Positions 1 to 64,000 of a stretch of 64,000 nucleotides of DNA are shown here, in pieces. This DNA is from an uncultured Opitutia bacterium (GTDB lineage Bacteria > Verrucomicrobiota > Verrucomicrobiia > Opitutales > Opitutaceae). How positions within the stretch are numbered: the stretch's first letter is position 1; each line of letters opens with the position of its first letter. Both the position numbers and the translations under genes were made by a program. The stretch lies in the NCBI GenBank assembly GCA_903859715.1, contig CAIONS010000062.1, positions 62,001 to 126,000 on the forward strand. The letters run 5' to 3'. Under the pieces are notes generated by a model that was not told where the DNA came from, did not search any database, and was given only the letters and a program-made list of their open reading frames with translations.

Positions 1-1475
1 GGCGAGGACGTGCCGGCAGAGACCTTGGGCGGACGGGCGCCCTCGACCCAGGCGACACTGAAGGAGCCCCAGCCGAGCGCGGGGAGGTGCGCGGTAGTGA
101 GGACGCGGACGCGCCACGGGATGGTGGTCAGGAAGGTGTGCTCCGGCTTGATGCGCTGGAACGGCAGCGGCTTTCCATCGGGTCCGCGGACCTCGATCGG
201 CACGGCGTCGGGGCGGTTCTCGTAGGCGAAGACGGGACGGTAATCCAGGCAGACCTCGAGCTCGAGCGGGCCTTCATAGGCATGCGGGTGCGGATTCCAG
301 ACGAGCAGCGACATCGCGCTCGGATGATCGGGGCCGACGGCGGGCACAGAGGTGTCGGAGCGGCGGGCGAGGGCGTTGAGGGCGGTAAACTCCGTGGAGC
401 GGGCGGTGTGCAGGAGGCCGCGGGTCCAGTCGGTCTGCTCGTCGAGCGCGCGCTCGATACTGGAGCCGGGGAGGATGTCGTGGAAGGAATTGAACATGAG
501 CCCGCGCCAGGCGACCCCGAGGTCGGGGACGGGCGCAGGCGCCACCAGATTGATGGCGGTGGCGGCGGTCTCGGCGCGGCTGAGCAGGGCCTCGGCCTGG
601 CGGTAGGCGAACTTGAACTTCGCGGCGGAGGTGTAGCAGCCGCGCTGGCAGAAATTGAGTTCACCGCGGTGCACGGGCGGTGCGGCCTCGGGGCGCGCGG
701 CGATTTCCTTTTCCAGTTCGCCAAAAAAACGGTGCAGGCCGGAGTGCACGACGGCGACCTCGGGATGCGCGTCGGCCCACGTCTGGATCTCGTGCACGAG
801 CCGGCGGGTCGGGCCGCCGCCGTGGTTGCCGAGGCCGTAGAACACGGCGATGTGGTGATACGGCTGCTTCTCCGCGGTGGCGAGAAAGCCATCCATCTTG
901 CGCCGGGCTTCATCGCGTTCGCAGCCATACCAGCCGTGGATCGGGCGGTAGCCGAGGATGCGCGAGCCGCCGGAGCCTTCCCACCAGAACGCGGGGCCGG
1001 AGAGCGGATGCTGTTCGGGGTTGGGCCGGAAGAATGAGAAATAGCGGAAGCCCGCGGCGGCCATCAGCTCGGGCGCGCCGGCGCTGTGGCCGAAGGAGTC
1101 CGCGGCCCAGGCGACGGTGGCGGGCCGGCCGAACTTCTCGGCGAAGTAGCGCTGCCCGTGCAGGTAGATCCGCGCGAACGTTTCCGTGGCGGGCATGTTG
1201 GTGTCGGGCTGCAAATAGGAACCGCCGATGGGATCCCAGCGGCCCGAGCGGATGTGCTTCAGGATCTTCGCGAACATCGCCGGCTCCTCGCGCTCGATGT
1301 GCTCGTACAGCACGGTCTCGCCGCGCACGTAGGTGAGCGCGGGGATCTCGTCCATGAGCGCCAGCATGGTGCGGGCGGTGATGAGACCCTCGTTGAGGCC
1401 CTCGCGCCAGTCCCACTGCCAGACAGGATCGAGGTGCGAGTTGCCGATCAGGTGGAACGTATAGCGGGGTTTCAT
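1..1475 (-). CDS. GH38 alpha-mannosidase, N-terminal part (runs off the left edge)
   Basis: The gene starts at the ATG at 1475 and reads without a stop to the window edge, about 491 codons; the C-terminal part lies outside. The N-terminus has the GH38 zinc motif HLIGNSHLDPVWQWDW (residues 8-23), with His14 and Asp16 as likely Zn ligands. Near residue 123 the block DSFGHSAGAPELM carries the aspartate that is the nucleophile in this family. Near residue 328 FNSFHDILPGSS is the conserved middle-domain motif. Family knowledge: these enzymes remove alpha-mannose from glycans or release it from mannosides in degradation pathways. I see no signal peptide, so a cytoplasmic enzyme acting on imported oligosaccharides is likely (inference). 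Substrate linkage cannot be told from sequence. A 7-nt-period repeat arm lies directly upstream. Confidence 0.9.
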   Translation of the reverse strand, partial: MKPRYTFHLIGNSHLDPVWQWDWREGLNEGLITARTMLALMDEIPALTYVRGETVLYEHIEREEPAMFAKILKHIRSGRWDPIGGSYLQPDTNMPATETFARIYLHGQRYFAEKFGRPATVAWAADSFGHSAGAPELMAAAGFRYFSFFRPNPEQHPLSGPAFWWEGSGGSRILGYRPIHGWYGCERDEARRKMDGFLATAEKQPYHHIAVFYGLGNHGGGPTRRLVHEIQTWADAHPEVAVVHSGLHRFFGELEKEIAARPEAAPPVHRGELNFCQRGCYTSAAKFKFAYRQAEALLSRAETAATAINLVAPAPVPDLGVAWRGLMFNSFHDILPGSSIERALDEQTDWTRGLLHTARSTEFTALNALARRSDTSVPAVGPDHPSAMSLLVWNPHPHAYEGPLELEVCLDYRPVFAYENRPDAVPIEVRGPDGKPLPFQRIKPEHTFLTTIPWRVRVLTTAHLPALGWGSFSVAWVEGARPPKVSAGTSS

Positions 1476-1492
1476 AGGGGAGGGGAAAGCGG

Positions 1493-1585
1493 CAGGCGAT
1501 AGGCTTTGGGCGGTAAGCTTTAGGGGTAGGGTGGGTCTTTGACCCGCCTCTGGCGCGCCGAGGGCAGGTCAGAGACCTGCCCTAC
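1493..1585. repeat. 7-nt-period arm plus GGTC palindromic words
   Basis: At 1493-1524 the sequence steps in 7-nt units GGCGATA, GGCTTTG, GGCGGTA, AGCTTTA. It is followed at 1524-1585 by two small palindromic words, GGGTCTTTGACCC and GGCAGGTCAGAGACCTGCC. The second type (GGGGTC...GACCCC followed by GCCCTAC) recurs at 3803, 14681, 32250, 32356 and 34040. It lies between the mannosidase start and the end of the upstream FAH gene, so it could also act as a stem-loop in their shared transcript. Confidence 0.6.
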
Positions 1586-1594
1586 TTCGAATCC

Positions 1595-2398
1595 TTAGAC
1601 CTTCTCGTTGATCACCGGGTTGGTGAGCGTGCCGATCTTCTCGATCTCGATGCTGACGGTGTCGCCAGCCTTCAGATAGATCGGGGGCTTGCGGGCGAAG
1701 CCGACGCCGTGTGGCGTGCCGGTGAGGATGACCGTGCCGGGCAGGAGGGTTTTGCTGCCGCTGAGGAATTCGATGAGCGTGGGCACGTCGAAGCACATGT
1801 CATTCGTGTTCCAGTCCTGCAGGGCGGTGCCGTTGAGGATGGTTTTGATGCCGAGGGTGTTGGGGTCGGGGATTTCGTCGCCGGTGACGAGCACCGGGCC
1901 GAGCGGGCAGAAGGTGTCGAAGCTCTTGCCCTGGCAGAACTGGCCGCCGCCCCAGCGGATCTGCCAGTCGCGGGCGGAGACGTCGTTGGCGCAGGTGTAG
2001 CCGAGGACGTAGTCGAGGGCCCGGGCCTTGGTGACGTTCTTGCAGCGCTTGCCGATGACGACGGCGAGCTCGCACTCGAAATCGACCTCGGTGCTGGCGA
2101 GGTGCTGCGGGATCTCGATCGGGTCGCCGGGATTCTGGAGCGCGTTGAGGCTCTTCATGAAGAGCATGGGCTGGGCGGGCACGCCCTTGCCGCCTTCCTC
2201 GGCGTGCTTCTTGTAGTTGAGGCCGATGGCGAGGATGCTGGACGGCACGAGGGGCACGAGCAGCTTGCCGGGCTTCACGGCGCGGTCAGTGACGCGGAAC
2301 TCGCCGAGGATGTCGCCGGTGATTTCACGGGCGGAGCCGTCGGCATGCAGCGCGGCGTAGGCGGGACCGGACGGGGTGAGGTGGCGGATGATTTTCAT
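1595..2398 (-). CDS. Fumarylacetoacetate hydrolase (FAH) family protein
   Basis: A 267-residue protein. I chose the start MKIIRHL at 2398 because the upstream in-frame codons lie in repeat-like DNA and add only a short non-conserved stretch. FAH-fold signatures include LAIGLNYKKHAEE near residue 57, the metal-binding acidic cluster in EVDFECELAVVIGK near residue 103, YTCANDVSARDWQ near residue 135, and the C-terminal TGTPHGVGFARKPP. The family includes 2-oxo-hepta-3-ene-dioate hydratases, acylpyruvases and fumarylpyruvate hydrolases, which act on C-C bonds or keto-enol substrates with Mg2+. The exact substrate is not inferable. It is in the same direction as the alpha-mannosidase, 119 bp upstream, and may share a transcript, but no pathway link is evident. 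Confidence 0.88.
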   Translation of the reverse strand: MKIIRHLTPSGPAYAALHADGSAREITGDILGEFRVTDRAVKPGKLLVPLVPSSILAIGLNYKKHAEEGGKGVPAQPMLFMKSLNALQNPGDPIEIPQHLASTEVDFECELAVVIGKRCKNVTKARALDYVLGYTCANDVSARDWQIRWGGGQFCQGKSFDTFCPLGPVLVTGDEIPDPNTLGIKTILNGTALQDWNTNDMCFDVPTLIEFLSGSKTLLPGTVILTGTPHGVGFARKPPIYLKAGDTVSIEIEKIGTLTNPVINEKV

Positions 2399-2664
2399 GG
2401 GGAAGGGAAGACAAGCTGTCGGCAATCAGCTCTCAGCTGTCAGCTTTATTTTGAGCTTATGACGACGGCGGATCCGGCCTCCGGTCCGGGAGGTGGAGCG
2501 GCTTGTCCCCAAGACGCTGGTTTGAAATGCCGGACGGAAACAGCGCGTTGAGGCAACGCGCTCCATCCAAGAAACAGGTAGGATTAGCTTGTCGCGCCGT
2601 AGCCTCGCACGGAGGCGGACGCCTCCGCCCTATATCAAACGCGAGCTTCACCGCGGCTCGCTCA
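2399..2664. repeat. Repeat-derived intergenic stretch
   Basis: At 2426-2455 a 7-nt-period arm reads ATCAGCT, CTCAGCT, GTCAGCT. It is followed by GC-rich words such as GGAGGCGGACGCCTCC (about 2611) and phrases resembling those at 3740-3790 (CCGTAGCCTCGC versus CCATAGCCTTGG). No convincing gene lies here. It looks like several overlapping short dispersed repeats. Confidence 0.45.
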
Positions 2665-2832
2665 TTAAGCCAGCTTGTGGAGCAGCTCCTTGCGCTCGGA
2701 GAAGATCTTGTCCGTGATGCGACGAAACTCCGCACCGTTCGTGGTAGACTTTCCGGACGCGGCGGCCGGCGCCGGCTTCTTGGCGATATAGGGAGCCTGG
2801 GACTCTGCGACTTTGAACGGTTTCTTCCGCAC
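2665..2832 (-). CDS. Possible small basic protein (55 aa), unknown
   Basis: Read from a GTG at 2832 to a TAA at 2665, this frame encodes a Lys/Ala-rich peptide with the segments KKPFKVAESQAPYIAKK and EFRRITDKIFSERKELLHKLA, the latter an amphipathic helix. The composition looks like real coding sequence, but no ATG or clear ribosome-binding site is visible. Immediately upstream on the same strand another frame (about 2886-2981) encodes ADDKPAAGSQAAPTKPGRK and ends in a stop. It resembles a disordered basic tail, so the two could be remnants of one gene split by a frameshift. I do not recognise a family. Confidence 0.35.
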   Translation of the reverse strand: MRKKPFKVAESQAPYIAKKPAPAAASGKSTTNGAEFRRITDKIFSERKELLHKLA

Positions 2833-3116
2833 GGTGGTACGGTGCGCTTTGGAGAAGCGGTGTCAACCGGCCGAAGGGAGGAGGAACTCAGCTTCCCTTA
2901 TCGCCGGACGGACGCTTGCGCGGTTTGCGTCCGGGCTTGGTGGGAGCCGCTTGGCTGCCGGCTGCGGGCTTATCGTCGGCCAAGCTTATAGGCGGACATG
3001 GCTGATGCGGCGTAAGTGTTAGAGCTTCTATGCCAAGGCGACCGCATCCTGATGGCATTTTATCAAGGTAAAGCATGGAGACTTGCGGAGGTCGGCTTGC
3101 CCCGTAAAGTGCGGAC

Positions 3117-3353
3117 ATGAGCAAAGCCGAGATTCTGACCGAACTGCAGAAGCTAACGGCTGCGGAGAGGCAGGAAATCCGGCTGCATCTGGCCCGGCTC
3201 GACGGTGAGCAATGGCTGGACGCTGACGATCCTTTGACTGATGCGGAAAAGGCCCTGCTGGATGCCCGCCTGGCCGCCTACGAAAAGGATCCTGAGGCAG
3301 GTAGTTCGTGGGCCGAGGTGGAAGCCCGGATCAAGGCCAAGCTCAATGCATGA
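3117..3353 (+). CDS. Antitoxin of the putative addiction module component family
   Basis: A 78-residue acidic protein beginning MSKAEILTELQKLTAAERQEI, a typical N-terminus for the short 'addiction module component' antitoxins. These are about 70-80 aa and mostly helical, with a Leu/Glu-rich start and a WLDADDPLTDAEKALLDARL middle. The start ATG at 3117 is well placed. Its stop overlaps the start of the next gene (ATGA), a translational coupling typical of antitoxin-toxin pairs. Family knowledge: the antitoxin binds and neutralises a RelE/ParE-fold toxin and represses its own promoter. Confidence 0.85.
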   Translation: MSKAEILTELQKLTAAERQEIRLHLARLDGEQWLDADDPLTDAEKALLDARLAAYEKDPEAGSSWAEVEARIKAKLNA

Positions 3354-3664
3354 GTCGTCGCCTTGTGGTTCGTCCGGAAGCCGAAGCGGACCTGGTCGAT
3401 GCGGCGTTATGGTATGAAGAGCGGGTGGCCGGTTTGGGATTGGAGCTCATGAGCGAGGTCAGCTTCGCTGCGCGACGAGCCGTGGAAACTCCGATGATCT
3501 TCCCTCTTTTGCGCCGGTGGCCGGAGGTGCGACGCGTGTTGACGCGACGATTTCCTTATCGGGTGTTTTTCATCGTCCGGGATGATGCGATCATCGTATT
3601 CGGGGTCATGCACGCCGCGAGACACGACCGGCATTGGCGTGGCCGCTTGGCGGCCGAATCCTGA
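3350..3664 (+). CDS. RelE/ParE-family toxin (plasmid stabilisation protein)
   Basis: A 104-residue protein starting at the ATG that overlaps the antitoxin stop by 4 bp. The family features are RLVVRPEAEADLVDAALWYEE at the N-terminus and RRVLTRRFPYRVFFIVRDDAIIVFGVMHAARH at the C-terminus, which is the RelE/ParE beta-sheet core ending in the usual VxAVxHxxR-like strand. RelE members cleave ribosome-bound mRNA and ParE members poison gyrase. Sequence alone does not tell which. As a chromosomal pair with no plasmid or phage genes around, it may be a stress module or a relic of past transfer. Confidence 0.87.
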   Translation: MSRRLVVRPEAEADLVDAALWYEERVAGLGLELMSEVSFAARRAVETPMIFPLLRRWPEVRRVLTRRFPYRVFFIVRDDAIIVFGVMHAARHDRHWRGRLAAES

Positions 3665-3734
3665 ATGCGGGGTGAGTGTTTGCCAAGTAGGGGAGGATAA
3701 AAGCCCCGCGAGTCGCGAGATGGGACGAGCCTCG

Positions 3735-3822
3735 GCTCATCCGGCTTGCCCGCCATAGCCTTGGCGAAGTCGGAGGGATTTGCCCTACCTTCCAAACCGG
3801 CGGGGTCAGCGACCCCGCCCTA
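3735..3822. repeat. GGGGTC-GACCCC dispersed repeat
   Basis: The block CTCATCCGGCTTGCC...GGATTTGCCCTACCTTCC...GGCGGGGTCAGCGACCCC is nearly identical in its second half to 14645-14705 and 32320-32380. The palindromic GGGGTCAGCGACCCC core can form a stem. It lies between the convergent ends of the toxin gene and gcvP and may terminate both. Confidence 0.65.
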
Positions 3823-3837
3823 GATTGGGCATGAGCG

Positions 3838-6714
<2,877 letters not shown>

Positions 6715-6817
6715 TCGCGGACGGTAGGCGAGGAGCGGGGCCGCGCAACCGCGATTTGGACCGGGGCGGCCAATTAAGGATTTGTTTCCGGGTCGAAAGC
6801 GGAGCTGTTTGTCCCTT

Positions 6818-6885
6818 GGAATCTGGAACTCAGGAACGCTGGAAAAAGGCATCGGATTGGTTCCAAAGTTCCTGAGTTCCAGATT
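6818..6885. repeat. Inverted 7-nt-period repeat upstream of gcvP
   Basis: AATCTGGAACTCAGGAAC at 6820-6837 is exactly mirrored by GTTCCTGAGTTCCAGATT at 6868-6885, an 18-bp perfect inverted repeat with a 30-nt centre. The arm steps in 7-nt units (GGAATCT, GGAACTC, AGGAACG). It lies between the divergent gcvP and nth genes. Confidence 0.85.
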
Positions 6886-6899
6886 ACCATCCGTTTCGA

Positions 6900-7574
6900 A
6901 TGAAACCCGCTCATCCTGATTTTTCCTCCCGCCAGGCCCGGGCTGACTATGTCGACCGGCGGCTGGCGGAGCTTTATCCGGACACGCCGGTGCCGCTGGA
7001 TTACCGGGATCCCTACACGCTGCTGGTGGCGGTGCTGCTGTCGGCGCAATGCACGGACAAGCGCGTGAACCTCGTCACGCCGCACCTGTGGGCGCTGGCG
7101 GACACGCCGGAGAAGATGACAGGCATCCCCGTGGCGGAGATCCAGCGCATCATCCGGCCGTGCGGGTTGTCGCCGCAGAAGGCGAAGGCGATTGCGGGGC
7201 TGTCGCGGATCCTGGTCGAGCAGCATGGCGGCGAGGTGCCGCGGACCTTTGCCGAACTGGAGGCGCTGCCGGGTGTGGGCCACAAGACGGCGAGCGTGGT
7301 GATGGCGCAGGCCTTCGGGGTGCCGGCGTTTCCGGTGGACACCCACATCCACCGGCTCGCGCAGCGCTGGAAGCTGACCAGCGGCCGCAATGTCGTGCAG
7401 ACCGAGGCGGACCTGAAGAAGCTCTTTCCACGCGAGCACTGGAACGCGCTGCACCTGCGGATCATCTTCTACGGCCGGGAGCATTGCACGGCGCACCGCT
7501 GCGATGGCACGGCCTGCGAGATCTGCCAGACGCTTTTCCCAGCGCGGAAGCGGGCGGTGAAGACGAAGAAATAG
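6900..7574 (+). CDS. nth: Endonuclease III (DNA glycosylase/AP lyase)
   Basis: 224 residues. The helix-hairpin-helix [15 protein letters not shown] (about residues 120-134) carries the catalytic lysine, and [14 protein letters not shown] holds the catalytic aspartate. [21 protein letters not shown] is the conserved N-terminal block. The enzyme excises oxidised pyrimidines and cleaves the AP site. The C-terminal cysteines have the spacing C-x4-C-x4-C-x2-C ([18 protein letters not shown]). The usual 4Fe-4S loop is C-x6-C-x2-C-x5-C, so the cluster, if present, is held differently. The gene starts 15 bp after the inverted repeat shared with gcvP, and its end is followed by 9-nt-period repeats. 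Confidence 0.93.
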
Positions 7575-7599
7575 CGGCTGGATCGGCGGGTTGTTTTTA

Positions 7600-7768
7600 C
7601 AGGAGGCAACGGAGGGAACGGAGAGACAATCACAAGGCGGTTTTAACCACGGATTTCACGGATTCGATCCGGATAAGGGCATCCTGAGGAATGGAATTGG
7701 GGTCGGGACCATCTGCTCCCTGCTCCGGTTGGTATTATCCAGATCGAATCCGTGAAATCCGTGGTTAA
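7600..7768. repeat. 9-nt-period repeats: one unpaired arm and one inverted pair
   Basis: TTTTTACAGGAGGCAACGGA (about 7596-7615) is an arm with 9-nt steps (ACAGGAGGC, AACGGAGGG, AACGGAGAG). At 7643-7676 an arm built of CCACGGATT, TCACGGATT is mirrored at 7735-7768, giving a 34-nt arm with 1-2 mismatches around a 58-nt centre. The same left arm occurs alone at 43037-43070. Confidence 0.85.
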
Positions 7769-7876
7769 TAAATCCTTTGGTCAGGCCCTCCGCTGCTCCT
7801 GTGAATCCAAATCAGTCTCGCCAGAAAACGGGATTGATTCGCTTGCGGGGGCTGTTCACGGTCTCGCCTCCCTCCA

Positions 7877-7953
7877 GGACGCTTAGCTCAGTTGGTTAGA
7901 GCACCTGCTTCACACGCAGGGGGTCGGCGGTTCGAGTCCGCCAGCGTCCACCA
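7877..7953 (+). tRNA. tRNA-Val (anticodon CAC)
   Basis: The acceptor stem GGACGCT pairs with AGCGTCC. The D arm is TAGCTCAGTTGGTTAGAGCA. The anticodon stem CCTGC/GCAGG encloses TTCACAC, giving anticodon CAC. The T arm GGCGG-TTCGAGT-CCGCC is canonical. The 3' CCA is encoded (7951-7953). Confidence 0.97.
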
Positions 7954-8114
7954 TCCTCTCCCGCGGGGCCGTCACAAGAGTGATTCTACACTGTAACTGA
8001 CAATACAGGCGCACTGTACTTCGGCACCCGCAGTGGGTTGCATACCAGAATGACGCGCACCCCAGCAGCAAATGGGCGAAGGCGTGAATGGGCTCGAATT
8101 GAAGGTTCTCATGC

Positions 8115-8759
8115 TTAGGCACTATTATGGCGGGTGGTGAACGCGCTCCAGTTGAGGCCGAGCTCGACGACAAGCAGGGAAGCCAAGGTGAATGCGATCA
8201 GGCCGACTGCGGCGAAGGTGTCGCCGAGGTGGCTCCAGTACCAGGGCCAGAGGTTGAGCACGCGGCTGGAAATAAAGGTAAATGTAACGGCATAGGAGCG
8301 CACCATCCACCGGCGATGTTGGACGATCTGCCGGTTGCACACTGTGATGAGCGCAGCAGTGGTGCAGACAACCCAGGCTGTCGCTTGGACGATGGTCCCG
8401 GGTAACCCCGGCCGGCCGGCGGCGAGGGCGACTCCGGTTGCGGCGCCAATAAAGACGGAGATGATGTAGATGCGGCCGAGAATGCGATGGAGTTGAATGT
8501 GCTGCTGGCGCGTCCGCGAAGAGAAAAGGACAGGGCCGATGAAGAGAGCAAACATTCCGGCGAGCGCATGCGGGATGAGCAGATGGCGGTCGGAGATAAC
8601 CTGGAGCCGGTAGGCATGATACATGGGGTAGTCCGCGATCAGGAGTACCTCTGAGGTGATGAAGACGAAGAGTGTGGTTAGGCCGAGGCCGATCCAAAGA
8701 GCGGTCTTGAATCTTGAAGGGCTGATGGCGGGCGCAGGCATTGAGGAGGTCGTCATCAT
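8115..8759 (-). CDS. DUF2306-type integral membrane protein
   Basis: 214 residues from the ATG at 8759 (an in-frame TTG lies 18 bp upstream). About six hydrophobic segments are visible, including ALWIGLGLTTLFVFITSEVLL, LAGMFALFIGPVLF and AFTLASLLVVELGL. The histidine/arginine pattern RTRQQHIQLHRILGRIYI and the later RQIVQHRRWMVRSY fit the DUF2306/YozB-like family, in which paired histidines sit at membrane faces as possible haem or metal ligands. Function is unknown. It is isolated: the tRNA-Val lies downstream and about 700 bp without genes lies upstream. Confidence 0.75.
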   Translation of the reverse strand: MMTTSSMPAPAISPSRFKTALWIGLGLTTLFVFITSEVLLIADYPMYHAYRLQVISDRHLLIPHALAGMFALFIGPVLFSSRTRQQHIQLHRILGRIYIISVFIGAATGVALAAGRPGLPGTIVQATAWVVCTTAALITVCNRQIVQHRRWMVRSYAVTFTFISSRVLNLWPWYWSHLGDTFAAVGLIAFTLASLLVVELGLNWSAFTTRHNSA

Positions 8760-9470
8760 TCGCTTCGCAGTGAGCAAGTCGTGATCGGGTGCGCCACTTG
8801 GAATGAGAGCCGCGAAGCCGCGAAGTCATTCTCCAGGTCTTCGTACGTCGGGGATGAACGCATCGGCCTAGTAAAACACCGGAAATTACAATTTGTCCCA
8901 TTTTTCTAACGACTCGGGTCATGTGGTCCTTGGCAGCGCCTGCACTTGGTCGCGCCATTGCGATGAGAGTAACCTGTGCAACCAAACAGCAACCAAGCCT
9001 GCGCTTATCTCTGGCGAGGAGTGAGTCCTGTAGCGTTCATCATCCATGGCTGGGCCCGGCGATGATGCGGCCAGCGTGGGGTATTGGTTCCAGACATAGA
9101 CGTATGGCACAGGGATTCCCCAGATGAGGAATGATGGGGCCTCGTGCCGGGTTATACCCCATAGTCCTGAGCGGTCATTTGGGACACACTGGGTCGGTCA
9201 GAATAGCATGCCCGTATCTACGGGGCATCCGACGGATGGCTCAAACCAAGGACCTTACATCACGAAGTTGAATAGCTCCCAGGGTCAGGATTCGTTCAGC
9301 ATCGCCCGGCCTCCCTCGGTGAGGACGTCGCTCGGAACTCAACGTCTGCAAGCACGGCAGAAAGTGACGATCAAATGGCAATCAATGCGTAGCTCGTCGC
9401 GCCGGATCAGCCTATGATTCTGCCCGTACCGTTCAGGCTCAAGGCATATAAACCAAATCGAAGATTCATC
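8760..9470. other. Gene-free stretch
   Basis: About 700 bp with no frame showing recognisable protein features and no clear repeat arm. Its base composition is less GC-biased than its neighbours. It may hold the promoter of the cytochrome-porin gene, but I see no strong -35/-10 pair. Confidence 0.4.
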
Positions 9471-10913
9471 ATGCATCCCCATCCGGCACGACTCATCCCT
9501 TTGAAATGCAGGGTACATCTGCGCAGGGACCGTGGATGGGTGGACGGGATCACAAAATGGAGCCGCCTCGTTGCTGCAATCGGGCTGTTTTGGCCGGTAT
9601 GGAGCCAGGCTTTGCCCAGCTTTGCGCGGCAGACGAACATGTCGTGCATTGCATGTCACACCTCATACCCCGAGCTGACTCCGTTTGGCCGGCAGTTTAA
9701 GCTCAGTGGTTACACCTTGAGCACCGGCGAGAGCAATCTGCCGCCGTTGGCCATCATGTTGCAGCCCTCGTTCACCTACACCGAAAAGCCCCAGGCCGGG
9801 GGAGCGGCCCCGGGATTCCAACCGAACGATAATTATGCGACAACCCAAGCGAGCTTCTTTTACGCTGGTCGGATTCTCGGTCCGTACGCGGGCGACCTGT
9901 TGAGCCCCGATGCTGCGGCTTTTGCCAACAAGATCGGCGTGTTTCTCCAGACGACGTACGACGGTGTCGCCAAGACCTGGTCATGGGACAATGCCGAGGT
10001 GCGCTATGCCAGCACGGGCAGCCTCGGCGAACACACCGCCACCTACGGATTCTACGCGAACAACAATCCCACGATGCAGGATCCGTGGAACAGCACCCCG
10101 GCATGGGGTTACCCCTTCACGAGCTCAGGGCTGGCGCCGGGTCCCGCCGCCACGACGCTCCTTGACGGGGGTTTCGCGCAACAGGTCGCTGGCGCCGGAG
10201 GGTACGCGATGTTCGACAATACATTATACCTCGATCTGGCCGGTTATCATACCATCGGGAGCCATTTGCAGAAATCGCTTGGCGTTGACCCGGATGGAGA
10301 GGCCCAAATCAGTGGCGTCGCTCCCTATTGGCGCGTGGCATTGGAGAGGCCGCTGGGCAACGCGACCCTCGAGCTGGGCACCTTTGGGCTGGCGACCGAC
10401 ACCCGGCCCGGCCGTGACGGCAGCGCCGGGGAGGACCGGGTCCTGGATCTCGGCTTTGATTCGCAGTACCAGCTGGCTTTTGGGAAGAACGATATTTCGG
10501 CGGCCGCCTCGTGGATTTATGAGCGGCAGACGTGGGTGGCCAGCAATGCGCTCGGCAACACGAGCAACCCCTTCGATTCGCTCCGGAGCCTGAAGCTGAC
10601 GTTGCACTACCTCCGCGACAAAACCTACGGCCTGACCGTACAGTATTTTTCCGTGGGCGGTGACGCTGACGCCGCCCTCTATCCCGACAGTGCGAGCGGT
10701 TCGCCGAATAGCAACGGAGCCATCTTCCAGTTCGACTACCTGCCGTTCAACAAGGGCGGCGGCCCGGCTTTCTGGCCGCGCAGCAATGTCAAAATTTCGC
10801 TCCAGTATGTCGCATATGCAAAGTTCGATGGGGCACGGACGAATTACGATGGAGCGGGCACCAATGCCCGTGACAACAATACCCTCTATCTGGAGACGTG
10901 GATCGTGTTCTGA
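9471..10913 (+). CDS. Monohaem cytochrome c - outer-membrane beta-barrel fusion, Cyc2-like
   Basis: The signal peptide ends at PVWSQA. The mature N-terminus LPSFARQTNMSCIACHTSYP carries one c-type haem motif (CIACH), followed by ELTPFGRQFKLSGYTL. About 400 residues of alternating aromatic/polar beta-strand sequence follow and end in LYLETWIVF, a terminal aromatic as in outer-membrane barrels. One haem at the front of a porin barrel, the FAR...CxxCH...FGRxFKxxGY block and the length match Cyc2, the fused cytochrome-porin of Fe(II) oxidisers. The family is named by pattern, not by a search. The start is uncertain: GTG at 9540 gives a tidier 24-residue signal peptide than ATG at 9471. The next gene, 24 bp on, is a cupredoxin, so the two likely form an electron-transfer operon. 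Function in Fe oxidation is inference. Confidence 0.65.
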   Translation: MHPHPARLIPLKCRVHLRRDRGWVDGITKWSRLVAAIGLFWPVWSQALPSFARQTNMSCIACHTSYPELTPFGRQFKLSGYTLSTGESNLPPLAIMLQPSFTYTEKPQAGGAAPGFQPNDNYATTQASFFYAGRILGPYAGDLLSPDAAAFANKIGVFLQTTYDGVAKTWSWDNAEVRYASTGSLGEHTATYGFYANNNPTMQDPWNSTPAWGYPFTSSGLAPGPAATTLLDGGFAQQVAGAGGYAMFDNTLYLDLAGYHTIGSHLQKSLGVDPDGEAQISGVAPYWRVALERPLGNATLELGTFGLATDTRPGRDGSAGEDRVLDLGFDSQYQLAFGKNDISAAASWIYERQTWVASNALGNTSNPFDSLRSLKLTLHYLRDKTYGLTVQYFSVGGDADAALYPDSASGSPNSNGAIFQFDYLPFNKGGGPAFWPRSNVKISLQYVAYAKFDGARTNYDGAGTNARDNNTLYLETWIVF

Positions 10914-10937
10914 ACGCAGATCCTCCCAGTCCCTCTT

Positions 10938-11399
10938 ATGTACAAGACCCGTTCATTACTCCTGTTAGCCGGGTGCCTGATGGCTACCCTTAGCGTTGTT
11001 GCAGCCACGCCCGTGCCGGCCAAGACCGTGCTCATCACCGCAAGTGACAGCCTGCGCTTCAGCGTCACGCGGATCGAGGCGGCGCCCGGGCAGACCTTGC
11101 AGGTTCAATTCCACAATGCCGGCACGTTGCCCAAAGACGTCATGGGTCATAACTGGATCCTGCTTAAGGCGGACCAGGATCCGGAAGCGTATGCCGCTGC
11201 CGCCATCGGGGCCAAGGCGGACAACTTCGAGCCCAAGGCGCTCCAAGGCCAGGTGCTGGCGGCAGTGTCGTTGCTGGGTCCGGGCGAGACGGGGGAGGTG
11301 ACGTTCACGGCGCCGACCAAACCCGGTAAGTATCCATTCTTATGCTCCTTTCCGGCCCACTTTGCCGCAGGGATGCGCGGCGTGCTGATTGTGCAGTAA
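10938..11399 (+). CDS. Azurin-like type I copper protein
   Basis: 153 residues with an N-terminal signal sequence (LLLLAGCLMATLSVVAA), so periplasmic. Cupredoxin ligands are visible: His in MGHNWILLK, then Cys, His and Met in FLCSFPAHFAAGMRG. The GHNW block and the GETGEVTFTAPTKPGKYPF strand match azurin. The C-to-M loop is C-x4-H-x4-M, one residue longer than azurin's C-x4-H-x3-M, which may shift the redox potential (inference). It lies 24 bp behind the cytochrome-porin gene and is its plausible periplasmic electron acceptor. Confidence 0.88.
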   Translation: MYKTRSLLLLAGCLMATLSVVAATPVPAKTVLITASDSLRFSVTRIEAAPGQTLQVQFHNAGTLPKDVMGHNWILLKADQDPEAYAAAAIGAKADNFEPKALQGQVLAAVSLLGPGETGEVTFTAPTKPGKYPFLCSFPAHFAAGMRGVLIVQ

Positions 11400-11565
11400 G
11401 GCGCGTTCCGGTGGTTGCGTTCACGGCGCGCCATGGCTGGCCGCGCGAGAATTGAGCGATCCGGTTTCAGCCGCCGACGGGCAAGCTGCTTCCATGACGC
11501 TGTCTCGCCCGGAACATGTTGACTCGGGTAGCGTCCGCCATTTTCCCAAGTGGCCCGACGATGCC

Positions 11566-12969
11566 ATGAGCGATTCCGATTCACATCTGACTTCAAGCCC
11601 CCCGCCCGTGTCATCCGGAAATGGCTCTCCACCCAAGACGGTGCGGGAATTGAGTGAGGCCGAGTCCGGCGAGGCCGCGTTCCGGCAGTTTTGGGCGGAT
11701 GCGCAGAAGCCCAACTGGGCCGACAAGTCCGTCGCTTCCCAGCGGCGCCTGGATTGGTGGCGTGATGCCAAGTTCGGCATGTTCGTGCACTGGGATCCTT
11801 CCAGCCTGGCGGCGAGCGAGATCAGCTGGAGCAAGCAGTTTTACGACGATACCGGCGAGCAGCTGCGGGACAACCCGCGCCCGAGCCCCGACCTGTATGA
11901 CGTCAGGGAGCACCGCTTCTGGCTCGAGTGGTTCAAGCCCGCCGTGCCCAGGGAGGTGTACGACAACCTCCACAAGTCATTTTATCCCGGCATGTTTGAC
12001 GCCGATAAATTCGTCGCCACCGCCAAGCAGGCCGGGATGAAGTACCTGATCCAGGTCACGAAGCATCACAACGGGTTCTGCATGTGGGACACCGCGTTCA
12101 CTGACCACAACGTGATGAACACCCCGTTTCGTCGCGACATCCTCGGTGAGATGGCCCGGGCCTGCGAGCGGGCGGGAATCAAGTTCGGCATCTATTACTC
12201 GCAGCGCGACTGGCATCATCCGGATTACGGCCCGGAGCGCATGGCGAAGTACAATGCGTACATGTATGACCAGATCCAGGAACTGCTGGTGAAGCTTCCC
12301 AGCATTTCCGCGATCTTCTTCGACACGGAGACTTATTATCCCTGGCAAATGTGGGACGGGGAAAACCTTTTCCGGATGATCCACCGGCTGCGGCCCGACA
12401 TCATCATCAATGATCGCTGCGGCGTGCCCTCGGATTTTGCCACGCCGGAGGAAACGATCGGGGCCTACAACCTGGAGCGCGACTGGGAGTCGTGCATGAC
12501 GTTCACGAGCTTCTGGTCATGGCACGGGTTTCAGACGCCGGTGATTCCCTATGAGGAATGCCTGTGGCGGCTCATCCGGTGCGCGGGGGGCAACGGCAAT
12601 CTGCTGATGAATGTCGGTCCGCTCCCCACGGGCCAGATCGATCCGCGGGAAGTCGACCGCCTGACGTGCGTGGGCGCCTGGCTGGCGGCGAACGGCGAGA
12701 GCATCTACGGCACGCGGGCCGGGCCGTTTCCTCCCGGCGATTACGGGGTGTCCACTCACCGGGGTGACACGATTTATGTGCATGTGCTGCACTGGCCGGA
12801 GGGCGACGTGAGCCTGCCGCCGCTGCCGGGCCGGGTGAAGTCAGCCCGGGTGATGTCGGGCGGGAAAGCCATCGTTCAGCAGACGAATGAAGGCCTGCGA
12901 GTTTCCGTTGCTCCAGCGGACCGTACGGAGCCGGATACGATTGTCGTCCTGGAACTGGTGTCCCAGTAG
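11566..12969 (+). CDS. GH29 alpha-L-fucosidase
   Basis: 467 residues from MSDSDSHLTSS; an in-frame ATG at 11494 is an alternative. GH29 blocks: WWRDAKFGMFVHWDPSS, YLIQVTKHHNGFCMWDT, IKFGIYYSQRDWHHPDYG, AIFFDTETYYPWQMW (the Asp in FFD is the expected nucleophile) and GNGNLLMNVGPLPTGQI. A small C-terminal beta domain ends the protein. It should remove alpha-L-fucose from glycans. No signal peptide is evident, which together with the GH38 enzyme suggests intracellular processing of imported oligosaccharides (inference). It is unrelated to the azurin gene upstream. Confidence 0.92.
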   Translation: MSDSDSHLTSSPPPVSSGNGSPPKTVRELSEAESGEAAFRQFWADAQKPNWADKSVASQRRLDWWRDAKFGMFVHWDPSSLAASEISWSKQFYDDTGEQLRDNPRPSPDLYDVREHRFWLEWFKPAVPREVYDNLHKSFYPGMFDADKFVATAKQAGMKYLIQVTKHHNGFCMWDTAFTDHNVMNTPFRRDILGEMARACERAGIKFGIYYSQRDWHHPDYGPERMAKYNAYMYDQIQELLVKLPSISAIFFDTETYYPWQMWDGENLFRMIHRLRPDIIINDRCGVPSDFATPEETIGAYNLERDWESCMTFTSFWSWHGFQTPVIPYEECLWRLIRCAGGNGNLLMNVGPLPTGQIDPREVDRLTCVGAWLAANGESIYGTRAGPFPPGDYGVSTHRGDTIYVHVLHWPEGDVSLPPLPGRVKSARVMSGGKAIVQQTNEGLRVSVAPADRTEPDTIVVLELVSQ

Positions 12970-13173
12970 GCACGCAAGCCGGCGGGAGAAACCCAGGAGG
13001 GTGTCCCAGTAACGGGAATCGGCGCACCGCTGTCCGTCGGATTTTTCCGCGGAGCTCAAATGAGTTAATTATTTCGGAAACTTTTTCGTTCTCGCTGGGT
13101 TATCCCTGCAGCCGTCGGGAGAAAAAGTAAATCAACCCAAACTGCTCCGCCTCTATCGCGGAGCCCGAATCCA

Positions 13174-13545
13174 ATGAAAACGACATCACTCCTTATCGGG
13201 ACCGCGCTCACATGCGCGACCCTCGCTGCCCCCGCTTTCGCCGCCACCGCCCATCCCATTGTTGACGGCCTCGCTCACGCCAATGTGGCGCGCATTGATC
13301 CGCCGCTGCTGACCCGGGTCGTCGGACCGACCGAGCTGTCGAGCCGCTACTACGGGACCGAGGTCACACTCCGGATGACAGTCGATGCCACGGGCGAGCC
13401 GCGGGACATCTCGGTCGACTCGCCGCGCGATCCCCAACTGGTGCGGGCCATGACGAAGGCCGTCGCCCAGTGGCGCTTCACGCCCGGCCGCAAGGACGGT
13501 TTGCCCGTTGCGACCAAGGTCGTGCTGCCGATCCGGCTCTCCTGA
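13174..13545 (+). CDS. Secreted TonB C-terminal-domain protein
   Basis: 123 residues with a clear signal peptide (TALTCATLAAPAFA). The rest is a single TonB C-terminal fold: GTEVTLRMTVDATGEPRDISV and AMTKAVAQWRFTPGRKDGLPV followed by TKVVLPIRL. It has no transmembrane anchor or proline-rich linker, so it is a stand-alone periplasmic TonB-like domain rather than a full energy transducer. A short stem (GCTCCGC/GCGGAGC) lies just before the start codon. Confidence 0.8.
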   Translation: MKTTSLLIGTALTCATLAAPAFAATAHPIVDGLAHANVARIDPPLLTRVVGPTELSSRYYGTEVTLRMTVDATGEPRDISVDSPRDPQLVRAMTKAVAQWRFTPGRKDGLPVATKVVLPIRLS

Positions 13546-13601
13546 AGAGCCGCGGCTGCATCAAACTCTCAGGCACCGACGGCTTGGACGGTCCAGCCTG
13601 G

Positions 13602-13639
13602 GGCCGGCCACGGGGTGCTCTTCACGGAGCACCCCTTGG
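13602..13639. terminator. Stem-loop between convergent genes
   Basis: GGGGTGCTC at about 13612 pairs with GAGCACCCC across a 6-nt loop, extended by GGCC/GGCC. It sits between the convergent TonB-domain and SUMF-like genes and could end both transcripts. There is no T-run. Confidence 0.45.
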
Positions 13640-13655
13640 CCGCGATCCCATAGTC

Positions 13656-14582
13656 TCAAGGCGGGATTTGAGTATTCCGCGGCGCTCTGACCAGCACGCA
13701 TCGCATGCCGAAATTAACGGCGCGCGTTTCTGGCGGGTCGAAATCGGCGCGGCGCGATAGCCGGAGGTCGGCCGCTGACGCGTTGTAGAACGAACCGCCG
13801 CGCAAGGAACGATGGCGGTGGTCGGGACCGGTCCAATCCTCGCACCATTGCCAGACGTTGCCGCTCATATCGTAGAGTCCGAACCGATTGGGCGGGAAAG
13901 ATCCGACCGGGGACGTCCGCGGATAGCCATCCGCGTAGTGGGGGATGACCGCGCCGTCAGACGGCCAGTCGTGATCATGTGCTTCCTCACCGGCGTAATT
14001 TCCGGATCCTGAAGGAGGGGGCCAGGTCGTGCCCCACGAATAAAGATCGGGCATCCGTCCACTTTTCTCCGCGGGCGTGGTGCCGGCTTCCAGAGGCAGA
14101 CCTGCGGCGAGGCTCCACTCGGCGTCGGTTGGGAGACGATAGCTTTCGTCCGCGGCAATGGCATGCTCCCGCTGTTCCTTCGCTGTGAGCCACGCGCAGA
14201 AGGCCCGGGCATCGTTCCAGTTGATGGAGCACACCGGGTTCAGGGGACCTTGGGGAAATCCCGGGGATTTCCAGGTCGCACCGGTTTCCTTCCAGCCCAG
14301 GGCAGTGATCGCCACGACGTGTTTCGTGGCATCGTCACCGGTGGCCGCTACAAACGCGGCAAAATCGCGGACGCGCGTATCCCAGACGCTGAACCACACC
14401 GACGTGCCTGGGACCGGCACAAAGCGCATCCCAAGACTGTTTTCGTAGACCACGGGAGGAGGCGGCGTGGCCCGCAGAGGAAGCATGCAGGCGGCTCCGA
14501 AGAAAATCACGGCGGCGAGTGCGCCCGGGACAAGGCCACGGCCGGTCGCTTGATGAAGTGAGAGATGGGCCGTTGGATTCAT
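13656..14582 (-). CDS. Sulfatase-modifying-factor (SUMF1/FGE)-like protein
   Basis: 308 residues with an N-terminal hydrophobic signal/anchor (ALAAVIFFGAACML). The FGE-sulfatase fold is indicated by ENSLGMRFVPVPGT, VCSINWNDARAFCAWLTAKE, SYRLPTDAEWSLAAG, SGNVWQWCEDW and RSLRGGSFYN, ending in NFGMRCVL. In true formylglycine-generating enzymes two cysteines follow the GGS block. Here that stretch (GGSFYNASAADLRLSRR) has none, so it is unlikely to oxidise sulfatase cysteines. It is more likely a structural or ligand-binding member, as with many bacterial paralogues. No sulfatase gene is nearby. Confidence 0.83.
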   Translation of the reverse strand: MNPTAHLSLHQATGRGLVPGALAAVIFFGAACMLPLRATPPPPVVYENSLGMRFVPVPGTSVWFSVWDTRVRDFAAFVAATGDDATKHVVAITALGWKETGATWKSPGFPQGPLNPVCSINWNDARAFCAWLTAKEQREHAIAADESYRLPTDAEWSLAAGLPLEAGTTPAEKSGRMPDLYSWGTTWPPPSGSGNYAGEEAHDHDWPSDGAVIPHYADGYPRTSPVGSFPPNRFGLYDMSGNVWQWCEDWTGPDHRHRSLRGGSFYNASAADLRLSRRADFDPPETRAVNFGMRCVLVRAPRNTQIPP

Positions 14583-14644
14583 GGCGGGAGAGTTACACTG
14601 AAGCAGGTTTCGTGCGCTCGATCGGAGGAAGCTGCGGGCGAGTG

Positions 14645-14705
14645 CGGCTCATCCGGAGGATTCGCCCTACCTTCCAAACCGGCGGGGTCAGCGACCCCGC
14701 TCTAC
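14645..14705. repeat. GGGGTC-GACCCC dispersed repeat
   Basis: The words CGGCTCATCCGGAGGATTCG, CCCTACCTTCCAAACC and GGCGGGGTCAGCGACCCC match 3735-3822 and 32320-32380. It lies between the chromate-transporter gene end and the SUMF-like gene start. Confidence 0.7.
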
Positions 14706-14745
14706 ATTCTTTGGAAATGATTGCGGAGCGATGGACGATCCTTCG

Positions 14746-15939
14746 TCACAGTGCCCAATGGCCTGCGGCGGCGGTCAGCAACACGACGGCCCAGGCCGGG
14801 ACCCGCCAGAGCTGGAGCAAGGCGAAAGCAATCAGCACGACGCCGATGTCGCGGAGATTGGTCACGCTTTCCTGCCAGACCGGATGGCAGAGCGCCGCGA
14901 ACAGCACGCCGACGACCGCGGCGTTGGCACCGCGGAGGGCGGTCTGGATTCCAGCCTTGCTGCGCAGGAGATTCCAGAAGGGCAGGGCGCCGCCGATCAA
15001 AAGCCACGCTGGCAGGAAAATGGCGAAGAGACATCCGAATCCACCCAGCCACGCCTGAGGGCCGCCCTTGATGACGGTGCCCAGGTAGGCGGCGAACGTG
15101 AAGAGCGGCCCCGGCATCGCCTGCGCCGCACCATAGCCCGCGAGAAACCGGTCATCACTGATCCAACCGGCCGGGACCACTTCGGCGCGGAGCAGGGGCA
15201 GCACGACATGTCCGCCGCCGAACACGAGTGCACCGGCGCGATAAAAGCTGTCGAAGACCCGCAGGGCGGGATTGCCGGCGGCCTTGGCGACGATGGGTAG
15301 TCCGACCAGCAGCAGCCCGAACATCACGAGCGCCAGCGCCGCCCACACATGCTGCCGGGCGATGGCGACTGGCTCCGATTTCACGGTCGGCTGGGTCTCC
15401 CTGCGATACAGCCACCAGCCGGCGAGCGCTCCGGCGGCAATCACGCCGATCTGCAAGGCGGCGCCGGGCACGGCCAAGACGACAGCGGCGGCCAGCAGCG
15501 CCAGCGCGAGACGGGGCAGGTCGGGGCAGAGTTTGCGACCCATGACCCAGACGGCCTGCGCGACGACGGCGACCGCCGCCAGCCTGAGCCCATGGAGCCA
15601 GCCGGCGGCGCGGAGTCCGCTGACGGTGGAAATGCCATAGCCGAAGGCGATCATCAGCAGCGCCGAGGGCAGGGTGAAGCACAGCGAGGCGACCATCGCC
15701 CCGATGAGGCCGGCGCGCCGCTGACCGAGGGCAAACACGACCTGGCTGCTGGCGGGCCCGGGCAGGAACTGACACAGGGCCACCAAATCCGCGTACTCCG
15801 ATTCCTCCAGCCAATGCCGCCGCCGGACGATCTCCTCGTGAAAATAGCCGAGATGGGCCACCGGTCCGCCGAAGGAAGTCATGCCCAGCCGGAGAAAGAC
15901 CAGGGCGACCTCGGCGAGGGGGTGGGTTGGCTTGGGCAT
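14746..15939 (-). CDS. chrA: Chromate transporter family (CHR) membrane protein
   Basis: 397 residues from MPKPTHPLAEVALVFLRLG at 15939; the frame is open upstream but runs through a repeat. Two CHR half-domains are visible. The first has LGMTSFGGPVAHLGYFHEEI, EYADLVALCQFLPGPASSQV and the second AGALVFGGGHVVLPLLRAEV, FLAGYGAAQAMPGPLF. About ten hydrophobic spans are present. Family members export chromate with sulfate-like antiport. No chrB or reductase lies next to it, so another anion may be the real substrate. The symbol is by family only. Confidence 0.88.
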   Translation of the reverse strand: MPKPTHPLAEVALVFLRLGMTSFGGPVAHLGYFHEEIVRRRHWLEESEYADLVALCQFLPGPASSQVVFALGQRRAGLIGAMVASLCFTLPSALLMIAFGYGISTVSGLRAAGWLHGLRLAAVAVVAQAVWVMGRKLCPDLPRLALALLAAAVVLAVPGAALQIGVIAAGALAGWWLYRRETQPTVKSEPVAIARQHVWAALALVMFGLLLVGLPIVAKAAGNPALRVFDSFYRAGALVFGGGHVVLPLLRAEVVPAGWISDDRFLAGYGAAQAMPGPLFTFAAYLGTVIKGGPQAWLGGFGCLFAIFLPAWLLIGGALPFWNLLRSKAGIQTALRGANAAVVGVLFAALCHPVWQESVTNLRDIGVVLIAFALLQLWRVPAWAVVLLTAAAGHWAL

Positions 15940-15993
15940 GAAGAACTCGTGTTGGCGCAATGGCGGCGGGTTGTCAGAGAAATTCGGGGTGTT

Positions 15994-16069
15994 GGTAGCA
16001 GCCGACGTGAGGAGGCTGGGTTTTGCGGCGAACAGAGAGTTTCCCAGCCTCCTTACGTCGGCTGCTACC
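15994..16069. repeat. Inverted repeat, AGCAGCCGACG family (short form)
   Basis: GGTAGCAGCCGACGTGAGG (15994 on) through CTGGG at 16020 is mirrored at 16043-16069 (CCCAGCCTCCTTACG onward). The arms are 27 nt with one mismatch around a 22-nt centre. A longer copy with a nested second palindrome occurs at 19796-20013. Confidence 0.9.
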
Positions 16070-16121
16070 AACCCCGGCGTCGGGGGTTGAAAATTCCCCG
16101 AGCCCCTGCCACGGCTCACGC

Positions 16122-16976
16122 ATGGCGATTGATACCCAGGCTTTTCGTCTCCTGCTGGCCGCACGCAAAACAGGAGCTGACTTCAGTCGCACCGTCACGT
16201 TTGGCCGGCAGAGTTTCTATCCCAAGCCCGGCCACGCCACCCGGGCGCTGGCGCGGTCGAATGTAGGGATCACGCCGGCTCAGATCGGCCCGGTCCGGCA
16301 TTGCTACGGTGAGACGTTCCTGAAGGCGCTGGGAGCGCAGACGGTCGATTCGATCGATGCCTCCGGTTACGAGGGGGCGACGCTGGTGCACGATCTCAAC
16401 CAGCCGGTTCCGTCCCAGCTTCACGGCAAGTACACGCTGGTCTACGACGGCGGCACAACCGAGCACGTCTTCCATTATCCGCAGACGCTGCTCAGCGCGA
16501 TGCAGCTGCTGGCGGTGGGCGGGCATTTCGTGAGCATCACGGCGGGCAACAATCTTTCCGGGCACGGGTTTTATCAGATCAGCCCGGAGCTTTTCTTCCG
16601 CGTTTTCAATCCGGCGAATGGCTTTGAAACCGTGGCCGTTTTGTTGGCCGACGGCCGGCCGGGCGGACGGTTTTACCGGGTGGCCGATCCGGCAGTCCTG
16701 AAGGAGCGAATCGAGTTCACCACGAGCAAACCCTTCCTTGTGGCCGTGATCGCGCGCAAAGTCGCCGAGACCGGCGCGTTGCAGGCGGCTCCGCAGCAAA
16801 GCGATTACGCGCAGGCCTGGCGGGGCGCGGGCGCCAAGCCGCCGGCGACCAAGCTCGGCCGTGAGGCCAGGCGCGTTCTGAGCCAGCTGCGGCTGTGGCT
16901 GGGGCGGCGTTTTTATCTACCCTGGCAGAGTCGCGGGATCACGGCGCTGAGCGACGAGCAGCTGTACTCGCTCTGA
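16122..16976 (+). CDS. Class I SAM-dependent methyltransferase-like protein
   Basis: 284 residues starting MAIDTQAFRLLLAARKTGADF at the first ATG after the repeat. The block DSIDASGYEGATLVHDLNQP followed by YTLVYDGGTTEHVFHYPQTL and LLAVGGHFVSITAGNNLSGHG resembles a Rossmann methyltransferase core: an acidic loop after strand 2, then a D-G-G-T-T-E strand-4 motif. The glycine-rich strand-1 motif is weak or absent, so catalytic status is uncertain. Related proteins often sit in polysaccharide loci. None is adjacent here. Confidence 0.6.
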   Translation: MAIDTQAFRLLLAARKTGADFSRTVTFGRQSFYPKPGHATRALARSNVGITPAQIGPVRHCYGETFLKALGAQTVDSIDASGYEGATLVHDLNQPVPSQLHGKYTLVYDGGTTEHVFHYPQTLLSAMQLLAVGGHFVSITAGNNLSGHGFYQISPELFFRVFNPANGFETVAVLLADGRPGGRFYRVADPAVLKERIEFTTSKPFLVAVIARKVAETGALQAAPQQSDYAQAWRGAGAKPPATKLGREARRVLSQLRLWLGRRFYLPWQSRGITALSDEQLYSL

Positions 16977-16981
16977 ACCTT

Positions 16982-17045
16982 GGAGCCGCGGCGCCCCGCC
17001 GTGGTTATAAGTCGGTCCGCGGCGGGGGCGCCGCGGCTCCATTTT
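16982..17045 (+). terminator. Strong GC stem-loop followed by ATTTT
   Basis: GGAGCCGCGGCGCCCCGCCG (16982-17001) pairs almost fully with the segment ending CGCCGCGGCTCC at 17040, then ATTTTGC. It is placed directly after the methyltransferase-like gene and 140 bp before clpB, so it is a likely rho-independent terminator. It could also be a dispersed repeat, as a similar phrase recurs near 26020. Confidence 0.7.
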
Positions 17046-17187
17046 GCTCAGGTTTGAGGCGCGGCCATTGTGGCGCGGGGTGTGACAATAGGCTGTGTCG
17101 TTTGACCCTTTTGCGGGTCAGAGAGGAGGCCCCTCCGGGCTAAGCGGGCCGTTTGAATTGGAACGGACCTTGCGTAAGGTGCTCATC

Positions 17188-19773
17188 ATGGATTCCGCCA
17201 AACTCACCGTCATGTCGCGCCAGGCGATCACTGACGCCCAAAATCTCGCCCGCCGCCTCTCGCACAACGAGGTGGAAACCTGGCATGTGCTCGCCGCGCT
17301 CATCGGGCAGGAAAACGGCATCGTCCCGGGCCTGCTCGAGAAGATGTCGGTCACGCCCAGCGCCGTCCAACTCGCGGTCGAACGCGAACTGGAGCGGCTG
17401 CCGAAGGTTTCCGGCAGCGTGGACACGTCCAAAATTTACGTCACCCAGTCCGTCAACGAGGTGCTCACCCGCGCCGAGGACGAGGCCAAGTCGCTCAAGG
17501 ATGATTTTGTCTCCGTCGAGCATCTGCTCCTCGGCCTGCTCGATGTCGCCAAGCCCGACGCGTTGAAGAAGCTCTTCAAGAGCTTCGGCCTCGACCGGGC
17601 GAAAGTACTGACGGCCCTCAAGGAAGTCCGCGGCAGCCAGCGTGTGACGACGGACAACCCCGAGGCGACCTATGAGTCCCTCGAGAAATACGGCATCGAC
17701 CTGGTCGCACAGGCCCGGAAGGGAAAAATGGATCCCGTGATCGGGCGCGACGACGAGATCCGCCGCACGATCCGCATCCTTTCGCGCAAGACGAAGAACA
17801 ACCCCGTGCTCATCGGCGAACCCGGCGTCGGCAAGACGGCGATCGTCGAGGGCCTGGCCCAGCGCATCCTGCGCGGCGACGTACCCGAGGGCCTGAAGGA
17901 CAAGACGATTTTCTCCCTCGATATGGGATCCCTCGTCGCCGGCGCGAAGTACCGCGGCGAATTCGAGGAACGCCTCAAGGCCGTGCTGGCCGAGATCAAG
18001 CAGAGCGAGGGCCGCATCATCCTCTTTATCGACGAGCTGCACGTGATCGTGGGCGCGGGCAAGACCGAGGGCGCGATGGACGCCGGCAACCTGCTCAAGC
18101 CCATGCTGGCGCGCGGCGAGCTGCATTGCATCGGCGCGACGACGCTCGACGAGTACCGCAAGTACATCGAGAAGGACGCCGCGCTCGAGCGCCGCTTCCA
18201 GCCGGTGGTGGTGGACCAGCCGACGGTGGAGGACGCCATCTCGATTCTGCGTGGCTTGAAGGAGCGCTTTGAGCTGCATCACGGCGTGCGCATCCAGGAC
18301 GCCGCGCTCGTCAGCGCCGTCACCCTTTCCAACCGCTACATCAGCGATCGTTTCCTGCCCGACAAGGCGATCGACCTGATGGACGAGGCCTGTGCGATGA
18401 TCCGCACCGAGATGGACTCGATGCCGCAGGAGCTCGACGAGCTCACGCGCCGCGTGCTCCGGCTCGAGATCGAGGAGACCGCGCTCGCAAAGGAAAAGGA
18501 CGACGCGAGCAAGCGCCGGCTCGAATCCCTGCGCAAGGAACTCGCCGAAGCCAAGGAAAAGGCCAGCGGGATCAAGCTGCATTGGGAAAAGGAGAAGGCG
18601 TCCGTCGACAAGGTCCGGAAGCTCCGTGAGAACCTCGAGGCCGCGCGCCTCGAGATGGAGAAAGCCGAGCGCAGCTACGACCTCAACACGGTCGCCCAGC
18701 TCCGCCACGGCAAGATTCCCCAGCTGGAGGCCGAACTGAAGAAGCTCGAGAAGGCCGGCAACTCCACAACTCTGTTCAAGGAAGAGGTCTCCGAGGAGGA
18801 GATCGCCGAGGTCGTTTCCAAATGGAGCGGCGTGCCGGTCACGCGGCTCGTCGAAGGTGAGAAGCAGAAGCTGCTGCGCCTCGAGGAGGTGCTACATGAG
18901 CGCGTTATCGGCCAGCAAGAGGCGGTGTCATTGGTCACCGACGCCATCCTGCGCGCGCGCAGCGGCATCAAGGATCCGCGCCGCCCCGTCGGCAGCTTCC
19001 TGTTCCTGGGCCCCACGGGTGTCGGCAAGACCGAACTCGCGAAGACTCTCGCCGAGACCCTGTTCGACACCGAGGCCGCGATGGTGCGCATCGACATGTC
19101 CGAATACATGGAGAAGCACAGTGTCGCCCGCCTGATCGGCGCGCCGCCAGGCTATGTCGGCTATGACGAGGGCGGGCAGCTCACCGAGGCCGTGCGGCGC
19201 AAGCCCTACGCCGTGATCCTGTTCGACGAGATCGAGAAGGCGCATCCGGACGTGTTCAACGTGCTGCTGCAGGTGCTCGACGACGGCCGCATCACGGATG
19301 CGCAGGGGCGTACCGTGGATTTCAAGAACACGATCATCATCATGACCTCGAACCTGGGGTCGCGTTACCTGCTGGAGGGTGTGACCGGGGACACGATTCC
19401 CGAATCCGTGCGCGAGAGCGTCATGGCGGAGCTGCGCAAGTCGTTCCGGCCGGAATTCCTCAACCGCATCGACGAGACCATTCTCTTCAAGCCGCTGACC
19501 CTCGATGAGATCACGACCATCGTCGACCTGCTGCTCGCCGACCTGAACAAACGGTTGGCAGAGCGCCGGGTTACCGTGGTCTTGGACAAAAAGGCGAAGG
19601 AGTGGGCGGCGGAAAAGGGCTACGACCCGGTCTTCGGCGCACGGCCCCTGAAGCGTTTCCTGCAGCGGAACATCGAGACCAAGCTCGCCCGCGCGCTCAT
19701 CGGCGGCGAGGTGGCCGAGGGCGGCGAAGTGAAGTTCACGGTCAAGGATGACGCGTTGATCATGAAGGCTTAA
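17188..19773 (+). CDS. clpB: ATP-dependent disaggregase ClpB
   Basis: 861 residues from [20 protein letters not shown], the usual ClpB length. Domains in order: Clp N-domain (1-150); AAA-1 with Walker A GEPGVGKT near residue 211 and the [21 protein letters not shown] block; a middle coiled coil (about 405-525) rich in Lys/Glu; AAA-2 with GPTGVGKT near residue 608, [20 protein letters not shown] and sensor [11 protein letters not shown]. It unfolds aggregated proteins together with DnaK. It lacks the IGF/L loop needed for ClpP docking, in line with ClpB. No sigma-32-like or CIRCE element is obvious upstream. The gene ends just before a large composite repeat. Confidence 0.97.
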
Positions 19774-19795
19774 CGCAACGCTTCCAGCCCGGGAT

Positions 19796-20013
19796 GTAGC
19801 AGCCGACGTGAGGAGGCTGGGGCTCACTTGGGTCAATCCACCCGGAAAGGTTGGCCACAAAAAGGCACAAGTTTCCAAGGCCGCCGCTCGACTCGCGAGC
19901 GCGCCTATCGGCGCAATGGCGGCTCCTTCGCAGTCCTGGCACCCTTGTGCCTCTTCGTGGCCAACCCTTCCGGGCTCAAAACCCTGCCCCAGCCTCCTCA
20001 CGTCGGCTGCTAC
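19796..20013. repeat. Nested double palindrome, AGCAGCCGACG family (long form)
   Basis: The outer arms are those of 15994-16069: GTAGCAGCCGACGTGAGGAG at 19796 is mirrored by the segment ending at 20013. Inside lies a second inverted pair with another word: CCGGAAAGGTTGGCCACAAA (about 19849) mirrored by the segment ending AACCCTTCCGG (about 19975). Its CACAAAAAGGCACAAG arm has a 9-nt step. The core has further GC palindromes. The structure suggests one element inserted into the centre of another. Confidence 0.88.
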
Positions 20014-20272
20014 GGCTCGGTTGGCGGCATTCCGTGGTGGCCCGTTAAATCTCGCTTCCCCCCGGGCAAATCCGCGAGGATGGGGCTAATTGTGAAATTA
20101 ACTGACCACTGTGTCCCGGGCCGGCAGGCAGTTCCGCAGAGCGGAGCAAAAACGCGGAATTTCCGCGGGCTTGGCCGCGCGCAGGTCCGGGCGCTGAAAT
20201 CCGCCGGTTTTGCACCGGAAAATCCGCCGGATTCGGAACTGGAAAGTGGGTTCACGGTCACGTTCGCCGTCC
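20014..20272. other. Upstream region of the glucan operon
   Basis: About 260 bp between the nested repeat and opgG with no gene seen. A relatively AT-rich patch (GGGGCTAATTGTGAAATTAA, near 20081) is a plausible promoter region, but no consensus can be assigned. Confidence 0.35.
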
Positions 20273-21799
20273 ATGATTAAAGCGCGATTCGGATGGCGGG
20301 AACTGATGCTGGCCGGGCTGTTCAGCCTGGCTGGCGGCGCGTGGGCGGCGATCGAGCCCGTGGCGGTGAATTTCGATTACGTGCGGGCGCTGGCGGTGGC
20401 GGATGCGGCGGCGCCTTATCAGGCTCCGGCGGACGACCTGCCGGCCCGGCTGGCCACGCTGTCCTATGATGAATATCGCGACATCCGGTTCCGGCCGGCG
20501 CAGGCGTTGTGGCGGAATGACGGACTGCCGTTTCAGCTGCAGTTTTTTCATCGCAGCGGGCTGTTTCGCGACAAGGTGACCATCCGGGAGTTCAGCCCGA
20601 CGCATGAGCAGGTGATTCCGTTTGAACGGGAGTTTTTCAGCTACGATTTGGCCAAGGACGTGGGCAACCTGCACTCGTCGCTCGGTTATGCCGGGTTTCG
20701 CGTCCACGCGCCGCTCAACCGGCCCGACTACTATGACGAGGTGATCGCCTTTCTCGGCGCCAGTTATTTCCGGGCCATCGGGGCGCAGCAGGTTTACGGC
20801 CTGTCGGCGCGCGGACTGGCCGTGAATTGCGGGCTGCCGGACCAGCCGGAGGAGTTTCCCCGCTTCACGGATTTCTGGGTGGGCAAGCCCGCGGCCGGCG
20901 ACATGGCGCTTACCATCTATGCGCTGCTGAAAGGGCCGAGTGTGACGGGGGCGTATGAATTCATCGTCCGGCCCGGCAAGGCGACAGTCGTGGATGTCCG
21001 GATGGAGCTGATTTTCCGCCGGCCGGTCGCGCTGCCGGGCGTGGCACCCCTGACGAGCATGTTTTGGTACGGGGAAAACTCAGTCCGGCCCGCGGGCCAG
21101 CTGAGGGAGGAGGTCCATGACTCCGACGGGCTCATCGTGCAGGATGTCATGAGCGGCCGGACGTGGCTTCCGCTGCACAATCCGGACGCGCCCGAGTTTG
21201 CCGTCACGCCGGTGCAGCGGCTCGTGCGTTTCGGCCTGATGCAGCGCGACCGCCGGATTGCGAGCTATGAGGATCTCGAGGCGCACTATGAGCAGCGACC
21301 GTCGGCCTGGATCGAGCCCCGGGGTGACTGGGGCGATGGATCCGTGCGGCTGGTCCAGTTGCCTGCCGGCAGTGAATACGGGGACAACATTGCGGCCTTC
21401 TGGGTGCCGGCCGCCAAGCCGGTGGTCGGGCGTCCCTGGCCGTTTGCCTATCGGATCGTCTGGTCGCTCGGCGAGCCGCCCAGTGATGGATTTGCCCGCG
21501 TGGTAAACACCCATGAGGGAAATTTGCCCGGGTCCGATCACGGCCGGCTGTTCTGGGTCGATTTTGCCGACGAAAGCTTTGCGGCCCGCGACATGACGGC
21601 GCTGGAGGCGGAGATTGAAGTCAGCGCCGGCGGGCACGTGCGGCATCATTCGATCATCCCTTATCCGCAGATCGGCGGTTGGCGCGTGGCGATCGAGACC
21701 GACTCGGTCCAAGCCGGCCAAACGATCAATCTCCGCTGCCGGCTGCGTGCCGGTGCGCAGCCTATCAGTGAAACCTGGTCTTACGTATGGAAGTCATGA
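20273..21799 (+). CDS. opgG: Periplasmic glucan biosynthesis protein OpgG/OpgD family
   Basis: 508 residues with a signal peptide (LMLAGLFSLAGGAWA). MdoG-fold blocks: YDEYRDIRFRPAQALWRND, FQLQFFHRSGLFRDKVTI, GYAGFRVHAPLNRPDYYDEV, FLGASYFRAIGAQQVYGLSA, GLAVNCGLPDQPEEFPRF and ISETWSYVW at the end. It acts in the periplasm on nascent beta-glucan made by OpgH. The OpgG-versus-OpgD choice is uncertain from sequence; the operon with opgH favours opgG. It overlaps the next gene by 4 bp. Confidence 0.93.
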   Translation: MIKARFGWRELMLAGLFSLAGGAWAAIEPVAVNFDYVRALAVADAAAPYQAPADDLPARLATLSYDEYRDIRFRPAQALWRNDGLPFQLQFFHRSGLFRDKVTIREFSPTHEQVIPFEREFFSYDLAKDVGNLHSSLGYAGFRVHAPLNRPDYYDEVIAFLGASYFRAIGAQQVYGLSARGLAVNCGLPDQPEEFPRFTDFWVGKPAAGDMALTIYALLKGPSVTGAYEFIVRPGKATVVDVRMELIFRRPVALPGVAPLTSMFWYGENSVRPAGQLREEVHDSDGLIVQDVMSGRTWLPLHNPDAPEFAVTPVQRLVRFGLMQRDRRIASYEDLEAHYEQRPSAWIEPRGDWGDGSVRLVQLPAGSEYGDNIAAFWVPAAKPVVGRPWPFAYRIVWSLGEPPSDGFARVVNTHEGNLPGSDHGRLFWVDFADESFAARDMTALEAEIEVSAGGHVRHHSIIPYPQIGGWRVAIETDSVQAGQTINLRCRLRAGAQPISETWSYVWKS

Positions 21800-22365
21800 A
21801 CGCCCAACCTGCCACGCATCAGCTCCCGCCCGTCCCTTCCGGGGTCGCGTGGTCCGTCGCGGCGGAGCGTGTCGAACGCTATCTGCGGGCGCATCACCTG
21901 ACCGGCTCCCGGCAAATCGCCCGCCTGACGGCTGACATCATCGGGATTGCCCGCGCCCGCCAGCGTCCGGGAGTCGATCCCATGACGATGGCGATGGAAA
22001 CCGTGGACGCCTGCATGGGCGATTGGTTTGCACGCATGCTGGGGACCGGCGAGCCGGGCGATGCGTTGCTGCTGGCCCGCGGCCGTGTGGCGCTGACGAT
22101 GGGCGAGGTGCCGGCCCGCTGGCCGGAGTATTTCCTGCGCGAGGCGGTGGCGCCGGTCGAGCTGGTCCGGGTTATGCGCGAAGCTGATTTGGGGCGCCGG
22201 CCGGATATTCGCCTGAGCCATATGGCTCCGCCTGCCGCCAAGGCGGCGGTGCCGGCGGGCTGGCTGAGATTGCAGGTGTCGTACCGCTGGCCGTTCGTGC
22301 GCGTGGTGACCGGCTTGGTGATGGCGATCTCTCTCATCGGCACCGTCTGGGCCGCGGGCCTGTAA
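21796..22365 (+). CDS. Unknown protein between opgG and opgH, one C-terminal TM segment
   Basis: 189 residues starting at the ATG that overlaps the opgG stop (ATGA), 11 bp before opgH, so tightly co-translated. The soluble part is helical and Arg/Ala-rich (SVAAERVERYLRAHHLTGSR, QIARLTADIIGIARARQRPG, PMTMAMETVDACMGDWF). The C-terminus is a membrane helix, VRVVTGLVMAISLIGTVWAAGL. I do not recognise the family. In gamma-proteobacteria OpgH has a long N-terminal cytoplasmic region that OpgH lacks here, so this protein might be that part as a separate chain. That is inference. Confidence 0.75.
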   Translation: MNAQPATHQLPPVPSGVAWSVAAERVERYLRAHHLTGSRQIARLTADIIGIARARQRPGVDPMTMAMETVDACMGDWFARMLGTGEPGDALLLARGRVALTMGEVPARWPEYFLREAVAPVELVRVMREADLGRRPDIRLSHMAPPAAKAAVPAGWLRLQVSYRWPFVRVVTGLVMAISLIGTVWAAGL

Positions 22366-22376
22366 CAAGGTGATCG

Positions 22377-24560
22377 ATGCAGCTGCAGGATTTTGATCCC
22401 GAGCAGATTGACCCCGGAGTTGCGCTCCGGCGGCGTGGGTTTGTCGGCGTCATGGTCCTGCTGGTTCTCGCCCCGGCCGTGGCGCTGATGGCAGATCTCC
22501 ATCTGCGGACGGGTTACGACAGCTGGAAGCTCGTGCATCTGGTGATCTTCACGATCCTGTTCGGGTTGCTGGCGTTTGGCGCGCTGCAGGCGCTGCTGGG
22601 CTTCATGCTTTCGCGGCAGGGCGGGGATGCCTGCCGGATTTCTGAGAGCGTGGACTGGACGGAAGATAAGGCGCCGCTCCGGGTGCGCACGGCGGTGGTC
22701 ATGCCGATCTGTCACGAGGATGCGGCCCGCGTGATGGCCGGGGTGCGTGTGATCTATGAGTCGCTGGAGGCGGACGGGCGGTTGCCGGAGTTTGATTTTT
22801 TTGTGCTCAGTGACTCGACCGACCCCAACTGCTGGGTGGCGGAAGAAGTGGCCTGGGCGGCGCTGGTGCGTGAACTCAGCGCGGCCGGGCGGATTTTTTA
22901 CCGTAAGCGCCGCGTCAACACGAACAAGAAGGCCGGCAACATCGCGGACTTTTGCCGGCGCTGGGGCAGTCATTACCGCTACATGGTGGTGCTCGATGCC
23001 GACAGCATCATGACGGGCGGAGCGATCGTGGCCCTCGCGCGGATGATGGAGCGCAACCCCGGCGTGGGTCTCATCCAGGCCGTGCCGAGACTGGTGAACG
23101 GCGAGACGATTTTTGCCCGGCTGCAGCAGTTCGCCAGCCGGCTGTACGGCCCGGTGTTCACGGGGGGAATCAATTACTGGCAGCTCGCCGAGGCGAATTA
23201 CTGGGGACACAACGCCATCATCCGGGTGGCCCCGTTCATGAAGCACTGCTCGCTGCCCGACCTGCCCGGCGCGGGCCCGTTTGGCGGGCGCATCATGAGC
23301 CACGACTATGTCGAGGCGGCGCTCATGCGGCGTGCCGGCTGGCAGGTGTGGCTCGCCGCCGACGTCGAGGGCAGCTTCGAGGAGTGCCCGTCGAACCTGA
23401 TCGATTTCGCCAAGCGCGACCGGCGCTGGCTGCAGGGCAACCTGCAACATGCCCGGCTGGTGGTGGCGCCGGGGTTTCATCCGCTCAGCCGGCTGCATTT
23501 TGCGCTCGGCATTCTGTCCTATCTCGCTTCGCCGCTCTGGCTCGCATTTCTCGTGCTCTCGACGGCGATTGTGTACCGCTTCAAGGCCACGGGTCTCACG
23601 CCGCTGCCGGTGGACAGTTTTGCGGAGCATTTGTCGTGGCGGTTTCAAACGGAGGCGGTGCTGCTGCTCGGCTTGACGCTGGGGCTGCTGTTTCTTCCCA
23701 AAATCCTGGCGCTGCTGGAGCTGCGCGCCCGCCCGGCGGAGGTCGCGGCGTTTGGCGGCTGGATGCGACTGGTCGGGGGAATTTTGCTGGAGACGGTGCT
23801 CTTCACGCTGCTGGCGCCGGTGCTGATGCTATTTCACACCAAGTTCGTCGTGCTGACGCTCCTGCGGCGCAGCGTGGGCTGGAAGACGCAGCGCCGCGGC
23901 CGCGACGGCGAGTCCGACTGGCGCGAAAGCGTGTCTACGCACGCGGGCCACACAGCGCTGGGCGTGATCTGGCTGGCCCTGGCTTGGTGGATCAACCCGA
24001 TGCTGGCGGCGTGGATGTCGCCGATCCTGGCCGGGTTCATCCTTTCAATCCCGGTGTCCTACCTCACCGGCTGCAGGGCTCCCGGGCTGGCCTTGAAGCG
24101 CGCGCATTTTTTGCAGACGCCGGAAGAAAGTGACCCGCCGGCGGAGCTCGTCCGGCTCGACGAACGCCTGAGCGAGCGGACGCACCGGCGCACCGCGGTG
24201 CCGGCGGAAGATGACGGCCTGCTGGAGGCGGTGACCGATCCGTACGTCAATGCGATCCATCTTTCCCAGCTGCGCGCGAAGGAGGATCCGTTGCCGGCGA
24301 ACGAGGTCCGGTTTGCGGTGTTGCGGGAGAGACTGCTCCGCGAAGGTCCGGCGGCGCTGGCGCCCCGCGAAAAGCTGGCGTTGATGCTGGATGCCGATTC
24401 CATGAGCCGGCTGCATCGGGCGCTGTGGGCGGCGCCGGTGGCGGAACTGGCCGCCGGATGGCGCCGGGCACTCGAGCGCCAGGGCGGGAGCAACGAAGGT
24501 GAGCCGGCGGGCAAACACGGCGGCCGGGCGGTGGGAGTGGAGAACCGGATCTGGCGTTGA
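22377..24560 (+). CDS. opgH: Glucans biosynthesis glucosyltransferase H
   Basis: 727 residues, a GT2 membrane synthase. After two N-terminal TM helices come the catalytic motifs FVLSDSTDPNCW, VVLDADSIMTGG (DxD-like), IMSHDYVEAALMRRAGW (catalytic Asp) and KRDRRWLQGNLQH (the R/QxxRW UDP-glucose site). Several TM spans follow (ALGILSYLASPLWLAFLVLS and others). The C-terminal 150 residues are cytoplasmic. It polymerises beta-1,2-glucose from UDP-glucose and exports the chain to OpgG. The N-terminal extension found in enterobacteria is short here. Confidence 0.95.
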   Translation: MQLQDFDPEQIDPGVALRRRGFVGVMVLLVLAPAVALMADLHLRTGYDSWKLVHLVIFTILFGLLAFGALQALLGFMLSRQGGDACRISESVDWTEDKAPLRVRTAVVMPICHEDAARVMAGVRVIYESLEADGRLPEFDFFVLSDSTDPNCWVAEEVAWAALVRELSAAGRIFYRKRRVNTNKKAGNIADFCRRWGSHYRYMVVLDADSIMTGGAIVALARMMERNPGVGLIQAVPRLVNGETIFARLQQFASRLYGPVFTGGINYWQLAEANYWGHNAIIRVAPFMKHCSLPDLPGAGPFGGRIMSHDYVEAALMRRAGWQVWLAADVEGSFEECPSNLIDFAKRDRRWLQGNLQHARLVVAPGFHPLSRLHFALGILSYLASPLWLAFLVLSTAIVYRFKATGLTPLPVDSFAEHLSWRFQTEAVLLLGLTLGLLFLPKILALLELRARPAEVAAFGGWMRLVGGILLETVLFTLLAPVLMLFHTKFVVLTLLRRSVGWKTQRRGRDGESDWRESVSTHAGHTALGVIWLALAWWINPMLAAWMSPILAGFILSIPVSYLTGCRAPGLALKRAHFLQTPEESDPPAELVRLDERLSERTHRRTAVPAEDDGLLEAVTDPYVNAIHLSQLRAKEDPLPANEVRFAVLRERLLREGPAALAPREKLALMLDADSMSRLHRALWAAPVAELAAGWRRALERQGGSNEGEPAGKHGGRAVGVENRIWR

Positions 24561-24703
24561 GTCAGAACAAAGTGCGGCGAGCACGCCGCACAGCCGCTGG
24601 GCTTACCAGCACAAAGGTAGGAATGCGGCTGCGGCAGTCCCGCACGGAACATTAAAACGGCTTTGCCGCTTGTGTTGCCGTCGGACGCACGGAAAATTTC
24701 CGC

Positions 24704-26008
24704 ATGCAGCCGAACACAGGATTTGGTCTGGGCACGGAGGAAGTGAAGCGCCGGCATATTTTGCCGAAAGCGCTGATCGTCGGCCTGGTGGCCGGATTGA
24801 TTGCATCGGCGTTTCGCGTGGCGCTGCAAACAGTCGAGCAAGGCCGGATCACATGGCTGACCGGTTTGCCGTGGGCGGGCCGGCTGGCGGTCGCGGTGGG
24901 CGTGGGCGTCGCGGGCGGAGCGCTGGGCCTGTGGCTGGTGCGGCGGTTTGCCCCGGAGACGGCGGGCAGTGGCATTCCACATTTGAAGTCGGTCGTGCTC
25001 GGTGAGCGGGTCCTGAATTGGCGGCGCGTGCTGCCGGTGAAATTCTTTGCGGGCCTCGCGAGCATTGGCGGAGGCATGGCCCTCGGCCGCGAGGGGCCGA
25101 CGGTGCAGATGGGCGGTGCGACCGGGCTGATGGTGGCGGGCTGGTTCCGGGTGAAAGCGGGCGAGGGCGAACGCAAGGCGCTGATCAGCGCGGGCGCAGG
25201 CGCGGGCCTGGCAGCGGCGTTCAACGCCCCGCTGGCCGGCATGATCTTCGTGCTTGAGGAACTGCAGGGCAACTTCACGCCCGTGGTGTTTGTCGCGGCG
25301 TTTCTCGCGTCGGTGACGGCGGACGTGGTGGGGCGCGTGCTGACCGGGGAAATGCCGGTGTTCGCCCTCGGGGCGTTGCCGCCGCCGACGCTGGCGGTGC
25401 TGCCCGTGGCGCTGGTGCTGGGATTGGGCGCGGGGCTGGGCGGAGTGATTTTCAACCGGAGTCTGTTGGGGAGTCTCGATCTGTTTGACCGGCTGCGGGC
25501 GTGGCCGGCGTGGGCTGTGGGCGCGCTGGCGGGCGGGGTGGTGGGGCTGGCGAGCGGATTTTTCCCGGTGCTGGCCGGCGGGGGCGGGGCGCTGGCCGAG
25601 CAGGCGTTGAGTGGCGCGATTGCGCTGCGCTGGCTGCCGCTGCTCCTCCTCGCGCGGTTTGCCCTCACGATGATCAGTTACGGCTCGGGCGCCGCGGGCG
25701 GCATCTTTGCCCCGCTGCTCGTGATCGGCGCGTTTGGCGGACTCGCCACGGGTGGACTCGCGCACGCGGTCGCGCCGGCCCTGGCGCCGCATCCCGCGAT
25801 TTTCGCGGTGCTGGGGATGGGCGCGCTGTTCACGGCCATCGTACGCGCGCCGCTCACCGGCATCGTGCTGATGATCGAGCTGACGGGAAAATATGACTTC
25901 ATGCTGCCGCTGCTCGTGAGCTGCCTCGCGGCTTATGGCGTGGCGGAGGCGCTGAACGACAAGCCAATCTATGAGGCGCTGCGTGAGCGGTCTTCCGTGA
26001 CGAAGTAG
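24704..26008 (+). CDS. clcA: ClC-type chloride channel/antiporter
   Basis: 434 residues with about ten hydrophobic helices. The selectivity motifs are all present: GSGIPHLK near residue 90, GREGPT near residue 128 (its Glu is the gating glutamate) and GAAGGIFAPLL near residue 330. An EE pair in MIFVLEELQ near residue 181 corresponds to the internal proton-path glutamate of H+/Cl- exchangers. An exchanger rather than a channel is therefore likely. No CBS domains follow. Confidence 0.93.
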   Translation: MQPNTGFGLGTEEVKRRHILPKALIVGLVAGLIASAFRVALQTVEQGRITWLTGLPWAGRLAVAVGVGVAGGALGLWLVRRFAPETAGSGIPHLKSVVLGERVLNWRRVLPVKFFAGLASIGGGMALGREGPTVQMGGATGLMVAGWFRVKAGEGERKALISAGAGAGLAAAFNAPLAGMIFVLEELQGNFTPVVFVAAFLASVTADVVGRVLTGEMPVFALGALPPPTLAVLPVALVLGLGAGLGGVIFNRSLLGSLDLFDRLRAWPAWAVGALAGGVVGLASGFFPVLAGGGGALAEQALSGAIALRWLPLLLLARFALTMISYGSGAAGGIFAPLLVIGAFGGLATGGLAHAVAPALAPHPAIFAVLGMGALFTAIVRAPLTGIVLMIELTGKYDFMLPLLVSCLAAYGVAEALNDKPIYEALRERSSVTK

Positions 26009-26227
26009 CTGGAGTGAGTGGAGCCGCGGTCAGATCAGGCCGGAAGTTTAACCGCGAAGATCGCCAAGTCCGCGAAGGGCGGATCGAAAGATCATTAACC
26101 GTGGTTGAGAATCGGCCGGTTTCGCGAGCGTAGCGTGCTTGGCGGTGGAAGTTGGTTTTGTGCCGGCCCTTTCGCTGATATTTCTGCTTTGCGCCTGAGG
26201 GCCGGGATGAGAGTCTCACCGGCTGCC
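26009..26227. other. Intergenic with a single 9-nt-period arm
   Basis: GTTTAACCGCGAAGATCGCC (from 26045) continues as AAGTCCGCGAAG to 26079, the same 9-nt word as the ACCACGAAG family but diverged and unpaired. Otherwise nothing is recognised before psd. Confidence 0.5.
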
Positions 26228-27127
26228 ATGTCTGCCGAACCCATCCGCTACTACGACCGCTACACCCAGACCGTGAAGACCGAGCAGGTCTATGGGGAGT
26301 CCTGGCTGCGGTTTGCCTATGAGAATCCGGCGGGGCGGTTTTTCGTGTGGCTGGCGGCGCGGCGGGTCTGGTTTTCGAAATGGTATGGCCGGAAGATGAA
26401 CAAGCGCGTGAGCGCGCAGCGGATTTTGCCGTTCATCACGACGTATAACATCGATGTCGATGAATTCGCCAAGTCGCCCTTCGACTACAAGAATTTCAAC
26501 GAGTTCTTCTACCGCGCGCTGAAACCCGAGGCCCGGCCGGTCGTGTCGGAAGAGCGGGTGGCCGTGCTGCCGGCCGACGGGCGGCACCTGGCGTTTCCCA
26601 ACGTCGACACCGCCGACGGGTTTTATGTGAAGGGGATGAAGTTCAGCCTGGAGGAATTGCTGGGCGACGCAGCGCTGGCGCAAACCTTCGCCGGCGGGGC
26701 GATGCTGATTTCGCGGCTGTGTCCGGTGGATTATCACCGGTTTCATTTCCCGGTCGCCGGCGTGCCGGGCGAGGCAAAGCTGATCAATGGCTGGCTGTAT
26801 TCGGTCAGTCCCGTCGCGCTGCGGCGCAACATCCGGTACATGGTCGAGAACAAGCGCATGCTCACACTGATCGAGTCCCCGCAGTTCGGCACGGTGGCGA
26901 TGCTAGAGGTGGGCGCGACGAATGTGGGCAGCATCCAGCAATCCCACATCCCGGGCCGGGTGGCGGTGAAGGGCGCGGAAAAGGGCTTGTTCGCCTTTGG
27001 TGGCTCCTGCGTGATCACACTCTTCCAGCGCGACCGCATCCGCTTCGAGGCGGACCTGGCCGCGCAGAGCGGGCAGTGCATCGAGACGTACGCGCGGATG
27101 GGGGACCGGCTGGGAGTCGCGACGTAA
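26228..27127 (+). CDS. psd: Phosphatidylserine decarboxylase proenzyme
   Basis: 299 residues from MSAEPIRYYDRYT; other in-frame ATGs upstream lie in non-conserved sequence. Family blocks: FNEFFYRALKPEARPV, VLPADGRHLAFPNV, LCPVDYHRFHFPVAG (catalytic His near residue 168) and the self-cleavage site FAFGGSCVITLFQ near residue 258, where the Ser becomes the pyruvoyl group. The motif is GGSC rather than LGST or GGSS. It converts phosphatidylserine to phosphatidylethanolamine at the inner membrane. No pssA is adjacent. A 7-nt-period arm begins a few bases after the stop codon. Confidence 0.93.
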   Translation: MSAEPIRYYDRYTQTVKTEQVYGESWLRFAYENPAGRFFVWLAARRVWFSKWYGRKMNKRVSAQRILPFITTYNIDVDEFAKSPFDYKNFNEFFYRALKPEARPVVSEERVAVLPADGRHLAFPNVDTADGFYVKGMKFSLEELLGDAALAQTFAGGAMLISRLCPVDYHRFHFPVAGVPGEAKLINGWLYSVSPVALRRNIRYMVENKRMLTLIESPQFGTVAMLEVGATNVGSIQQSHIPGRVAVKGAEKGLFAFGGSCVITLFQRDRIRFEADLAAQSGQCIETYARMGDRLGVAT

Positions 27128-27129
27128 AC

Positions 27130-27253
27130 GTCGCGACAAGTATCAAGTAACAAGGGGCAGGTATCAGGAATCCGACGCGCATACAAAGACCGCATGGAAT
27201 CGCCGCTTGCGTTCAGCACTCGAAAATCCGAAATCAAAAATCGAAAATCGAGT
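27130..27253. repeat. Two unpaired 7-nt-period arms
   Basis: 27134-27171 reads in 7-nt steps CAAGTAT, CAAGTAA, CAAGGGG, CAGGTAT (the word family of 55940-56072). 27218-27253 reads TCGAAAA, TCCGAAA, TCAAAAA, TCGAAAA (the word family of the gcvP and U32 inserts). They sit between psd and tRNA-Leu. Confidence 0.75.
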
Positions 27254-27260
27254 CACGCCC

Positions 27261-27342
27261 GCCCGGGTGGTGGAATTGGCAGACACGACGGTCTTAGAAG
27301 CCGTTGCCGCAAGGCTTGCAGGTTCGAGTCCTGTCCTGGGCA
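27261..27342 (+). tRNA. tRNA-Leu (anticodon TAG)
   Basis: The acceptor GCCCGGG pairs with CCTGGGC. The D arm is GGTGGAATTGGCAGACACG. The anticodon stem ACGGT/GCCGT encloses CTTAGAA (anticodon TAG). A short variable arm TTGCCGCAAGG (class II) and the T arm GCAGGTTCGAGTCCTGT follow. CCA is not encoded. Confidence 0.95.
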
Positions 27343-27360
27343 CTATCTCCAGATTCCGAT

Positions 27361-27510
27361 CTACCGGGTCGGGATCACATGCGACGGGTCGACTCGGGCG
27401 TGGAAGGAGGGATCAAGCAGCGCGAAGGCCAAGGCGAGGACGAGCAACGTGATGAGCGCGATCGTGGCCGGCCAGTCCTTGTCGGAAGTGGGTTGGGTGT
27501 GCGGTTTCAT
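27361..27510 (-). CDS. Small single-pass membrane protein (49 aa), unknown
   Basis: MKPHTQPTSDKDWPATIALI, then LITLLVLALAFALLDPSF forming one TM helix, with a short polar tail ending at TAG 27361. The start is supported by AGAGGAATCCCG just upstream of the ATG, a good Shine-Dalgarno for this genome. It converges on tRNA-Leu and diverges from the PPi-phosphofructokinase gene. The shared 240-bp upstream region contains an 18-bp perfect palindrome. Family unknown. Confidence 0.6.
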   Translation of the reverse strand: MKPHTQPTSDKDWPATIALITLLVLALAFALLDPSFHARVDPSHVIPTR

Positions 27511-27612
27511 CGGGATTCCTCTTGGACACGATAGTGCGCCGGGCGTTTTCCGCCTAATTAAGAATCGGCGCGTAACCGCTAAGAAAAGGTCAACGCCGGT
27601 GGCACCGGCCGT

Positions 27613-27653
27613 CCCGATCAGTTTGTCACCTATTGGGTGACAAACTGATCGGG
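27613..27653. promoter_or_regulatory. 18-bp perfect inverted repeat between divergent genes
   Basis: CCCGATCAGTTTGTCACC (27613-27630) and GGTGACAAACTGATCGGG (27636-27653) are exact reverse complements with a 5-nt spacer. It lies about 100 bp from both the small membrane gene start and the pfp start and has no T-run, so an operator or RNA stem is more likely than a terminator. It is not a member of the repeat families. Confidence 0.6.
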
Positions 27654-27750
27654 GTGAAAAGCGGGCCCGAGGAGCGCGGTTTTCTTCCGTGTCATGCGAC
27701 GGCGGGCGGGCTGGACGGCGAGCATGGGACCTGCTTGATGGAGCCCACTC

Positions 27751-28959
27751 ATGCCGCCCCGTAAAGTTGCCATCCTTACCGCCGGCGGGCTCGCGCCCTG
27801 CCTCAGTGCCGCCACGGGCGGGTTGATCGAGCGTTACACCGCCATCGCCCCCGAGATCGAGCTCATCTGCTACCGCAACGGCTACAAGGGGCTCCTGCTC
27901 GGCGACCGCATTGCCGTGGCCGACGACCTGCGTGATTCGGCGCGGGTGCTGCGCCATTACGGCGGCAGTCCCATTGGCAACAGCCGGGTGAAGCTCACCA
28001 ACGTGAAGGACTGCGTGAAGCGCGGCCTCGTGAAGGAAGGCCAGGATCCGTTGGCCGTGGCGGCCGAGCAGTTGCGCAAGGACGGCGTGGATGTGCTCCA
28101 CACCATTGGCGGCGACGACACGAACACGACCGCGGCCGATCTGGCCGCCTATCTGAAGAAGGAGGGCCATGAGCTGACCGTCATCGGCCTGCCGAAGACG
28201 ATCGACAACGACATCATCCCCATCCGCCAGAGCCTCGGGGCGCTCACCGCGGCGCGTGAGGGCGCGTTGTTTTTCCAACGCGTGGTCGCCGAGCACAGCT
28301 CGAGTACCCGCGTCCTCATCATCCACGAGATCATGGGCCGGCATTGCGGCTGGCTCGCGGCGGCGACGACGTACGAATACCAGAAGCTGCTCGAGTCCCA
28401 GCCGTATGTCCCGAGCCTGGGTATCAGCCGCGCCCGGATGTCGGTGCACGGTGTTTATCTGCCGGAGCTGCCGTTTGACATCAACGTCGAGGCGGCGCGC
28501 GTGCGCGCGGTGATGGACCAGGAGGGCAATGCGAACATTTTCCTGAGCGAGGGCGCCGGGGTGGAGCAGATCGTCGCCGAGATGATCGCCCGCGGCGAGG
28601 AGCCGCCGCGCGACCCGTTCGGCCACGTGAAACTGGACCTGATCAACCCGGGCAAGTGGTTCGGCGAGCGCTTCGCCAAGCTGCTCGGCGCCGACAAGGT
28701 GCTTGTCCAGAAGAGCGGCTATTTTGCGCGGGCCGCGGCGGCCAACAGCGCGGACCTCGGGCTGATTGACCGCTGCGTGCGGCATGCCGTCACCTGTGCG
28801 CTGCGGCGCGAAAGCGGTGTGGTGGGCGAGGACGAGGAGCGGAACAACGAGCTGCGCGCGATCGAGTTTCCCCGCATCAAGGGCGGCAAGCATTTCGACA
28901 TCCACACGCCGTGGTTCACGAAACTGCTGGCACAGATCGGCCAGGCCGCGCCGGTGTGA
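27751..28959 (+). CDS. pfp: Pyrophosphate-dependent 6-phosphofructokinase
   Basis: 402 residues. The phosphoryl-donor motif is GGDDTN where ATP enzymes have GGDGS, and the catalytic motif is LPKTIDND (Lys before TIDND) where ATP enzymes have Gly. Both mark the PPi-dependent class. Other family blocks: GGLAPCLSAATGGLIERY, IHEIMGRHCGWLAAATTYEY (MGR) and FLSEGAG. It interconverts fructose-6-P and fructose-1,6-P2 reversibly with PPi. Together with the polyphosphate glucokinase at 50149 this suggests sparing of ATP in glycolysis (inference). Confidence 0.92.
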   Translation: MPPRKVAILTAGGLAPCLSAATGGLIERYTAIAPEIELICYRNGYKGLLLGDRIAVADDLRDSARVLRHYGGSPIGNSRVKLTNVKDCVKRGLVKEGQDPLAVAAEQLRKDGVDVLHTIGGDDTNTTAADLAAYLKKEGHELTVIGLPKTIDNDIIPIRQSLGALTAAREGALFFQRVVAEHSSSTRVLIIHEIMGRHCGWLAAATTYEYQKLLESQPYVPSLGISRARMSVHGVYLPELPFDINVEAARVRAVMDQEGNANIFLSEGAGVEQIVAEMIARGEEPPRDPFGHVKLDLINPGKWFGERFAKLLGADKVLVQKSGYFARAAAANSADLGLIDRCVRHAVTCALRRESGVVGEDEERNNELRAIEFPRIKGGKHFDIHTPWFTKLLAQIGQAAPV

Positions 28960-28968
28960 GGTTTTGTT

Positions 28969-29137
28969 TAACCACGAAGGACACGAAGAGCACGAAGTCG
29001 GAGCCCAATCCCCAAGCTTTTTTACAGGATGCAACAGAGAGAACAGAGGGAGAGTTTTCTCCATTCCCTCAGTTTCTTTCTGTAAGAAATGATTGGCTGG
29101 GTGTCGGGCCTTCGTGTGCTTCGTGACCTTGGTGATG
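28969..29137. repeat. Nested 9-nt-period inverted repeats
   Basis: Outer arm TAACCACGAAGGACACGAAG (28969 on) is mirrored at about 29109-29137 (CCTTCGTGTGCTTCGTGACC). Inner arm TTTTACAGGATGCAACAGAG (about 29019 on) is mirrored at about 29059-29088 (TCTCCATTCCCTCAG...). Each arm steps in 9 nt. The same two words are nested in the same order at 30641-30813 and 35735-35904. Confidence 0.9.
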
Positions 29138-29152
29138 AAAATCCGAAGCCTT

Positions 29153-30103
29153 TTATTTTAACACCCATGGCAGCGCGTCGAGGTCGACGTTACCGCCGGT
29201 GAGGATCAGGCCGACGCGGCGGCCGGTGACGTCGAGTTTCTTTTCGAGCAGCGCGGCGTAGGGCACGGCGCCGGAGGGTTCGACGACGATCTTCAGAGTT
29301 TCCCAGATCCGGCGCATCGCGGCGACGATGGAGTCCTCGCTGACGGTGATGACGCCGTCGACGTGGCGCTGCATGATGGCGAAGTTCGGCGCGCCCACGG
29401 TGGTGCGAAGGCCGTCGGCGATGGTGGCGGCGTGGTCGAGAGGCACGATGTGCCCGGCTTGGAATGACTGCGCAGCATCGCCGGCGCCGGAGGGTTCGAC
29501 GGCGATCACCTGGATCGAAGGCCGCACGCCTTTGGCGGCGATGGCGGTGCCGGCGAGGAGTCCGCCACCGCCGACCGGGCAGAGGATCAGGTCCAACGCC
29601 GGAGCATCCTCCAGCAGCTCGAGGACGGCGGTGCCCTGACCGGCCATCACGCGCTCGTCCGTAAACGGGTGAATCATCGCGGCGCCAGTCTCAGCGATGA
29701 CCTTGGCGCACGCAGCCTCGCGGGCCTGCTGGGTGGGTTCGCAAAAGGTGATGCGGCCGCCGTAGGCCTCGACGTTGCGGATTTTTGATTTCGCAGAGTT
29801 TGACGGCATCACGATGTAAGCGGGAATGCCGCGCAACCGGGCGGCGCGGGCTAGGGCGGCGGCGTGATTCCCGGAGGAATGCGTGGCGACTCCGTGGGCC
29901 GCCTCGGCCGGGGTGAGCAGGAACACGGCATTCGTGGCGCCGCGGGCCTTGAAGGCGCCGACCTTCTGGAAGTTCTCGCACTTGAAGAATAACGTGCCGC
30001 CGTTGGCCGCATCGAGCGAGGCGCTCGTGAGGACGGGCGTGCGATGGATGTGCGACCGGATGCGGGTGTGGGCGGCGAGAATGGTAGTCAGATCGAGGGG
30101 CAT
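29153..30103 (-). CDS. Threonine/serine dehydratase (PLP, fold type II)
   Basis: 316 residues from MPLDLTTILAAHTRIRSH. The PLP lysine is in ENFQKVGAFKARGATNA. The phosphate loop is PVGGGGLLAGTAIA, and THSSGNHAAALARAA is the substrate loop. No ACT regulatory domain follows, so it resembles the catabolic (TdcB-like) or serine racemase/dehydratase class rather than IlvA. It should deaminate threonine to 2-oxobutyrate and/or serine to pyruvate. It is flanked on both sides by repeats. Confidence 0.88.
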   Translation of the reverse strand: MPLDLTTILAAHTRIRSHIHRTPVLTSASLDAANGGTLFFKCENFQKVGAFKARGATNAVFLLTPAEAAHGVATHSSGNHAAALARAARLRGIPAYIVMPSNSAKSKIRNVEAYGGRITFCEPTQQAREAACAKVIAETGAAMIHPFTDERVMAGQGTAVLELLEDAPALDLILCPVGGGGLLAGTAIAAKGVRPSIQVIAVEPSGAGDAAQSFQAGHIVPLDHAATIADGLRTTVGAPNFAIMQRHVDGVITVSEDSIVAAMRRIWETLKIVVEPSGAVPYAALLEKKLDVTGRRVGLILTGGNVDLDALPWVLK

Positions 30104-30112
30104 GGGAGGGCA

Positions 30113-30205
30113 GGAAGCTCGAAGATTGAAACCCGAAATCCGAAGGAAATCCATCCCATGCCGGAGGTTTTCAATTTCGGATTTCGAGCTTCAACCTTCG
30201 AGCTT
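30113..30205. repeat. Inverted 7-nt-period repeat
   Basis: The left arm steps GAAGCTC, GAAGATT, GAAACCC, GAAATCC (30114-30147) and is mirrored by TTTCAATTTCGGATTTCGAG... ending CTTCGAGCTTCC at 30207. It separates the divergent threonine dehydratase and glyoxalase genes. Confidence 0.85.
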
Positions 30206-30234
30206 CCAGCATAAGCCCTCGGGGCTTATGCTGG
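30206..30234 (+). promoter_or_regulatory. Perfect 13-bp hairpin ending 3 bp before a start codon
   Basis: CCAGCATAAGCCC (30206-30218) pairs with GGGCTTATGCTGG (30222-30234) across a 3-nt loop. It occupies the ribosome-binding region of the glyoxalase gene starting at 30238, so in the mRNA it would hide the translation start unless the gene is leaderless or the stem is opened. Confidence 0.6.
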
Positions 30235-30237
30235 CCT

Positions 30238-30618
30238 ATGGTCAAAAAACTTCTGCATACCCGGATGCGGGTGAACGATCTCGCCGCGACGGTTAAGTTT
30301 TATCAGGAGGCCCTGGGGCTGAAGCTGACCCGTCAGCACACCTCGCCGCGCGGGGCGCAGCTGGCCTTTCTGCAGACGCCGAACAGCGACGAAGAGATCG
30401 AACTCTGCCAGCTGCCGAACAGCCCGAGTGTGCAGGTGCAGCCCGACCTGATGCACCTCGCGTTTGAGGTGGCCGATCTCGCGGCGTTCACGGTCCAACT
30501 CGAGAAGAAGGGTTACAAGCTCAGTGATGGCCCGACCGCGACCGGCAGCGGCTCGGTCATCGCATTCATCGACGCGCCCGAGGGCTACGAGGTGGAACTC
30601 ATTCAGCGGGCAAGGTAA
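30238..30618 (+). CDS. Glyoxalase I (lactoylglutathione lyase-like, VOC family)
   Basis: 126 residues, single VOC fold. Likely metal ligands: His in KLLHTRMRVND, Glu in EEIELCQ, His in DLMHLAFEV and Glu in GYEVELIQR, matching the H/E/H/E pattern of Ni-type glyoxalase I. FYQEALGLKLTRQ is the usual first repeat. It converts the methylglyoxal-glutathione hemithioacetal to lactoylglutathione. The start ATG at 30238 sits right behind a strong hairpin. Confidence 0.88.
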   Translation: MVKKLLHTRMRVNDLAATVKFYQEALGLKLTRQHTSPRGAQLAFLQTPNSDEEIELCQLPNSPSVQVQPDLMHLAFEVADLAAFTVQLEKKGYKLSDGPTATGSGSVIAFIDAPEGYEVELIQRAR

Positions 30619-30640
30619 GCTGGAATTTTGATCGGAAGGT

Positions 30641-30813
30641 TCACCACGAAGGTCGCGAAGAGCACGAAGACCGGATCCAAACCACGAGCCTTTTACAGGA
30701 GGTAACGGAGAGAACGGAGGACGAGGTTTTCTCCGTTACTTCAGTTTCCTTCTGTAAAATGATTGGATGGATCGGCGTTCGACCTTCGTGCTCTTTGTGT
30801 CCTTCGTGGTAAA
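30641..30813. repeat. Nested 9-nt-period inverted repeats
   Basis: Outer arm TCACCACGAAGGTCGCGAAG (30641 on) is mirrored by GACCTTCGTGCTCTTTGTGT (30781 on). Inner arm CTTTTACAGGAGGTAACGGA (about 30694) is mirrored by the segment ending CTTCTGTAAAA near 30758. 9-nt steps: ACCACGAAG, GTCGCGAAG, AGCACGAAG and ACAGGAGGT, AACGGAGAG, AACGGAGGA. Confidence 0.92.
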
Positions 30814-30831
30814 AGACTTCCTAGCCGTGCG

Positions 30832-31749
30832 CTACCGGCCGGCGTGCCGGCGTTCGTAGGCGAAGAGGTATTGTTGCGCGAGTCCCGCTAGAGGGCCGAA
30901 GTGGGTGCGGCCGAAGTGGGCGACTTGGGCGGGCTTCCAGCCGTGCAGGCCATAGCGCGCGGCCATCGCCTTGAGAATCCAGGTGTCCACGGGGAAGGCC
31001 TCGAGGCGGCCGGCGCCGAAGAGCAGGACGCAGTCGGCGACCTTTTCGCCGACGCCGGGCAGCGAACAGAGCCGCTCCTTGGCGGCGGCGTAGGGCAGGG
31101 CCTCGGTTTCATCGAGCCAGCCGGGATGGGCGGCGATGAACTGCGCGGTCTGGTGGATGTAGCGCGCGCGGAAGCCGAGCTGACAGGCGCGCAGGTAGGC
31201 TTCGGGGATCAGCGCGAGTTGGGACCAATTCGGGAGTGACGAGTGACTTGTGACGAGTGACGAGTTGGACAGCAGGGGAGTGCCGTGACGCTCGGCGAGC
31301 AGGGCGAGCATCTGCTTGATCTGGACGATCTGCTTGGTGGCGCTGCACAGAAAGCCGAGCAGGGTGTCGCCGAAAGGCTGGCGCAGGATGCGCAGGCCGG
31401 GGAACTCCGCGAGGCAGCGTGCCAGATGGGCGTCGCTGCGCCATGGGAGCGAATCGACGAGGGTGTGCGGCTCACGTTCAAGGTCGAGGTAGCGCGAGAG
31501 CGCCGGGCCGGTGGAAGCCGTGAGGGTTGCGGGCGCCGACCAGTGCAATGTCCCTTGGAGATCGAGCGAGAGTCGAACAACGGAAGAGCCGAAGATGCCC
31601 AGCCAGATTCCGTCATCGGTGCGCCGCCAGCGAAACGCCTGGCCGCCGTCGAGGGTCTCGGCGAGTACGGCGGGGTCAAGCGGCCGGCTGGCGGGAAGGG
31701 GTTGCCAGTCTGACCAGGCGACTTCGCTTACTTGTCGGGCTTTTCCCAC
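30832..31749 (-). CDS. ogg: 8-oxoguanine DNA glycosylase (OGG1-like)
   Basis: 305 residues from a GTG at 31749 that overlaps the end of the upstream gene. The N-terminal OGG domain has LAETLDGGQAFRWRR. The HhH-GPD domain has TLLGFLCSATKQIVQIKQML, then CSLPGVGEKVADCVLLFG (catalytic Lys in GEK) and AFPVDTWILKAMAARYG (catalytic Asp). This layout is that of eukaryote-type OGG1, which removes 8-oxoG and nicks the AP site. Oddity: residues about 161-173 (LLSNSSLVTSHSSLP) are encoded by a 7-nt-period repeat arm, an insertion relative to the expected loop before the GFRARYI helix. Confidence 0.9.
   Translation of the reverse strand: MGKARQVSEVAWSDWQPLPASRPLDPAVLAETLDGGQAFRWRRTDDGIWLGIFGSSVVRLSLDLQGTLHWSAPATLTASTGPALSRYLDLEREPHTLVDSLPWRSDAHLARCLAEFPGLRILRQPFGDTLLGFLCSATKQIVQIKQMLALLAERHGTPLLSNSSLVTSHSSLPNWSQLALIPEAYLRACQLGFRARYIHQTAQFIAAHPGWLDETEALPYAAAKERLCSLPGVGEKVADCVLLFGAGRLEAFPVDTWILKAMAARYGLHGWKPAQVAHFGRTHFGPLAGLAQQYLFAYERRHAGR
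31230..31268 (-). repeat. 7-nt-period repeat arm inside the OGG1-like gene
   Basis: On the + strand: GAGTGAC, GAGTGAC, TTGTGAC, GAGTGAC, GAG. This is the same word as intergenic 49605-49631 (GTCACTC). It is in frame and encodes SNSSLVTSHSSLP, which itself shows a 7-residue period. Confidence 0.8.
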
Positions 31750-32198
31750 AGGAAACTTTTCTGGACCGTGAGCAGCGTGCCGTCGGTGGCGACGACCTCG
31801 AGTTTCCAGGCGACGGGATGGACTTTCTTGCCGGCCCAGTCGTCGCCGGTGAGACCGAGGTTGAACACTGCCTCGCCGGCGGGCAGCGCGACGGGGAAAG
31901 TATAGACGTGGACTTGGGGTGCGTCGGGCTTGATGAGGGAGAGGATGAGTTTCGCCGCGGGCTGGGCGGAGCCGGAGTTCTTCACCCGCGCGAGGAAGTA
32001 AAATCCGGCGCGGGACCTGGGCTGGGTGCGCAGGATGACCTGGCTGCCGGTGTTCTCCCGGCCGGTGAAATACTCGGAGATGCGGTCGAATGACTCGGTG
32101 TCATGCCACTCGGGCCAGACGCGGACGAACTCGACGTCGCTGGCGCGGGCCACGGCAAGCGAACCGAGCAGCAGGACGAGGTTAAGGGCGAGACGCAT
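31728..32198 (-). CDS. Secreted protein of unknown function
   Basis: 156 residues from MRLALNLVLLLGSLAVARA, a signal peptide; the frame upstream lies in a repeat. The mature part is a beta-rich single domain (VEFVRVWPEWHDTESFDRIS, GFYFLARVKNSGS, AKLILSLIKPDAPQVHVYTF, HPVAWKLEVVATDGTLLTVQ). I do not recognise a named family. The pattern 'EFVRVWP.WR...SF.RISEYF' suggests a conserved lineage protein. It overlaps the OGG1-like gene by 22 bp, so the two are likely co-transcribed. Confidence 0.7.
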   Translation of the reverse strand: MRLALNLVLLLGSLAVARASDVEFVRVWPEWHDTESFDRISEYFTGRENTGSQVILRTQPRSRAGFYFLARVKNSGSAQPAAKLILSLIKPDAPQVHVYTFPVALPAGEAVFNLGLTGDDWAGKKVHPVAWKLEVVATDGTLLTVQKSFLWEKPDK

Positions 32199-32245
32199 CG
32201 GCGTGAAATTGAGCGGGGCGCGGGGCGGGTGCAAGAGCTGGAAAT

Positions 32246-32382
32246 GTAGGGTGGGGTCGCTGACCCCGCCGGATTGCAAGGTAGGGCGAGTCGTCCTCGA
32301 CGAGCCGTGCGGCAGGGCGGCTCATCCGGAGGATTCGCCCTACCTCAACGCAGAGGCGGGGTTCGGCGACCCCGCCCTACAT
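32246..32382. repeat. Cluster of GGGGTC-GACCCC dispersed repeats
   Basis: Two palindromic cores, GTGGGGTCGCTGACCCC (about 32250) and GCGGGGTTCGGCGACCCC (about 32355), flank CGGCTCATCCGGAGGATTCG CCC. The same blocks occur at 3735-3822, 14645-14705 and 34039-34071. The cluster lies between two genes of the same strand. Confidence 0.7.
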
Positions 32383-32384
32383 CA

Positions 32385-34001
32385 TTACTGAGCCTTCAGC
32401 TCAACGTGCTGGTAAAGATGGATGCCGATGGGCGACGGGTTCCAGTTTTTGACCGCGGGGTGGATCAGGTAGCTGCGGACGCCAAACACGAATGGCGCAA
32501 TGGGAGCCTCGTCGAGCAGGAGCGTCTCGGCCTTTTGGAGCAGGGCCATGCGCGCGGCGGGATCGGCGGTGTTGGCCGCCTGATCGAGCAGCTGATCGTA
32601 GGTTTTGCTGCTCCAGCCGGTCCAGTTGTTGCCGTTGCCGGAGGTGAAGATACCGAGGAACGTGACCGGGTCGGCGAAATCGGCCGACCAGCCGTTCATA
32701 CCCACGGTGAAGTTGAGGCTCTGCAGGTTTTGCAGCAGGGTTTTCTGCTCGAAGGGCTCGATGGTCAGGTGCACGCCGAGTTCCCGCTGCCACATTGCCT
32801 GCAGGGCCTCGGCGATCTTTGCCGAATGGTCGTCGTTGACCGTCTGAAACGGAATGGACGGAAAGCCGCGGCCGCCGGGGTAACCGGCCTCCGCCAACAG
32901 CGCGCGGGCGGCGGCGTAATCGAGCTTCTGGCCGGCGGGCGGGACATAACCTCCGCAACCCGGCGGCACCAGCGTCCCGGCGGGCTGGCGGGCGCCGGCA
33001 TAAATGTTGGCGGCCAGCGCGACCCGGTCGATCGCCAGGGCGAACGCGCGGCGGACCTTGGGATTGTTGAACGGTGCGCGGGCGGTGTTGAAATTCACGT
33101 AGTTGTTCGCGAGCAGCAAATCGAGCCGGAGCTGGGCCGGCGCCTTCTCGCGGTACACCGGGATCTTGGCCGAGGGCAGCGTGTACGTGAGGTGCAGCTG
33201 GCCGGCGCGGAAGTCCATTTCGTCGGTTTCGGAATTTGTGATGGGATAAAGGATGACGCGCTCGAGGTGGTTGTGGGCGTCGTCCCAATAATTGTGATTG
33301 CGCGTGACGATGATGCGGGAGTTGGGCTGCCACTCGGTGAGTGTGAACGCGCCGTTGCCCACGAGGTTGCCGGGCCGGGTCCACTGGCTGCCGCGCGTCT
33401 CGAGCTTGCCGAATTTCTCGATGGTGGCCTGGTGCACCGGCATCCAGCTCTGGTGCATCGCGAGGGCCAGCAGGTAGGGCGTGGGGCGTCCGAGCGTGAG
33501 CCGGAGGGTGAGCGGATCGACGACGGTGACGCCGACCTGGGCGAAGTCGGTGAGTTTTCCCGTGTTGAAGGCCTCGGCATTCTTGATCGGCCAGAGCATG
33601 TAGGAGTAGGCGGAGCCAAGCGCGGGCGTGAGAATGCGGCGCATCGAATAAGCGAAGTCCGCCGCGGTCACCGGGTCGCCGTTGGACCACTTGCCGGTGG
33701 GGCGCAGGTGGAACGTGTAAACCAAACCGTCCTGGGAAATCTCCCAGCGCTCGGCTGCGCCCGGCGCGGGCTGGGAGGTCTGGTCGTCGACGATGGTCAG
33801 GCCTTCGAAGAGGGCGACCGCGATGTTCTGGTCGGTGTAGGCGTCGATCAGGTTGGGATCGAGCGTGGCGGGTTCCTCGGCGTTGCCGACGAGCAGCGTA
33901 TGCGTGCGGATGCCCTCCTCGACGGGCGTCTCACGCTTGGTGCAGCTGGTGCTCAGCAGCAGGGAAAAAAGTCCAAGAACTGAAAACAGGCGAAACCGCA
34001 T
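32385..34001 (-). CDS. Oligopeptide ABC transporter substrate-binding lipoprotein (OppA-like), copy 1
   Basis: 538 residues with a lipoprotein signal (LFSVLGLFSLLLSTSC; Cys20 lipobox LSTSC). SBP_bac_5 family blocks: NAEEPATLDPNLIDAYTDQN, AVALFEGLTIVD, AERWEISQDGLVYTFHLRPT, WSNGDPVTAADFAYSMRRI, RRAFALAIDRVALA and LLAEAGYPGGRGFPSI. These lipoproteins bind peptides outside the inner membrane and deliver them to OppBCDF. No permease or ATPase gene is nearby, so it is an orphan or serves a distant transporter. About two-thirds of its residues look identical to the next paralogue. Confidence 0.93.
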   Translation of the reverse strand: MRFRLFSVLGLFSLLLSTSCTKRETPVEEGIRTHTLLVGNAEEPATLDPNLIDAYTDQNIAVALFEGLTIVDDQTSQPAPGAAERWEISQDGLVYTFHLRPTGKWSNGDPVTAADFAYSMRRILTPALGSAYSYMLWPIKNAEAFNTGKLTDFAQVGVTVVDPLTLRLTLGRPTPYLLALAMHQSWMPVHQATIEKFGKLETRGSQWTRPGNLVGNGAFTLTEWQPNSRIIVTRNHNYWDDAHNHLERVILYPITNSETDEMDFRAGQLHLTYTLPSAKIPVYREKAPAQLRLDLLLANNYVNFNTARAPFNNPKVRRAFALAIDRVALAANIYAGARQPAGTLVPPGCGGYVPPAGQKLDYAAARALLAEAGYPGGRGFPSIPFQTVNDDHSAKIAEALQAMWQRELGVHLTIEPFEQKTLLQNLQSLNFTVGMNGWSADFADPVTFLGIFTSGNGNNWTGWSSKTYDQLLDQAANTADPAARMALLQKAETLLLDEAPIAPFVFGVRSYLIHPAVKNWNPSPIGIHLYQHVELKAQ

Positions 34002-34020
34002 GGTCTGATGTAAGCAAGAG

Positions 34021-34071
34021 AGGTGCCGGGTGCCAAGGCGGGGTTCGGCGACCCCGCCCTACATCACGGCG
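34021..34071. repeat. GGGGTC-type repeat between the OppA paralogues
   Basis: GCGGGGTTCGGCGACCCCGC followed by CCTACATCA matches 32352-32383. The copy behind each of the two paralogues suggests that the repeat was duplicated together with the gene. Confidence 0.65.
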
Positions 34072-35674
34072 TCTTCAGTTCCACGAGCTGGTAGCGGTGG
34101 ATGCCGAGGGGGGCGGGCACCCAGTTTTTCACTGCGGGGTCGATCAGGTAAGTGCGGGCGCCGAAGACGAGGGGCGCGCAGGCGGCGTCAGCGAGCATGA
34201 GGGCCTCGGCTTTTCGCAGCAGGGTGAAGCGGGCGGAGCGGTCCGCCGTCACCGTCGCCTGATCGAGCAGGGCATCGTAGGCAGGGTTACTCCAGCCGAA
34301 GGCATTGCTGCCGTTTCCAGTGTGAAACATCTCGAGGAAGTTGATTGGATCCGGGAAGTCGGCGGTCCAGCCGCGCAGGGCGAGGGTGTGGCTCAGGGTC
34401 TGCTGGTTTTGCAGCCAGGTTTTCTGGTCGTAGGGCTCGATGGTGATCTGCACGCCGAGTTCCTGGCGCCAGAGCGCCTGGATGACCTCGGCGACGCGCG
34501 GCAGCTTGTCGTCGTTCAGCACCTGCATCGGCATTGACGGCAGACCGCGGCCGCCCGGATACCCGGCCTCGGCCAGCAAGGCGCGCGCCGCGGCGTAGTC
34601 CTCGGTCTGGCCGGCGGGTCCCGTGTAGCCGCCGCAGTTCGGCGGGACAAACGCGTGCGCAGGCAGGCGGGCACCGCTGAAGACGCTCGCCGAGATCGCG
34701 GCCCGGTCGAGCGCGAGGGCGAGCGCCCGGCGGACCTTGGGATTGTCGAGGGGCGGCTTGGTCGCGTTGAAGTTGATCATGTAGAGCTGCAGCAGCGGAT
34801 CGATGCGGAGCTTTTCCGGTGCGGTCTGGCGGTAGCTGGCGAGCTTCGACGGCGGCACGCTGTACGTGACGTGCAGCTGGCCGGCCCGGAAATCCAGTTC
34901 CTCGGCGTCGGCTTTCTCGATGGGATAGATGATCACGCGCTCAATCTGGTTCTGCGCGGCGCCCCAGTAGAAGGGATTCTTGCTGACGACGATGCGGGCG
35001 TTGGGCTGCCACTCCGTGAGGGTGAAGGCGCCGTTGCCGATGAGTTTGCCTGGCCGCGCCCACGGCGAGGTGCGATCGTCGAAGCGGCCGGCCGCCTCGA
35101 CCGAGGCGCGGTGCACCGGCAGGGCGGTGGTCGCGAGGATACCGAGGAAGTAGGCAGCGGGACGGGCGAGGGTGACACGCAGCGTGAGCTCATCGATCAC
35201 CTCGACCCCGACGCCGGAGAAATCCTTGGTTTTGCCCGTGTTGAAATCCTCGGCGCCGCGGACCGGATACAGGTAGTAGGCGTAGGAATTGCCGAGCGCG
35301 GGGGCTAGGAAACGCTGGAAGGACCAGGCGAAGTCTTGGGCGGTCAAACGATCGCCGTTGGACCAGCGGGCGTTGGCCCGCAGGTGAAACGTGTAGACCA
35401 GGCCGTCGGCGGAAATGTCCCAACGCTCTGCCACGCCCGGCACGGCGGTGGCGGTTTTCTCATCGTAGTTGGTGAGCCCCTCGAAGAGGGCGCCGATGAC
35501 ATTGTAGTCGGTGGCGGCGTCGTAGATCTGCGGGTCAAGCGTGGCGGGCTCGTTCTGGTTGCCGATCAGGAGCGTGTGCGTGCGGATGCCCTCTTCAGCC
35601 GGGGTTTCGCGCTTGCTGCAGCTGGAGGCGAGCAGAGCGGTGGCGAGCAAGACAAACAAGGGCAGGCGGCGCAT
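34064..35674 (-). CDS. Oligopeptide ABC transporter substrate-binding lipoprotein (OppA-like), copy 2
   Basis: 536 residues from MRRLPLFVLLATALLASSC (lipobox LASSC). It has the same block order as copy 1: NQNEPATLDPQIYDAATDYN, ALFEGLTNYDEKTATAVPG, WSNGDRLTAQDFAWSFQRFL, RRALALALDRAAISASVFSG. An in-frame ATG at 35698 is possible. It is adjacent to copy 1 in the same direction, separated by a dispersed repeat, which indicates a local tandem duplication followed by divergence of the ligand site. Confidence 0.93.
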   Translation of the reverse strand: MRRLPLFVLLATALLASSCSKRETPAEEGIRTHTLLIGNQNEPATLDPQIYDAATDYNVIGALFEGLTNYDEKTATAVPGVAERWDISADGLVYTFHLRANARWSNGDRLTAQDFAWSFQRFLAPALGNSYAYYLYPVRGAEDFNTGKTKDFSGVGVEVIDELTLRVTLARPAAYFLGILATTALPVHRASVEAAGRFDDRTSPWARPGKLIGNGAFTLTEWQPNARIVVSKNPFYWGAAQNQIERVIIYPIEKADAEELDFRAGQLHVTYSVPPSKLASYRQTAPEKLRIDPLLQLYMINFNATKPPLDNPKVRRALALALDRAAISASVFSGARLPAHAFVPPNCGGYTGPAGQTEDYAAARALLAEAGYPGGRGLPSMPMQVLNDDKLPRVAEVIQALWRQELGVQITIEPYDQKTWLQNQQTLSHTLALRGWTADFPDPINFLEMFHTGNGSNAFGWSNPAYDALLDQATVTADRSARFTLLRKAEALMLADAACAPLVFGARTYLIDPAVKNWVPAPLGIHRYQLVELKTP

Positions 35675-35734
35675 GGGCCTTACGAGAGCACGCCTCATGC
35701 CCGGTGCCAAGACGGGCGAACGGTCGGATTCATT

Positions 35735-35904
35735 TTCACCACGAAGGTCACGAAGAGCACGAAGGCCCGACCGAACTCCAAACCATTTTACAGGAGATAA
35801 CGGAGGAAACAGAGAGTGCTTTCCGAGGGCATTCCTTCGTTCTCTCTGTTTCCTCCTGTAAAAATAGATTCAGGCGGATCGTCCTTCGCGCCCTTTGTGG
35901 TGAA
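35735..35904. repeat. Nested 9-nt-period inverted repeats
   Basis: Outer arm TTCACCACGAAGGTCACGAA (35735 on) is mirrored by the segment ending CCCTTTGTGGTGAA at 35904. Inner arm TTTTACAGGAGATAACGGAG (about 35787) is mirrored by the segment ending CTCCTGTAAAA (about 35862). It lies between the divergent-in-function OppA gene start and the exporter gene end. Confidence 0.92.
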
Positions 35905-37848
35905 CTAAGCCTTGTTGTCGATGGCGGTGCCCTCGAGGACGGCTTCTTCGCGCTCGCGGCGGAACTGGCTCGTGTAGAGTTCGTAGTAATGGCCGCGCCG
36001 CTGGAGCAGCTCGGCGTGCGTGCCGGATTCCTCGATGCGTCCCTTGGTGATGACAAGGATGCGGTCCGCCCGGCGGATCGTGCTCAGCCGGTGGGCGATG
36101 ACGAAGCTGATGCGGCCGGAGAAAACTGTCTCGAGTCCGCGCTGGATGAGCTGCTCGGTCTCGGTGTCGATCGAGGACGTGGCCTCATCCATCACGAAGA
36201 TCTGCGGCTGGGCGAGCAGGGCGCGCGCGAAGGAAAGCAGCTGGCGCTGGCCGGTGGAGAGACGGTTGCCGCCTTCGCCGACTTGCGAGTCATAACCCTG
36301 CTCCATCTGCCGGATGAAGCCGTCGGCGTTCACCAGCGCCGCCGCGGCCTCGACCTCCGCGTCGGTGGCGGTGAGGCGGCCGTAACGGATGTTCTCGCGG
36401 ACGGTGCCCTTGAAGAGATGCGGAGTCTGCAGGACGATGCCGAGCTGGGACTGCAGCCACGCGAGGGAGCGTTCGCGATAGTCGGTGCCATTGATCAAAA
36501 CCTCGCCGGAGACTGGCTCATAGAACCGGCAGACGAGCGAGACGATGGTGCTCTTGCCGCCGCCGGAAGGACCGACCAGCGCGATGGTCTCGCCGGCGCG
36601 GACGGTGAGGTTGAAATCGTGCAGCACGACGGGGCCGCTCTCGTATTTGAACGTGACGTTCCTGAACTCGAGGGTGTCGATCCGGCCGGGCAGGCCGTCC
36701 GGGGCGATAGCGGATTGCGGATACCGGATACCGGATAGTTCTGAATGGGGAACTGGCTTCAGGTTCTGGCTGTGAGCGTCTGGACTATCCGGTGTCCGCA
36801 ATCCGGTATCCGCAATACGCTGCCGGACGGCAGCGGAATCCCGGATCTTCGGTTCCGTCGCCAGCAGCCCCATGACGCGTTCGCCGGCGGCCTGGGCGCC
36901 CTGCATCTCGGTGAGGCGCTGGGCGAGTTGGTTGATGGGGTGGAAAAACTGGCCGGAGAAATTCACGAAGGCCACGAGCGTGCCGAGGCTCATCGCGCCG
37001 CTGGCGGTGAGATAGCCGCCGTGCCAGAGCGCGAGGCCGGAGGCAAGGGCACCGAGCGTCGTGACAATCGGGTAGTAAATGGAGGTCTGCCGGGCGTTGA
37101 GCACGGACGCGTCGAACATCTGCGTCGAGAGCGACTGGAATTCCGCCAGGTTGTCCGCCTCGCGCACGAGGGTCTTGGTCGTGCGGACACCCTGGATGGA
37201 CTCGTTGTAGCCGGCGGTGATCTGGGAGTTGAACTTCCGGATCTCCCGCGAGCTCAGAAGCATCTTTTTCTGGAAATACTTCGAGATGAGGGCGAGGGGC
37301 GGCACGACGCCGATGACGATCAGGCCGAGCTTCCAGTTCATGATGAGCAGGCTGACGGCGATCATGATCACATACGTGATGCCCCAGGTGATATCGAGGA
37401 GACCCCAGCCGATGACGCGCGCGAGCCGGTCGCAGTCGCTGGTGAGGCGCGAGATGAGCCAGCCGACGGGACGCGTGTCAAAGAAGGAGAATTCCAGCTC
37501 CTGCAGCTTGTCGAAGCTGTCGGTGCGGATGTCGTGGGCGAGGTGGTTGGAGAGGCTGCCGGCGAGGTTGATGAAGCTCCAGACGCAGCCGCTGAAGACG
37601 AAGGTGACGACCGCGTAGGCGGCGATGTAGCGGCCGAACGGGGCCGCGGCCCCGTCGCGGACGACGCCATCGATCACCCAGCGCGTGAGCTGGACGAAGA
37701 TGGCATCGCAGACGGCGAGGATGACCGCGGAGGCGAAGAGCGGGAAAAGCAGGCGCCGGTAGCGGAGGGCGCGGCGGAAAATCTTCAGCCACAGGCCGGT
37801 GTTGAGCCGGGACTGGAATTCATCCTCCTGATGGAATTGGGCGGACAT
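35905..37848 (-). CDS. ABC exporter half-transporter (TMD-NBD), second subunit
   Basis: 647 residues. The membrane domain (about 1-330) has six hydrophobic spans and NESIQGVRTTKTLVREADN. The NBD has Walker A VGPSGGGKST, signature RLSTGQRQLLSFARALL (LSTGQ instead of LSGGQ), Walker B IFVMDEATSSID and HRLSTI. It starts 3 bp after the previous gene's stop, so the pair forms a heterodimeric exporter of the MsbA/LmrCD type. The linker (about residues 343-382) is encoded by a complete 7-nt-period inverted repeat, 36704-36815. Substrate unknown: lipid, drug or peptide. Confidence 0.93.
   Translation of the reverse strand: MSAQFHQEDEFQSRLNTGLWLKIFRRALRYRRLLFPLFASAVILAVCDAIFVQLTRWVIDGVVRDGAAAPFGRYIAAYAVVTFVFSGCVWSFINLAGSLSNHLAHDIRTDSFDKLQELEFSFFDTRPVGWLISRLTSDCDRLARVIGWGLLDITWGITYVIMIAVSLLIMNWKLGLIVIGVVPPLALISKYFQKKMLLSSREIRKFNSQITAGYNESIQGVRTTKTLVREADNLAEFQSLSTQMFDASVLNARQTSIYYPIVTTLGALASGLALWHGGYLTASGAMSLGTLVAFVNFSGQFFHPINQLAQRLTEMQGAQAAGERVMGLLATEPKIRDSAAVRQRIADTGLRTPDSPDAHSQNLKPVPHSELSGIRYPQSAIAPDGLPGRIDTLEFRNVTFKYESGPVVLHDFNLTVRAGETIALVGPSGGGKSTIVSLVCRFYEPVSGEVLINGTDYRERSLAWLQSQLGIVLQTPHLFKGTVRENIRYGRLTATDAEVEAAAALVNADGFIRQMEQGYDSQVGEGGNRLSTGQRQLLSFARALLAQPQIFVMDEATSSIDTETEQLIQRGLETVFSGRISFVIAHRLSTIRRADRILVITKGRIEESGTHAELLQRRGHYYELYTSQFRREREEAVLEGTAIDNKA
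36704..36815 (-). repeat. Complete inverted 7-nt-period repeat inside an ABC exporter gene
   Basis: GCGGATTGCGGATACCGGAT (36709 on) is mirrored by the segment 36782-36814 (ACTATCCGGTGTCCGCAATC...). The arms step in 7 nt (CCGGATA, CCGGATT, GCGGATA). Both arms and centre are in frame, encoding RIADTGLRTPDSPDAHS and HSELSGIRYPQSAIA. Confidence 0.85.
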
Positions 37849-37851
37849 GGC

Positions 37852-39702
37852 TTAGGCGGGTTTGAGCTCCTGTTTGAAATCCGACTCCACGCTGGTCTGG
37901 ATCTGCCAGAGCCGGCGGTAGAGTCCTTCCTGCGTGGACAGCTCGGCATGGGTGCCGGTCTGGATGATGCGGCCATGGTCGAGCACGATGACGCGGTCGG
38001 CGTGGGCGAGGGTCGAGAGGCGGTGGGCGATGACGAGCGTGGTCGCGCGGCCGCGGCGCTCCTGCAGGGCGTTGAGGATCATGGACTCGGTCTCGGCATC
38101 GATGGCGCTCATGGCGTCGTCGAGGATGAGGATGGGCGGGCGCTTGAGCACGGCGCGGGCGATGGCGACGCGCTGTCGCTGGCCGCCGGAGAGCGTGATG
38201 CCGCGCTCGCCGATGAGCGTGCCGTAGCCCTCGGCGAAACCCAGGATGGTGTCATGGATGACCGCGGCGCGGGCGGCGGCCTCGATCTCGTGGTCGGGCG
38301 CGTCGCCGCGGCCGAGCCGGAGGTTGTCGCGCAGGGTCTTGGAGAAAAGAAACGGCTCCTGCATGACGACGCCGATCTGCGCGCGCACCCAGGCGCGCGG
38401 GAGGGAGGAAAGTTCCCGGCCGTCGAACTGAATGGAGCCCTCGTCGTAATCGTAGAGCCGCAGCAGCAGGTGCATGAGCGTGCTCTTGCCCGCGCCGGAC
38501 GGGCCGAGGATGGCGAGGGACTCACCGGGCTGGACGTCGAAACTGAGCCCGTTGAGGGCGCCGCGTCCGGCCACGGGCAGGCCGGCGCTGGCATGATGGA
38601 AATGCAGATCGCGCACGCGGATGCGGCCGGTGAGCCCGGCGGCGGGACCTTCCGCCCGGAGCGGCGCCGGCGGCTCGGGTTCCCGGGGCACGGAGAGGAT
38701 TTCCTTGATGCGGGTGAGGGCGACGGAGGTCTTGCCGAGGTCGGTGAGGATGCGGCCCATCTGGCGGACCGGCCAGAGCATGATGCCGAGGTAGGCGAGG
38801 AAGGCGAAGAGCATGCCCACGGTGAGCCGGCCCTCGGTGATCCAGTGCGCGCCGACGATCAGCGTGAGGCCGAGCTGGCCCAGGGCCACGACGTCGCTGA
38901 TGGACCAGTACCAGGACATGAGCCTCATCAGCACGAGGCTGCGGTCGCGGTAGCGGGCGTTGGGTGCGGCGAACTTGGTGCGCTCGAACTCCTGCCGGGC
39001 GAAGGCCCGGACCACGCGGATGCCGGTGAGGTTTTCCTGGATGACGGCGGTGAGCGCGCCCTCGGCCTCGGCGACTTCCTTGAAGACATGCTTCACCTGG
39101 CGGAAGTAAATGTACCCGTAGAGCGTCAGCGGCACGACGAGGGAGAACGACACGAGTGTCATCGGCTCGCTGAGCGAGAGCAGCAGCGGCAGGGCGGTGA
39201 CGGCGAGGAGGAAGGCGTTGCCGATTTCCATCACCTGGGTGGCGAGGAATTGGCGGACCGTCTCGACGTCGCTGGTGCAGCGCTGCACGAGGTCGCCGGT
39301 GTCGGCCTTGTCGTGATAGCGCGCGGGCAGGTGGTTGAGATGATCATAGAGCCCGTCCTTCAGCCGGCGGGCGATGCCGTCGCTGGCGAGCGAGGCCAGC
39401 CAGCCCTTGAGGTAGCTGAAGGCGCCGGCGGTGGCGGCGAGCAGGACCATCGCGAGCGGGGCAAGCCAGAGGTGCGCGCGCAGGTCGTCCGCGCCGCCCA
39501 GGAGGCGGAGCAGTCCGGCGATGAGACGGGGCGTAGCGGGGCCGGCGGTCTGGCGGGCCACGGCGTAGTCGATCGTGGCGCTGCCAACGAGGGGCACGCC
39601 GTAGTTGAGGGCCGTGACGAGTACCAGGCAGCCGAGCGCGCAGCCATACTGCAGCCGATGCCCGCGCATGAGCGACCAGATGATCTTGAATTGGGAAAAC
39701 AC
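37852..39702 (-). CDS. ABC exporter half-transporter (TMD-NBD), first subunit
   Basis: 616 residues from a GTG at 39702 (FSQFKIIWSLMRGHRLQYG). An ATG at 39669 is an alternative, and the frame continues upstream through a repeat arm. Six TM spans are followed by an NBD with Walker A LGPSGAGKST, signature [18 protein letters not shown], Walker B ILILDDAMSAID (Asp where the catalytic Glu is expected) and HRLSTL. The Asp at the catalytic carboxylate position indicates a degenerate ATP site, typical for one half of heterodimeric exporters. Its partner follows 3 bp downstream. Confidence 0.92.
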   Translation of the reverse strand: MFSQFKIIWSLMRGHRLQYGCALGCLVLVTALNYGVPLVGSATIDYAVARQTAGPATPRLIAGLLRLLGGADDLRAHLWLAPLAMVLLAATAGAFSYLKGWLASLASDGIARRLKDGLYDHLNHLPARYHDKADTGDLVQRCTSDVETVRQFLATQVMEIGNAFLLAVTALPLLLSLSEPMTLVSFSLVVPLTLYGYIYFRQVKHVFKEVAEAEGALTAVIQENLTGIRVVRAFARQEFERTKFAAPNARYRDRSLVLMRLMSWYWSISDVVALGQLGLTLIVGAHWITEGRLTVGMLFAFLAYLGIMLWPVRQMGRILTDLGKTSVALTRIKEILSVPREPEPPAPLRAEGPAAGLTGRIRVRDLHFHHASAGLPVAGRGALNGLSFDVQPGESLAILGPSGAGKSTLMHLLLRLYDYDEGSIQFDGRELSSLPRAWVRAQIGVVMQEPFLFSKTLRDNLRLGRGDAPDHEIEAAARAAVIHDTILGFAEGYGTLIGERGITLSGGQRQRVAIARAVLKRPPILILDDAMSAIDAETESMILNALQERRGRATTLVIAHRLSTLAHADRVIVLDHGRIIQTGTHAELSTQEGLYRRLWQIQTSVESDFKQELKPA

Positions 39703-40251
39703 GGAGGGACTAAAGTTCGAAGGTGGAAATCCGAAATTCGAAAGAAGTGCGGAAAAGGGGGCGAGAACGGAGGAAAAGACGAAATGGGGAAAACAAAAAA
39801 CCCGCTCGGGGGAGAGCGGGTGGGAAAACACGGGGATTTTCCGGGGCCCGCTCGATGCGGCGGGCTGGAAACCGGCTCAGGTGGCCGGGGAGCCCGCGTG
39901 CGCGACGAGGAGAATGGGATAAAAATCGGCGCGGGTCATCATGAAGTGCGGGGGTTCGGCACGCAGAAGAAGAGGCCGCGCCGCGGCAGGCAAGCGAGAA
40001 TTTGAAAGGCCTCGGGCGAACATCCAACACCGAACATCGAACGTCCAACTTTGAAGTCCGATCCAGTGCCAGGCGCTATCAAGCCATCCGATCCACCGTT
40101 GGCCCGGACGGGATTCGTCGCTTGAGCGCCAAAAGTCGGGCGTTCAACGTGGGGTGCTTTCCGGGATTCAGCCTGGCATTGCGCTCCGGGGCCGGTCGCA
40201 CGGAAACTTCCTAAGAAATCCGCCGCTCGCCCGTTTCATCCGCAGAACCTC
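39703..40251. other. Divergent intergenic region with repeat arms and a leader stem
   Basis: About 550 bp. It has two 7-nt-period arms: 39714-39748 (TTCGAAG, GTGGAAA, TCCGAAA, TTCGAAA) and 40018-40056 (GAACATC, CAACACC, GAACATC, GAACGTC). It also has a stem-loop with T-run on the minus strand (39793-39821). Promoters for the exporter operon (minus) and the ECF sigma gene (plus) must lie here. I cannot assign -35/-10 boxes. Confidence 0.55.
39793..39821 (-). terminator. Rho-independent-type terminator or attenuator in the exporter leader
   Basis: On the minus strand ACCCGCTC-TCCCCC-GAGCGGGT is followed by TTTTTTGTTTT. It lies 90 bp upstream of the exporter operon on the same strand, where no gene precedes it, so it may work as an attenuator in the 5' leader. 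An upstream 20-codon frame (about 39880-39942, MTRADFYPILLVAHAG) is a weak leader-peptide candidate. Confidence 0.6.
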
Positions 40252-40791
40252 ATGTCCACCGACCACCCGACCTCTCGGGCCCAGACGCATGAACCCACCG
40301 GATTTCTGGAACGCACCTTCGCGGAGCAACAGGCTCCCCTCACGCGCTATGCCGCGCGGCTGCTCGGCGACCCCGACCGGGCGCGCGACGTGGTGCAGGA
40401 CGCGTTCGTCAAGCTCATGGCCCAACCACCCGCCGCGGTCGAGGGGCACGCGGTCGAGTGGCTGTTCACGGTCTGCCGCAACGGTGCGCTCGACGTGCTG
40501 CGCAAGGAAAACCGCATGAGGCGCTTCGAGGAAGGCGAACTAGAGCGCGCCCCGGCCGTGGACGGCCGGCCCGGCCGGACGCTGGAGGCGTCGGAGACTC
40601 ATGCGTCGGTCCTGCGCTTGATCGACCGGCTGCCCCCGAACCAGCAGGAGGTGGTGCGTTTGAAGTTTCAGAATGGTTTCAGCTACAAGGAAATCTCCGG
40701 GATCACCGCGCTGTCGGTGACGAACGTCGGTTTCCTGATCCACACCGCGGTCAGCCGCCTGCGCCGCGAATTTGCCGCCGAGCGGCTCTAG
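40252..40791 (+). CDS. ECF-type RNA polymerase sigma factor
   Basis: 179 residues. Region 2 has LTRYAARLLGDPDRARDVVQDAFVKLM and VEWLFTVCRNGALDVLRKENR. Region 4 has LPPNQQEVVRLKFQNGFSYKEISGI with an HTH (SVTNVGFLIHTAVSRLRREF). It directs transcription of a stress or envelope regulon. The gene 12 bp downstream encodes a membrane protein whose cytoplasmic N-terminus looks like an anti-sigma domain, which is its probable regulator. Confidence 0.92.
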   Translation: MSTDHPTSRAQTHEPTGFLERTFAEQQAPLTRYAARLLGDPDRARDVVQDAFVKLMAQPPAAVEGHAVEWLFTVCRNGALDVLRKENRMRRFEEGELERAPAVDGRPGRTLEASETHASVLRLIDRLPPNQQEVVRLKFQNGFSYKEISGITALSVTNVGFLIHTAVSRLRREFAAERL

Positions 40792-40803
40792 GAGACAAAG
40801 CCC

Positions 40804-42954
40804 ATGAATTTTTCCAAGTTTCCCCCTGATGATCCGAGACTGACCGCCTACGCCCTGGGCGAGCTGGAGGGCGCCGAGCGGGCGGCGGTCGAGGCGGCGC
40901 TGCGCGACGATCCGGCGGTGCGGGCAGTGGTGGAAGAGATCCGGGCCACGGCAGCGCTGCTCTCGTCGGCGCTGGCGGAGGAAGCGGCCGCAGATTTGCC
41001 AACGGGCGCGCCGGCACCGCGAGAGAAAGCCGCCATTATCCACGGCAGCGATTACCGGAAACTCGATGGCGGCCCGCTGGGCAAGCTGATCACGTTCCCG
41101 CGGTTTTATTATGTGGTGGGCGGACTGGCGGCGGCATGCTTTGCGGTGGTGGTGGCATTGCACCCGCCGGAGCCGAGGCCGGCGCCCAAGGTTTATGCGG
41201 AAGTGGCGCTGGCTCCGGCAAAGGAGGCCAGGGCGATGGAGGCGTCGATGGACACTGCGGAGAAAAAAGAGGCTGCCCGGCCGCAGCCCGCGGAGCCGAT
41301 GCCGGCCCCGATGGCATTGCCGCCGCCACCCAGTGTGATGACTGCAGACAGCGCTGTTCCGCAGGCGGTCATGAGTGGAGTGCAGGACCAGCGGCGCGAT
41401 GAGACCAGCCGGCGGATGCTGGCGGTAAAGGCCAAGGACGCCCGCGCGAAACTGGAGACCCTGGCGTTCAACGAGGAAAAGCCGGTTTCCAGCTTTGCAC
41501 GCAAGCGAGTGGATGTTTCCGGACAAGCGACGGAGGCCGGCATGGAGATCCAGAGAGTGCCGGCCAACCTGCCGGCGGCCAACACCGAGGCCTACGCCTA
41601 TGTGCGCGACAACGATTTCGTAGGTGCGGCGGAAAATCTGTTGTCCACGTTTTCCGTCGACGTGGACACGGCGAGCTACGCCAACCTGCGGCGGTTCATC
41701 CAGGGCGGGCGGCTGCCGCCGTCGGACGCGGTGCGGGTCGAGGAGCTGGTGAATTATTTCCCGTATCATTATTCGCCGCCGGGCGGGGATGGGCCGTTCG
41801 CGGCGTCGATGGAAGTCGCGGATGCGCCGTGGGCGCCGACGCACCGGTTGGTGCGCATCGGGCTGAAGGGTCGCGAGGTGTCGACGGCGACCCGGGCGGC
41901 GGCGAACCTGGTGTTTCTGATCGACGTGTCAGGTTCGATGAACGAGCCCACTAAGCTGCCGTTGGTGAAGGAGGCGATGCGGTTGCTCGTCGGCAAGCTG
42001 CGGCCGGATGACCGGGTGGCCATCGTGGTCTATGCCGGAGCCAGCGGGCTGGCGCTGCCGTCCACGCCCGTGGCGAAAGCGCCGGAGATCCTGGGAGCGC
42101 TGGACGCACTGACGCCGGGCGGAGCGACGAACGGCGCGCTGGGGCTCCAGCTGGCCTATGATATCGCGAAGGCGAATTTTGTCCCGAGCGGCGTGAACCG
42201 CGTGATCCTGTGCACGGACGGGGATTTCAATGTAGGCGTGACGAGTGAGGGCGAACTCACGCGGCTCATCCAGGAAAAAGCAAAGTCGGGGGTGTTCCTG
42301 ACGGCGCTCGGCTTCGGAATGGGCAATTACAAGGATGCGACGCTCGAGCGCCTCGCGGACCAGGGGAACGGCAACTACGGTTACATCGACACGCGCCGTG
42401 AGGCCGAGAAGTTGCTCGTCGAGCAGGTGAACGGCACGTTGGTGACGATCGCGAAGGACGTGAAGCTCCAGGTGGAGTTCAATCCCGCGCAGGTCGCGAG
42501 CTACCGGCTGATCGGCTATGAAGACCGGCTGCTGAAGAAGGAGGATTTCAACAACGACGCCGTGGACGCTGGCGAGATCGGGGCGGGGCACACGGTGACG
42601 GCGCTTTATGAGATTGTGCCGTCAGAAAATTCGAAACCCGAAACCCGAAATCCGAAACCGGCAGCATTGCTGACGCTCAAGGTGCGGTACAAGGAGCCGG
42701 CGGGAACCGTAAGCCTGAAACGGGAGTTTCCGCTGACGGATGACGGGGCGCGGTTTGCGGCCGCAAGTGCGGACTTCAAGTTCGCGGCGGCGGTGGCGGA
42801 GTTCGGGATGATCCTGCGCGACTCACCGCACAAGGGCACGGGTACGCTGGATCAGGTCATCGCTTGGGCGGAGGCCGGGACAGACAGCGATGCCGGAGGC
42901 TACCGCGGTGAGTTCGTCGAGCTGGTGCGTCAGGCGGAAGTGCTGATGCGGTAG
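40804..42954 (+). CDS. Anti-sigma-like / von Willebrand factor A (YfbK-type) membrane protein
   Basis: 716 residues. Residues 1-50 (DPRLTAYALGELEGAERAAV...) match the N-terminal helices of membrane anti-sigma factors, without the zinc Cys/His. One TM helix follows (about 98-118, YYVVGGLAAACFAVVVAL), then a Pro/Ala/Lys linker. Next come a YfbK N-domain (NLLSTFSVDVDTASYANLRRF, VRVEELVNYFPYHY), a vWA domain with MIDAS DVSGSM near residue 374 and TDGDFNVG, and a C-terminal DUF3520-like part. It is coupled to the ECF gene. Residues about 607-621 (SENSKPETRNPKPAA) are encoded by a 7-nt-period repeat arm. Confidence 0.88.
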   Translation: MNFSKFPPDDPRLTAYALGELEGAERAAVEAALRDDPAVRAVVEEIRATAALLSSALAEEAAADLPTGAPAPREKAAIIHGSDYRKLDGGPLGKLITFPRFYYVVGGLAAACFAVVVALHPPEPRPAPKVYAEVALAPAKEARAMEASMDTAEKKEAARPQPAEPMPAPMALPPPPSVMTADSAVPQAVMSGVQDQRRDETSRRMLAVKAKDARAKLETLAFNEEKPVSSFARKRVDVSGQATEAGMEIQRVPANLPAANTEAYAYVRDNDFVGAAENLLSTFSVDVDTASYANLRRFIQGGRLPPSDAVRVEELVNYFPYHYSPPGGDGPFAASMEVADAPWAPTHRLVRIGLKGREVSTATRAAANLVFLIDVSGSMNEPTKLPLVKEAMRLLVGKLRPDDRVAIVVYAGASGLALPSTPVAKAPEILGALDALTPGGATNGALGLQLAYDIAKANFVPSGVNRVILCTDGDFNVGVTSEGELTRLIQEKAKSGVFLTALGFGMGNYKDATLERLADQGNGNYGYIDTRREAEKLLVEQVNGTLVTIAKDVKLQVEFNPAQVASYRLIGYEDRLLKKEDFNNDAVDAGEIGAGHTVTALYEIVPSENSKPETRNPKPAALLTLKVRYKEPAGTVSLKREFPLTDDGARFAAASADFKFAAAVAEFGMILRDSPHKGTGTLDQVIAWAEAGTDSDAGGYRGEFVELVRQAEVLMR
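42622..42664 (+). repeat. 7-nt-period repeat arm inside the vWA gene
   Basis: TTCGAAA, CCCGAAA, CCCGAAA, TCCGAAA, CC in uninterrupted 7-nt steps. It is in frame and encodes NSKPETRNPKP between the strands TALYEIVP and LLTLKVRYKE. Confidence 0.82.
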
Positions 42955-42984
42955 CCCGGGAAGACGTTCAACGAGCTGATTTTT

Positions 42985-43070
42985 TTAACCACGAAGGTCA
43001 CGAAGCGCACGAAGGCCAAGCCCAAGCCTTGGAATTTTAACCACGGATTTCACGGATTCGATCTGGATAA
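42985..43070. repeat. Two unpaired 9-nt-period arms at the end of a truncated gene
   Basis: TTAACCACGAAGGTCACGAA at 42985 (word of the 30641 element) and TTTTAACCACGGATTTCACG at about 43035 (left arm of the 7643 element). Only left arms are present. They supply the last 29 codons and the stop codon of the minus-strand beta-strand repeat gene. Confidence 0.85.
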
Positions 43071-44310
43071 TGCATTGGGCCGGATAGATGTCCGTGACAT
43101 CGCCGGTGATGGAGCCGTGGCTGCCGCCATCACCGATCTGCAGCGTGGCGCAGCGGTCGATCGTGGTGCCGTCCGAGTAATTGTCGTGCGCGGTCAGGAT
43201 CAGGGTGTTCGAACCCGAGACGATGATGCCGCCATCGCCGGAAATGCAGCCCTTGAGGGTCAGGTTCCCGTTCGAGGTGTCAAAGGTGACCGTGCTTCCT
43301 TCCTCCAGCCCGATGGCATTATGAAGGGTGATAGGGCCGGCTTCTGAAGCCACGCCCAGGGTAGTGCCGTCAGCCATGGTCAGCTGGCCGGTACCGATCG
43401 GGCCCTTGGTGATGACTCCGCCGGAGAAGGTGGAGGAGGAGCCGAGATAGAGCGTTCCCTCGCGCATATCGACGCCGCCGGTGAAAATGTTGCAGGAGTT
43501 CGCGAGGGTCAGGGTGCCGGTGGTGCACCACTCAATGCTGCCGCTGCCGCAAATTTTGCCAGTGAGCGTAAGGTCATTGCTTCCACCGTCGTCATTCTCG
43601 ACCACGCCGCCGTTGTCGCCGACGAGCGTGATGTTATTTGCGAGCGAAACATTGGCGGAGGAAGGGGCGAGTTCGGTATTGCCGTGGAGCTTAAGTATGC
43701 CCGAGCCGACGGCGGTATCGCTGCCGACGAAAAGGTCGCCGGCCGTTACTTCCACGCCGCCGTCGAAGGTGTTGTTGCCGTCGAGTTCGAGGGAGCCGTT
43801 GCCGGTTTTGAGGAGACTGGCGCCGTTTCCGCAGATGTTAGCCAGGATCTGGACGGACGAATTGCCCGAGACATCGACCGTGTGCACGTTGTTCGTGTCG
43901 CCGGTCACCCCTGCCGCCAGCTGCACCTTGAGGCTGCAGTTGATCACCACCGTGTTGCTGCATGAGGCGAGCAGGTCGCCGGTTATCTGGAGGGTGGGCG
44001 AGCCAGTGCCACTGAACGTGTAGCTCTCGCCGTTGCCATTGAAAGTGAGGCTGTGCAGGACGATTTTGTTAACCTCGAAGGCTGAAAGCAGGTCGGTGGA
44101 ATTGATCACGACCGCGGTTTGTCCCGCGGTTCCGAAGGTTACGTTTTCATCCACCACGCCCAGCCCACCCGGCAATGAACTCTGCCAGTTAAAGTGGTCG
44201 ACGATGTTTCCCGTCGAGCCGCCGCCCCTCCAAACGAACTGCGCCTGTAATCCCGTGGCGCCGCCAACGGACAGCATAGCAAGCAGGCTGAAGAGGGACC
44301 GAAGCTTCAC
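42985..44310 (-). CDS. Autotransporter-associated beta-strand repeat protein, 3'-truncated by repeats
   Basis: About 441 residues from a GTG at 44310 with a signal peptide (LFSLLAMLSVGGATGLQAQ). The passenger consists of repeats of the autotransporter-associated beta-strand type: LLKTGNGSLELDGNNTFDGG, TLTLANSCNIFTGGVDMREG, TLILTAHDNYSDGTTIDRC. These normally continue for hundreds of residues and end in an anchor (PEP-CTERM or barrel). Here the frame leaves the family after GSITGDVTDIYP and finishes inside dispersed repeat arms (IQIESVKSVVKIPR...RDLRG), with no anchor. I interpret it as a decayed or truncated surface protein. Cysteine content is unusually high for the family. Confidence 0.75.
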   Translation of the reverse strand: MKLRSLFSLLAMLSVGGATGLQAQFVWRGGGSTGNIVDHFNWQSSLPGGLGVVDENVTFGTAGQTAVVINSTDLLSAFEVNKIVLHSLTFNGNGESYTFSGTGSPTLQITGDLLASCSNTVVINCSLKVQLAAGVTGDTNNVHTVDVSGNSSVQILANICGNGASLLKTGNGSLELDGNNTFDGGVEVTAGDLFVGSDTAVGSGILKLHGNTELAPSSANVSLANNITLVGDNGGVVENDDGGSNDLTLTGKICGSGSIEWCTTGTLTLANSCNIFTGGVDMREGTLYLGSSSTFSGGVITKGPIGTGQLTMADGTTLGVASEAGPITLHNAIGLEEGSTVTFDTSNGNLTLKGCISGDGGIIVSGSNTLILTAHDNYSDGTTIDRCATLQIGDGGSHGSITGDVTDIYPAQCIIQIESVKSVVKIPRLGLGLRALRDLRG

Positions 44311-44364
44311 AGCCCAAAAATCTGTTGCAATTTGGTGGCGGCGGCAAGGTTTTATCAAAATTGT

Positions 44365-44398
44365 AAAAAAGCCCGTTTCCGAGGGGGGGAAACGGGCT
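44365..44398 (-). terminator. Rho-independent terminator
   Basis: On the minus strand AGCCCGTTTCC-CCCCCTC-GGAAACGGGCT is followed by TTTTTTAC. It ends the transcript of the Cys-rich small protein gene 38 bp upstream of it and precedes the beta-strand repeat gene. Confidence 0.85.
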
Positions 44399-44435
44399 GA
44401 AAACCGGGCGACGTAGCCGCCGCGCTGAGGGGTAA

Positions 44436-44654
44436 TTACTTCTTGTCGGCTGGGGCAAGGTCCTTGGCGTCCTTCTTCACGTCGGCAGCCTTGTCATCCT
44501 TCGCAGCGGTGCAGGTTTTGGCGTCCTTGCTGCAGCAGGCTTGGGTGCACTTGTCGCATTTGTCGTCGCACTTGGTTTTATCCGGCACGGGGTCGGCGGC
44601 AAAGGCGAACGAGGTGGCGGAGAGGGCGAGAAGAGCAGTCAGGATTTTTTTCAT
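44436..44654 (-). CDS. Small periplasmic Cys/Lys-rich protein
   Basis: 72 residues from MKKILTALLALSATSFAFA, a signal peptide. The mature part contains six cysteines in TKCDDKCDKCTQACCSKDAK followed by one more Cys pattern (KTC), and a Lys/Asp/Ala-rich tail. Spacing C-x3-C-x2-C-x3-CC-x5-C suggests metal binding or disulfides. Similar small Cys-rich secreted proteins are known in several phyla without assigned function. It has its own terminator. Confidence 0.7.
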   Translation of the reverse strand: MKKILTALLALSATSFAFAADPVPDKTKCDDKCDKCTQACCSKDAKTCTAAKDDKAADVKKDAKDLAPADKK

Positions 44655-44779
44655 GGGAGGATGGATGGGGTTGAGGAGGGAAAGGGAAAGAGCGAATCGC
44701 ACCGGCGCAAGCGGGTTCGCCCTTGATGGTTTCACGCGATGGTCGATCCGACGGGGGCGGCGGTCGTGGCTGGCCTGGC

Positions 44780-45322
44780 TCATGGGACGGGTTTGCTGGG
44801 CTCGAGGGTGGCCACGCGGCTTTCGAAATGTACGAGAAAATCCTTCATCGTGGAATCGAGTCCGAAGAACCACCGCGCCATCGCGCGGAAGACCGGCGGG
44901 TTGATGAAGCCATCCTCGGTGAGGGTGAGCCGGGTGGCACCCGGGCCGGCATCGGCCAGTTCGTAAGTCCAGGTGCCGCCGAAGGGCAGGTCATCCTGGG
45001 CGATGGCGCGCACGAGCTTTTCGTTGGTCCGCGACTCGACGGTGCGGAAAGGAATCTCCCGTCCGTGACGATCGGCGTTCCAAGTGAGCTCGGTGCCATC
45101 GGGGCGTTTTTCAAGGCGGACGGATTTCACGGCGGGCCACCATTGTGGCATCGCGGCGTAATCGGTGAGCGCGGCCCAGACGGTGGCCCGGCTGGCCTGA
45201 AGCGTAACGGTGATTTGCGTGCGGTGCTCGCGTGGCAGACACAAACCGGCGACATACAGCACCAGCACAGTCACCGCCAGGACACCGATGAGCCCGAGCG
45301 CGATCAAGAGCAGGGTTTTCAT
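44780..45322 (-). CDS. SRPBCC-fold membrane-anchored protein
   Basis: 180 residues. An N-terminal TM helix (TLLLIALGLIGVLAVTVLVL) is followed by a START/polyketide-cyclase-type fold: ITVTLQASRATVWAALTDYA, AMPQWWPAVKSVRLEKRPDG and GGTWTYELADAGPGATRLTL, ending with a long amphipathic helix FDSTMKDFLVHFESRVATLE-like. The family binds hydrophobic ligands in a cavity. Function here is unknown. Confidence 0.8.
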   Translation of the reverse strand: MKTLLLIALGLIGVLAVTVLVLYVAGLCLPREHRTQITVTLQASRATVWAALTDYAAMPQWWPAVKSVRLEKRPDGTELTWNADRHGREIPFRTVESRTNEKLVRAIAQDDLPFGGTWTYELADAGPGATRLTLTEDGFINPPVFRAMARWFFGLDSTMKDFLVHFESRVATLEPSKPVP

Positions 45323-45400
45323 GGGAGGCGGGTAAGGCCAGCATTAGGGCGCGGAGGCCGGCCGGGCAAGCCCCGGCCTCCAGGCGGCAAAAAAATCCCG

Positions 45401-46024
45401 CTACAGCAACGGCTGCAAAACCTGCCAGACGGTTTCCGCCACCTTGACCGCGCCTTCGGGGGTGGGATGGATGCCATCGGGTTGGTTGAGCTCGGCGTGG
45501 CCGCCGACCCCGGCGAGGAGAAACGGAATCAGGACGAGATGGTTCCTGGCCGCGAGCGCCGGATACATCGCGGCGAAGGCGCGGACATATTCGTCGCCCA
45601 TGTTCGGCGGCATCTGCATGCCGGCGAGGACGACTTTCGCCGCGGGATATTTGGCGTGCACGCGGTCGATGATGCCCTGGAGGTTGGCCTGGGAAACCGC
45701 GGGATCGATGCCGCGCAGGCCGTCGTTGCCACCGAGCGCGAGCACAAACATATCCACCGGCTGACGGAGAATCCACTCCACGCGATGCAGCCCGCCGGCA
45801 GTCGTCTCGCCGCTCAGGCCGGCGTTAACGGTACGCCACGGCAGGTGCGCGGCCTCGATTTTTTTCTGCACCTGCGCCGGGTAGGAATCGGCCGCCGGAT
45901 CATCGAGCCCGTAGCCGGCCGTGAGGCTGTCGCCGAAAAACACCAAGGTGCGCGGCGCATCCGCGCCGAACGCGGCCGCGGCCAGGACGAACCCGACGAG
46001 CAAACCGGTAAAAGGGATCTTCAT
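45401..46024 (-). CDS. tesA: Periplasmic SGNH-hydrolase, TesA-like arylesterase/lysophospholipase
   Basis: 207 residues with a signal peptide (LLVGFVLAAAAFGADA). The four SGNH blocks are present: FFGDSLTAGYGLDD (Ser), NAGLSGETTAGGL (Gly), LALGGNDGLRGI (Asn) and PDGIHPTPEG (Asp-x-x-His). It hydrolyses acyl esters and thioesters. It is divergent from an ATPase-permease pair in the same arrangement as E. coli tesA-ybbA-ybbP, which supports the assignment. Confidence 0.92.
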   Translation of the reverse strand: MKIPFTGLLVGFVLAAAAFGADAPRTLVFFGDSLTAGYGLDDPAADSYPAQVQKKIEAAHLPWRTVNAGLSGETTAGGLHRVEWILRQPVDMFVLALGGNDGLRGIDPAVSQANLQGIIDRVHAKYPAAKVVLAGMQMPPNMGDEYVRAFAAMYPALAARNHLVLIPFLLAGVGGHAELNQPDGIHPTPEGAVKVAETVWQVLQPLL

Positions 46025-46089
46025 GCAGGAAATCGACCGCTTGAACTAGCTTTCGTGCCGTTTCGCGTGTTTCGTGGCCAGATTCTTTT

Positions 46090-46784
<695 letters not shown>

Positions 46785-46788
<4 letters not shown>

Positions 46789-46881
46789 CATGGGGCGTGT
46801 GACCTGTGACCAGCCTTCAATCCCCATGTTCAACTGACCCCATTCCGATGCCCCGTCACATGTCACACGTCACACGTCACA
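46785..46881. repeat. Inverted 7-nt-period repeat between ATPase and permease
   Basis: GTGACATGGGGCGTGTGACC (46785 on) is mirrored by GTCACATGTCACACGTCACA (46855 on), stepping GTCACAC, GTCACAC, GTCAC. It overlaps the ybbA stop codon and lies inside an operon, so it does not fully stop transcription. Confidence 0.85.
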
Positions 46882-46888
46882 ACCCGGT

Positions 46889-49522
46889 ATGAGCTTCATC
46901 CTGAAGATGGCCTGGCGGGATTCGCGGGCGTCGCGGCGGCGGCTGGCGCTGTTTTCGCTTTCCATCGTGCTCGGCATCGCTGCGCTCACGGGCATCGGGT
47001 CGCTTGGGGAGAATCTCCGCCGCACCGTCGAGCTGCAGACAAAGTCCCTGCTGGGCTCCGACCTCGCGGTCACGTCGCGCAAGCCGTTCGACGAGGCGGC
47101 CATGAAGTATTTTCACAGTCTCGGCGGTGAGCTCTCGACCGAGGTGGCGTTCACCTCGCAGCTTTATTTCGTGAAGCGGCCGGGCGAACGGAAACTGGTG
47201 CAGGTGGTCGCGATGGACGGCAAATTCCCCTTCTACGGTGAGGCCGTCACTGCGCCTAACGACGCACTGGCCCGCCTCGCCGATGGCCAATCCGCCGTGC
47301 TCGAAGAGACGCTGTTTGTGCAGTACAACGTGCAGATCGGCGACGAGGTCCGGCTGGGGGCCAGCACGTTCAAGGTGGTGGGCATGCTGAAAAAGATCCC
47401 GGGTGACGCCGCGATCGTGGCGCTGTTTTCGCCGCGCGTGTACATCTCGCCGGCTGCGCTGGCGGGCACGGGGTTGCTCAAGAAGGACGGGTTCTCCCGT
47501 CATCGCGTGCATTTCAAGCTGCCGCCTGCGACGGATGCCGAGGCCCTCGCGAAGGCGATGAAGGAAAAATTCAAGACTGCGCGCTACCAGTTCGACACGG
47601 TCGAGGAGCGCAAGCGCCAGCTGGGCACGATGCTCAAGGACGTTTACTCGTTCCTCAGCCTCATCGGGTTTGTCGCGCTGTTCCTCGGCGCGGTGGGCGT
47701 GGCGAGCGCGATCCATGTCTACATCCGGCAAAAGATCGCGACGGTCGCGGTGCTGCGCTGTCTCGGGGCGAGTGGCCGGACCGGCTTTGCAATCTACCTC
47801 GTGCAGGGCGTGGGCCTCGGCGTGCTCGGCTCGCTGCTCGGCGCGGCGCTGGGCGTGGCGGTGCAGTTCGTGCTGCCGGTGGTGCTGAAGGATTTCCTGC
47901 CGTTTGAGGTGGAGCTGTTCATCTCGTGGGTGTCGCTCGCCAAGGGCGCCTCGGCGGGGCTGGTGATCTGCGTGCTGTTCACGCTGCTGCCGTTGCTGGC
48001 CGTACGACGCGTATCGCCGCTGGTCGCGCTGCGTTCGGCGCTGGGCGAGAGCACGCGGCTGGATCCGCTGACCCCGGTCGTCTACGCCGCGATTGCGGCG
48101 GCGGTGCTGGGCTTCGCGATCCTGCAGACGGGGCACTGGCAGACGGGGCTGGGGTTCACGCTGATGATGGCGCTGGGCTTCGGGCTGCTGGGCGGCATGG
48201 CGAAGCTCGTCACATGGGCGGCGAAGCGCTTCGTGCCGCGCAAGCCGCTCAGCTACGTCGTGCGGCAGGGCCTCGCCAACCTGCACCGGCCCAACAACCG
48301 CACGGTGCTGCTGCTGCTTTCGCTGGGACTGGGGACGTTCCTCATGATCAACCTCGTGCTCGTCCGCGCGACGATGGTGGACAAAATCATGGGCGTGGGC
48401 GCGGGGGCGCGGCCCAACCTGATGTTTTTCGATGTGCAGGATGACCAGTTTCCCAAGCTGGAGAAAATCCTCCGCGAGAACGGCACGCCCATCCTGGTCT
48501 CGGCGCCGATCGTCACGATGAAGATCGAATCGCTCAAGGGCCGCGCGGTCGCGGACCTGCTGAAGGACGACACGAAAGTCATGACGCGCCCCGAAGGCGG
48601 CGCGCCGGGTGGGCCGGGCGGCGGTAGCGCGCCACTGCGGGCGGGCGCGGCGCGCGATGCGGCCCGGGAAGCGCGGGAGAGCGGGCGCATCCCGGCGTGG
48701 ACACTCACGCGCGAATATCGCTCCAGCTACCGCGGCCAGCTCGATGAAACCGAAAAGGTTTCCTCCGGGGAATGGATCGGCCGCGCCGCACCCGGTGAGG
48801 CGCGGGTGCCGATTTCCGTCGAGGAAGGTCTGGCCAAGGATCTCCAGGTCGGGCTCGGCGACGAAATCGTCTTCGACGTGCAGGGGGTGCCGATGCGGAC
48901 CTATGTCGCGAGCCTGCGCGCGGTCGAATGGCAGCGGATGCAGCCCAATTTCTTCGTACTGTTTCCCGAGGGCGTGCTGGAGGCCGCGCCGAAGACCTTT
49001 GCGGCCGCGGCGCGCGCGGCCACGCCGGCCGACGCCGCACGGGCGCAGCAGGCCGTGGCGCGCGAGCTGCCCGGCATCTCGGCGATCGACCTCGCGCTGA
49101 TCCTGCAGACGTTCGACGGCATTTTCTCGAAGGTGGCGTTTGTGATCACGTTCATGGCGGGCTTCACGGTGGTGACAGGCATCGTGGTGCTGGCGGGCGC
49201 GATTCTCACGGGCCGCTTCCAGCGCATTCGCGAGACCGTGCTGCTCCGCACGCTCGGTGCGACACGTCGCCAGCTCATGCAGATCCAGCTGGTCGAGTAC
49301 GCCGTGCTGGGCGTGCTGGCCACCCTGACGGGCGGCGGGCTTGCGGTGCTGGGCAACGCCCTGTTGGCGAAGTTTCTATTTAAGACGGCGGTTTCGCTGC
49401 CGGTGCCCGCTTTGCTTGGTTCAATGGCCACGGCGGTGGCAGTCACGCTGGTAACCGGCCTGCTCGCGAATCGTGGCGTGGCGGACCATCCGCCGCTCGA
49501 AGTGCTGCGGCAGGAGACGTAG
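46889..49522 (+). CDS. ybbP: ABC transporter permease, YbbP-type (two FtsX domains)
   Basis: 877 residues. An N-terminal TM helix (LALFSLSIVLGIAALTGIGS) precedes a large periplasmic region. Two FtsX permease modules follow (LIGFVALFLGAVGVASAIHV... and VITFMAGFTVVTGIVVLAGA...). The typical VAVLRCLGASGRTGFAIYLV and LLRTLGATRRQLMQIQLVEY coupling-helix blocks are present. With YbbA it forms a MacB-like machine acting on envelope lipids or proteins rather than a channel. A low-complexity Gly/Pro/Arg stretch near residues 565-595 is non-conserved. Confidence 0.92.
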   Translation: MSFILKMAWRDSRASRRRLALFSLSIVLGIAALTGIGSLGENLRRTVELQTKSLLGSDLAVTSRKPFDEAAMKYFHSLGGELSTEVAFTSQLYFVKRPGERKLVQVVAMDGKFPFYGEAVTAPNDALARLADGQSAVLEETLFVQYNVQIGDEVRLGASTFKVVGMLKKIPGDAAIVALFSPRVYISPAALAGTGLLKKDGFSRHRVHFKLPPATDAEALAKAMKEKFKTARYQFDTVEERKRQLGTMLKDVYSFLSLIGFVALFLGAVGVASAIHVYIRQKIATVAVLRCLGASGRTGFAIYLVQGVGLGVLGSLLGAALGVAVQFVLPVVLKDFLPFEVELFISWVSLAKGASAGLVICVLFTLLPLLAVRRVSPLVALRSALGESTRLDPLTPVVYAAIAAAVLGFAILQTGHWQTGLGFTLMMALGFGLLGGMAKLVTWAAKRFVPRKPLSYVVRQGLANLHRPNNRTVLLLLSLGLGTFLMINLVLVRATMVDKIMGVGAGARPNLMFFDVQDDQFPKLEKILRENGTPILVSAPIVTMKIESLKGRAVADLLKDDTKVMTRPEGGAPGGPGGGSAPLRAGAARDAAREARESGRIPAWTLTREYRSSYRGQLDETEKVSSGEWIGRAAPGEARVPISVEEGLAKDLQVGLGDEIVFDVQGVPMRTYVASLRAVEWQRMQPNFFVLFPEGVLEAAPKTFAAAARAATPADAARAQQAVARELPGISAIDLALILQTFDGIFSKVAFVITFMAGFTVVTGIVVLAGAILTGRFQRIRETVLLRTLGATRRQLMQIQLVEYAVLGVLATLTGGGLAVLGNALLAKFLFKTAVSLPVPALLGSMATAVAVTLVTGLLANRGVADHPPLEVLRQET

Positions 49523-49549
49523 CATAGCGTGGCGGGGCTACGCTATGCA

Positions 49550-49632
49550 GTGACTTGTGCCGTGTGACATGTGACCAGTAGGAGGGCCGGGGTGGGTTTG
49601 AACTTGTCACTCGTCACCGGTCACTCGTCACT
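49550..49632. repeat. Inverted 7-nt-period repeat
   Basis: GTGACTTGTGCCGTGTGACA (49550 on) is mirrored by GTCACTCGTCACCGGTCACT (49606 on), stepping GTCACTC, GTCACCG, GTCACTC, GTCACTT. It lies between ybbP and the SlyD gene. Confidence 0.82.
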
Positions 49633-49638
49633 TGGCGC

Positions 49639-50121
49639 ATGAGCGCCACTCGCGTCGTCACCTTTCACTATACCTTACGCGACCCGGCGGGCCGCATCCT
49701 CGACACCTCGGCGGGCGGCGAGCCCATCACTTATCTTGAGGGCGCGGGGCAGATCATCGACGGGCTCGATTCGCGCCTGCGCCGGGCGGAAGCCGGGGCG
49801 AAGCAGCGGGTGCAGGTGCCGGCGGCGGAGGCTTATGGCGAACACGACGCTGCGCAGGTGCAGCAGGTGAAACGCGCCGTGCTGCCGATCGATGGGGAGC
49901 TGGCGCTGGGCGCGCAGTTCCAGGCGGGGCCGGATCGCAATGCCCCGGTGGTCACGGTGGTGGCGATCGACGGCGAGCAGGTGACGCTGGACGCCAATCA
50001 CCCGCTGGCCGGCGTCGACCTGGAGTTCGAGGTCGAGATCGTGACCGTGCGCGGGGCGACACCGGAGGAGCTGAGTCACGGGCATGCGCACGGCAATGAC
50101 GGAACCGGGCATTGCCAGTAA
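49639..50121 (+). CDS. slyD: FKBP-type peptidyl-prolyl isomerase, SlyD-like
   Basis: 160 residues. The FKBP domain (VVTFHYTLRDPAGRILDTSA, YLEGAGQIIDGLDSRLRRAE, AAEAYGEHDAAQVQQVKRAV) carries the insert-in-flap domain (about 70-125). It closes with LDANHPLAGVDLEFEVEIV. The His-rich tail HGHAHGNDGTGHCQ fits the metal-binding tail of SlyD, though shorter than in E. coli. It acts as a folding helper and possible Ni donor. Confidence 0.9.
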   Translation: MSATRVVTFHYTLRDPAGRILDTSAGGEPITYLEGAGQIIDGLDSRLRRAEAGAKQRVQVPAAEAYGEHDAAQVQQVKRAVLPIDGELALGAQFQAGPDRNAPVVTVVAIDGEQVTLDANHPLAGVDLEFEVEIVTVRGATPEELSHGHAHGNDGTGHCQ

Positions 50122-50148
50122 GCGCGGGGCACCTCAGGGTCGGCGCGC

Positions 50149-50883
50149 ATGAAAATCCTCGGCATCGACATTGGGGGTTCCGCGCTGAAGGGCGCACCCG
50201 TTGAAACTAAAACCGGCCGGCTGCTGGCGGAGCGTTTCCGCATCGAGACGCCCGAGGTGGTCACGCCGGCGGCAATGGCGAAGATCGTGGCGGAGATTGC
50301 CGGGCATTTCAAATGGGATGGACCGATCGGGATCGGGTTTCCCGGCGTGATCGAGGGCTCGCACATCCTGACCTCGGCGAATCTCCATCCGAAATTCATC
50401 GGCTGTGACGGTGGGAAGTTATTTGCCAAGGCCACTGGCTGCCCGGTCACGATGACAAACGACGCGGCGGCGGCGGCCCTGGCGGAGATGCGGTTTGGCG
50501 CCGGCCGGGGATTTCAGGGAAAAACCCTCCTGCTGACGCTTGGGACGGGCATCGGCTCGTCGCTCTGCTATCACGGGATGGTCGTGCCGTGCGAATTCGG
50601 CCACCTGCAGCTGCGGGGCAAGTCGGCGGAGCACTTCGTCTCGGCGGCCGCCCGCAAGCGGCGCGACCTGTCCTGGCACAAATGGGGCACGGAGCTGGGT
50701 GACTATATCCGCACGCTGGAGCAGATGCTCTGGCCTGAACTGATCATCATCGGCGGCGGCGTCAGTGCGAAGGGTCGGAAATTTTTCAAGTACGTGAAAC
50801 CGCGGGCGCGAATGGTCCCGGCGAAATTTTTGAATGAAGCGGGCATTGTGGGCGCCGCGCTTTCATTTGGCCGGCACGGGTAG
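50149..50883 (+). CDS. ppgK: Polyphosphate glucokinase (ROK family)
   Basis: 244 residues. The phosphate-1 motif is [12 protein letters not shown] and adenosine/phosphate motif [30 protein letters not shown] holds the catalytic Asp. [15 protein letters not shown] and [12 protein letters not shown] match polyphosphate glucokinases of Mycobacterium type, and [11 protein letters not shown] completes the fold. It phosphorylates glucose with polyphosphate (often also ATP). It complements the PPi-dependent phosphofructokinase in this window. It starts 27 bp after slyD. Confidence 0.92.
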
Positions 50884-51244
50884 GGCGGCATCGGCTCTGC
50901 GGCGGGGTCCCGCCCATCCCTCGGGCCGTCCGTTCATCAAAAAATCGTGTAACTTTGTGCCGGGCCCCCGTGTTGTCGGGACATGCCAGCGCCTGTCTGC
51001 TCCGTCCCCGTCTTAAGCCGTGCCTGTCGCCGTCCGGCCGCGGCTGGGTGGGGCGTGCGCGCCGGGGCGGTTTCAATTCCGCCGGCTGCTCTTTTTCCGT
51101 CTCTCGTTCGTAGTCATCAGTCAGGTAGGGGTGGAGGGGTCGTTGTGGGCCTCTCCACCCATTTTTTCGAACGAGGCGCATCCGCTTGCCAAGGCGGAAC
51201 GGATTTTTAACGCTCGCTCCCTTTAACACCACACCCTGACCACC
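50884..51244. other. Leader region of the efflux operon
   Basis: About 360 bp with no gene. An AT-richer patch (AAAAAATCGTGTAACTTTGT, about 50939-50958) is a possible promoter. A terminator-like stem follows at 51128-51167. An RNA leader with attenuation is possible. Confidence 0.4.
51128..51167 (+). terminator. Intrinsic terminator/attenuator in the efflux operon leader
   Basis: GGGGTGGAGG (51128 on) pairs with CCTCTCCACCC (51150-51160) over a GGTCGTTGTGGG loop, followed by ATTTTTTC. It lies 78 bp before macA and 245 bp after ppgK. Either ppgK ends late or the stem regulates macA read-through. Confidence 0.65.
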
Positions 51245-52636
51245 ATGAATCAGACCCCAGCGTCCAAGCCCACTCCCGTCCCGGTGGTGGTGAAGAAGAA
51301 ATCGAACCTCAAGTGGATCGTCATCGGCAGCGTCGTGCTGCTGGTTGTTGTGGTTGTCCTGGCCATGTTGAAGAACAAGAATTCGGAAGTCGGGACTCCA
51401 GTCACGGTCGAAAAGGCGTTCACGAAAACCATCACCCAAGTCGTGACCGCCACCGGCAAGGTCCAGCCCGAGGTCGAAGTGAAAATCTCCCCCGAGGTCG
51501 GCGGCGAAATCCTGGCGATCCCATTTAAGGAGGGCATGCCGGTGAAAAAGGGTGACGTCATGGTGAAGATCAAACCCGACCTTTATCAGGCGCAGGTCGA
51601 GCAGCAGGATGCGTTGCTGGTGGCCTCGAAGGCCGCCGCGGTGCAAAGCCAGGCGCAGCTCGTGAAGGCCCAGGACGACTACAAGCGCAGCGTCGATCTC
51701 TACGGCAAGAAACTTGTCTCGGATTCGGACTACAGCGTCGCCAAGACCGCGCGCGATGTGGCGCAGGCCAACTACGACAGTGCGCTGGCCCAGATCCGCA
51801 GCACCGAGGGCCTGCTCAGTCAGGCGCGCGATTCACTCAGCAAGACCACCATTTATGCCCCGTTGGACGGCACCGTCAGCTCGCTCTCGAGCGAGGTGGG
51901 TGAGCGTGTTATTGGTGGCGGCCAGTTTGCCGGCACGGAAATCATGCGCGTCGCCGACCTCGGCAACATGGAGCTCCGCGTCAAGGTGAACGAAAACGAC
52001 ATCGTCAACGTGAAGCTCAACGACCGCGCGGTCATTGCCATCGACGCCTACCCGAACCGCAAGTTCACCGGCATCGTCCGGGAAATCGGCAGCTCCGCCG
52101 ACAACAACGGCGCCTCGGGCAGCGGCTCGGCCACGCAGGCCAGCTCCACCGTGAGCGACGAAGTCACCAATTTTCTGGTCAAGATCCGCATCACCGACCG
52201 CGACGCGCAGCTGCGGCCCGGCATGAGCGCCACCGCCGATATCGAGACGCAGACCGTGGAGAACGTCGTGGCCATCCCGATCCAGAGCGTCACCGTCCGT
52301 GCCGAGGGCGGCCTCACGACCGAGGATCTCCAGAAACGCCAGGCCAAGGAAGCCCAGGCCAAGTCCGGCAACGATCTCGAGGTGAAAAACGAGCACGACG
52401 ACGCCCGGCGCAACCGGGACAAGCTGCAGCGCGTGGTTTTTATCCGGAACGGCGGCACGGTCCACATGCAGAAGGTCGAGACGGGCATCGCCGACAACAC
52501 CCACATTGAAGTGAAGAGCGGCGTGAAGGCCGGCGAGGAAGTCGTTTCCGGCAGCTACGCGGCGATCAGCCGCAAGCTGAAGGATGGCGCCAAGATCACG
52601 ATCGAGAAGCCCAGGAAGGACGACGAGGCGAAATAA
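51245..52636 (+). CDS. macA: Periplasmic adaptor (membrane fusion protein), MacA-like
   Basis: 463 residues. The N-terminal TM anchor is [19 protein letters not shown]. Barrel-sandwich halves [20 protein letters not shown] and [20 protein letters not shown] flank a coiled-coil hairpin (about 105-185, [20 protein letters not shown]...). Beta-barrel and proximal domains follow ([20 protein letters not shown]). It links the MacB-type pump to an outer-membrane TolC channel, which is not in this window. A low-complexity stretch, [20 protein letters not shown], interrupts the barrel near residue 285. Confidence 0.93.
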
Positions 52637-52668
52637 CCGCGCCGTCCCCGCGAGCCGCCCTTCCCATC

Positions 52669-53406
52669 ATGTCCACCTCCCTTGCCCCCGATTTCGCGGG
52701 TCGGATCACCCGCCCGGTCGGGCCGCTCGTGATCGACATCGCCGGCGTCACGAAGCTCTACAAGATGGGCACGGAGATCATCCACGCGCTCCGCGGGGTC
52801 TCCGTGGAGATCCGGCGCAACGAGTATCTCGCCATCATGGGCCCGTCCGGTTCCGGCAAGTCCACCCTGATGAACATGCTCGGCTGCCTCGATACGCCCA
52901 CGGCGGGCCGCTATGAGTTCACCGGCAAGAACGTCGCCCACATGGAGGACGACGAGCTGGCCGACATCCGCAACCGCGAGATCGGCTTTGTCTTCCAGAC
53001 CTTCAACCTCCTGCCGCGCTCCACGGCCCTCGCCAATGTCGAGTTGCCCCTGATCTATGCCGGCCTCCCGCCCTCCGTGCGCCTGGAACGCGCGGCGCAG
53101 ACGCTGCACAATGTCGGCCTGGGTGAGCGCATGATGCACAAGCCGAACGAGCTCTCGGGTGGCCAGCGCCAGCGCGTCGCCATCGCGCGGGCCCTGGTCA
53201 ACAATCCTTCCATCATCCTTGCCGACGAGCCGACCGGCAATCTCGACTCCAAAACCGGCGTCGAGATCATGGCGCTGTTCGAGCAACTGTACGAGCAGGG
53301 CAACACGATCATCGTCGTGACGCACGAGGAAGACATCGCCCGGCACGCCCGGCGGATCGTCCGCCTGCGCGACGGCCTGATCGAGAGCGACGGCCCCGTG
53401 GTGTGA
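52669..53406 (+). CDS. MacB-type ABC ATP-binding protein
   Basis: 245 residues. Walker A is [15 protein letters not shown] near residue 63, Q-loop [20 protein letters not shown], signature [19 protein letters not shown], Walker [15 protein letters not shown] and H-loop [14 protein letters not shown]. In E. coli this ATPase is fused to the permease; here it is a separate chain. It starts 32 bp after macA and shares the operon with two permeases. Confidence 0.95.
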
Positions 53407-53419
53407 TCACCGGTCAGCC

Positions 53420-54673
53420 ATGACACGCCTACTCTATGAGCTGACGGAGTCCTTCCGCATCGCCTTCGCGCAGATCCGCGCGAACAAGATGCGCTCGGCG
53501 CTCACCGCCCTCGGCGTGATCATCGGCATCGTGGCGGTGACGCTCATGGGCACGGCCATCCGTGGCATCGACATCGGCTTCGAGCGGAGCCTCGCGATGC
53601 TCGGCGACGACGTGCTCTACGTGCAAAAATGGCCGTGGCACAACGTTGAGGACTGGTGGAATTACCAGAACCGCCCGCCGCTGCTCATCGACCAATGCGA
53701 GGAACTCAACCGGATCATCGCCGCCACGCCGAATTCATTGCTGGAAGTCGCCGTGCCCATGGCGCAGCGCGGCTCGGCGGTCAAAGTCGGCGAGAACCAG
53801 GTCAGCGGGGTCGCGATCTTCGGCACGACGGCCCAGTACTCGCGGCTCATGTCGGTCGACTTCCAGGAGGGACGGTTTTTTAACGAGACGGAATCCACGT
53901 CCGGCCGCCAGGTCTGTGTGCTCGGGGCGGATGTGGGGGAGGCGCTGTTCCCAAGCCGCTCCGCGCTGGATCAGACCGTGCTGATCAAGGGCCAGCCCTT
54001 CACCGTGATCGGCGTGCTGGCCAAGCAGGGTTCATTTCTCGGGTTGTTCAGCTTTGACGCCCAGGTGCTGATGCCGATCAACGCCTTTCGGAAATATTAC
54101 GGCATCCGCAATGGCGGCACGAGCCTGCGGGTGAAGGTCACCGACAAGACCCGGTTGATCGAGGCGAGCGACGAGCTGATTGGCGCGATGCGCCGGGTGC
54201 GCGGCCAGCTGCCGGGCGACCGGGATAATTTCTCCATCAACCAGCAGCAGGCCTTCAAGGAGCAGCTGGACCCGGTGAAATCGATGATCGCACTGGCGGG
54301 ACTTTTCATCACCGGTCTCTCGCTCTTCGTCGGTGCGATCGGGATCATGAACATCACCTTTGTCAGCGTGAAGGAACGCACGAAGGAGATCGGCACCCGC
54401 AAGGCCCTCGGGGCGCGCCGGCGCACCATCCTGCTGCAATTCCTGATCGAGGCCGTTTCAATCTGCCTCATCGGCGGGTTCGTCGGGCTCTCGTTTACCT
54501 ACACGATCTGCCTGATCCTTGAGCACAACGTGCCAAGCCTGCCGGTGGAATTCTCGGCGAACCTCGTGGTGGTCAGCATGGCCGTGTCCGTGATCACCGG
54601 CATTCTTTCCGGCTTCATGCCCGCCTGGGGCGCCTCCCGTCTCGATCCCGTGGTCGCCCTGCGCTACGAATAA
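53420..54673 (+). CDS. MacB-type ABC permease, first of two
   Basis: 417 residues. The first TM helix (ALTALGVIIGIVAVTLMGTA) is followed by a periplasmic MacB_PCD domain (about 45-250) and three C-terminal TM helices. The conserved coupling block is VGAIGIMNITFVSVKERTKE then GTRKALGARRRTILLQFLIE. It ends with GASRLDPVVALRYE. It lies 13 bp after the ATPase. It likely pairs with the next permease as a heterodimer around one ATPase. Confidence 0.93.
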   Translation: MTRLLYELTESFRIAFAQIRANKMRSALTALGVIIGIVAVTLMGTAIRGIDIGFERSLAMLGDDVLYVQKWPWHNVEDWWNYQNRPPLLIDQCEELNRIIAATPNSLLEVAVPMAQRGSAVKVGENQVSGVAIFGTTAQYSRLMSVDFQEGRFFNETESTSGRQVCVLGADVGEALFPSRSALDQTVLIKGQPFTVIGVLAKQGSFLGLFSFDAQVLMPINAFRKYYGIRNGGTSLRVKVTDKTRLIEASDELIGAMRRVRGQLPGDRDNFSINQQQAFKEQLDPVKSMIALAGLFITGLSLFVGAIGIMNITFVSVKERTKEIGTRKALGARRRTILLQFLIEAVSICLIGGFVGLSFTYTICLILEHNVPSLPVEFSANLVVVSMAVSVITGILSGFMPAWGASRLDPVVALRYE

Positions 54674-54682
54674 TTTGCCGCC

Positions 54683-55924
<1,242 letters not shown>

Positions 55925-55939
55925 CGCGGTGCGCCGCGT

Positions 55940-56072
55940 TACAAGTTTCAAGGGACAAGGAACAAGTGCCAAGGAAGTCCGAAGCCTGAGAATACTCCGC
56001 TTTCATGGCTAGGTCCGTCTATCGACCGTTCGGCCTTCACTTGGAACTGGTTCCTTGTCTCTTGCTACTTGC
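55940..56072. repeat. Inverted 7-nt-period repeat between convergent genes
   Basis: The left arm steps TCAAGGG, ACAAGGA, ACAAGTG, CCAAGGA (55945-55975). It is mirrored by CTTGGAACTGGTTCCTTGTC (56040 on) with an inserted palindrome GGAACTGGTTCC. It lies between the convergent permease and adenylate-kinase-like genes. Confidence 0.82.
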
Positions 56073-56087
56073 CGCCTCGCGGCCCCT

Positions 56088-57320
56088 TCAGCCGCGGCGG
56101 ATTTCCGAACCGATGAACCGGATCTGGATCCGGTAGACTTTTTTCACACGGCACGTGATCTGGCCGGTGGTGACGTCGAATTTCTCGGGGACCTCGATGC
56201 GATGGAGATCCACCACGGCGTGAAACCCGCGCTCGGAAAACACATCGATCAGCATCGCCAGGGCGGTGGGGTCATCGAGGACGGCTTCCTCGGTGTTGAT
56301 CAGCGCGGCGCCGGAAATGGCATGGCGCTGCACAATCGGCATGATTTTTTTCGCGACGAAGCTGACGACCCGCCCAAAGAGTTCCGGCTGGCCAAATTCA
56401 TAGCTGTCGAGTCGTTTCACCAGCTCCTGCCGCGCGTGCACGATGATTTCATTCGCGACGGGCAGACAGCGCAGGCGGTCCACCGTGCGCGGGTCGAGCT
56501 CAAGGGTGCTCTGGTACTCGAGCTCCTTGAGGATGTTCTGCTCGACCTCCTCGAGCGAACCCTGCGCGTTGATGAAATGGTAATGGAAGATCTCCTTCAG
56601 CGACTGGAGGGCGTCCCATGTCTGCTCCTTGAAAACCCGGTAGCGCCGCTGCGCGAGTCCCTCGTCGTGATCGGTCGGCCGGTCTTCCGAGAGCAGGCCC
56701 ACGCCCGTGCGCAGCACCTCGTCGTTGTGGGCGCGGGTTTCGCGGCCGCGCTTGAGCTGGCGGGCGATGGACTCCTTCTCGTCGACGAAGAGCACCATGA
56801 TGTGAATCGTCGGTTGGCGGAAATGCATGCCGAGCGGGCTGCTGAAAAATTCGCGCCGGAGGGAATGCATCTTGTCCACCAGCAGCTTCAAACACTCGAC
56901 CTGCACGTTGGTGCGGGGAAAGCCATCGAGGATCACGCCGTCGCGGTAAGCGGGCTTCATCAGCTCCCGGAGGAGCAGGCCGACGACCTCGCGGTCGCCC
57001 ACCATGTTACCGGCGTTCTTCAGCCGCTGGGCATCGGGTGAGTCGAGCAGGGCGCTGATCACGATCGGCGGGCAGGTGAGGCCGCGGGTCTTGGTGATGA
57101 AGGCCGTGTTCGTGCCCTTACCCGCGCCGGGCGCGCCCCCGAGCAGGATGATTTCCTTGGGGAAGCGGAGATTTTCGCGGCCGAAGTCGGCCTCCAGATC
57201 CTGCCAGACCGACTCGAAGATCAGCTGGGCGTCCTTGATTTCGAGGTCGCTCAATTTTCCGGCGACGGGGGTGGCGGCGGAAGCGACGGGTTTGAGAGGG
57301 GTGGCGATGGGGGTGCTCAT
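56088..57320 (-). CDS. Adenylate-kinase-like nucleoside monophosphate kinase with C-terminal extension
   Basis: 410 residues from MSTPIATPLKPVASAATP. The P-loop GGAPGAGKGT is near residue 62, and VILDGFPRTNVQVECLKLL near residue 130 is the NMP-kinase core motif. The stretch RQLKRGRETRAHNDEVL corresponds to the lid-flanking arginines. Standard adenylate kinases have about 190-220 residues. Here an N-terminal 50-residue leader and about 125 C-terminal residues (from DPRTVDRLRCLPVANEIIVH) form an extra alpha/beta domain with no name known to me. The canonical adenylate kinase is probably elsewhere, so its role may be regulatory. Confidence 0.85.
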   Translation of the reverse strand: MSTPIATPLKPVASAATPVAGKLSDLEIKDAQLIFESVWQDLEADFGRENLRFPKEIILLGGAPGAGKGTNTAFITKTRGLTCPPIVISALLDSPDAQRLKNAGNMVGDREVVGLLLRELMKPAYRDGVILDGFPRTNVQVECLKLLVDKMHSLRREFFSSPLGMHFRQPTIHIMVLFVDEKESIARQLKRGRETRAHNDEVLRTGVGLLSEDRPTDHDEGLAQRRYRVFKEQTWDALQSLKEIFHYHFINAQGSLEEVEQNILKELEYQSTLELDPRTVDRLRCLPVANEIIVHARQELVKRLDSYEFGQPELFGRVVSFVAKKIMPIVQRHAISGAALINTEEAVLDDPTALAMLIDVFSERGFHAVVDLHRIEVPEKFDVTTGQITCRVKKVYRIQIRFIGSEIRRG

Positions 57321-57540
57321 GCGGGTTGGGACGGTCGCGAGGCTAAGAGAGGTTTGCGGCCGGACTCGACAAAAGAAATCACTGCCGGGAAAATAACCCG
57401 TCCGGTCGTGCAAAACGACAAGAGGTGCATGCGCTTTTCCGGTATTTTGCATGACCTCGCCGCGACAGGAAGGCGGCGGTCCAGGCATGATTGAAAGCAA
57501 CCTGCTGACGCTCAACGCCTGCGCTCCGGGGAGGAAGGGC

Positions 57541-57556
57541 TGGCACGATTCTCGCG
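57541..57556 (+). promoter_or_regulatory. Candidate sigma-54 promoter
   Basis: TGGCACGATTCTCGCG fits TGGCAC-N5-TTGC with one mismatch (TCGC) and keeps the invariant GG and GC at correct spacing. The predicted +1 is near 57567, only about two bases before the ATG of the tiny ORF at 57569. The next gene downstream encodes a sigma-54 activator. An imperfect dyad AGGTGCATGC...GCATGACCT (about 57421-57455) upstream could be its binding site. Confidence 0.5.
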
Positions 57557-57568
57557 AAGATTACGGCA

Positions 57569-57694
57569 ATGACTCCTCTCATCGTTTCATTCTCCGTCCT
57601 CGGCACTCTGCTGTGTGCCTTGGTCAGTCTCGATCATCAGGCATCCGAGGCCGCCGAGGCCACGACTGTCCGCATCCTTGAAAATAAAAAATAG
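57569..57694 (+). CDS. Tiny membrane-anchored ORF (41 aa)
   Basis: MTPLIVSFSVLGTLLCALVS forms a short hydrophobic helix, then DHQASEAAEATTVRILENKK and TAG. It lies directly at a sigma-54-like promoter, which would leave almost no 5' leader. It is followed by a terminator-like stem at 57799. It may be a real small protein or a non-coding transcript; no family is recognised. Confidence 0.45.
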   Translation: MTPLIVSFSVLGTLLCALVSLDHQASEAAEATTVRILENKK

Positions 57695-57798
57695 CCCCGT
57701 CGGCCGATCCAAGGCGGAACCCACACGGGCGGCTTTGGTCGATGCAGCTGACATCTCCCGCGGGCCTAGCCTGAGGGAGATCAGTTGAAGCTGGACCT

Positions 57799-57836
57799 GG
57801 CGGGGCCGCCTTCGTGGCGGCCCTGCCTTGGCTTTT
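57799..57836 (+). terminator. Terminator-like stem-loop
   Basis: GGCGGGGCCGCC (57799-57810) pairs with GGCGGCCCTGCC (57816-57827) around TTCGT, followed by TTGGCTTTT. It sits 42 bp before the response regulator gene and can end the transcript from the candidate sigma-54 promoter. Confidence 0.65.
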
Positions 57837-57877
57837 AAGATTGGCCCGCGCTCCGCCCGAAACACACTTCCGTTCCC

Positions 57878-59212
57878 ATGCGTGTTCTCATAGTCGACGA
57901 CGAGCCCAGCATCCGCAAAACCACGCGCATTGCGGTCGAAACGGCCGGCTACGCCGCGGCCGAGGCGGCGAACGGGCTGCGCGCTCTTAAGTCGCTCGAT
58001 GAGGAAACCTTCGATGCTGTCTTCCTGGACCTGAAACTGGGTACGGATGACGGATTGGAAGTGCTGGCGAAACTCCTGAAGGCGCAGCCTTCCCTGGCGG
58101 TCGTGATGTTCACGGCCTACGCCAACATCGCCACGGCGGTCGAGGCGATGCGCCGCGGGGCCTTTGATTTCATTCCCAAGCCCTTTACGCCCGACCAGAT
58201 CCGGGGCGTGCTGGCGAAAATTGAAAAAACCCGCGTGCTCGAGACGCGCGTGCGCTCGCTGGAGAGCGAGCTGGCCCGCGAGGCTCCGCCGACCGACCTC
58301 GAGTCCGCGGAGCCCGCCACGCGCCGGGCCCTCGAAATCGCGTTCAAGGCCGCCGAGACGCCGGCCAACATCCTGATCCTGGGCCCGAGCGGTACGGGCA
58401 AGAGTGTCCTTGCCCGGGAGCTGCACCGGCGCAGCGCGCAGCGCGACGCCGCCTTCATCACGGTCAGCTGTCCGAGTCTTTCGCGTGAACTGCTGGAATC
58501 CGAACTCTTCGGCCACGTGAAGGGGTCGTTCACCGGGGCGGTGGCCGATGCGATGGGCAAGGTCGCGGCCGCGGATGGTGGCACGTTGTTCCTCGATGAA
58601 ATCGGCGAACTGCCGCTCGAGATCCAACCCAAGCTCCTCCGCCTGCTGCAGGAGCGCGAATACGAGCGGGTTGGCGAGTCCCGGCCGCGCCATGCCAATG
58701 TCCGGGTCATCGCCGCCACCAATCGGGATCTCGCCGCGGAGGTGAAGGCCGGGCGTTTCCGCGAGGACCTCTATTACCGGCTCAATGTCATCACGGTCGT
58801 GCTGCCCGGCCTGCATGAACGGCCCGGTGACCTGGCGCGCATGGCGGAAAGCTACCGGAAATTTTTCTCCGCGCGGCTGGGCAAGAAAATCACGGCATTC
58901 TCGCCGGCGGTCAGCACCGCCTTTGCCGGCTACCGGTGGCCTGGCAACCTGCGGGAGCTGCGCAATGTCATTGAGCGCGCCACCATTCTGGCCGGCGGCG
59001 ACACGCTGGAACTCTGCGACCTGCCGGAGGAATTCGGCGCCAAGCCCGACCTGAACATCGCCGTGGGCGCGCGGGTCACGCTGGACGAACTAGAAGCCGA
59101 GCATCTGCGCCGGGTCCTGGCCATCTGCCGCAACCTCGATGACGCGGCCCGCACGCTCGGCATCGATCCCGCCACCCTGTACCGCAAGCGCCAGAAGCTC
59201 GGCCTGATCTAG
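57878..59212 (+). CDS. NtrC-family sigma-54-dependent response regulator
   Basis: 444 residues. The receiver (1-120) has [20 protein letters not shown] (phospho-Asp near residue 51) and PKPF. The AAA+ domain has Walker [15 protein letters not shown] (the GAFTGA sigma-54 loop with A to S), Walker [12 protein letters not shown] and [12 protein letters not shown]. The C-terminal Fis-type HTH is [20 protein letters not shown]. It activates sigma-54 promoters once phosphorylated by the kinase encoded 12 bp downstream. The architecture resembles AlgB. Confidence 0.95.
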
Positions 59213-59224
59213 CCGCTTTTCGCG

Positions 59225-61018
59225 ATGTTGCGCACGCGCTTCACCCTCGGACTGCTACCCCTGCTCCTGCTGTTCCTGGTGGTGTGCGTGTATGCGGTCC
59301 GCACCAGCCAGGAGCTGGGCGACTCGGTTGAGGCCATTTTCGCGCGGAATTTCCGCTCGATCCGGGTGGTGCAGGACATGCGGGATGCGGCGGCGCAGAT
59401 GAACGTGGCGCTTGGCGATGCGCGCCAGGGCGACCTCGCCGGCGCGCGCCGGCGGTTTGTCGAGTATCGCACCCGGTTCAAGCGCAGCCTGAACGACGAG
59501 CTCCTGGCCCAGCCGGCCAGCAGCAAGGCGGAGTTGCTCAACACGCTGGATGCGGAACTCCAGCATTTCACCGAGGCGGGTGAGAACACGCTGCGACTGG
59601 GCTCGCTTGGCGGCCTCGACCTGCTCAAGCAAACCGAGACCTCCTTCTTTACCGTCAACAGCACGCTGGACGCGCTGCTGGAGCGGGATCATCAGGAAAT
59701 CTACGGGGCCGAGACCCGCATGAAAACGCGCATCGATGAGTCGCTGCGCCTGCTCATCGCCGCCATGCTGACCGCGGTCCTGCTCTTTTTTTACCTGGCC
59801 TGGCGGCTGGCCGACTCGTTTTTGAAACCTATCCAGGCCGTGACGGCATCGGCGGTCGCGTTGGGCGCGGGCGATCTCGACCGCGAGGTGCCGGTCACTT
59901 CGCGGGACGAACTCGGGCAACTGGCCAAGGCGTTTAACGCGATGGCCATCCACCTGCGCGGCTACCGTGATGCCACGCTGGCGAAGGTGCTGCGCACCCA
60001 GCGCACCATGGAAGCCACGCTCACGTCCACGCCCGAGCCGGTCTTTGTGGTGGCGCGCGACGGGACGCACGAGGTGCGCAACCCCGCGGCCGAGCAACTC
60101 GCCCAGTCGCCGGATTTCGCGCAGGGATTCCCGCCCGCGCTGGCCGAGCCGCTGGCGAATGTGCTGACGACCGGGAGCCATTACCTGCCCACCGACTATG
60201 CGCGAGTGGTCACTTTTCGCGTGGCGCGCGAGGACCGGCATTACCTGCCGCGCATTCTCGCGATCGGCGACAAACTCACCGAGTTCAAGGGGGCCGCCGT
60301 CATCCTGCAGGATGTGACGAAATTCCGCCTGCTCGATGATGCGAAGACCAATCTTGTCGGGACGGTGAGCCACGAGCTCAAGTCGCCGCTCACGAGCCTG
60401 CGCATGGCGGTTTACCTGCTGTTGGAGCAAAAAATCCAAGGCCTGAGCCCCGTGCAGCAGGAACTGCTGGAAACGGCGCGCGACGATGCGGACCGCCTCC
60501 TCCGCATTCTCGACAATCTCCTCGATCTGGCCCGGCTCGAGGCCGGGGCCTCCAGTCTCAACCGGGGCGACGTCCGCATCCCCTCGCTGTTGAAAGAAGT
60601 GGCGGCGGAGGCGCGCGGCTTCATGGATCCCGCAGGTTTGTCGCTCACCCTGCAAATCGAGCCGGAATTGGAGGAGCAGACGATCGGGGTCGATGGCAGC
60701 CGGCTCCGCCACGTGTTCATCAACCTGCTGACCAACGCCGCCAAATACTCGCCGCCGCAGGGAGTGACCACGCTGGGCGCATCCATCGCTCCGCTGGGGT
60801 TCATCCGTTTTTCCGTCACGGACCAGGGGCCGGGTATCCCGGCGGAAGTGCTGCCGCATATCTTCGACCGCTTTTACCGCGCGCCCGGCCAGACCAAGAC
60901 CGGGGCCGGGCTGGGGCTCGCCATTGCGCGCGAGATTGTCGTGGCCCACGGCGGCAGCATCAGCTGCACGAGCGAAGTGGGGCAGGGCACGACGTTTCAT
61001 TTCCTGCTGCCGCGCTAG
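59225..61018 (+). CDS. Membrane sensor histidine kinase, KinB-like
   Basis: 597 residues. TM1 (GLLPLLLLFLVVCVYAV) is followed by a helical periplasmic sensor (about 30-170), TM2 (LLIAAMLTAVLLFFYLAW), HAMP (SFLKPIQAVTASAVALGAGD), and a PAS-like region (about 260-365). HisKA has VGTVSHELKSPLTSLRMAVY and HATPase has LLTNAAKYSPP, DQGPGIP and GAGLGLAIAREIV. It phosphorylates the NtrC-type regulator just upstream. KinB-AlgB has the same gene order and domain layout; the signal is unknown. Confidence 0.93.
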   Translation: MLRTRFTLGLLPLLLLFLVVCVYAVRTSQELGDSVEAIFARNFRSIRVVQDMRDAAAQMNVALGDARQGDLAGARRRFVEYRTRFKRSLNDELLAQPASSKAELLNTLDAELQHFTEAGENTLRLGSLGGLDLLKQTETSFFTVNSTLDALLERDHQEIYGAETRMKTRIDESLRLLIAAMLTAVLLFFYLAWRLADSFLKPIQAVTASAVALGAGDLDREVPVTSRDELGQLAKAFNAMAIHLRGYRDATLAKVLRTQRTMEATLTSTPEPVFVVARDGTHEVRNPAAEQLAQSPDFAQGFPPALAEPLANVLTTGSHYLPTDYARVVTFRVAREDRHYLPRILAIGDKLTEFKGAAVILQDVTKFRLLDDAKTNLVGTVSHELKSPLTSLRMAVYLLLEQKIQGLSPVQQELLETARDDADRLLRILDNLLDLARLEAGASSLNRGDVRIPSLLKEVAAEARGFMDPAGLSLTLQIEPELEEQTIGVDGSRLRHVFINLLTNAAKYSPPQGVTTLGASIAPLGFIRFSVTDQGPGIPAEVLPHIFDRFYRAPGQTKTGAGLGLAIAREIVVAHGGSISCTSEVGQGTTFHFLLPR

Positions 61019-61155
61019 CGGAGTGCTGTTGGGCTCGTTCATCGGCCGCAATTGCGACTGAGCCGGGATCAAAGCGGTCACAGGGAAGACGTATTTCATT
61101 TCCTTGGGCCGGACTGGGTGCGAATCTGCCGGGCGTTTCTTCCACCCCTGCACCC

Positions 61156-61389
61156 ATGTCATTCAAAACCCTCGTTGGACTTATCCTCATCATCGCCGGC
61201 GGTTACCTCTGCTACGTGGGGGACCAGCAGCGGCACTCGCTGGCCGGCGGACTGCAAATCGCGTCGGTCAAAGTGGCCAACGGCATTGACGGCGCCGGCC
61301 GCGTGGCCGACTCCACTTGGTATTTCGTGGGTGGCGGCGTGCTGATCGCTTCCGGCGCCTTCAGCCTCTTGCGTCGCGACAGCCGCTAA
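61156..61389 (+). CDS. DUF3185-type small membrane protein
   Basis: 77 residues with two TM helices, FKTLVGLILIIAGGYLCYVG and WYFVGGGVLIASGAFSLLRR, joined by a polar loop, as in DUF3185 proteins. Function unknown. Its stop overlaps the stop of the convergent transglutaminase gene by 4 bp (61386-61389). Confidence 0.75.
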   Translation: MSFKTLVGLILIIAGGYLCYVGDQQRHSLAGGLQIASVKVANGIDGAGRVADSTWYFVGGGVLIASGAFSLLRRDSR

Positions 61390-62207
61390 GTCGCGGCTGA
61401 TCCGGCCGGCGTGGTGGACAGCACCCCGGCGAAAGGGGCGCAGGTCACAACCACCGGCCCGATCTGCACCTTGCCAAAAATCGTCGTGAGCCCGGCGCTC
61501 GCGGCATCGCGGCCGCGGGAGATGACGACGATTTGATCCGGCGCGATACCGTCCGTCGGATCGAAGAGGTGCCACTCGCCGCCGAGATAGGCCTCGAAGC
61601 AGGCGTGGAAATCCATCGGCGTGAGCCCGGCGGCGTAGCCGCCGACATAGCGCGCGGGGATGCTCAGGGCGCGGCACAGCGCGATGGCGACGTGGGCGTA
61701 GTCGCGGCAGACGCCCTGGCGCCCTTGCCAGACATCCCACGCCGAAGTGCGGGCATCCGTGGTGCGCGGGGCGTATTTGAGGTTCGCATCCACCCAGCGG
61801 CAGATGGCGCGCACCTGCTCGGCGCGATCCTCCGTCTGGCCGAACAGTTCCCACGCAATCGGGGAGAAGCGGTCGCTCTCGCAGTAGCGGCTGGGCAGCG
61901 TGTAAGTCAGGATGCTGAGGGGCAGCCGGCCGGGATTATCGGCCTTCACCACGGCGGGCAGCGCCGGGCGGTTGACATCGATGATCGCCTCATAGCGCAG
62001 CTCTAACGGCCCCTGGGGCACTTCGGTGCGGAGCACGCGATTGCCCTTCGTCGTGGCGATCTGCTCGGTCGGAACCTCGGGGGTGCCGATCATGGTCTCG
62101 CGGACGATCCGCTGCTGGGCGTCGGTGTTGGCGAGAACGTTGAAGGTGAATGCCGCGATGGGGGCGTGGATCTGGTAACCCAGCGTGCAGCCGACGGAGA
62201 GGATCAT
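61386..62207 (-). CDS. Transglutaminase-like cysteine protease family protein
   Basis: 273 residues. The N-terminal beta domain (CTLGYQIHAPIAAFTFNVLA, RTEVPQGPLELRYEAIIDV) precedes a transglutaminase-like core with the triad Cys in GRQGVCRDYAHVAIALCRAL, His in MDFHACFEAYLGGEWHLF and Asp in FDPTDG. Similar proteins are widespread in bacteria as putative peptidases. There is no signal peptide, so it is cytoplasmic. A 7-nt-period arm precedes the gene. Confidence 0.9.
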   Translation of the reverse strand: MILSVGCTLGYQIHAPIAAFTFNVLANTDAQQRIVRETMIGTPEVPTEQIATTKGNRVLRTEVPQGPLELRYEAIIDVNRPALPAVVKADNPGRLPLSILTYTLPSRYCESDRFSPIAWELFGQTEDRAEQVRAICRWVDANLKYAPRTTDARTSAWDVWQGRQGVCRDYAHVAIALCRALSIPARYVGGYAAGLTPMDFHACFEAYLGGEWHLFDPTDGIAPDQIVVISRGRDAASAGLTTIFGKVQIGPVVVTCAPFAGVLSTTPAGSAAT

Positions 62208-62212
62208 GAGGT

Positions 62213-62265
62213 GGAGCTTTAGGCGGTAAGCGGTAGGCTTTGGGCGGAATCCGGAAAGTTGAGAG
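62213..62265. repeat. 7-nt-period repeat arm
   Basis: GCTTTAG, GCGGTAA, GCGGTAG, GCTTTGG, GCGGAAT in 7-nt steps (62216-62250). It is the same word family as 1493-1524 at the other end of the window and is unpaired. Confidence 0.75.
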
Positions 62266-62324
62266 CTGTAAAATGAGCTTGGGGCTGATCGGGCAGGATT
62301 AAGGCCTGGGCCGAGGGCTTGCTG

Positions 62325-64000
62325 CTAGCGCTTCCCCTCCATCTGGCCGCGGGTGACGCCGAGTTGATTGAGTAATTTCAGTTCCTGCCAAAGCTCGCCG
62401 CCGGTGATTTCGCCGCGGATCAACTGATGATAGCGGGTCAGGGTGCGGCTGACCTCGGCGGCATCCTCGTTGACGAACTCCACCCGGAAACTGCGCGCCC
62501 CGAGTTCAATGAGGCGGGCGATGTATTCGGCACCCGTCTGGGCGCGGTTGTTGAAGACGGTGTTGCGGCAGCCGGCGTCGGCCCGAAGCGGCAGCTCGGC
62601 GCCGACGCGATCGCGCAGGGCGACGCGATGCGTGTCACACGGCCGGCCGCAGTCGCGGTAGTCCTTTCCGGTCGAGAGGAACGCGCAGAACACGCAGTGC
62701 TCCATGTGAAACATCGGCATGTGCTGGTGCACGGTGAGGTCGAACCATGTCCCGGGCGCGGCCTGCAGGAGCGCCTCGAGCTGGGTGATGTTCAGGTCGT
62801 AACTAGCGGTCACGCGCTCCAGCCCATGGTGCCGGAGAAAATAATCCGCGGTCAGCGGGTTGGCGACGTTGAGCGAGAAATCGCCGCGCTTCCGGTCGCC
62901 GGCGAAAAACGCGAGGTGGTCATAATTGCGGACCAGATAACCGTCCGCCTCGCAGGAGCGCACCTGCTTCAGGATCCACTCCTCCCCGGGCTTGAAGATA
63001 CGCGGCGGCGCGACCCAGATGCTGCCGGGATTTTCGATTTTGGATTCCTGATTTTGGATTTCGGAGGATTGCAGAGCCCGGAAGCGCGCCACGGCGTCGC
63101 GGTAAAACTTGGGGTTCTCGAACTCGCAATAGAGGGTCCGGGCACCGGCGGACCACGCGGCGTCGAGCTGCTCCGGCAACCGGATGACCGCGATCAACTC
63201 GGGTGCGCGGTCCTCCTTCGGTTGGGTTGCGAATTTCTCCCTTTGATACTCGAGCGAGTTCCACCGCTGGGGCGTGGCGCGCAGCTGCTCGAGCGCCGCG
63301 GCGGATTCACGCCGGAGGCGATTGAGCTCACTCACCGGCAGGATGACGTCGCCCTCGAGAAAAGAGCGCAGGCCGCCCAGCGTGAACGGCGTGCTGCCCA
63401 GCCGGCCGAGCTGCTCATGCAGGCGGGCGGGGGTGAGCGGCTGTTTGTCTGCGGGGGCGAGCGGAAGCGCGGATTCCAGCTTAACGAAATGGCCTCGACC
63501 ATCGTTGGCGATGAGGGTGAGCGGCGTGCCCGCATGACCGTGCACTTCAAACGTGATGGCGCGTTGGAACCGGATCTTGTCGCCTTCAAATGAGGAGCGG
63601 ACATCGCGGTCTAGGGCGGGATCGTTGGTTTTCCACACCAACTGGCCTGCCCGCACTCGGCGCCAGTCGATGTCGCCGTCGCCGAAACGGAGCGTGGTTT
63701 CGCCATTCCCGGAGGCGGCGACCTGATAGATGCGTCCGCCTTCCTCGCGCTCATCGGGCTTGCCGGCGTCGAAGACAATACCGTCGCCCGGCTTGAGCGG
63801 AGCGACAGGGCGGAGCGTCACACTTTCATTGGCCACGCGGATAACCTCGCCCAGGAAAACACCGCGCTTGGTGCCGAACCGCGCGTGCGCGAGCTCCTGG
63901 TTGTTGATACCGCGGAACCAGCCGGTGTAGAGGCCGCGCGAAAAACTCATCTCCAGTTCGTAGCGGGCGGTCTGCGGCTCAAACTTGGGAACGGCGGTGC
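62325..64000 (-). CDS. U32 peptidase family protein (RlhA/DUF3656-like), runs off the right edge
   Basis: At least 558 codons; the frame continues beyond 64000 (ARYELEMSFSRGLYTGWF), so the start is outside. The C-terminal U32 part has NPLTADYFLRHHGLERVTAS and MPMFHMEHCVFCAFLSTGKD, then RDCGRPCDTHRVALRDRVG. Four cysteines (HC-x2-C, C-x3-C) are a possible 4Fe-4S site, as in U32 rRNA/tRNA hydroxylation proteins. The layout (a DUF3656-like middle beta domain followed by a second U32 half) resembles RlhA, the 23S rRNA hydroxylase factor. Oddity: a loop read SSEIQNQESKIENPGS is encoded by a 7-nt-period arm (63029-63071). Confidence 0.85.
   Translation of the reverse strand, partial: TAVPKFEPQTARYELEMSFSRGLYTGWFRGINNQELAHARFGTKRGVFLGEVIRVANESVTLRPVAPLKPGDGIVFDAGKPDEREEGGRIYQVAASGNGETTLRFGDGDIDWRRVRAGQLVWKTNDPALDRDVRSSFEGDKIRFQRAITFEVHGHAGTPLTLIANDGRGHFVKLESALPLAPADKQPLTPARLHEQLGRLGSTPFTLGGLRSFLEGDVILPVSELNRLRRESAAALEQLRATPQRWNSLEYQREKFATQPKEDRAPELIAVIRLPEQLDAAWSAGARTLYCEFENPKFYRDAVARFRALQSSEIQNQESKIENPGSIWVAPPRIFKPGEEWILKQVRSCEADGYLVRNYDHLAFFAGDRKRGDFSLNVANPLTADYFLRHHGLERVTASYDLNITQLEALLQAAPGTWFDLTVHQHMPMFHMEHCVFCAFLSTGKDYRDCGRPCDTHRVALRDRVGAELPLRADAGCRNTVFNNRAQTGAEYIARLIELGARSFRVEFVNEDAAEVSRTLTRYHQLIRGEITGGELWQELKLLNQLGVTRGQMEGKR
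63029..63071 (-). repeat. 7-nt-period repeat arm inside the U32 gene
   Basis: On the coding strand: TCCGAAA, TCCAAAA, TCAGGAA, TCCAAAA, TCGAAAA, TCC. It encodes SEIQNQESKIENPG. The peptide SKIENP is shared with the insert in GcvP. Confidence 0.82.

What the first reader, a model, noticed from the sequence alone, without database searches (positions are those of the whole stretch)
1493..63071. A dense family of mirrored repeats with a 7-nt period
Seventeen loci carry arms whose sequence steps in exactly 7 nt: 1493, 2426, 4489, 6818, 27134, 27218, 30113, 31230, 36704, 39714, 40018, 42622, 46785, 49550, 55940, 62213 and 63029. The words differ by locus (GTGACGA, TCCGAAA, CCGGATA, ACAAGGA, GAACATC, GCGGTAG, AGCTGTC), yet the 7-nt step is constant. 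Where a second arm exists it is the reverse complement of the first around a unique centre. Known 7-nt repeats (cyanobacterial STRR, from general knowledge) are direct tandems. The combination of short period, many unrelated words and mirrored arms looks undescribed to me. It suggests one copying mechanism or recognition protein that cares about spacing more than sequence.
Basis: partly seen in the sequence, partly recalled or inferred. Interest (0 to 1): 0.85.

Follow-up and report, generated by a model that had tools for sequence, protein, structure and literature searches.

The report
Seven-base mirrored mobile hairpins with S23 gene
Short mirrored DNA hairpins built from seven-base steps litter this bacterial genome, and the same kind of hairpin in many other bacteria encloses a small gene of unknown function (S23, the four-helix-bundle protein), which suggests a widespread and little-noticed kind of mobile DNA.

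Summary
The 7-nt signal is real and far above chance. Comparison with congeners shows what it is. In relatives, mirrored 7-nt arms enclose a gene of the S23 / "23S rRNA-intervening-sequence protein" / "four helix bundle protein" family (PF05635, TIGR02436). Of 130 S23 loci scored, 106 have period-7 mirrored arms (70 of 80 from a similarity-ranked scan across phyla) and 7 have period 8 or 6; displaced flanks gave 0 of 59. Of 12 plasmid S23 genes read, 11 cyanobacterial, 10 have them. In this genome S23 genes carry three of the window's words: CGGATNN, CAAGNNN, CGAAANN. Word and S23 protein covary. Within arms, 5 of 7 bases are conserved and 2 diverge fast. Three elements are present here and absent from the sister species. 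Likeliest reading: dispersed relatives of the 23S rRNA IVS, mostly ORF-less, bound by their S23 barrel and moved without a transposase of their own. No PF00078 reverse transcriptase was found in 12 genomes of the genus. How they move is not shown. Mirrored heptamers (Xanthomonas) and heptamers in the Coxiella IVS are in print; my searches found no paper that joins them.

The parts
1493..1530 (+). single degenerate 7-nt array (GGCGATA GGCTTTG GGCGGTA AGCTTTA), AGC-type word, beside another hairpin (about 1526-1598)
   Evidence: weak
2415..2449 (+). single 7-nt array, TCAGCNN word (a common word at S23 loci of the LTSQxRRA clade)
4483..4520 (+). single 7-nt array, GATTTTC word, inside a glycine cleavage P-protein gene (3838-6852, - strand)
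6815..6890 (.). two-armed hairpin element, GGAAC word, steps of 7/8/8
   Evidence: RNA fold z -8.7
27116..27137 (.). perfect 10-bp fold-back hairpin GTCGCGACGT-AA-ACGTCGCGAC that runs into the array
27134..27165 (+). 7-nt array, CAAGNNN word (the word of S23 locus L239 of the same genome)
27218..27258 (+). 7-nt array, CGAAANN word, directly upstream of a tRNA gene (27261-27342)
30113..30212 (.). two-armed element, CGAAANN word (the word of S23 locus L240 of the same genome); a 13-bp fold-back abuts its 3' end
   Evidence: z -9.9
31232..31267 (+). single GTGACNN array inside a DNA-glycosylase (OGG) gene (30832-31749, - strand)
36702..36822 (.). two-armed CGGATNN element between the two Pfam domains of an ABC transporter gene (35905-37848, - strand); same word as S23 locus L238
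39716..39742 (+). short CGAAA array, identical in the sister species
40015..40055 (+). GAACATC array; not seen at the same site in G004, G009 and G011
42623..42666 (+). CGAAANN array inside a YfbK-like vWA gene (40804-42954)
46784..46889 (.). two-armed GTGACNN element between an ABC ATPase gene and a MacB/FtsX gene; the orthologous site holds a PDDEXK_3 gene in 9-nt arms in G002, G004, G008, G009, G010
49522..49548 (.). fold-back hairpin (12-bp stem, 1 mismatch, 3-nt loop) abutting the next element
49548..49641 (.). two-armed GTGACNN element
55921..55942 (.). fold-back hairpin (9-bp stem, 4-nt loop) running into the next element
55937..56077 (.). two-armed CAAGNNN element; the orthologous site holds an S23 gene in ATTTTCG arms in G004 and G011 and is empty in G001
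62213..62250 (+). single GGCGGTA/AGCGGTA array, degenerate
63028..63065 (+). single GATTTTC array inside a U32 peptidase/collagenase gene (62325-63950, - strand)

Best explanation
The arrays are the arms of small mobile DNA elements. Each complete element is a hairpin made of two mirrored runs of heptads (five conserved bases + two variable) around a unique centre. The full form carries in its centre one gene for an S23 / 23S-rRNA-IVP four-helix-bundle protein; most copies, and every copy looked at in the window, lack it, and many are single arms. They are dispersed relatives of the 'intervening sequences' known from 23S rRNA genes, or share their origin. Shown here: the anatomy, the association with S23 in many phyla, covariation of arm word and protein, faster change of the spacer than of the core, presence/absence between sister species, no PF00078 reverse transcriptase in the genus. 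Inferred: the S23 barrel (five chains in both solved crystal structures, fold like the DGR protein Avd) grips the phased five-base cores of its own element, as single-stranded DNA hairpin or RNA stem, protects or delivers it, and lets host replication and repair enzymes copy it into nicks or breaks; fold-back hairpins that abut some arrays would be traces of self-primed synthesis. My confidence: about 0.9 that arms and S23 gene form one unit, about 0.8 that the unit is or was mobile, about 0.3 for this route.
For: Mirrored period-7 arms around S23 genes: relatives 13 of 21 and phylum 23 of 29 (full-length loci), genome contigs 70 of 80 (69 of 80 with the slightly different flanks). Controls at period 7: displaced flanks 0 of 59, 0 of 21 and 0 of 29; random centres 1 of 120 and 0 of 120. 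Plasmids 10 of 12 (no control run on these). S23 loci of this genome carry window words: L238 CGGATNN, L239 CAAGNNN, L240 CGAAANN. Word by clade, sorted by motif: LTSQxRRA clade AGY 50, GAWT 1, other 18 (n 69); GTS clade AGY 2, GAWT 13, other 3 (n 18); neither clade AGY 5, GAWT 4, other 10 (n 19). Mantel r 0.45 overall, 0.45 within the Verrucomicrobiota sets. Core 21 of 250 against spacer 25 of 98 differences to the sister species; 0 of 2000 random controls as extreme. Own-only elements with empty sites in G005 at L024:9765, L029:16389, L030:17492. Site 55937: S23 element in G004 and G011, ORF-less element here, empty in G001. Fold: 2gsc, 2rld (E 1e-8 to 6e-4), then Avd 4dwl/8ube (TM 0.8, E 0.07-0.25). 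No PF00078 match in 12 of 12 genomes of the genus. Coxiella IVS: tandem GACAGAT heptamers before S23 and a 28-bp terminal stem (PMC4990558).
Against: No S23 remnant lies in the centre of the arrays of this genome: tblastn found none in 416,680 bases, and a profile only the known weak locus in L040, about 0.8 kb from an array (the tblastn finds L237-L239 as positive controls). So ORF-less copies are not visible deletion derivatives. G015 has arrays but no PF05635 match, and 3 of 7 S23-positive genomes sampled had no array in 40-80 kb. 32 of 51 elements are spanned by alignment to the sister species, so movement is slow. No target-site duplication was seen at the three clean insertions. 24 of 130 S23 loci lack period-7 arms, 17 of them any; so do L236 and L241 of this genome. 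Two window words (GTGAC, GAACATC) have no S23 partner found in this genome. Word-protein covariation is also expected if arms and gene are merely inherited together. No enzyme is identified.
Confidence: 0.72

Rival explanations
1. Ordinary simple-sequence repeats: DNA polymerase slips in 7-nt steps (the proposal of Mrazek 2007 as told in MacGregor 2015) and arrays arise anywhere.
For: Heptamers are reported as the commonest long-SSR class in most genomes surveyed (PMC4679880 section 3); copy number varies in the Coxiella IVS.
Against: Slippage gives neither mirrored arms with one inward polarity nor S23 in the centre, and it predicts no 5+2 pattern of divergence. The 11 window arms alignable to G005 differ by substitutions, not by 7-nt steps, though alignable arms are a favourable choice.
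Confidence: 0.08
2. Regulatory sites: the heptad hairpins are operators or RNA stems bound by S23 (or another RNA/DNA-binding protein), kept for function, not mobile.
For: Core conservation; RNA hairpins stronger than shuffles (z -2.4 to -9.9 in 5 of 5 folded); MacGregor proposes a post-transcriptional role for TAACTGA repeats.
Against: Arrays inside the coding sequence of a glycine cleavage P-protein, an ABC transporter, a U32 peptidase, a vWA protein and a glycosylase; different words at the same site in different species, and empty sites; own-only elements.
Confidence: 0.1
3. Non-autonomous elements moved by a known enzyme (RAYT/Y1 transposase, a DDE transposase, or the PDDEXK_3 nuclease of the elements with 8-10-nt arms), with S23 as passenger.
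For: The genome holds 2 Y1_Tnp matches and 5 PDDEXK_3 genes; in relatives PDDEXK_3 genes are enclosed by 8/9/10-nt mirrored arms in 10 of 25 full loci, a parallel architecture at the same sites.
Against: No lag-7 array lies in the fetched loci of either Y1 match. The arm word tracks S23. S23 matches no enzyme fold above the threshold.
Confidence: 0.18
4. Retro-element: S23 acts like Avd with a reverse transcriptase, and the stem-loop RNA is copied into DNA.
For: S23 has the Avd fold and one S23 protein has a weak Avd profile hit, below that model's cut-off (E 1.4e-4); Avd/PF05635 homology is in print (PMC10053308).
Against: No PF00078 match in this genome or in its 11 congeners searched, 0 of 12, although arrays are dense in several of them.
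Confidence: 0.04

Closest known systems
23S rRNA intervening sequences (IVS) with S23 ORF (Coxiella, Leptospira; Warrier et al. 2016, PMC4990558)
   Same: Same protein family in the centre of the full form, terminal inverted repeats, a stable stem-loop, and tandem heptamers before the ORF (GACAGAT in Coxiella; arms with that word flank S23 in L181, a similar word in L353).
   Different: Here the elements lie outside rRNA genes (no rRNA match in the window), between and inside protein genes, in large numbers, mostly without ORF; whole arms are phased heptads.
Heptameric repeats of Xanthomonas and Nostoc (GGGAATC, GGGGAYT; Rehm et al. 2015, PMC4692102, passages read)
   Same: Five conserved + two variable positions; pairs of arrays in convergent orientation.
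   Different: Read there as G-quadruplex SSRs; in the passages read no S23 link is made; one word per genome studied.
TAACTGA direct repeats of Beggiatoaceae, cyanobacteria and Bacteroidetes (MacGregor 2015, PMC4679880)
   Same: 7-nt arrays; TAACTGA is the reverse complement of TCAGTTA, which occurs in S23 arms here (L190, L204; TCAGTNN also in L185).
   Different: One word, nearly all direct; read as a translational regulatory site.
Cyanobacterial STRR heptamers (recalled; Calothrix heptamers are mentioned in PMC4692102)
   Same: Short 7-nt tandem arrays in a group where plasmid S23 genes carry mirrored heptads.
   Different: Described as direct tandems (recalled); not compared base by base here.
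Avd of diversity-generating retroelements
   Same: Fold (4dwl, TM 0.80, E 0.07).
   Different: No PF00078 reverse transcriptase in this genus; template and variable repeats were not looked for.

Membership tests
23S rRNA IVS elements | located in a 23S rRNA gene | tested here: not met
   Rfam finds only two tRNAs in the window
23S rRNA IVS elements | S23/IVP ORF inside | tested here: inconclusive
   met in elements of this genome (L237-L240) and of relatives; no S23 match in the window
23S rRNA IVS elements | complementary ends forming a stem | tested here: met
   5 of 5 two-armed window elements folded (5 of 6 given); 26 two-armed elements listed
23S rRNA IVS elements | excised by RNase III | not testable with these tools
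   needs an experiment
REP/RAYT system | Y1 transposase gene flanked by the repeats | tested here: not met
   2 Y1_Tnp matches, no lag-7 array in their loci
Diversity-generating retroelement | reverse transcriptase (PF00078) | tested here: not met
   0 of 12 genomes of the genus
MITE of a DDE transposon | terminal inverted repeats | tested here: met
   two-armed elements; single arms do not have them
MITE of a DDE transposon | target-site duplication | tested here: inconclusive
   none seen by eye at three clean insertions; the genomes differ by about 14%
MITE of a DDE transposon | parent element with transposase | tested here: inconclusive
   the gene-bearing form found carries S23; DDE transposase genes were not searched for
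Heptameric SSR | tandem 7-nt units | tested here: met
Heptameric SSR | copy-number variation by slippage | tested here: inconclusive
   no 7-nt length change in the 11 arms aligned to the sister species, but arms that do not align were not counted

The most novel reading that the evidence does not exclude
A distinct class of mobile DNA, spread over many bacterial phyla: each lineage of an Avd-like S23 barrel reads its own seven-base phased hairpin through the five-base cores, and spreads hairpins with or without its gene by hairpin-primed repair synthesis, with neither transposase nor reverse transcriptase. The heptamer repeats of cyanobacteria, Beggiatoaceae and Xanthomonas and the 23S rRNA IVS would all be its remains.
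Probability: 0.3. Interest if true: 0.93.

Novelty: new variant of a known kind. Interest (0 to 1): 0.82.

Why it matters
It would give a context and a testable function to a widespread protein family of unknown function (S23 / four helix bundle protein). It would also explain heptameric repeats noted in several bacterial groups, and turn the rRNA IVS from an oddity into one case of a general mobile element. If S23 really reads a 7-nt phased hairpin, that is a new way for a protein to recognise nucleic acid.

Tried and rejected
RAYT partner: rejected, no array by the two Y1 matches. PF00078 reverse transcriptase: rejected for this genus. ORF-less copies as deletion derivatives with gene remnants: no remnant found in array centres. 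S23 as a strict predictor of array density across genomes: only a trend, 15 lag-7 places in 400,000 bases of 7 S23-positive genomes (three of them with none) against 5 in 372,297 bases of 10 S23-negative ones; one of the 5 is a run of N and three are in G015, a member of the family without S23. One search ranked loci by similarity to one clade and kept the best 80 of 580, so they are not a random sample. My first motif-based look at the GTS clade located too few genes (period 7 in 14 of 30) and was replaced by hit coordinates. There, loci cut by contig ends were dropped in two sets (9 of 30 and 1 of 30) but kept in the set of 80. The sample of 20 congeneric loci (13 with period 7) overlaps in part with that. 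Of 36 plasmid records with a hit, 12 were read. At period 9 the mirrored-arm test has a high background (11 of 120 and 6 of 120 random centres), so the 9-nt claim for PF13366 rests mostly on reading the sequences.

Papers: PMC4679880 abstract and sections 3, 8, 10, 24; PMC4990558 abstract, passages, section 16; PMC4692102, PMC4853749, PMC8934634, PMC10910872, PMC10053308 passages only; PMC11270868 searched for five terms, none present. That no paper joins heptad arms to S23 rests, over an open-access library only, and on the top of a longer list. Mrazek 2007 and the primary STRR papers were not read.
Full report
Observation. TRF and a lag-7 scan confirm the arrays. In the window 13 places reach 15 of 21 lag-7 matches, against a mean of 0.9 (maximum 4) in 20 dinucleotide shuffles. 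Lags divisible by 3 are raised too, as expected of coding sequence; of the rest only 7 and 14 stand out. In 416,680 bases of this genome (6,000 read twice) lag 7 gives 44 places at >=16 of 21, lags 8 and 10 six each. The stretches off contig C62 were mostly picked because they hold or neighbour GTGAC arrays or a Y1 match, so the fairer figure is that of contig C62: 20 places in 161,345 bases, against 0 to 2 at the control lags. The words recur (GTGACNN, CAAGNNN, CGGATNN, CGAAANN, GAACATC, GGGAGAT, GGCGGTA). A stricter pairing rule finds 51 elements in the same bases, 14 of them two-armed, and 12 two-armed ones among 56 in relatives. In that list the GTGAC-type pairs read GTGAC inward, none the other way.

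Neighbours at the same sites. Ten congeners were tried at 12 window elements; many pairs could not be aligned. At 55937, G001 is empty, G009 has a GTGTTAG element, G005 another hairpin, and G004 and G011 have 7-nt ATTTTCG arms around a gene. At 46784, G002, G004, G008, G009 and G010 have 9-nt arms (such as CACGGAATA) around a gene. Family searches identify these genes as PF05635 (S23, 23S_rRNA_IVP) and PF13366 (PDDEXK_3, also called GxxExxY, a name recalled). At 36704 and 42622, both inside genes, the words or their spacers differ between species, and the length differences read are all multiples of 3.

S23 association. First test: in 30 PF05635 loci of relatives, mirrored arms of period 7 in 13, period 8 in 4, period 9 in 1; in 30 PF13366 loci, period 8 in 4, 9 in 8, 10 in 3, 6 in 1; random centres give period 7 in 1 of 120 and 0 of 120, but period 9 in 11 and 6. 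Second test: an S23 alignment was scanned against one genome per species; the best 80 of 580 were kept, with titles naming at least twelve phyla. 69 of 80 had period-7 mirrored arms within 400 bp, 1 had period 6, none had 5 or 8-12; displaced flanks gave 0 of 59 at period 7 (Fisher p 2.6e-28). With gene coordinates: 13 of 21 full-length loci of relatives (plus 4 with period 8), 23 of 29 of the phylum set (plus 2 with period 8), 70 of 80 (plus 1 with period 6), in all 106 of 130 with period 7. Displaced flanks gave none at period 7 in the sets of 21 and 29. Twelve plasmid loci read out of 36 hits: 10 with period 7 and 1 with period 8, including S23 genes set between cas6 and cas4 and between ribonucleotide reductase genes.

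Same words, same genome. Of six S23 matches of this genome (one below the family cut-off), L237 has GGGAGAA arms, L238 CGGATNN, L239 CAAGNNN, L240 CGAAANN; L236 scored only weakly at period 8 and L241, the one below the cut-off, not at all. Three of these words are words of ORF-less elements in the window. GTGAC and GAACATC have no S23 partner found here.

Word and protein. Sorted by a motif, S23 proteins of the LTSQxRRA clade have AGC/AGT words (50 of 69; GATT/GAAT-like 1, other 18); the GTS clade has GATT/GAAT-like words (13 of 18; AGY 2, other 3); 19 loci fit neither clade (AGY 5, GATT-like 4, other 10) (Fisher on the two classes of the two clades p 7e-11). Protein and word similarity correlate: r 0.45 over 105 loci (highest of 300 permutations 0.11), 0.28 among the cross-phylum loci (0.16), 0.45 within the Verrucomicrobiota sets (0.19). 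This fits a protein that reads the word, and equally arms and gene inherited together.

Five plus two. Window and G005 are 86.2% identical over 29,177 aligned bases. In 11 arms the five core positions differ at 21 of 250 and the two spacer positions at 25 of 98 (Fisher p 7e-5). The same procedure on random segments reached that gap in 0 of 2000 trials. The two arms of one element match, as reverse complements, at 82% of core and 61% of spacer positions (26 elements), which suggests that arms start as near-palindromes and spacers drift. Five window elements fold into long stems.

Mobility. Against G005, 32 of 51 elements are spanned by an alignment, 8 break it, 11 are unaligned. Of the 8, three are own-only with an empty site in G005 (L024:9765, L029:16389, L030:17492), one is the exchanged site 55937, one (L025:18016) is broken by another insertion, and three are partial. 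No target duplication was seen at the three. Hairpins of at least 9 bp abut array ends at 21 of 214 ends against 10 of 629 shifted controls; at L024:9765 the hairpin copies the flank and is not seen in G005. I read these as possible traces of fold-back synthesis; terminators are the alternative.

Protein. The model of an S23 protein (pLDDT 97) matches 2gsc and 2rld, five chains each, and then Avd (4dwl, 8ube; TM about 0.8, E 0.07-0.25). PF00078 has no match in the 12 genomes of the genus.

Prior work. Coxiella's IVS has tandem GACAGAT heptamers before its S23 ORF, varying in number among strains, and a 28-bp terminal stem. L181 (Lewinella) has S23 arms with that word. MacGregor's TAACTGA is the reverse complement of TCAGTTA, found in S23 arms (L190, L204). 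Rehm et al. report (GGGANTN)n arrays with convergent pairs in Xanthomonas. Ten literature searches, several seen only as the top of a list, gave no paper that joins these.

Verdict. The unit is well supported, mobility is supported by presence/absence, the enzyme and route are unknown.

Noticed in passing
window 28967-29139, 30645-30813, 35735-35899, partial at 42990: Three copies of a composite mirrored element: outer 9-nt arms (CACGAAGGA) and inner mirrored arms (TTTTACAGGAGATAACGGAG / CTGTAAAA type).
   Followed up: partly
relatives of window 46784-46886; loci L122-L151: PDDEXK_3 (GxxExxY) genes lie inside mirrored arms of 8, 9 or 10-nt period in 10 of 25 full loci (displaced control 2 at period 9): a parallel element class with its own periods.
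   Followed up: partly
27116-27137, 49522-49548, 55921-55942; L024:9765, L081:14619, L273:2439: Hairpins copied from the flank abut some arrays, up to an 18-bp perfect stem that includes the end of the neighbouring gene.
   Followed up: partly
L025:5056-5266: Own-only mirrored element GTCATCCTGAGCGAAG...CTTCGCTCAGGATGAC with a 9-bp direct repeat CCGACGTTT at its ends; G005 has the empty site.
   Followed up: no
L040:2884, L040:15737, L264:14237, L270:18628, L258:6264: Further mirrored families differ between the sister species: GGGCGGGCACGTCCCGTGCCCGC, GTGGAGCGCGTTG-like, GTAGCGCAGGCATCCTGCC.
   Followed up: no
L345 (Pseudanabaena plasmid), L354 (Anabaena plasmid), L355 (Picosynechococcus plasmid): S23 genes sit inside CRISPR operons (between cas6 and cas4, or between cas10 and a Cmr3-family gene), still with mirrored 7- or 8-nt arms.
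   Followed up: no
L092, L120 (G031): S23 genes of one genome with 8-nt arms (GGCACAAA), so the period can change within the family.
   Followed up: no

Follow-up and report, generated by a model that had tools for sequence, protein, structure and literature searches.

Two kinds of short palindromic repeat come closest to the elements considered here. REPINs have been proposed to move as single-strand hairpins (Bertels and Rainey 2011, PMC3116915). The GTAG-tagged REPs, which may form head-head (HH) dimers, were surveyed in a set of genomes that includes Opitutus terrae (Di Nocera 2013, PMC3733652), and REP dimers inside long palindromes have already been noted there, e.g., in A. variabilis and T. 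roseum. REPs are also targets of IS elements, i.e., IS1397, ISKpn1 and IS621, while ISPsy8 enters a REP hairpin at its symmetry axis and duplicates 3 nt of the target (Tobes and Pareja 2006, PMC1525189).

The DNA analysed here, referred to as the window, is a stretch of 64,000 nucleotides from a freshwater Opitutae bacterium in which several unrelated mirror-repeat families are nested in one another, nearly always mid-palindrome. Like REPINs, the family called A consists of inverted pairs of a short repeat, with the GTAG tags facing outward and a short variable spacer, folds as a single hairpin unit and is present in tens to hundreds of copies; unlike REPINs, it has no linked RAYT gene, and about a quarter of its pairs have palindromic repeats in the spacer. 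The tag, the CAGCC/GGCTG stem and the head-head dimers are those of the GTAG-tagged REPs. In contrast to the dimers described in PMC3733652, the REP pair here mostly forms the outer shell around inner elements of several unrelated families; nesting goes in both directions and reaches a depth of three, and the axis preference is measured against the flanks. Like ISPsy8, the inserts occupy the symmetry axis of the palindrome around them, but the REP-targeting IS elements code for a transposase, whereas here non-coding palindromic repeats would enter each other; among these inserts no transposase-coding one was found. The inner family called B resembles bacterial MITEs in being non-coding, palindromic, dispersed, about 130 nt long and of near-fixed length; at the orthologous sites compared, no target duplication around B was noticed.

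Families A and B in the window and the genome

At 19796-20013, two GTAG-tagged REPs (A) form a REPIN-like pair that encloses an independent palindromic repeat (B). A plain A pair, with 26-nt arms around a 22-nt centre, lies in the same window between a chromate transporter gene on one side and an oppositely oriented reading frame on the other (Table 1). Its pairing reaches outward to 15988-16075 (94% paired), and it folds far better than shuffled sequences (z = -12). In the long form, the outer arms (GTAGCAGCCGACGTGAGGAGGCTGGGGC, 28 nt each) are complementary throughout and their first 26 nt are the arm of the short form. The left one begins 23 nt past the stop codon of clpB (17095-19773). The inner palindrome, CCCGGAAAGGTTGGCCACAAAAAGGCACAAG ... 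CTTGTGCCTCTTCGTGGCCAACCCTTCCGGG, has imperfectly matching arms, with CCCGGAAAGGTTGGCCACAAAAAGGCACAAG on the left and GGCCACGAAGAGGCACAA on the right side. Folded as a single strand, the long form reaches -88.7 kcal/mol, compared to -43.4 +/- 3.4 kcal/mol in shuffles (z = -13), and its palindrome is therefore not a product of chance. A preliminary description of this DNA had given coordinates and words correctly, and its claim that the same arms at 19796 hold a second mirrored element with a different word is borne out. Its arm word, AGCAGCCGACG, is itself correct, but the arms are longer, and the unit is GTAGCAGCCGACGTNAGGAGGCTGG.

Table 1. Coordinates of nested and plain palindromic repeats in the window
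Feature	Position	Strand
REP-A left arm, short form, GTAG tag outward	15995-16020	+
Plain 22-nt centre of short form (canonical A centres 11-24 nt)	16021-16042	
REP-A right arm, short form	16043-16068	-
REP-A left outer arm, long form	19796-19823	+
Left remainder of A centre, long form	19824-19840	
Element B left arm (GGTTGGCCACAAAAAGGCACAAG)	19841-19871	+
Element B core, carries its own GCGCCTATCGGCGC hairpin	19872-19943	
Element B right arm	19944-19974	-
Right remainder of A centre, long form	19975-19985	
REP-A right outer arm, long form, 28/28 complementary to left	19986-20013	-
Second nest, K (TTAACCACGAAGGACACGAAG) around G at 29018-29086	28967-29140	
Third nest, K around G (30691-30759, TTTTACAGGAGGTAACGGAG)	30639-30814	
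Fourth nest, K around G (35786-35863)	35734-35905	
Fifth nest, G-type arms around F (7643-7768, TTAACCACGGATTTCACGGAT)	7595-7808	

The A unit is found in 155 copies in the 3.18-Mb genome (66 forward and 89 reverse, at most 3 mismatches; 100 of the 155 are among the matches listed), while the reversed pattern gives 0 copies. Each arm starts with the 5' GTAG tag, followed by a short stem-loop, i.e., the stem CAGCC/GGCTG around GACGTNAGGA; together with the copy number and the intergenic position of the two window copies, this places A among the GTAG-tagged REPs. The doublet arrangement of REPINs is seen in 42 convergent pairs (84 copies), next to 42 unpaired copies, among the 126 A copies examined. 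No RAYT gene (PF01797) flanked by the same REP was found for A. The family occurs in 6 of 12 genomes of the genus, with no copies in the one denoted G005, and the named relatives that carry plain A pairs are uncultured Opitutae or Opitutia in every case. The idea that A is generally set in small palindromic target sites was rejected on a null result for flank complementarity (2.55 vs 2.52 of 8); the sole copy found in such a site is the short one in the window (GGGGTGTTG / CAACCCC).

The inner word of B gives 88 half-copies, and 38 intact elements pair up from these. In these 38 copies the core between the conserved words is 107-117 nt long, mostly 109 nt, and the conserved inverted ends fade about 13 nt outward, such that B is a MITE-like element with near-constant length and terminal inverted repeats. 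It is found within A, K, K2 and K3 and also free-standing. Of the 38 copies, 8 lie within a larger A or K/K2 palindrome at strict score and 10 do so with looser alignment, while a palindrome beside rather than around B was seen in one of the 38; where K and K2/K3 surround B, up to 35/35 bases are complementary.

Centre contents and the preference for the axis

Repeat families were delimited by eye, and A centres were surveyed for 126 A copies, in stretches chosen around A, B and K, such that the rates given refer to these stretches rather than to the whole genome. The centres of the 42 convergent A pairs are 11-24 nt in 32 cases and 42-202 nt in the remaining ten (42, 82, 89, 105, 125, 147, 147, 166, 190 and 202 nt). 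Nine of these ten long centres are occupied by another palindromic repeat, of at least four families; the exception is the 42-nt one. The occupants are B (three), D (three; a GAACGTTCAACG-type palindrome), a AATCGCAAAGACGC type (two, one of which is only half) and E (one; another GTAG REP pair). They amount to about 80-200 nt of palindromic sequence, which is too short for a transposase gene. The tabulation of centres that had been proposed as a check thus shows a preference for other repeat elements, and the absence of such a preference, which would have spoken against the initial claim, was not seen. Additional A arms adjoin B directly, their partner arm being gone. In three other genomes (G002, G004 and G006), one of four long A centres holds a recognisable palindrome, which is weak.

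The same organization is seen in the K family (arm word TTTCACCACGAAGGGCACGAAG...), where palindromes are either plain, with a centre of 26-60 nt, or long and holding G, F, K2, B or A. Among 28 K palindromes, 13 with short centres are plain and nine long ones are palindrome-filled at strict score, with 0 palindromes found outside K by the same scoring. The locus C69:76754 (contig:position) is a triple nest, K{K2{F}}, where braces denote the enclosed element; it forms a single near-continuous stem when folded. Another locus, C9:152009, is apparently G{K3{B}}. F has been found within K, K2 and G, and the genus contains at least eight palindromic repeat families (A, B, D, E, F, G, K and K2).

Some observations concern the arms themselves. 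In the window nests at 28967-29140, 30639-30814, 35734-35905 and 7595-7808, repeats of approximately 9 nt (CACGAAGNN, CGCGAAGNN, CACGGATNN and AACGGAGNN) make up the K, K2, F and G arms, which look like derivatives of a single design. At L243 and at C9:129182, K2 lies within K with its arms in the opposite order, the right one leading, which looks like a flip of the inner segment. Tandem K arms, all on one strand and with a 127-nt period, are found in a different genus of the class (G023, contig C20:55744-56662).

The position of the inner elements was compared with the flanks by applying one scoring of inverted repeats to the interior and the surroundings of 71 A and K palindromes. Foreign palindromes were found 15 times in the centre, 0 times within 60 nt outside and once within 200 nt outside, even though the outside target is 4.5 times larger for 60 nt (binomial P ~7e-12) and 15 times larger for 200 nt (P ~1e-17); these P values count composites copied whole as separate cases, and some K loci had been picked because they surround A or B. 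The mean distance of the inner element from the outer axis is 7.8 nt, compared to 27.7 nt expected for uniform placement. Because the requirement for both arms hides insertions into an arm, half arms were sought separately, and in the stretches examined no insert was found to interrupt an A arm or to lie beside half an A arm. The preference of inner repeats for the symmetry axis is thus well supported, and the data suggest that the hairpin tip is the place where new repeats land or are kept. The preliminary description had called the centre a preferred insertion site and placed a hotspot at the hairpin tip; the preference for the centre stands, the hairpin tip is a putative physical reason for it, and not every nest need stem from an insertion of its own.

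Orthologous loci in related genomes

Nested and plain loci of the genome under study (G000) were located at orthologous places in a sister species (G011). Many are nested in both, e.g., C48:8410 (A{K3}), C65:80417 (A{D}), C39:35012 (A{B}), C4:12640 (K{B}) and C6:41775 (K{F}), as well as others and the G{F} nest of the window; many nests are therefore older than the species split. About 12 loci hold plain A pairs in both species. At C30:3928, A{D} with a centre of 147 nt in G000 corresponds in G011 to an A pair that has an identical junction (TCAAGCGC|GTAG) but lacks D and has a centre of 19 nt; an outgroup (G004) has no A at this place. The comparison supports a later insertion of D into A; the 19-nt centre could in principle instead stem from a deletion. 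Among the loci compared, clean polarity is seen only here.

Other loci differ between the genomes in various ways. At C24:28285, where G000 has A{B}, the left A arm is shared with G011 but the palindrome after it is another one. At C9:151970, B has been lost from G011, where K3 and a remnant of B are kept; a gain of B in G000 was considered and rejected, as the remnant reflects deletion of B. The triple nest at C69:76754 was withdrawn as proof of insertion, since rearranged pieces of K2 and F are found there in G005, and the deeper nest may be ancestral, judging from the sequences compared. In G011, C65:15390 is entirely empty (14 vs 237 nt), the long window locus lacks B and retains the left A arm in eroded form, and the short window A is missing as a whole. 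At C51:12288, G005 has D without clear A arms. The A{D} composites at C51 and C30 have a common junction sequence, which indicates that the composite was copied as a unit. Some composites are thus copied whole and some changes of state are losses. At the loci compared, no insertion event and no recognisable target duplication was observed.

One intergenic gap often holds unrelated palindromes in different species. At four such orthologous gaps (G011 L295, L285, L290 and L277), A in G000 is opposed to K{K2}, TCATTCTGAGCGGAGCGACGAATC or AGTTGGGAGATGG types, and K to G. The plain A centres at C10:5440 and C36:15394 are wholly different in G000 and G011 while the arms are unchanged. The gaps that contain two further palindromes of the window, 6820-6885 (AATCTGGAACTCAGGAACGC) and 36706-36821 (GATAGCGGATTGCGGATACC), are longer than those of G005 by about 55 and 78 nt.

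Origin and persistence of the nests

On balance, we consider it probable that the loop of A was later occupied by B and that palindromes in this genus enter older ones near the axis. A palindrome would extrude as a hairpin, on the lagging-strand template or as a cruciform, and its single-stranded loop would be an accessible target to which a hairpin-shaped single-strand intermediate of another element could be joined. Such movement, proposed for REPINs (PMC3116915), is established for the IS200/IS605 family (PMC6006769). The new element would come to lie on the older axis or no more than about 10 nt away from it, leaving the outer arms intact and paired, while insertions into arms or flanks would be either not made or not kept. 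The inserted palindromes would themselves be open to entry, giving nests up to three deep.

A nest might also form once and then spread by recombination (gene conversion) between identical arms, which swaps the centres. The A-to-D sequence shared by the C30 and C51 composites (TC[GC]GATGTCGGACGAGGC) fits such a process, as do the recurrence of K{G}, whose junctions are similar in four or more G000 copies and one G011 copy, and the differing centres of the two plain A pairs. However, the inner families occur alone and in several outer families, which requires many independent unions, and the K arms match each other in copy-specific letters, unlike the outcome of free arm exchange. This is less likely than entry near the axis but a serious alternative, and centre exchange between arms probably contributes to nesting. 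Crowding, in which short gaps attract all families and nesting is coincidental or an artefact of needing both outer arms, would account for the different palindromes found in one gap across species, but it is very hard to reconcile with 15 elements inside against none within 60 nt of a larger outside target and with the absence of half A arms beside inserts, and we give it hardly any weight.

The reverse order of events, where outer arms are added around an existing inner palindrome or the composite has always moved whole, is improbable. It has in its favour the composites that were clearly copied as a unit and the D without clear A arms in G005, but that genome has no A copies at all, such that the arms at C51 may have eroded there. 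Moreover, most outer pairs are plain with a tight centre of 11-24 nt, a plain A is found in G011 where G000 has A{D}, and there is no simple mechanism by which a matched pair of arms could be placed around an insert in one step. At the hairpin tip, template switching during replication or the repair of a break could copy in nearby or distant palindromic sequence without a transposase. It would agree with the lack of a transposase linked to A, B or K and with the status of palindromes as break and rearrangement hotspots (PMC3315005 and PMC4245961). This route is nevertheless unlikely, because SbcCD, the usual hairpin-tip nuclease, was not detected and because the inserts are mostly whole elements of near-fixed length (B core 107-117 nt) instead of random fragments.

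Entry of palindromes near the axis of older ones, the reading preferred here, leaves the question of the mobiliser. No transposase tied to A, B, K or G was found. None of the 19 PF01797 loci inspected has an A copy nearby, and G002 and G006 carry A without any PF01797 match; a RAYT as mobiliser of A is thus unsupported, the two PF01797 genes of G000 not being near A. One of these, on contig C48 (L032:24-550), is RAYT-like and has GTAGGGCGAATCCTCCGGATGAGCC, a second GTAG REP family, on both sides; gene and flanking repeats are likely a REPtron. A REP similar to GTAGGGCGAATCCTCCGGATGAGCC (family E) is found inside A at C39:6739. The other gene, on contig C47 (L031:1410-2460), encodes a 335-aa PF01797 protein and is bracketed by GGGGTCAGCCCCTAACCTTTGTGG and its inverse; a gene of similar size is present as a single copy in several members of the genus.

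The nuclease SbcCD cuts hairpins of this kind, and its near absence would allow long palindromes to persist. The SbcD model TIGR00619 scores over cut-off in 0 of 12 genomes of the genus and in 3 of 76 members of the class, compared to matches in 13 of 14 control genomes, 8 of which are over cut-off. The class-wide lack of SbcCD does not by itself explain nesting.

A more general proposal can be put forward only tentatively, namely that hairpin tips may be a general acceptor for non-coding palindromic elements in SbcCD-poor Verrucomicrobiae, where unrelated families would harbour at one another's axes by single-strand hairpin-to-hairpin joining and the nests would record the order of arrival. 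If this is the case, small mobile repeats would dock at the hairpin axis recurrently rather than by occasional accident, and the plain, singly nested and multiply nested sites would form a natural series for testing the single-strand target model for REP-like elements. The nests would then also serve as a relative clock of element activity, and the persistence of long palindromes would be tied to the missing hairpin nuclease.
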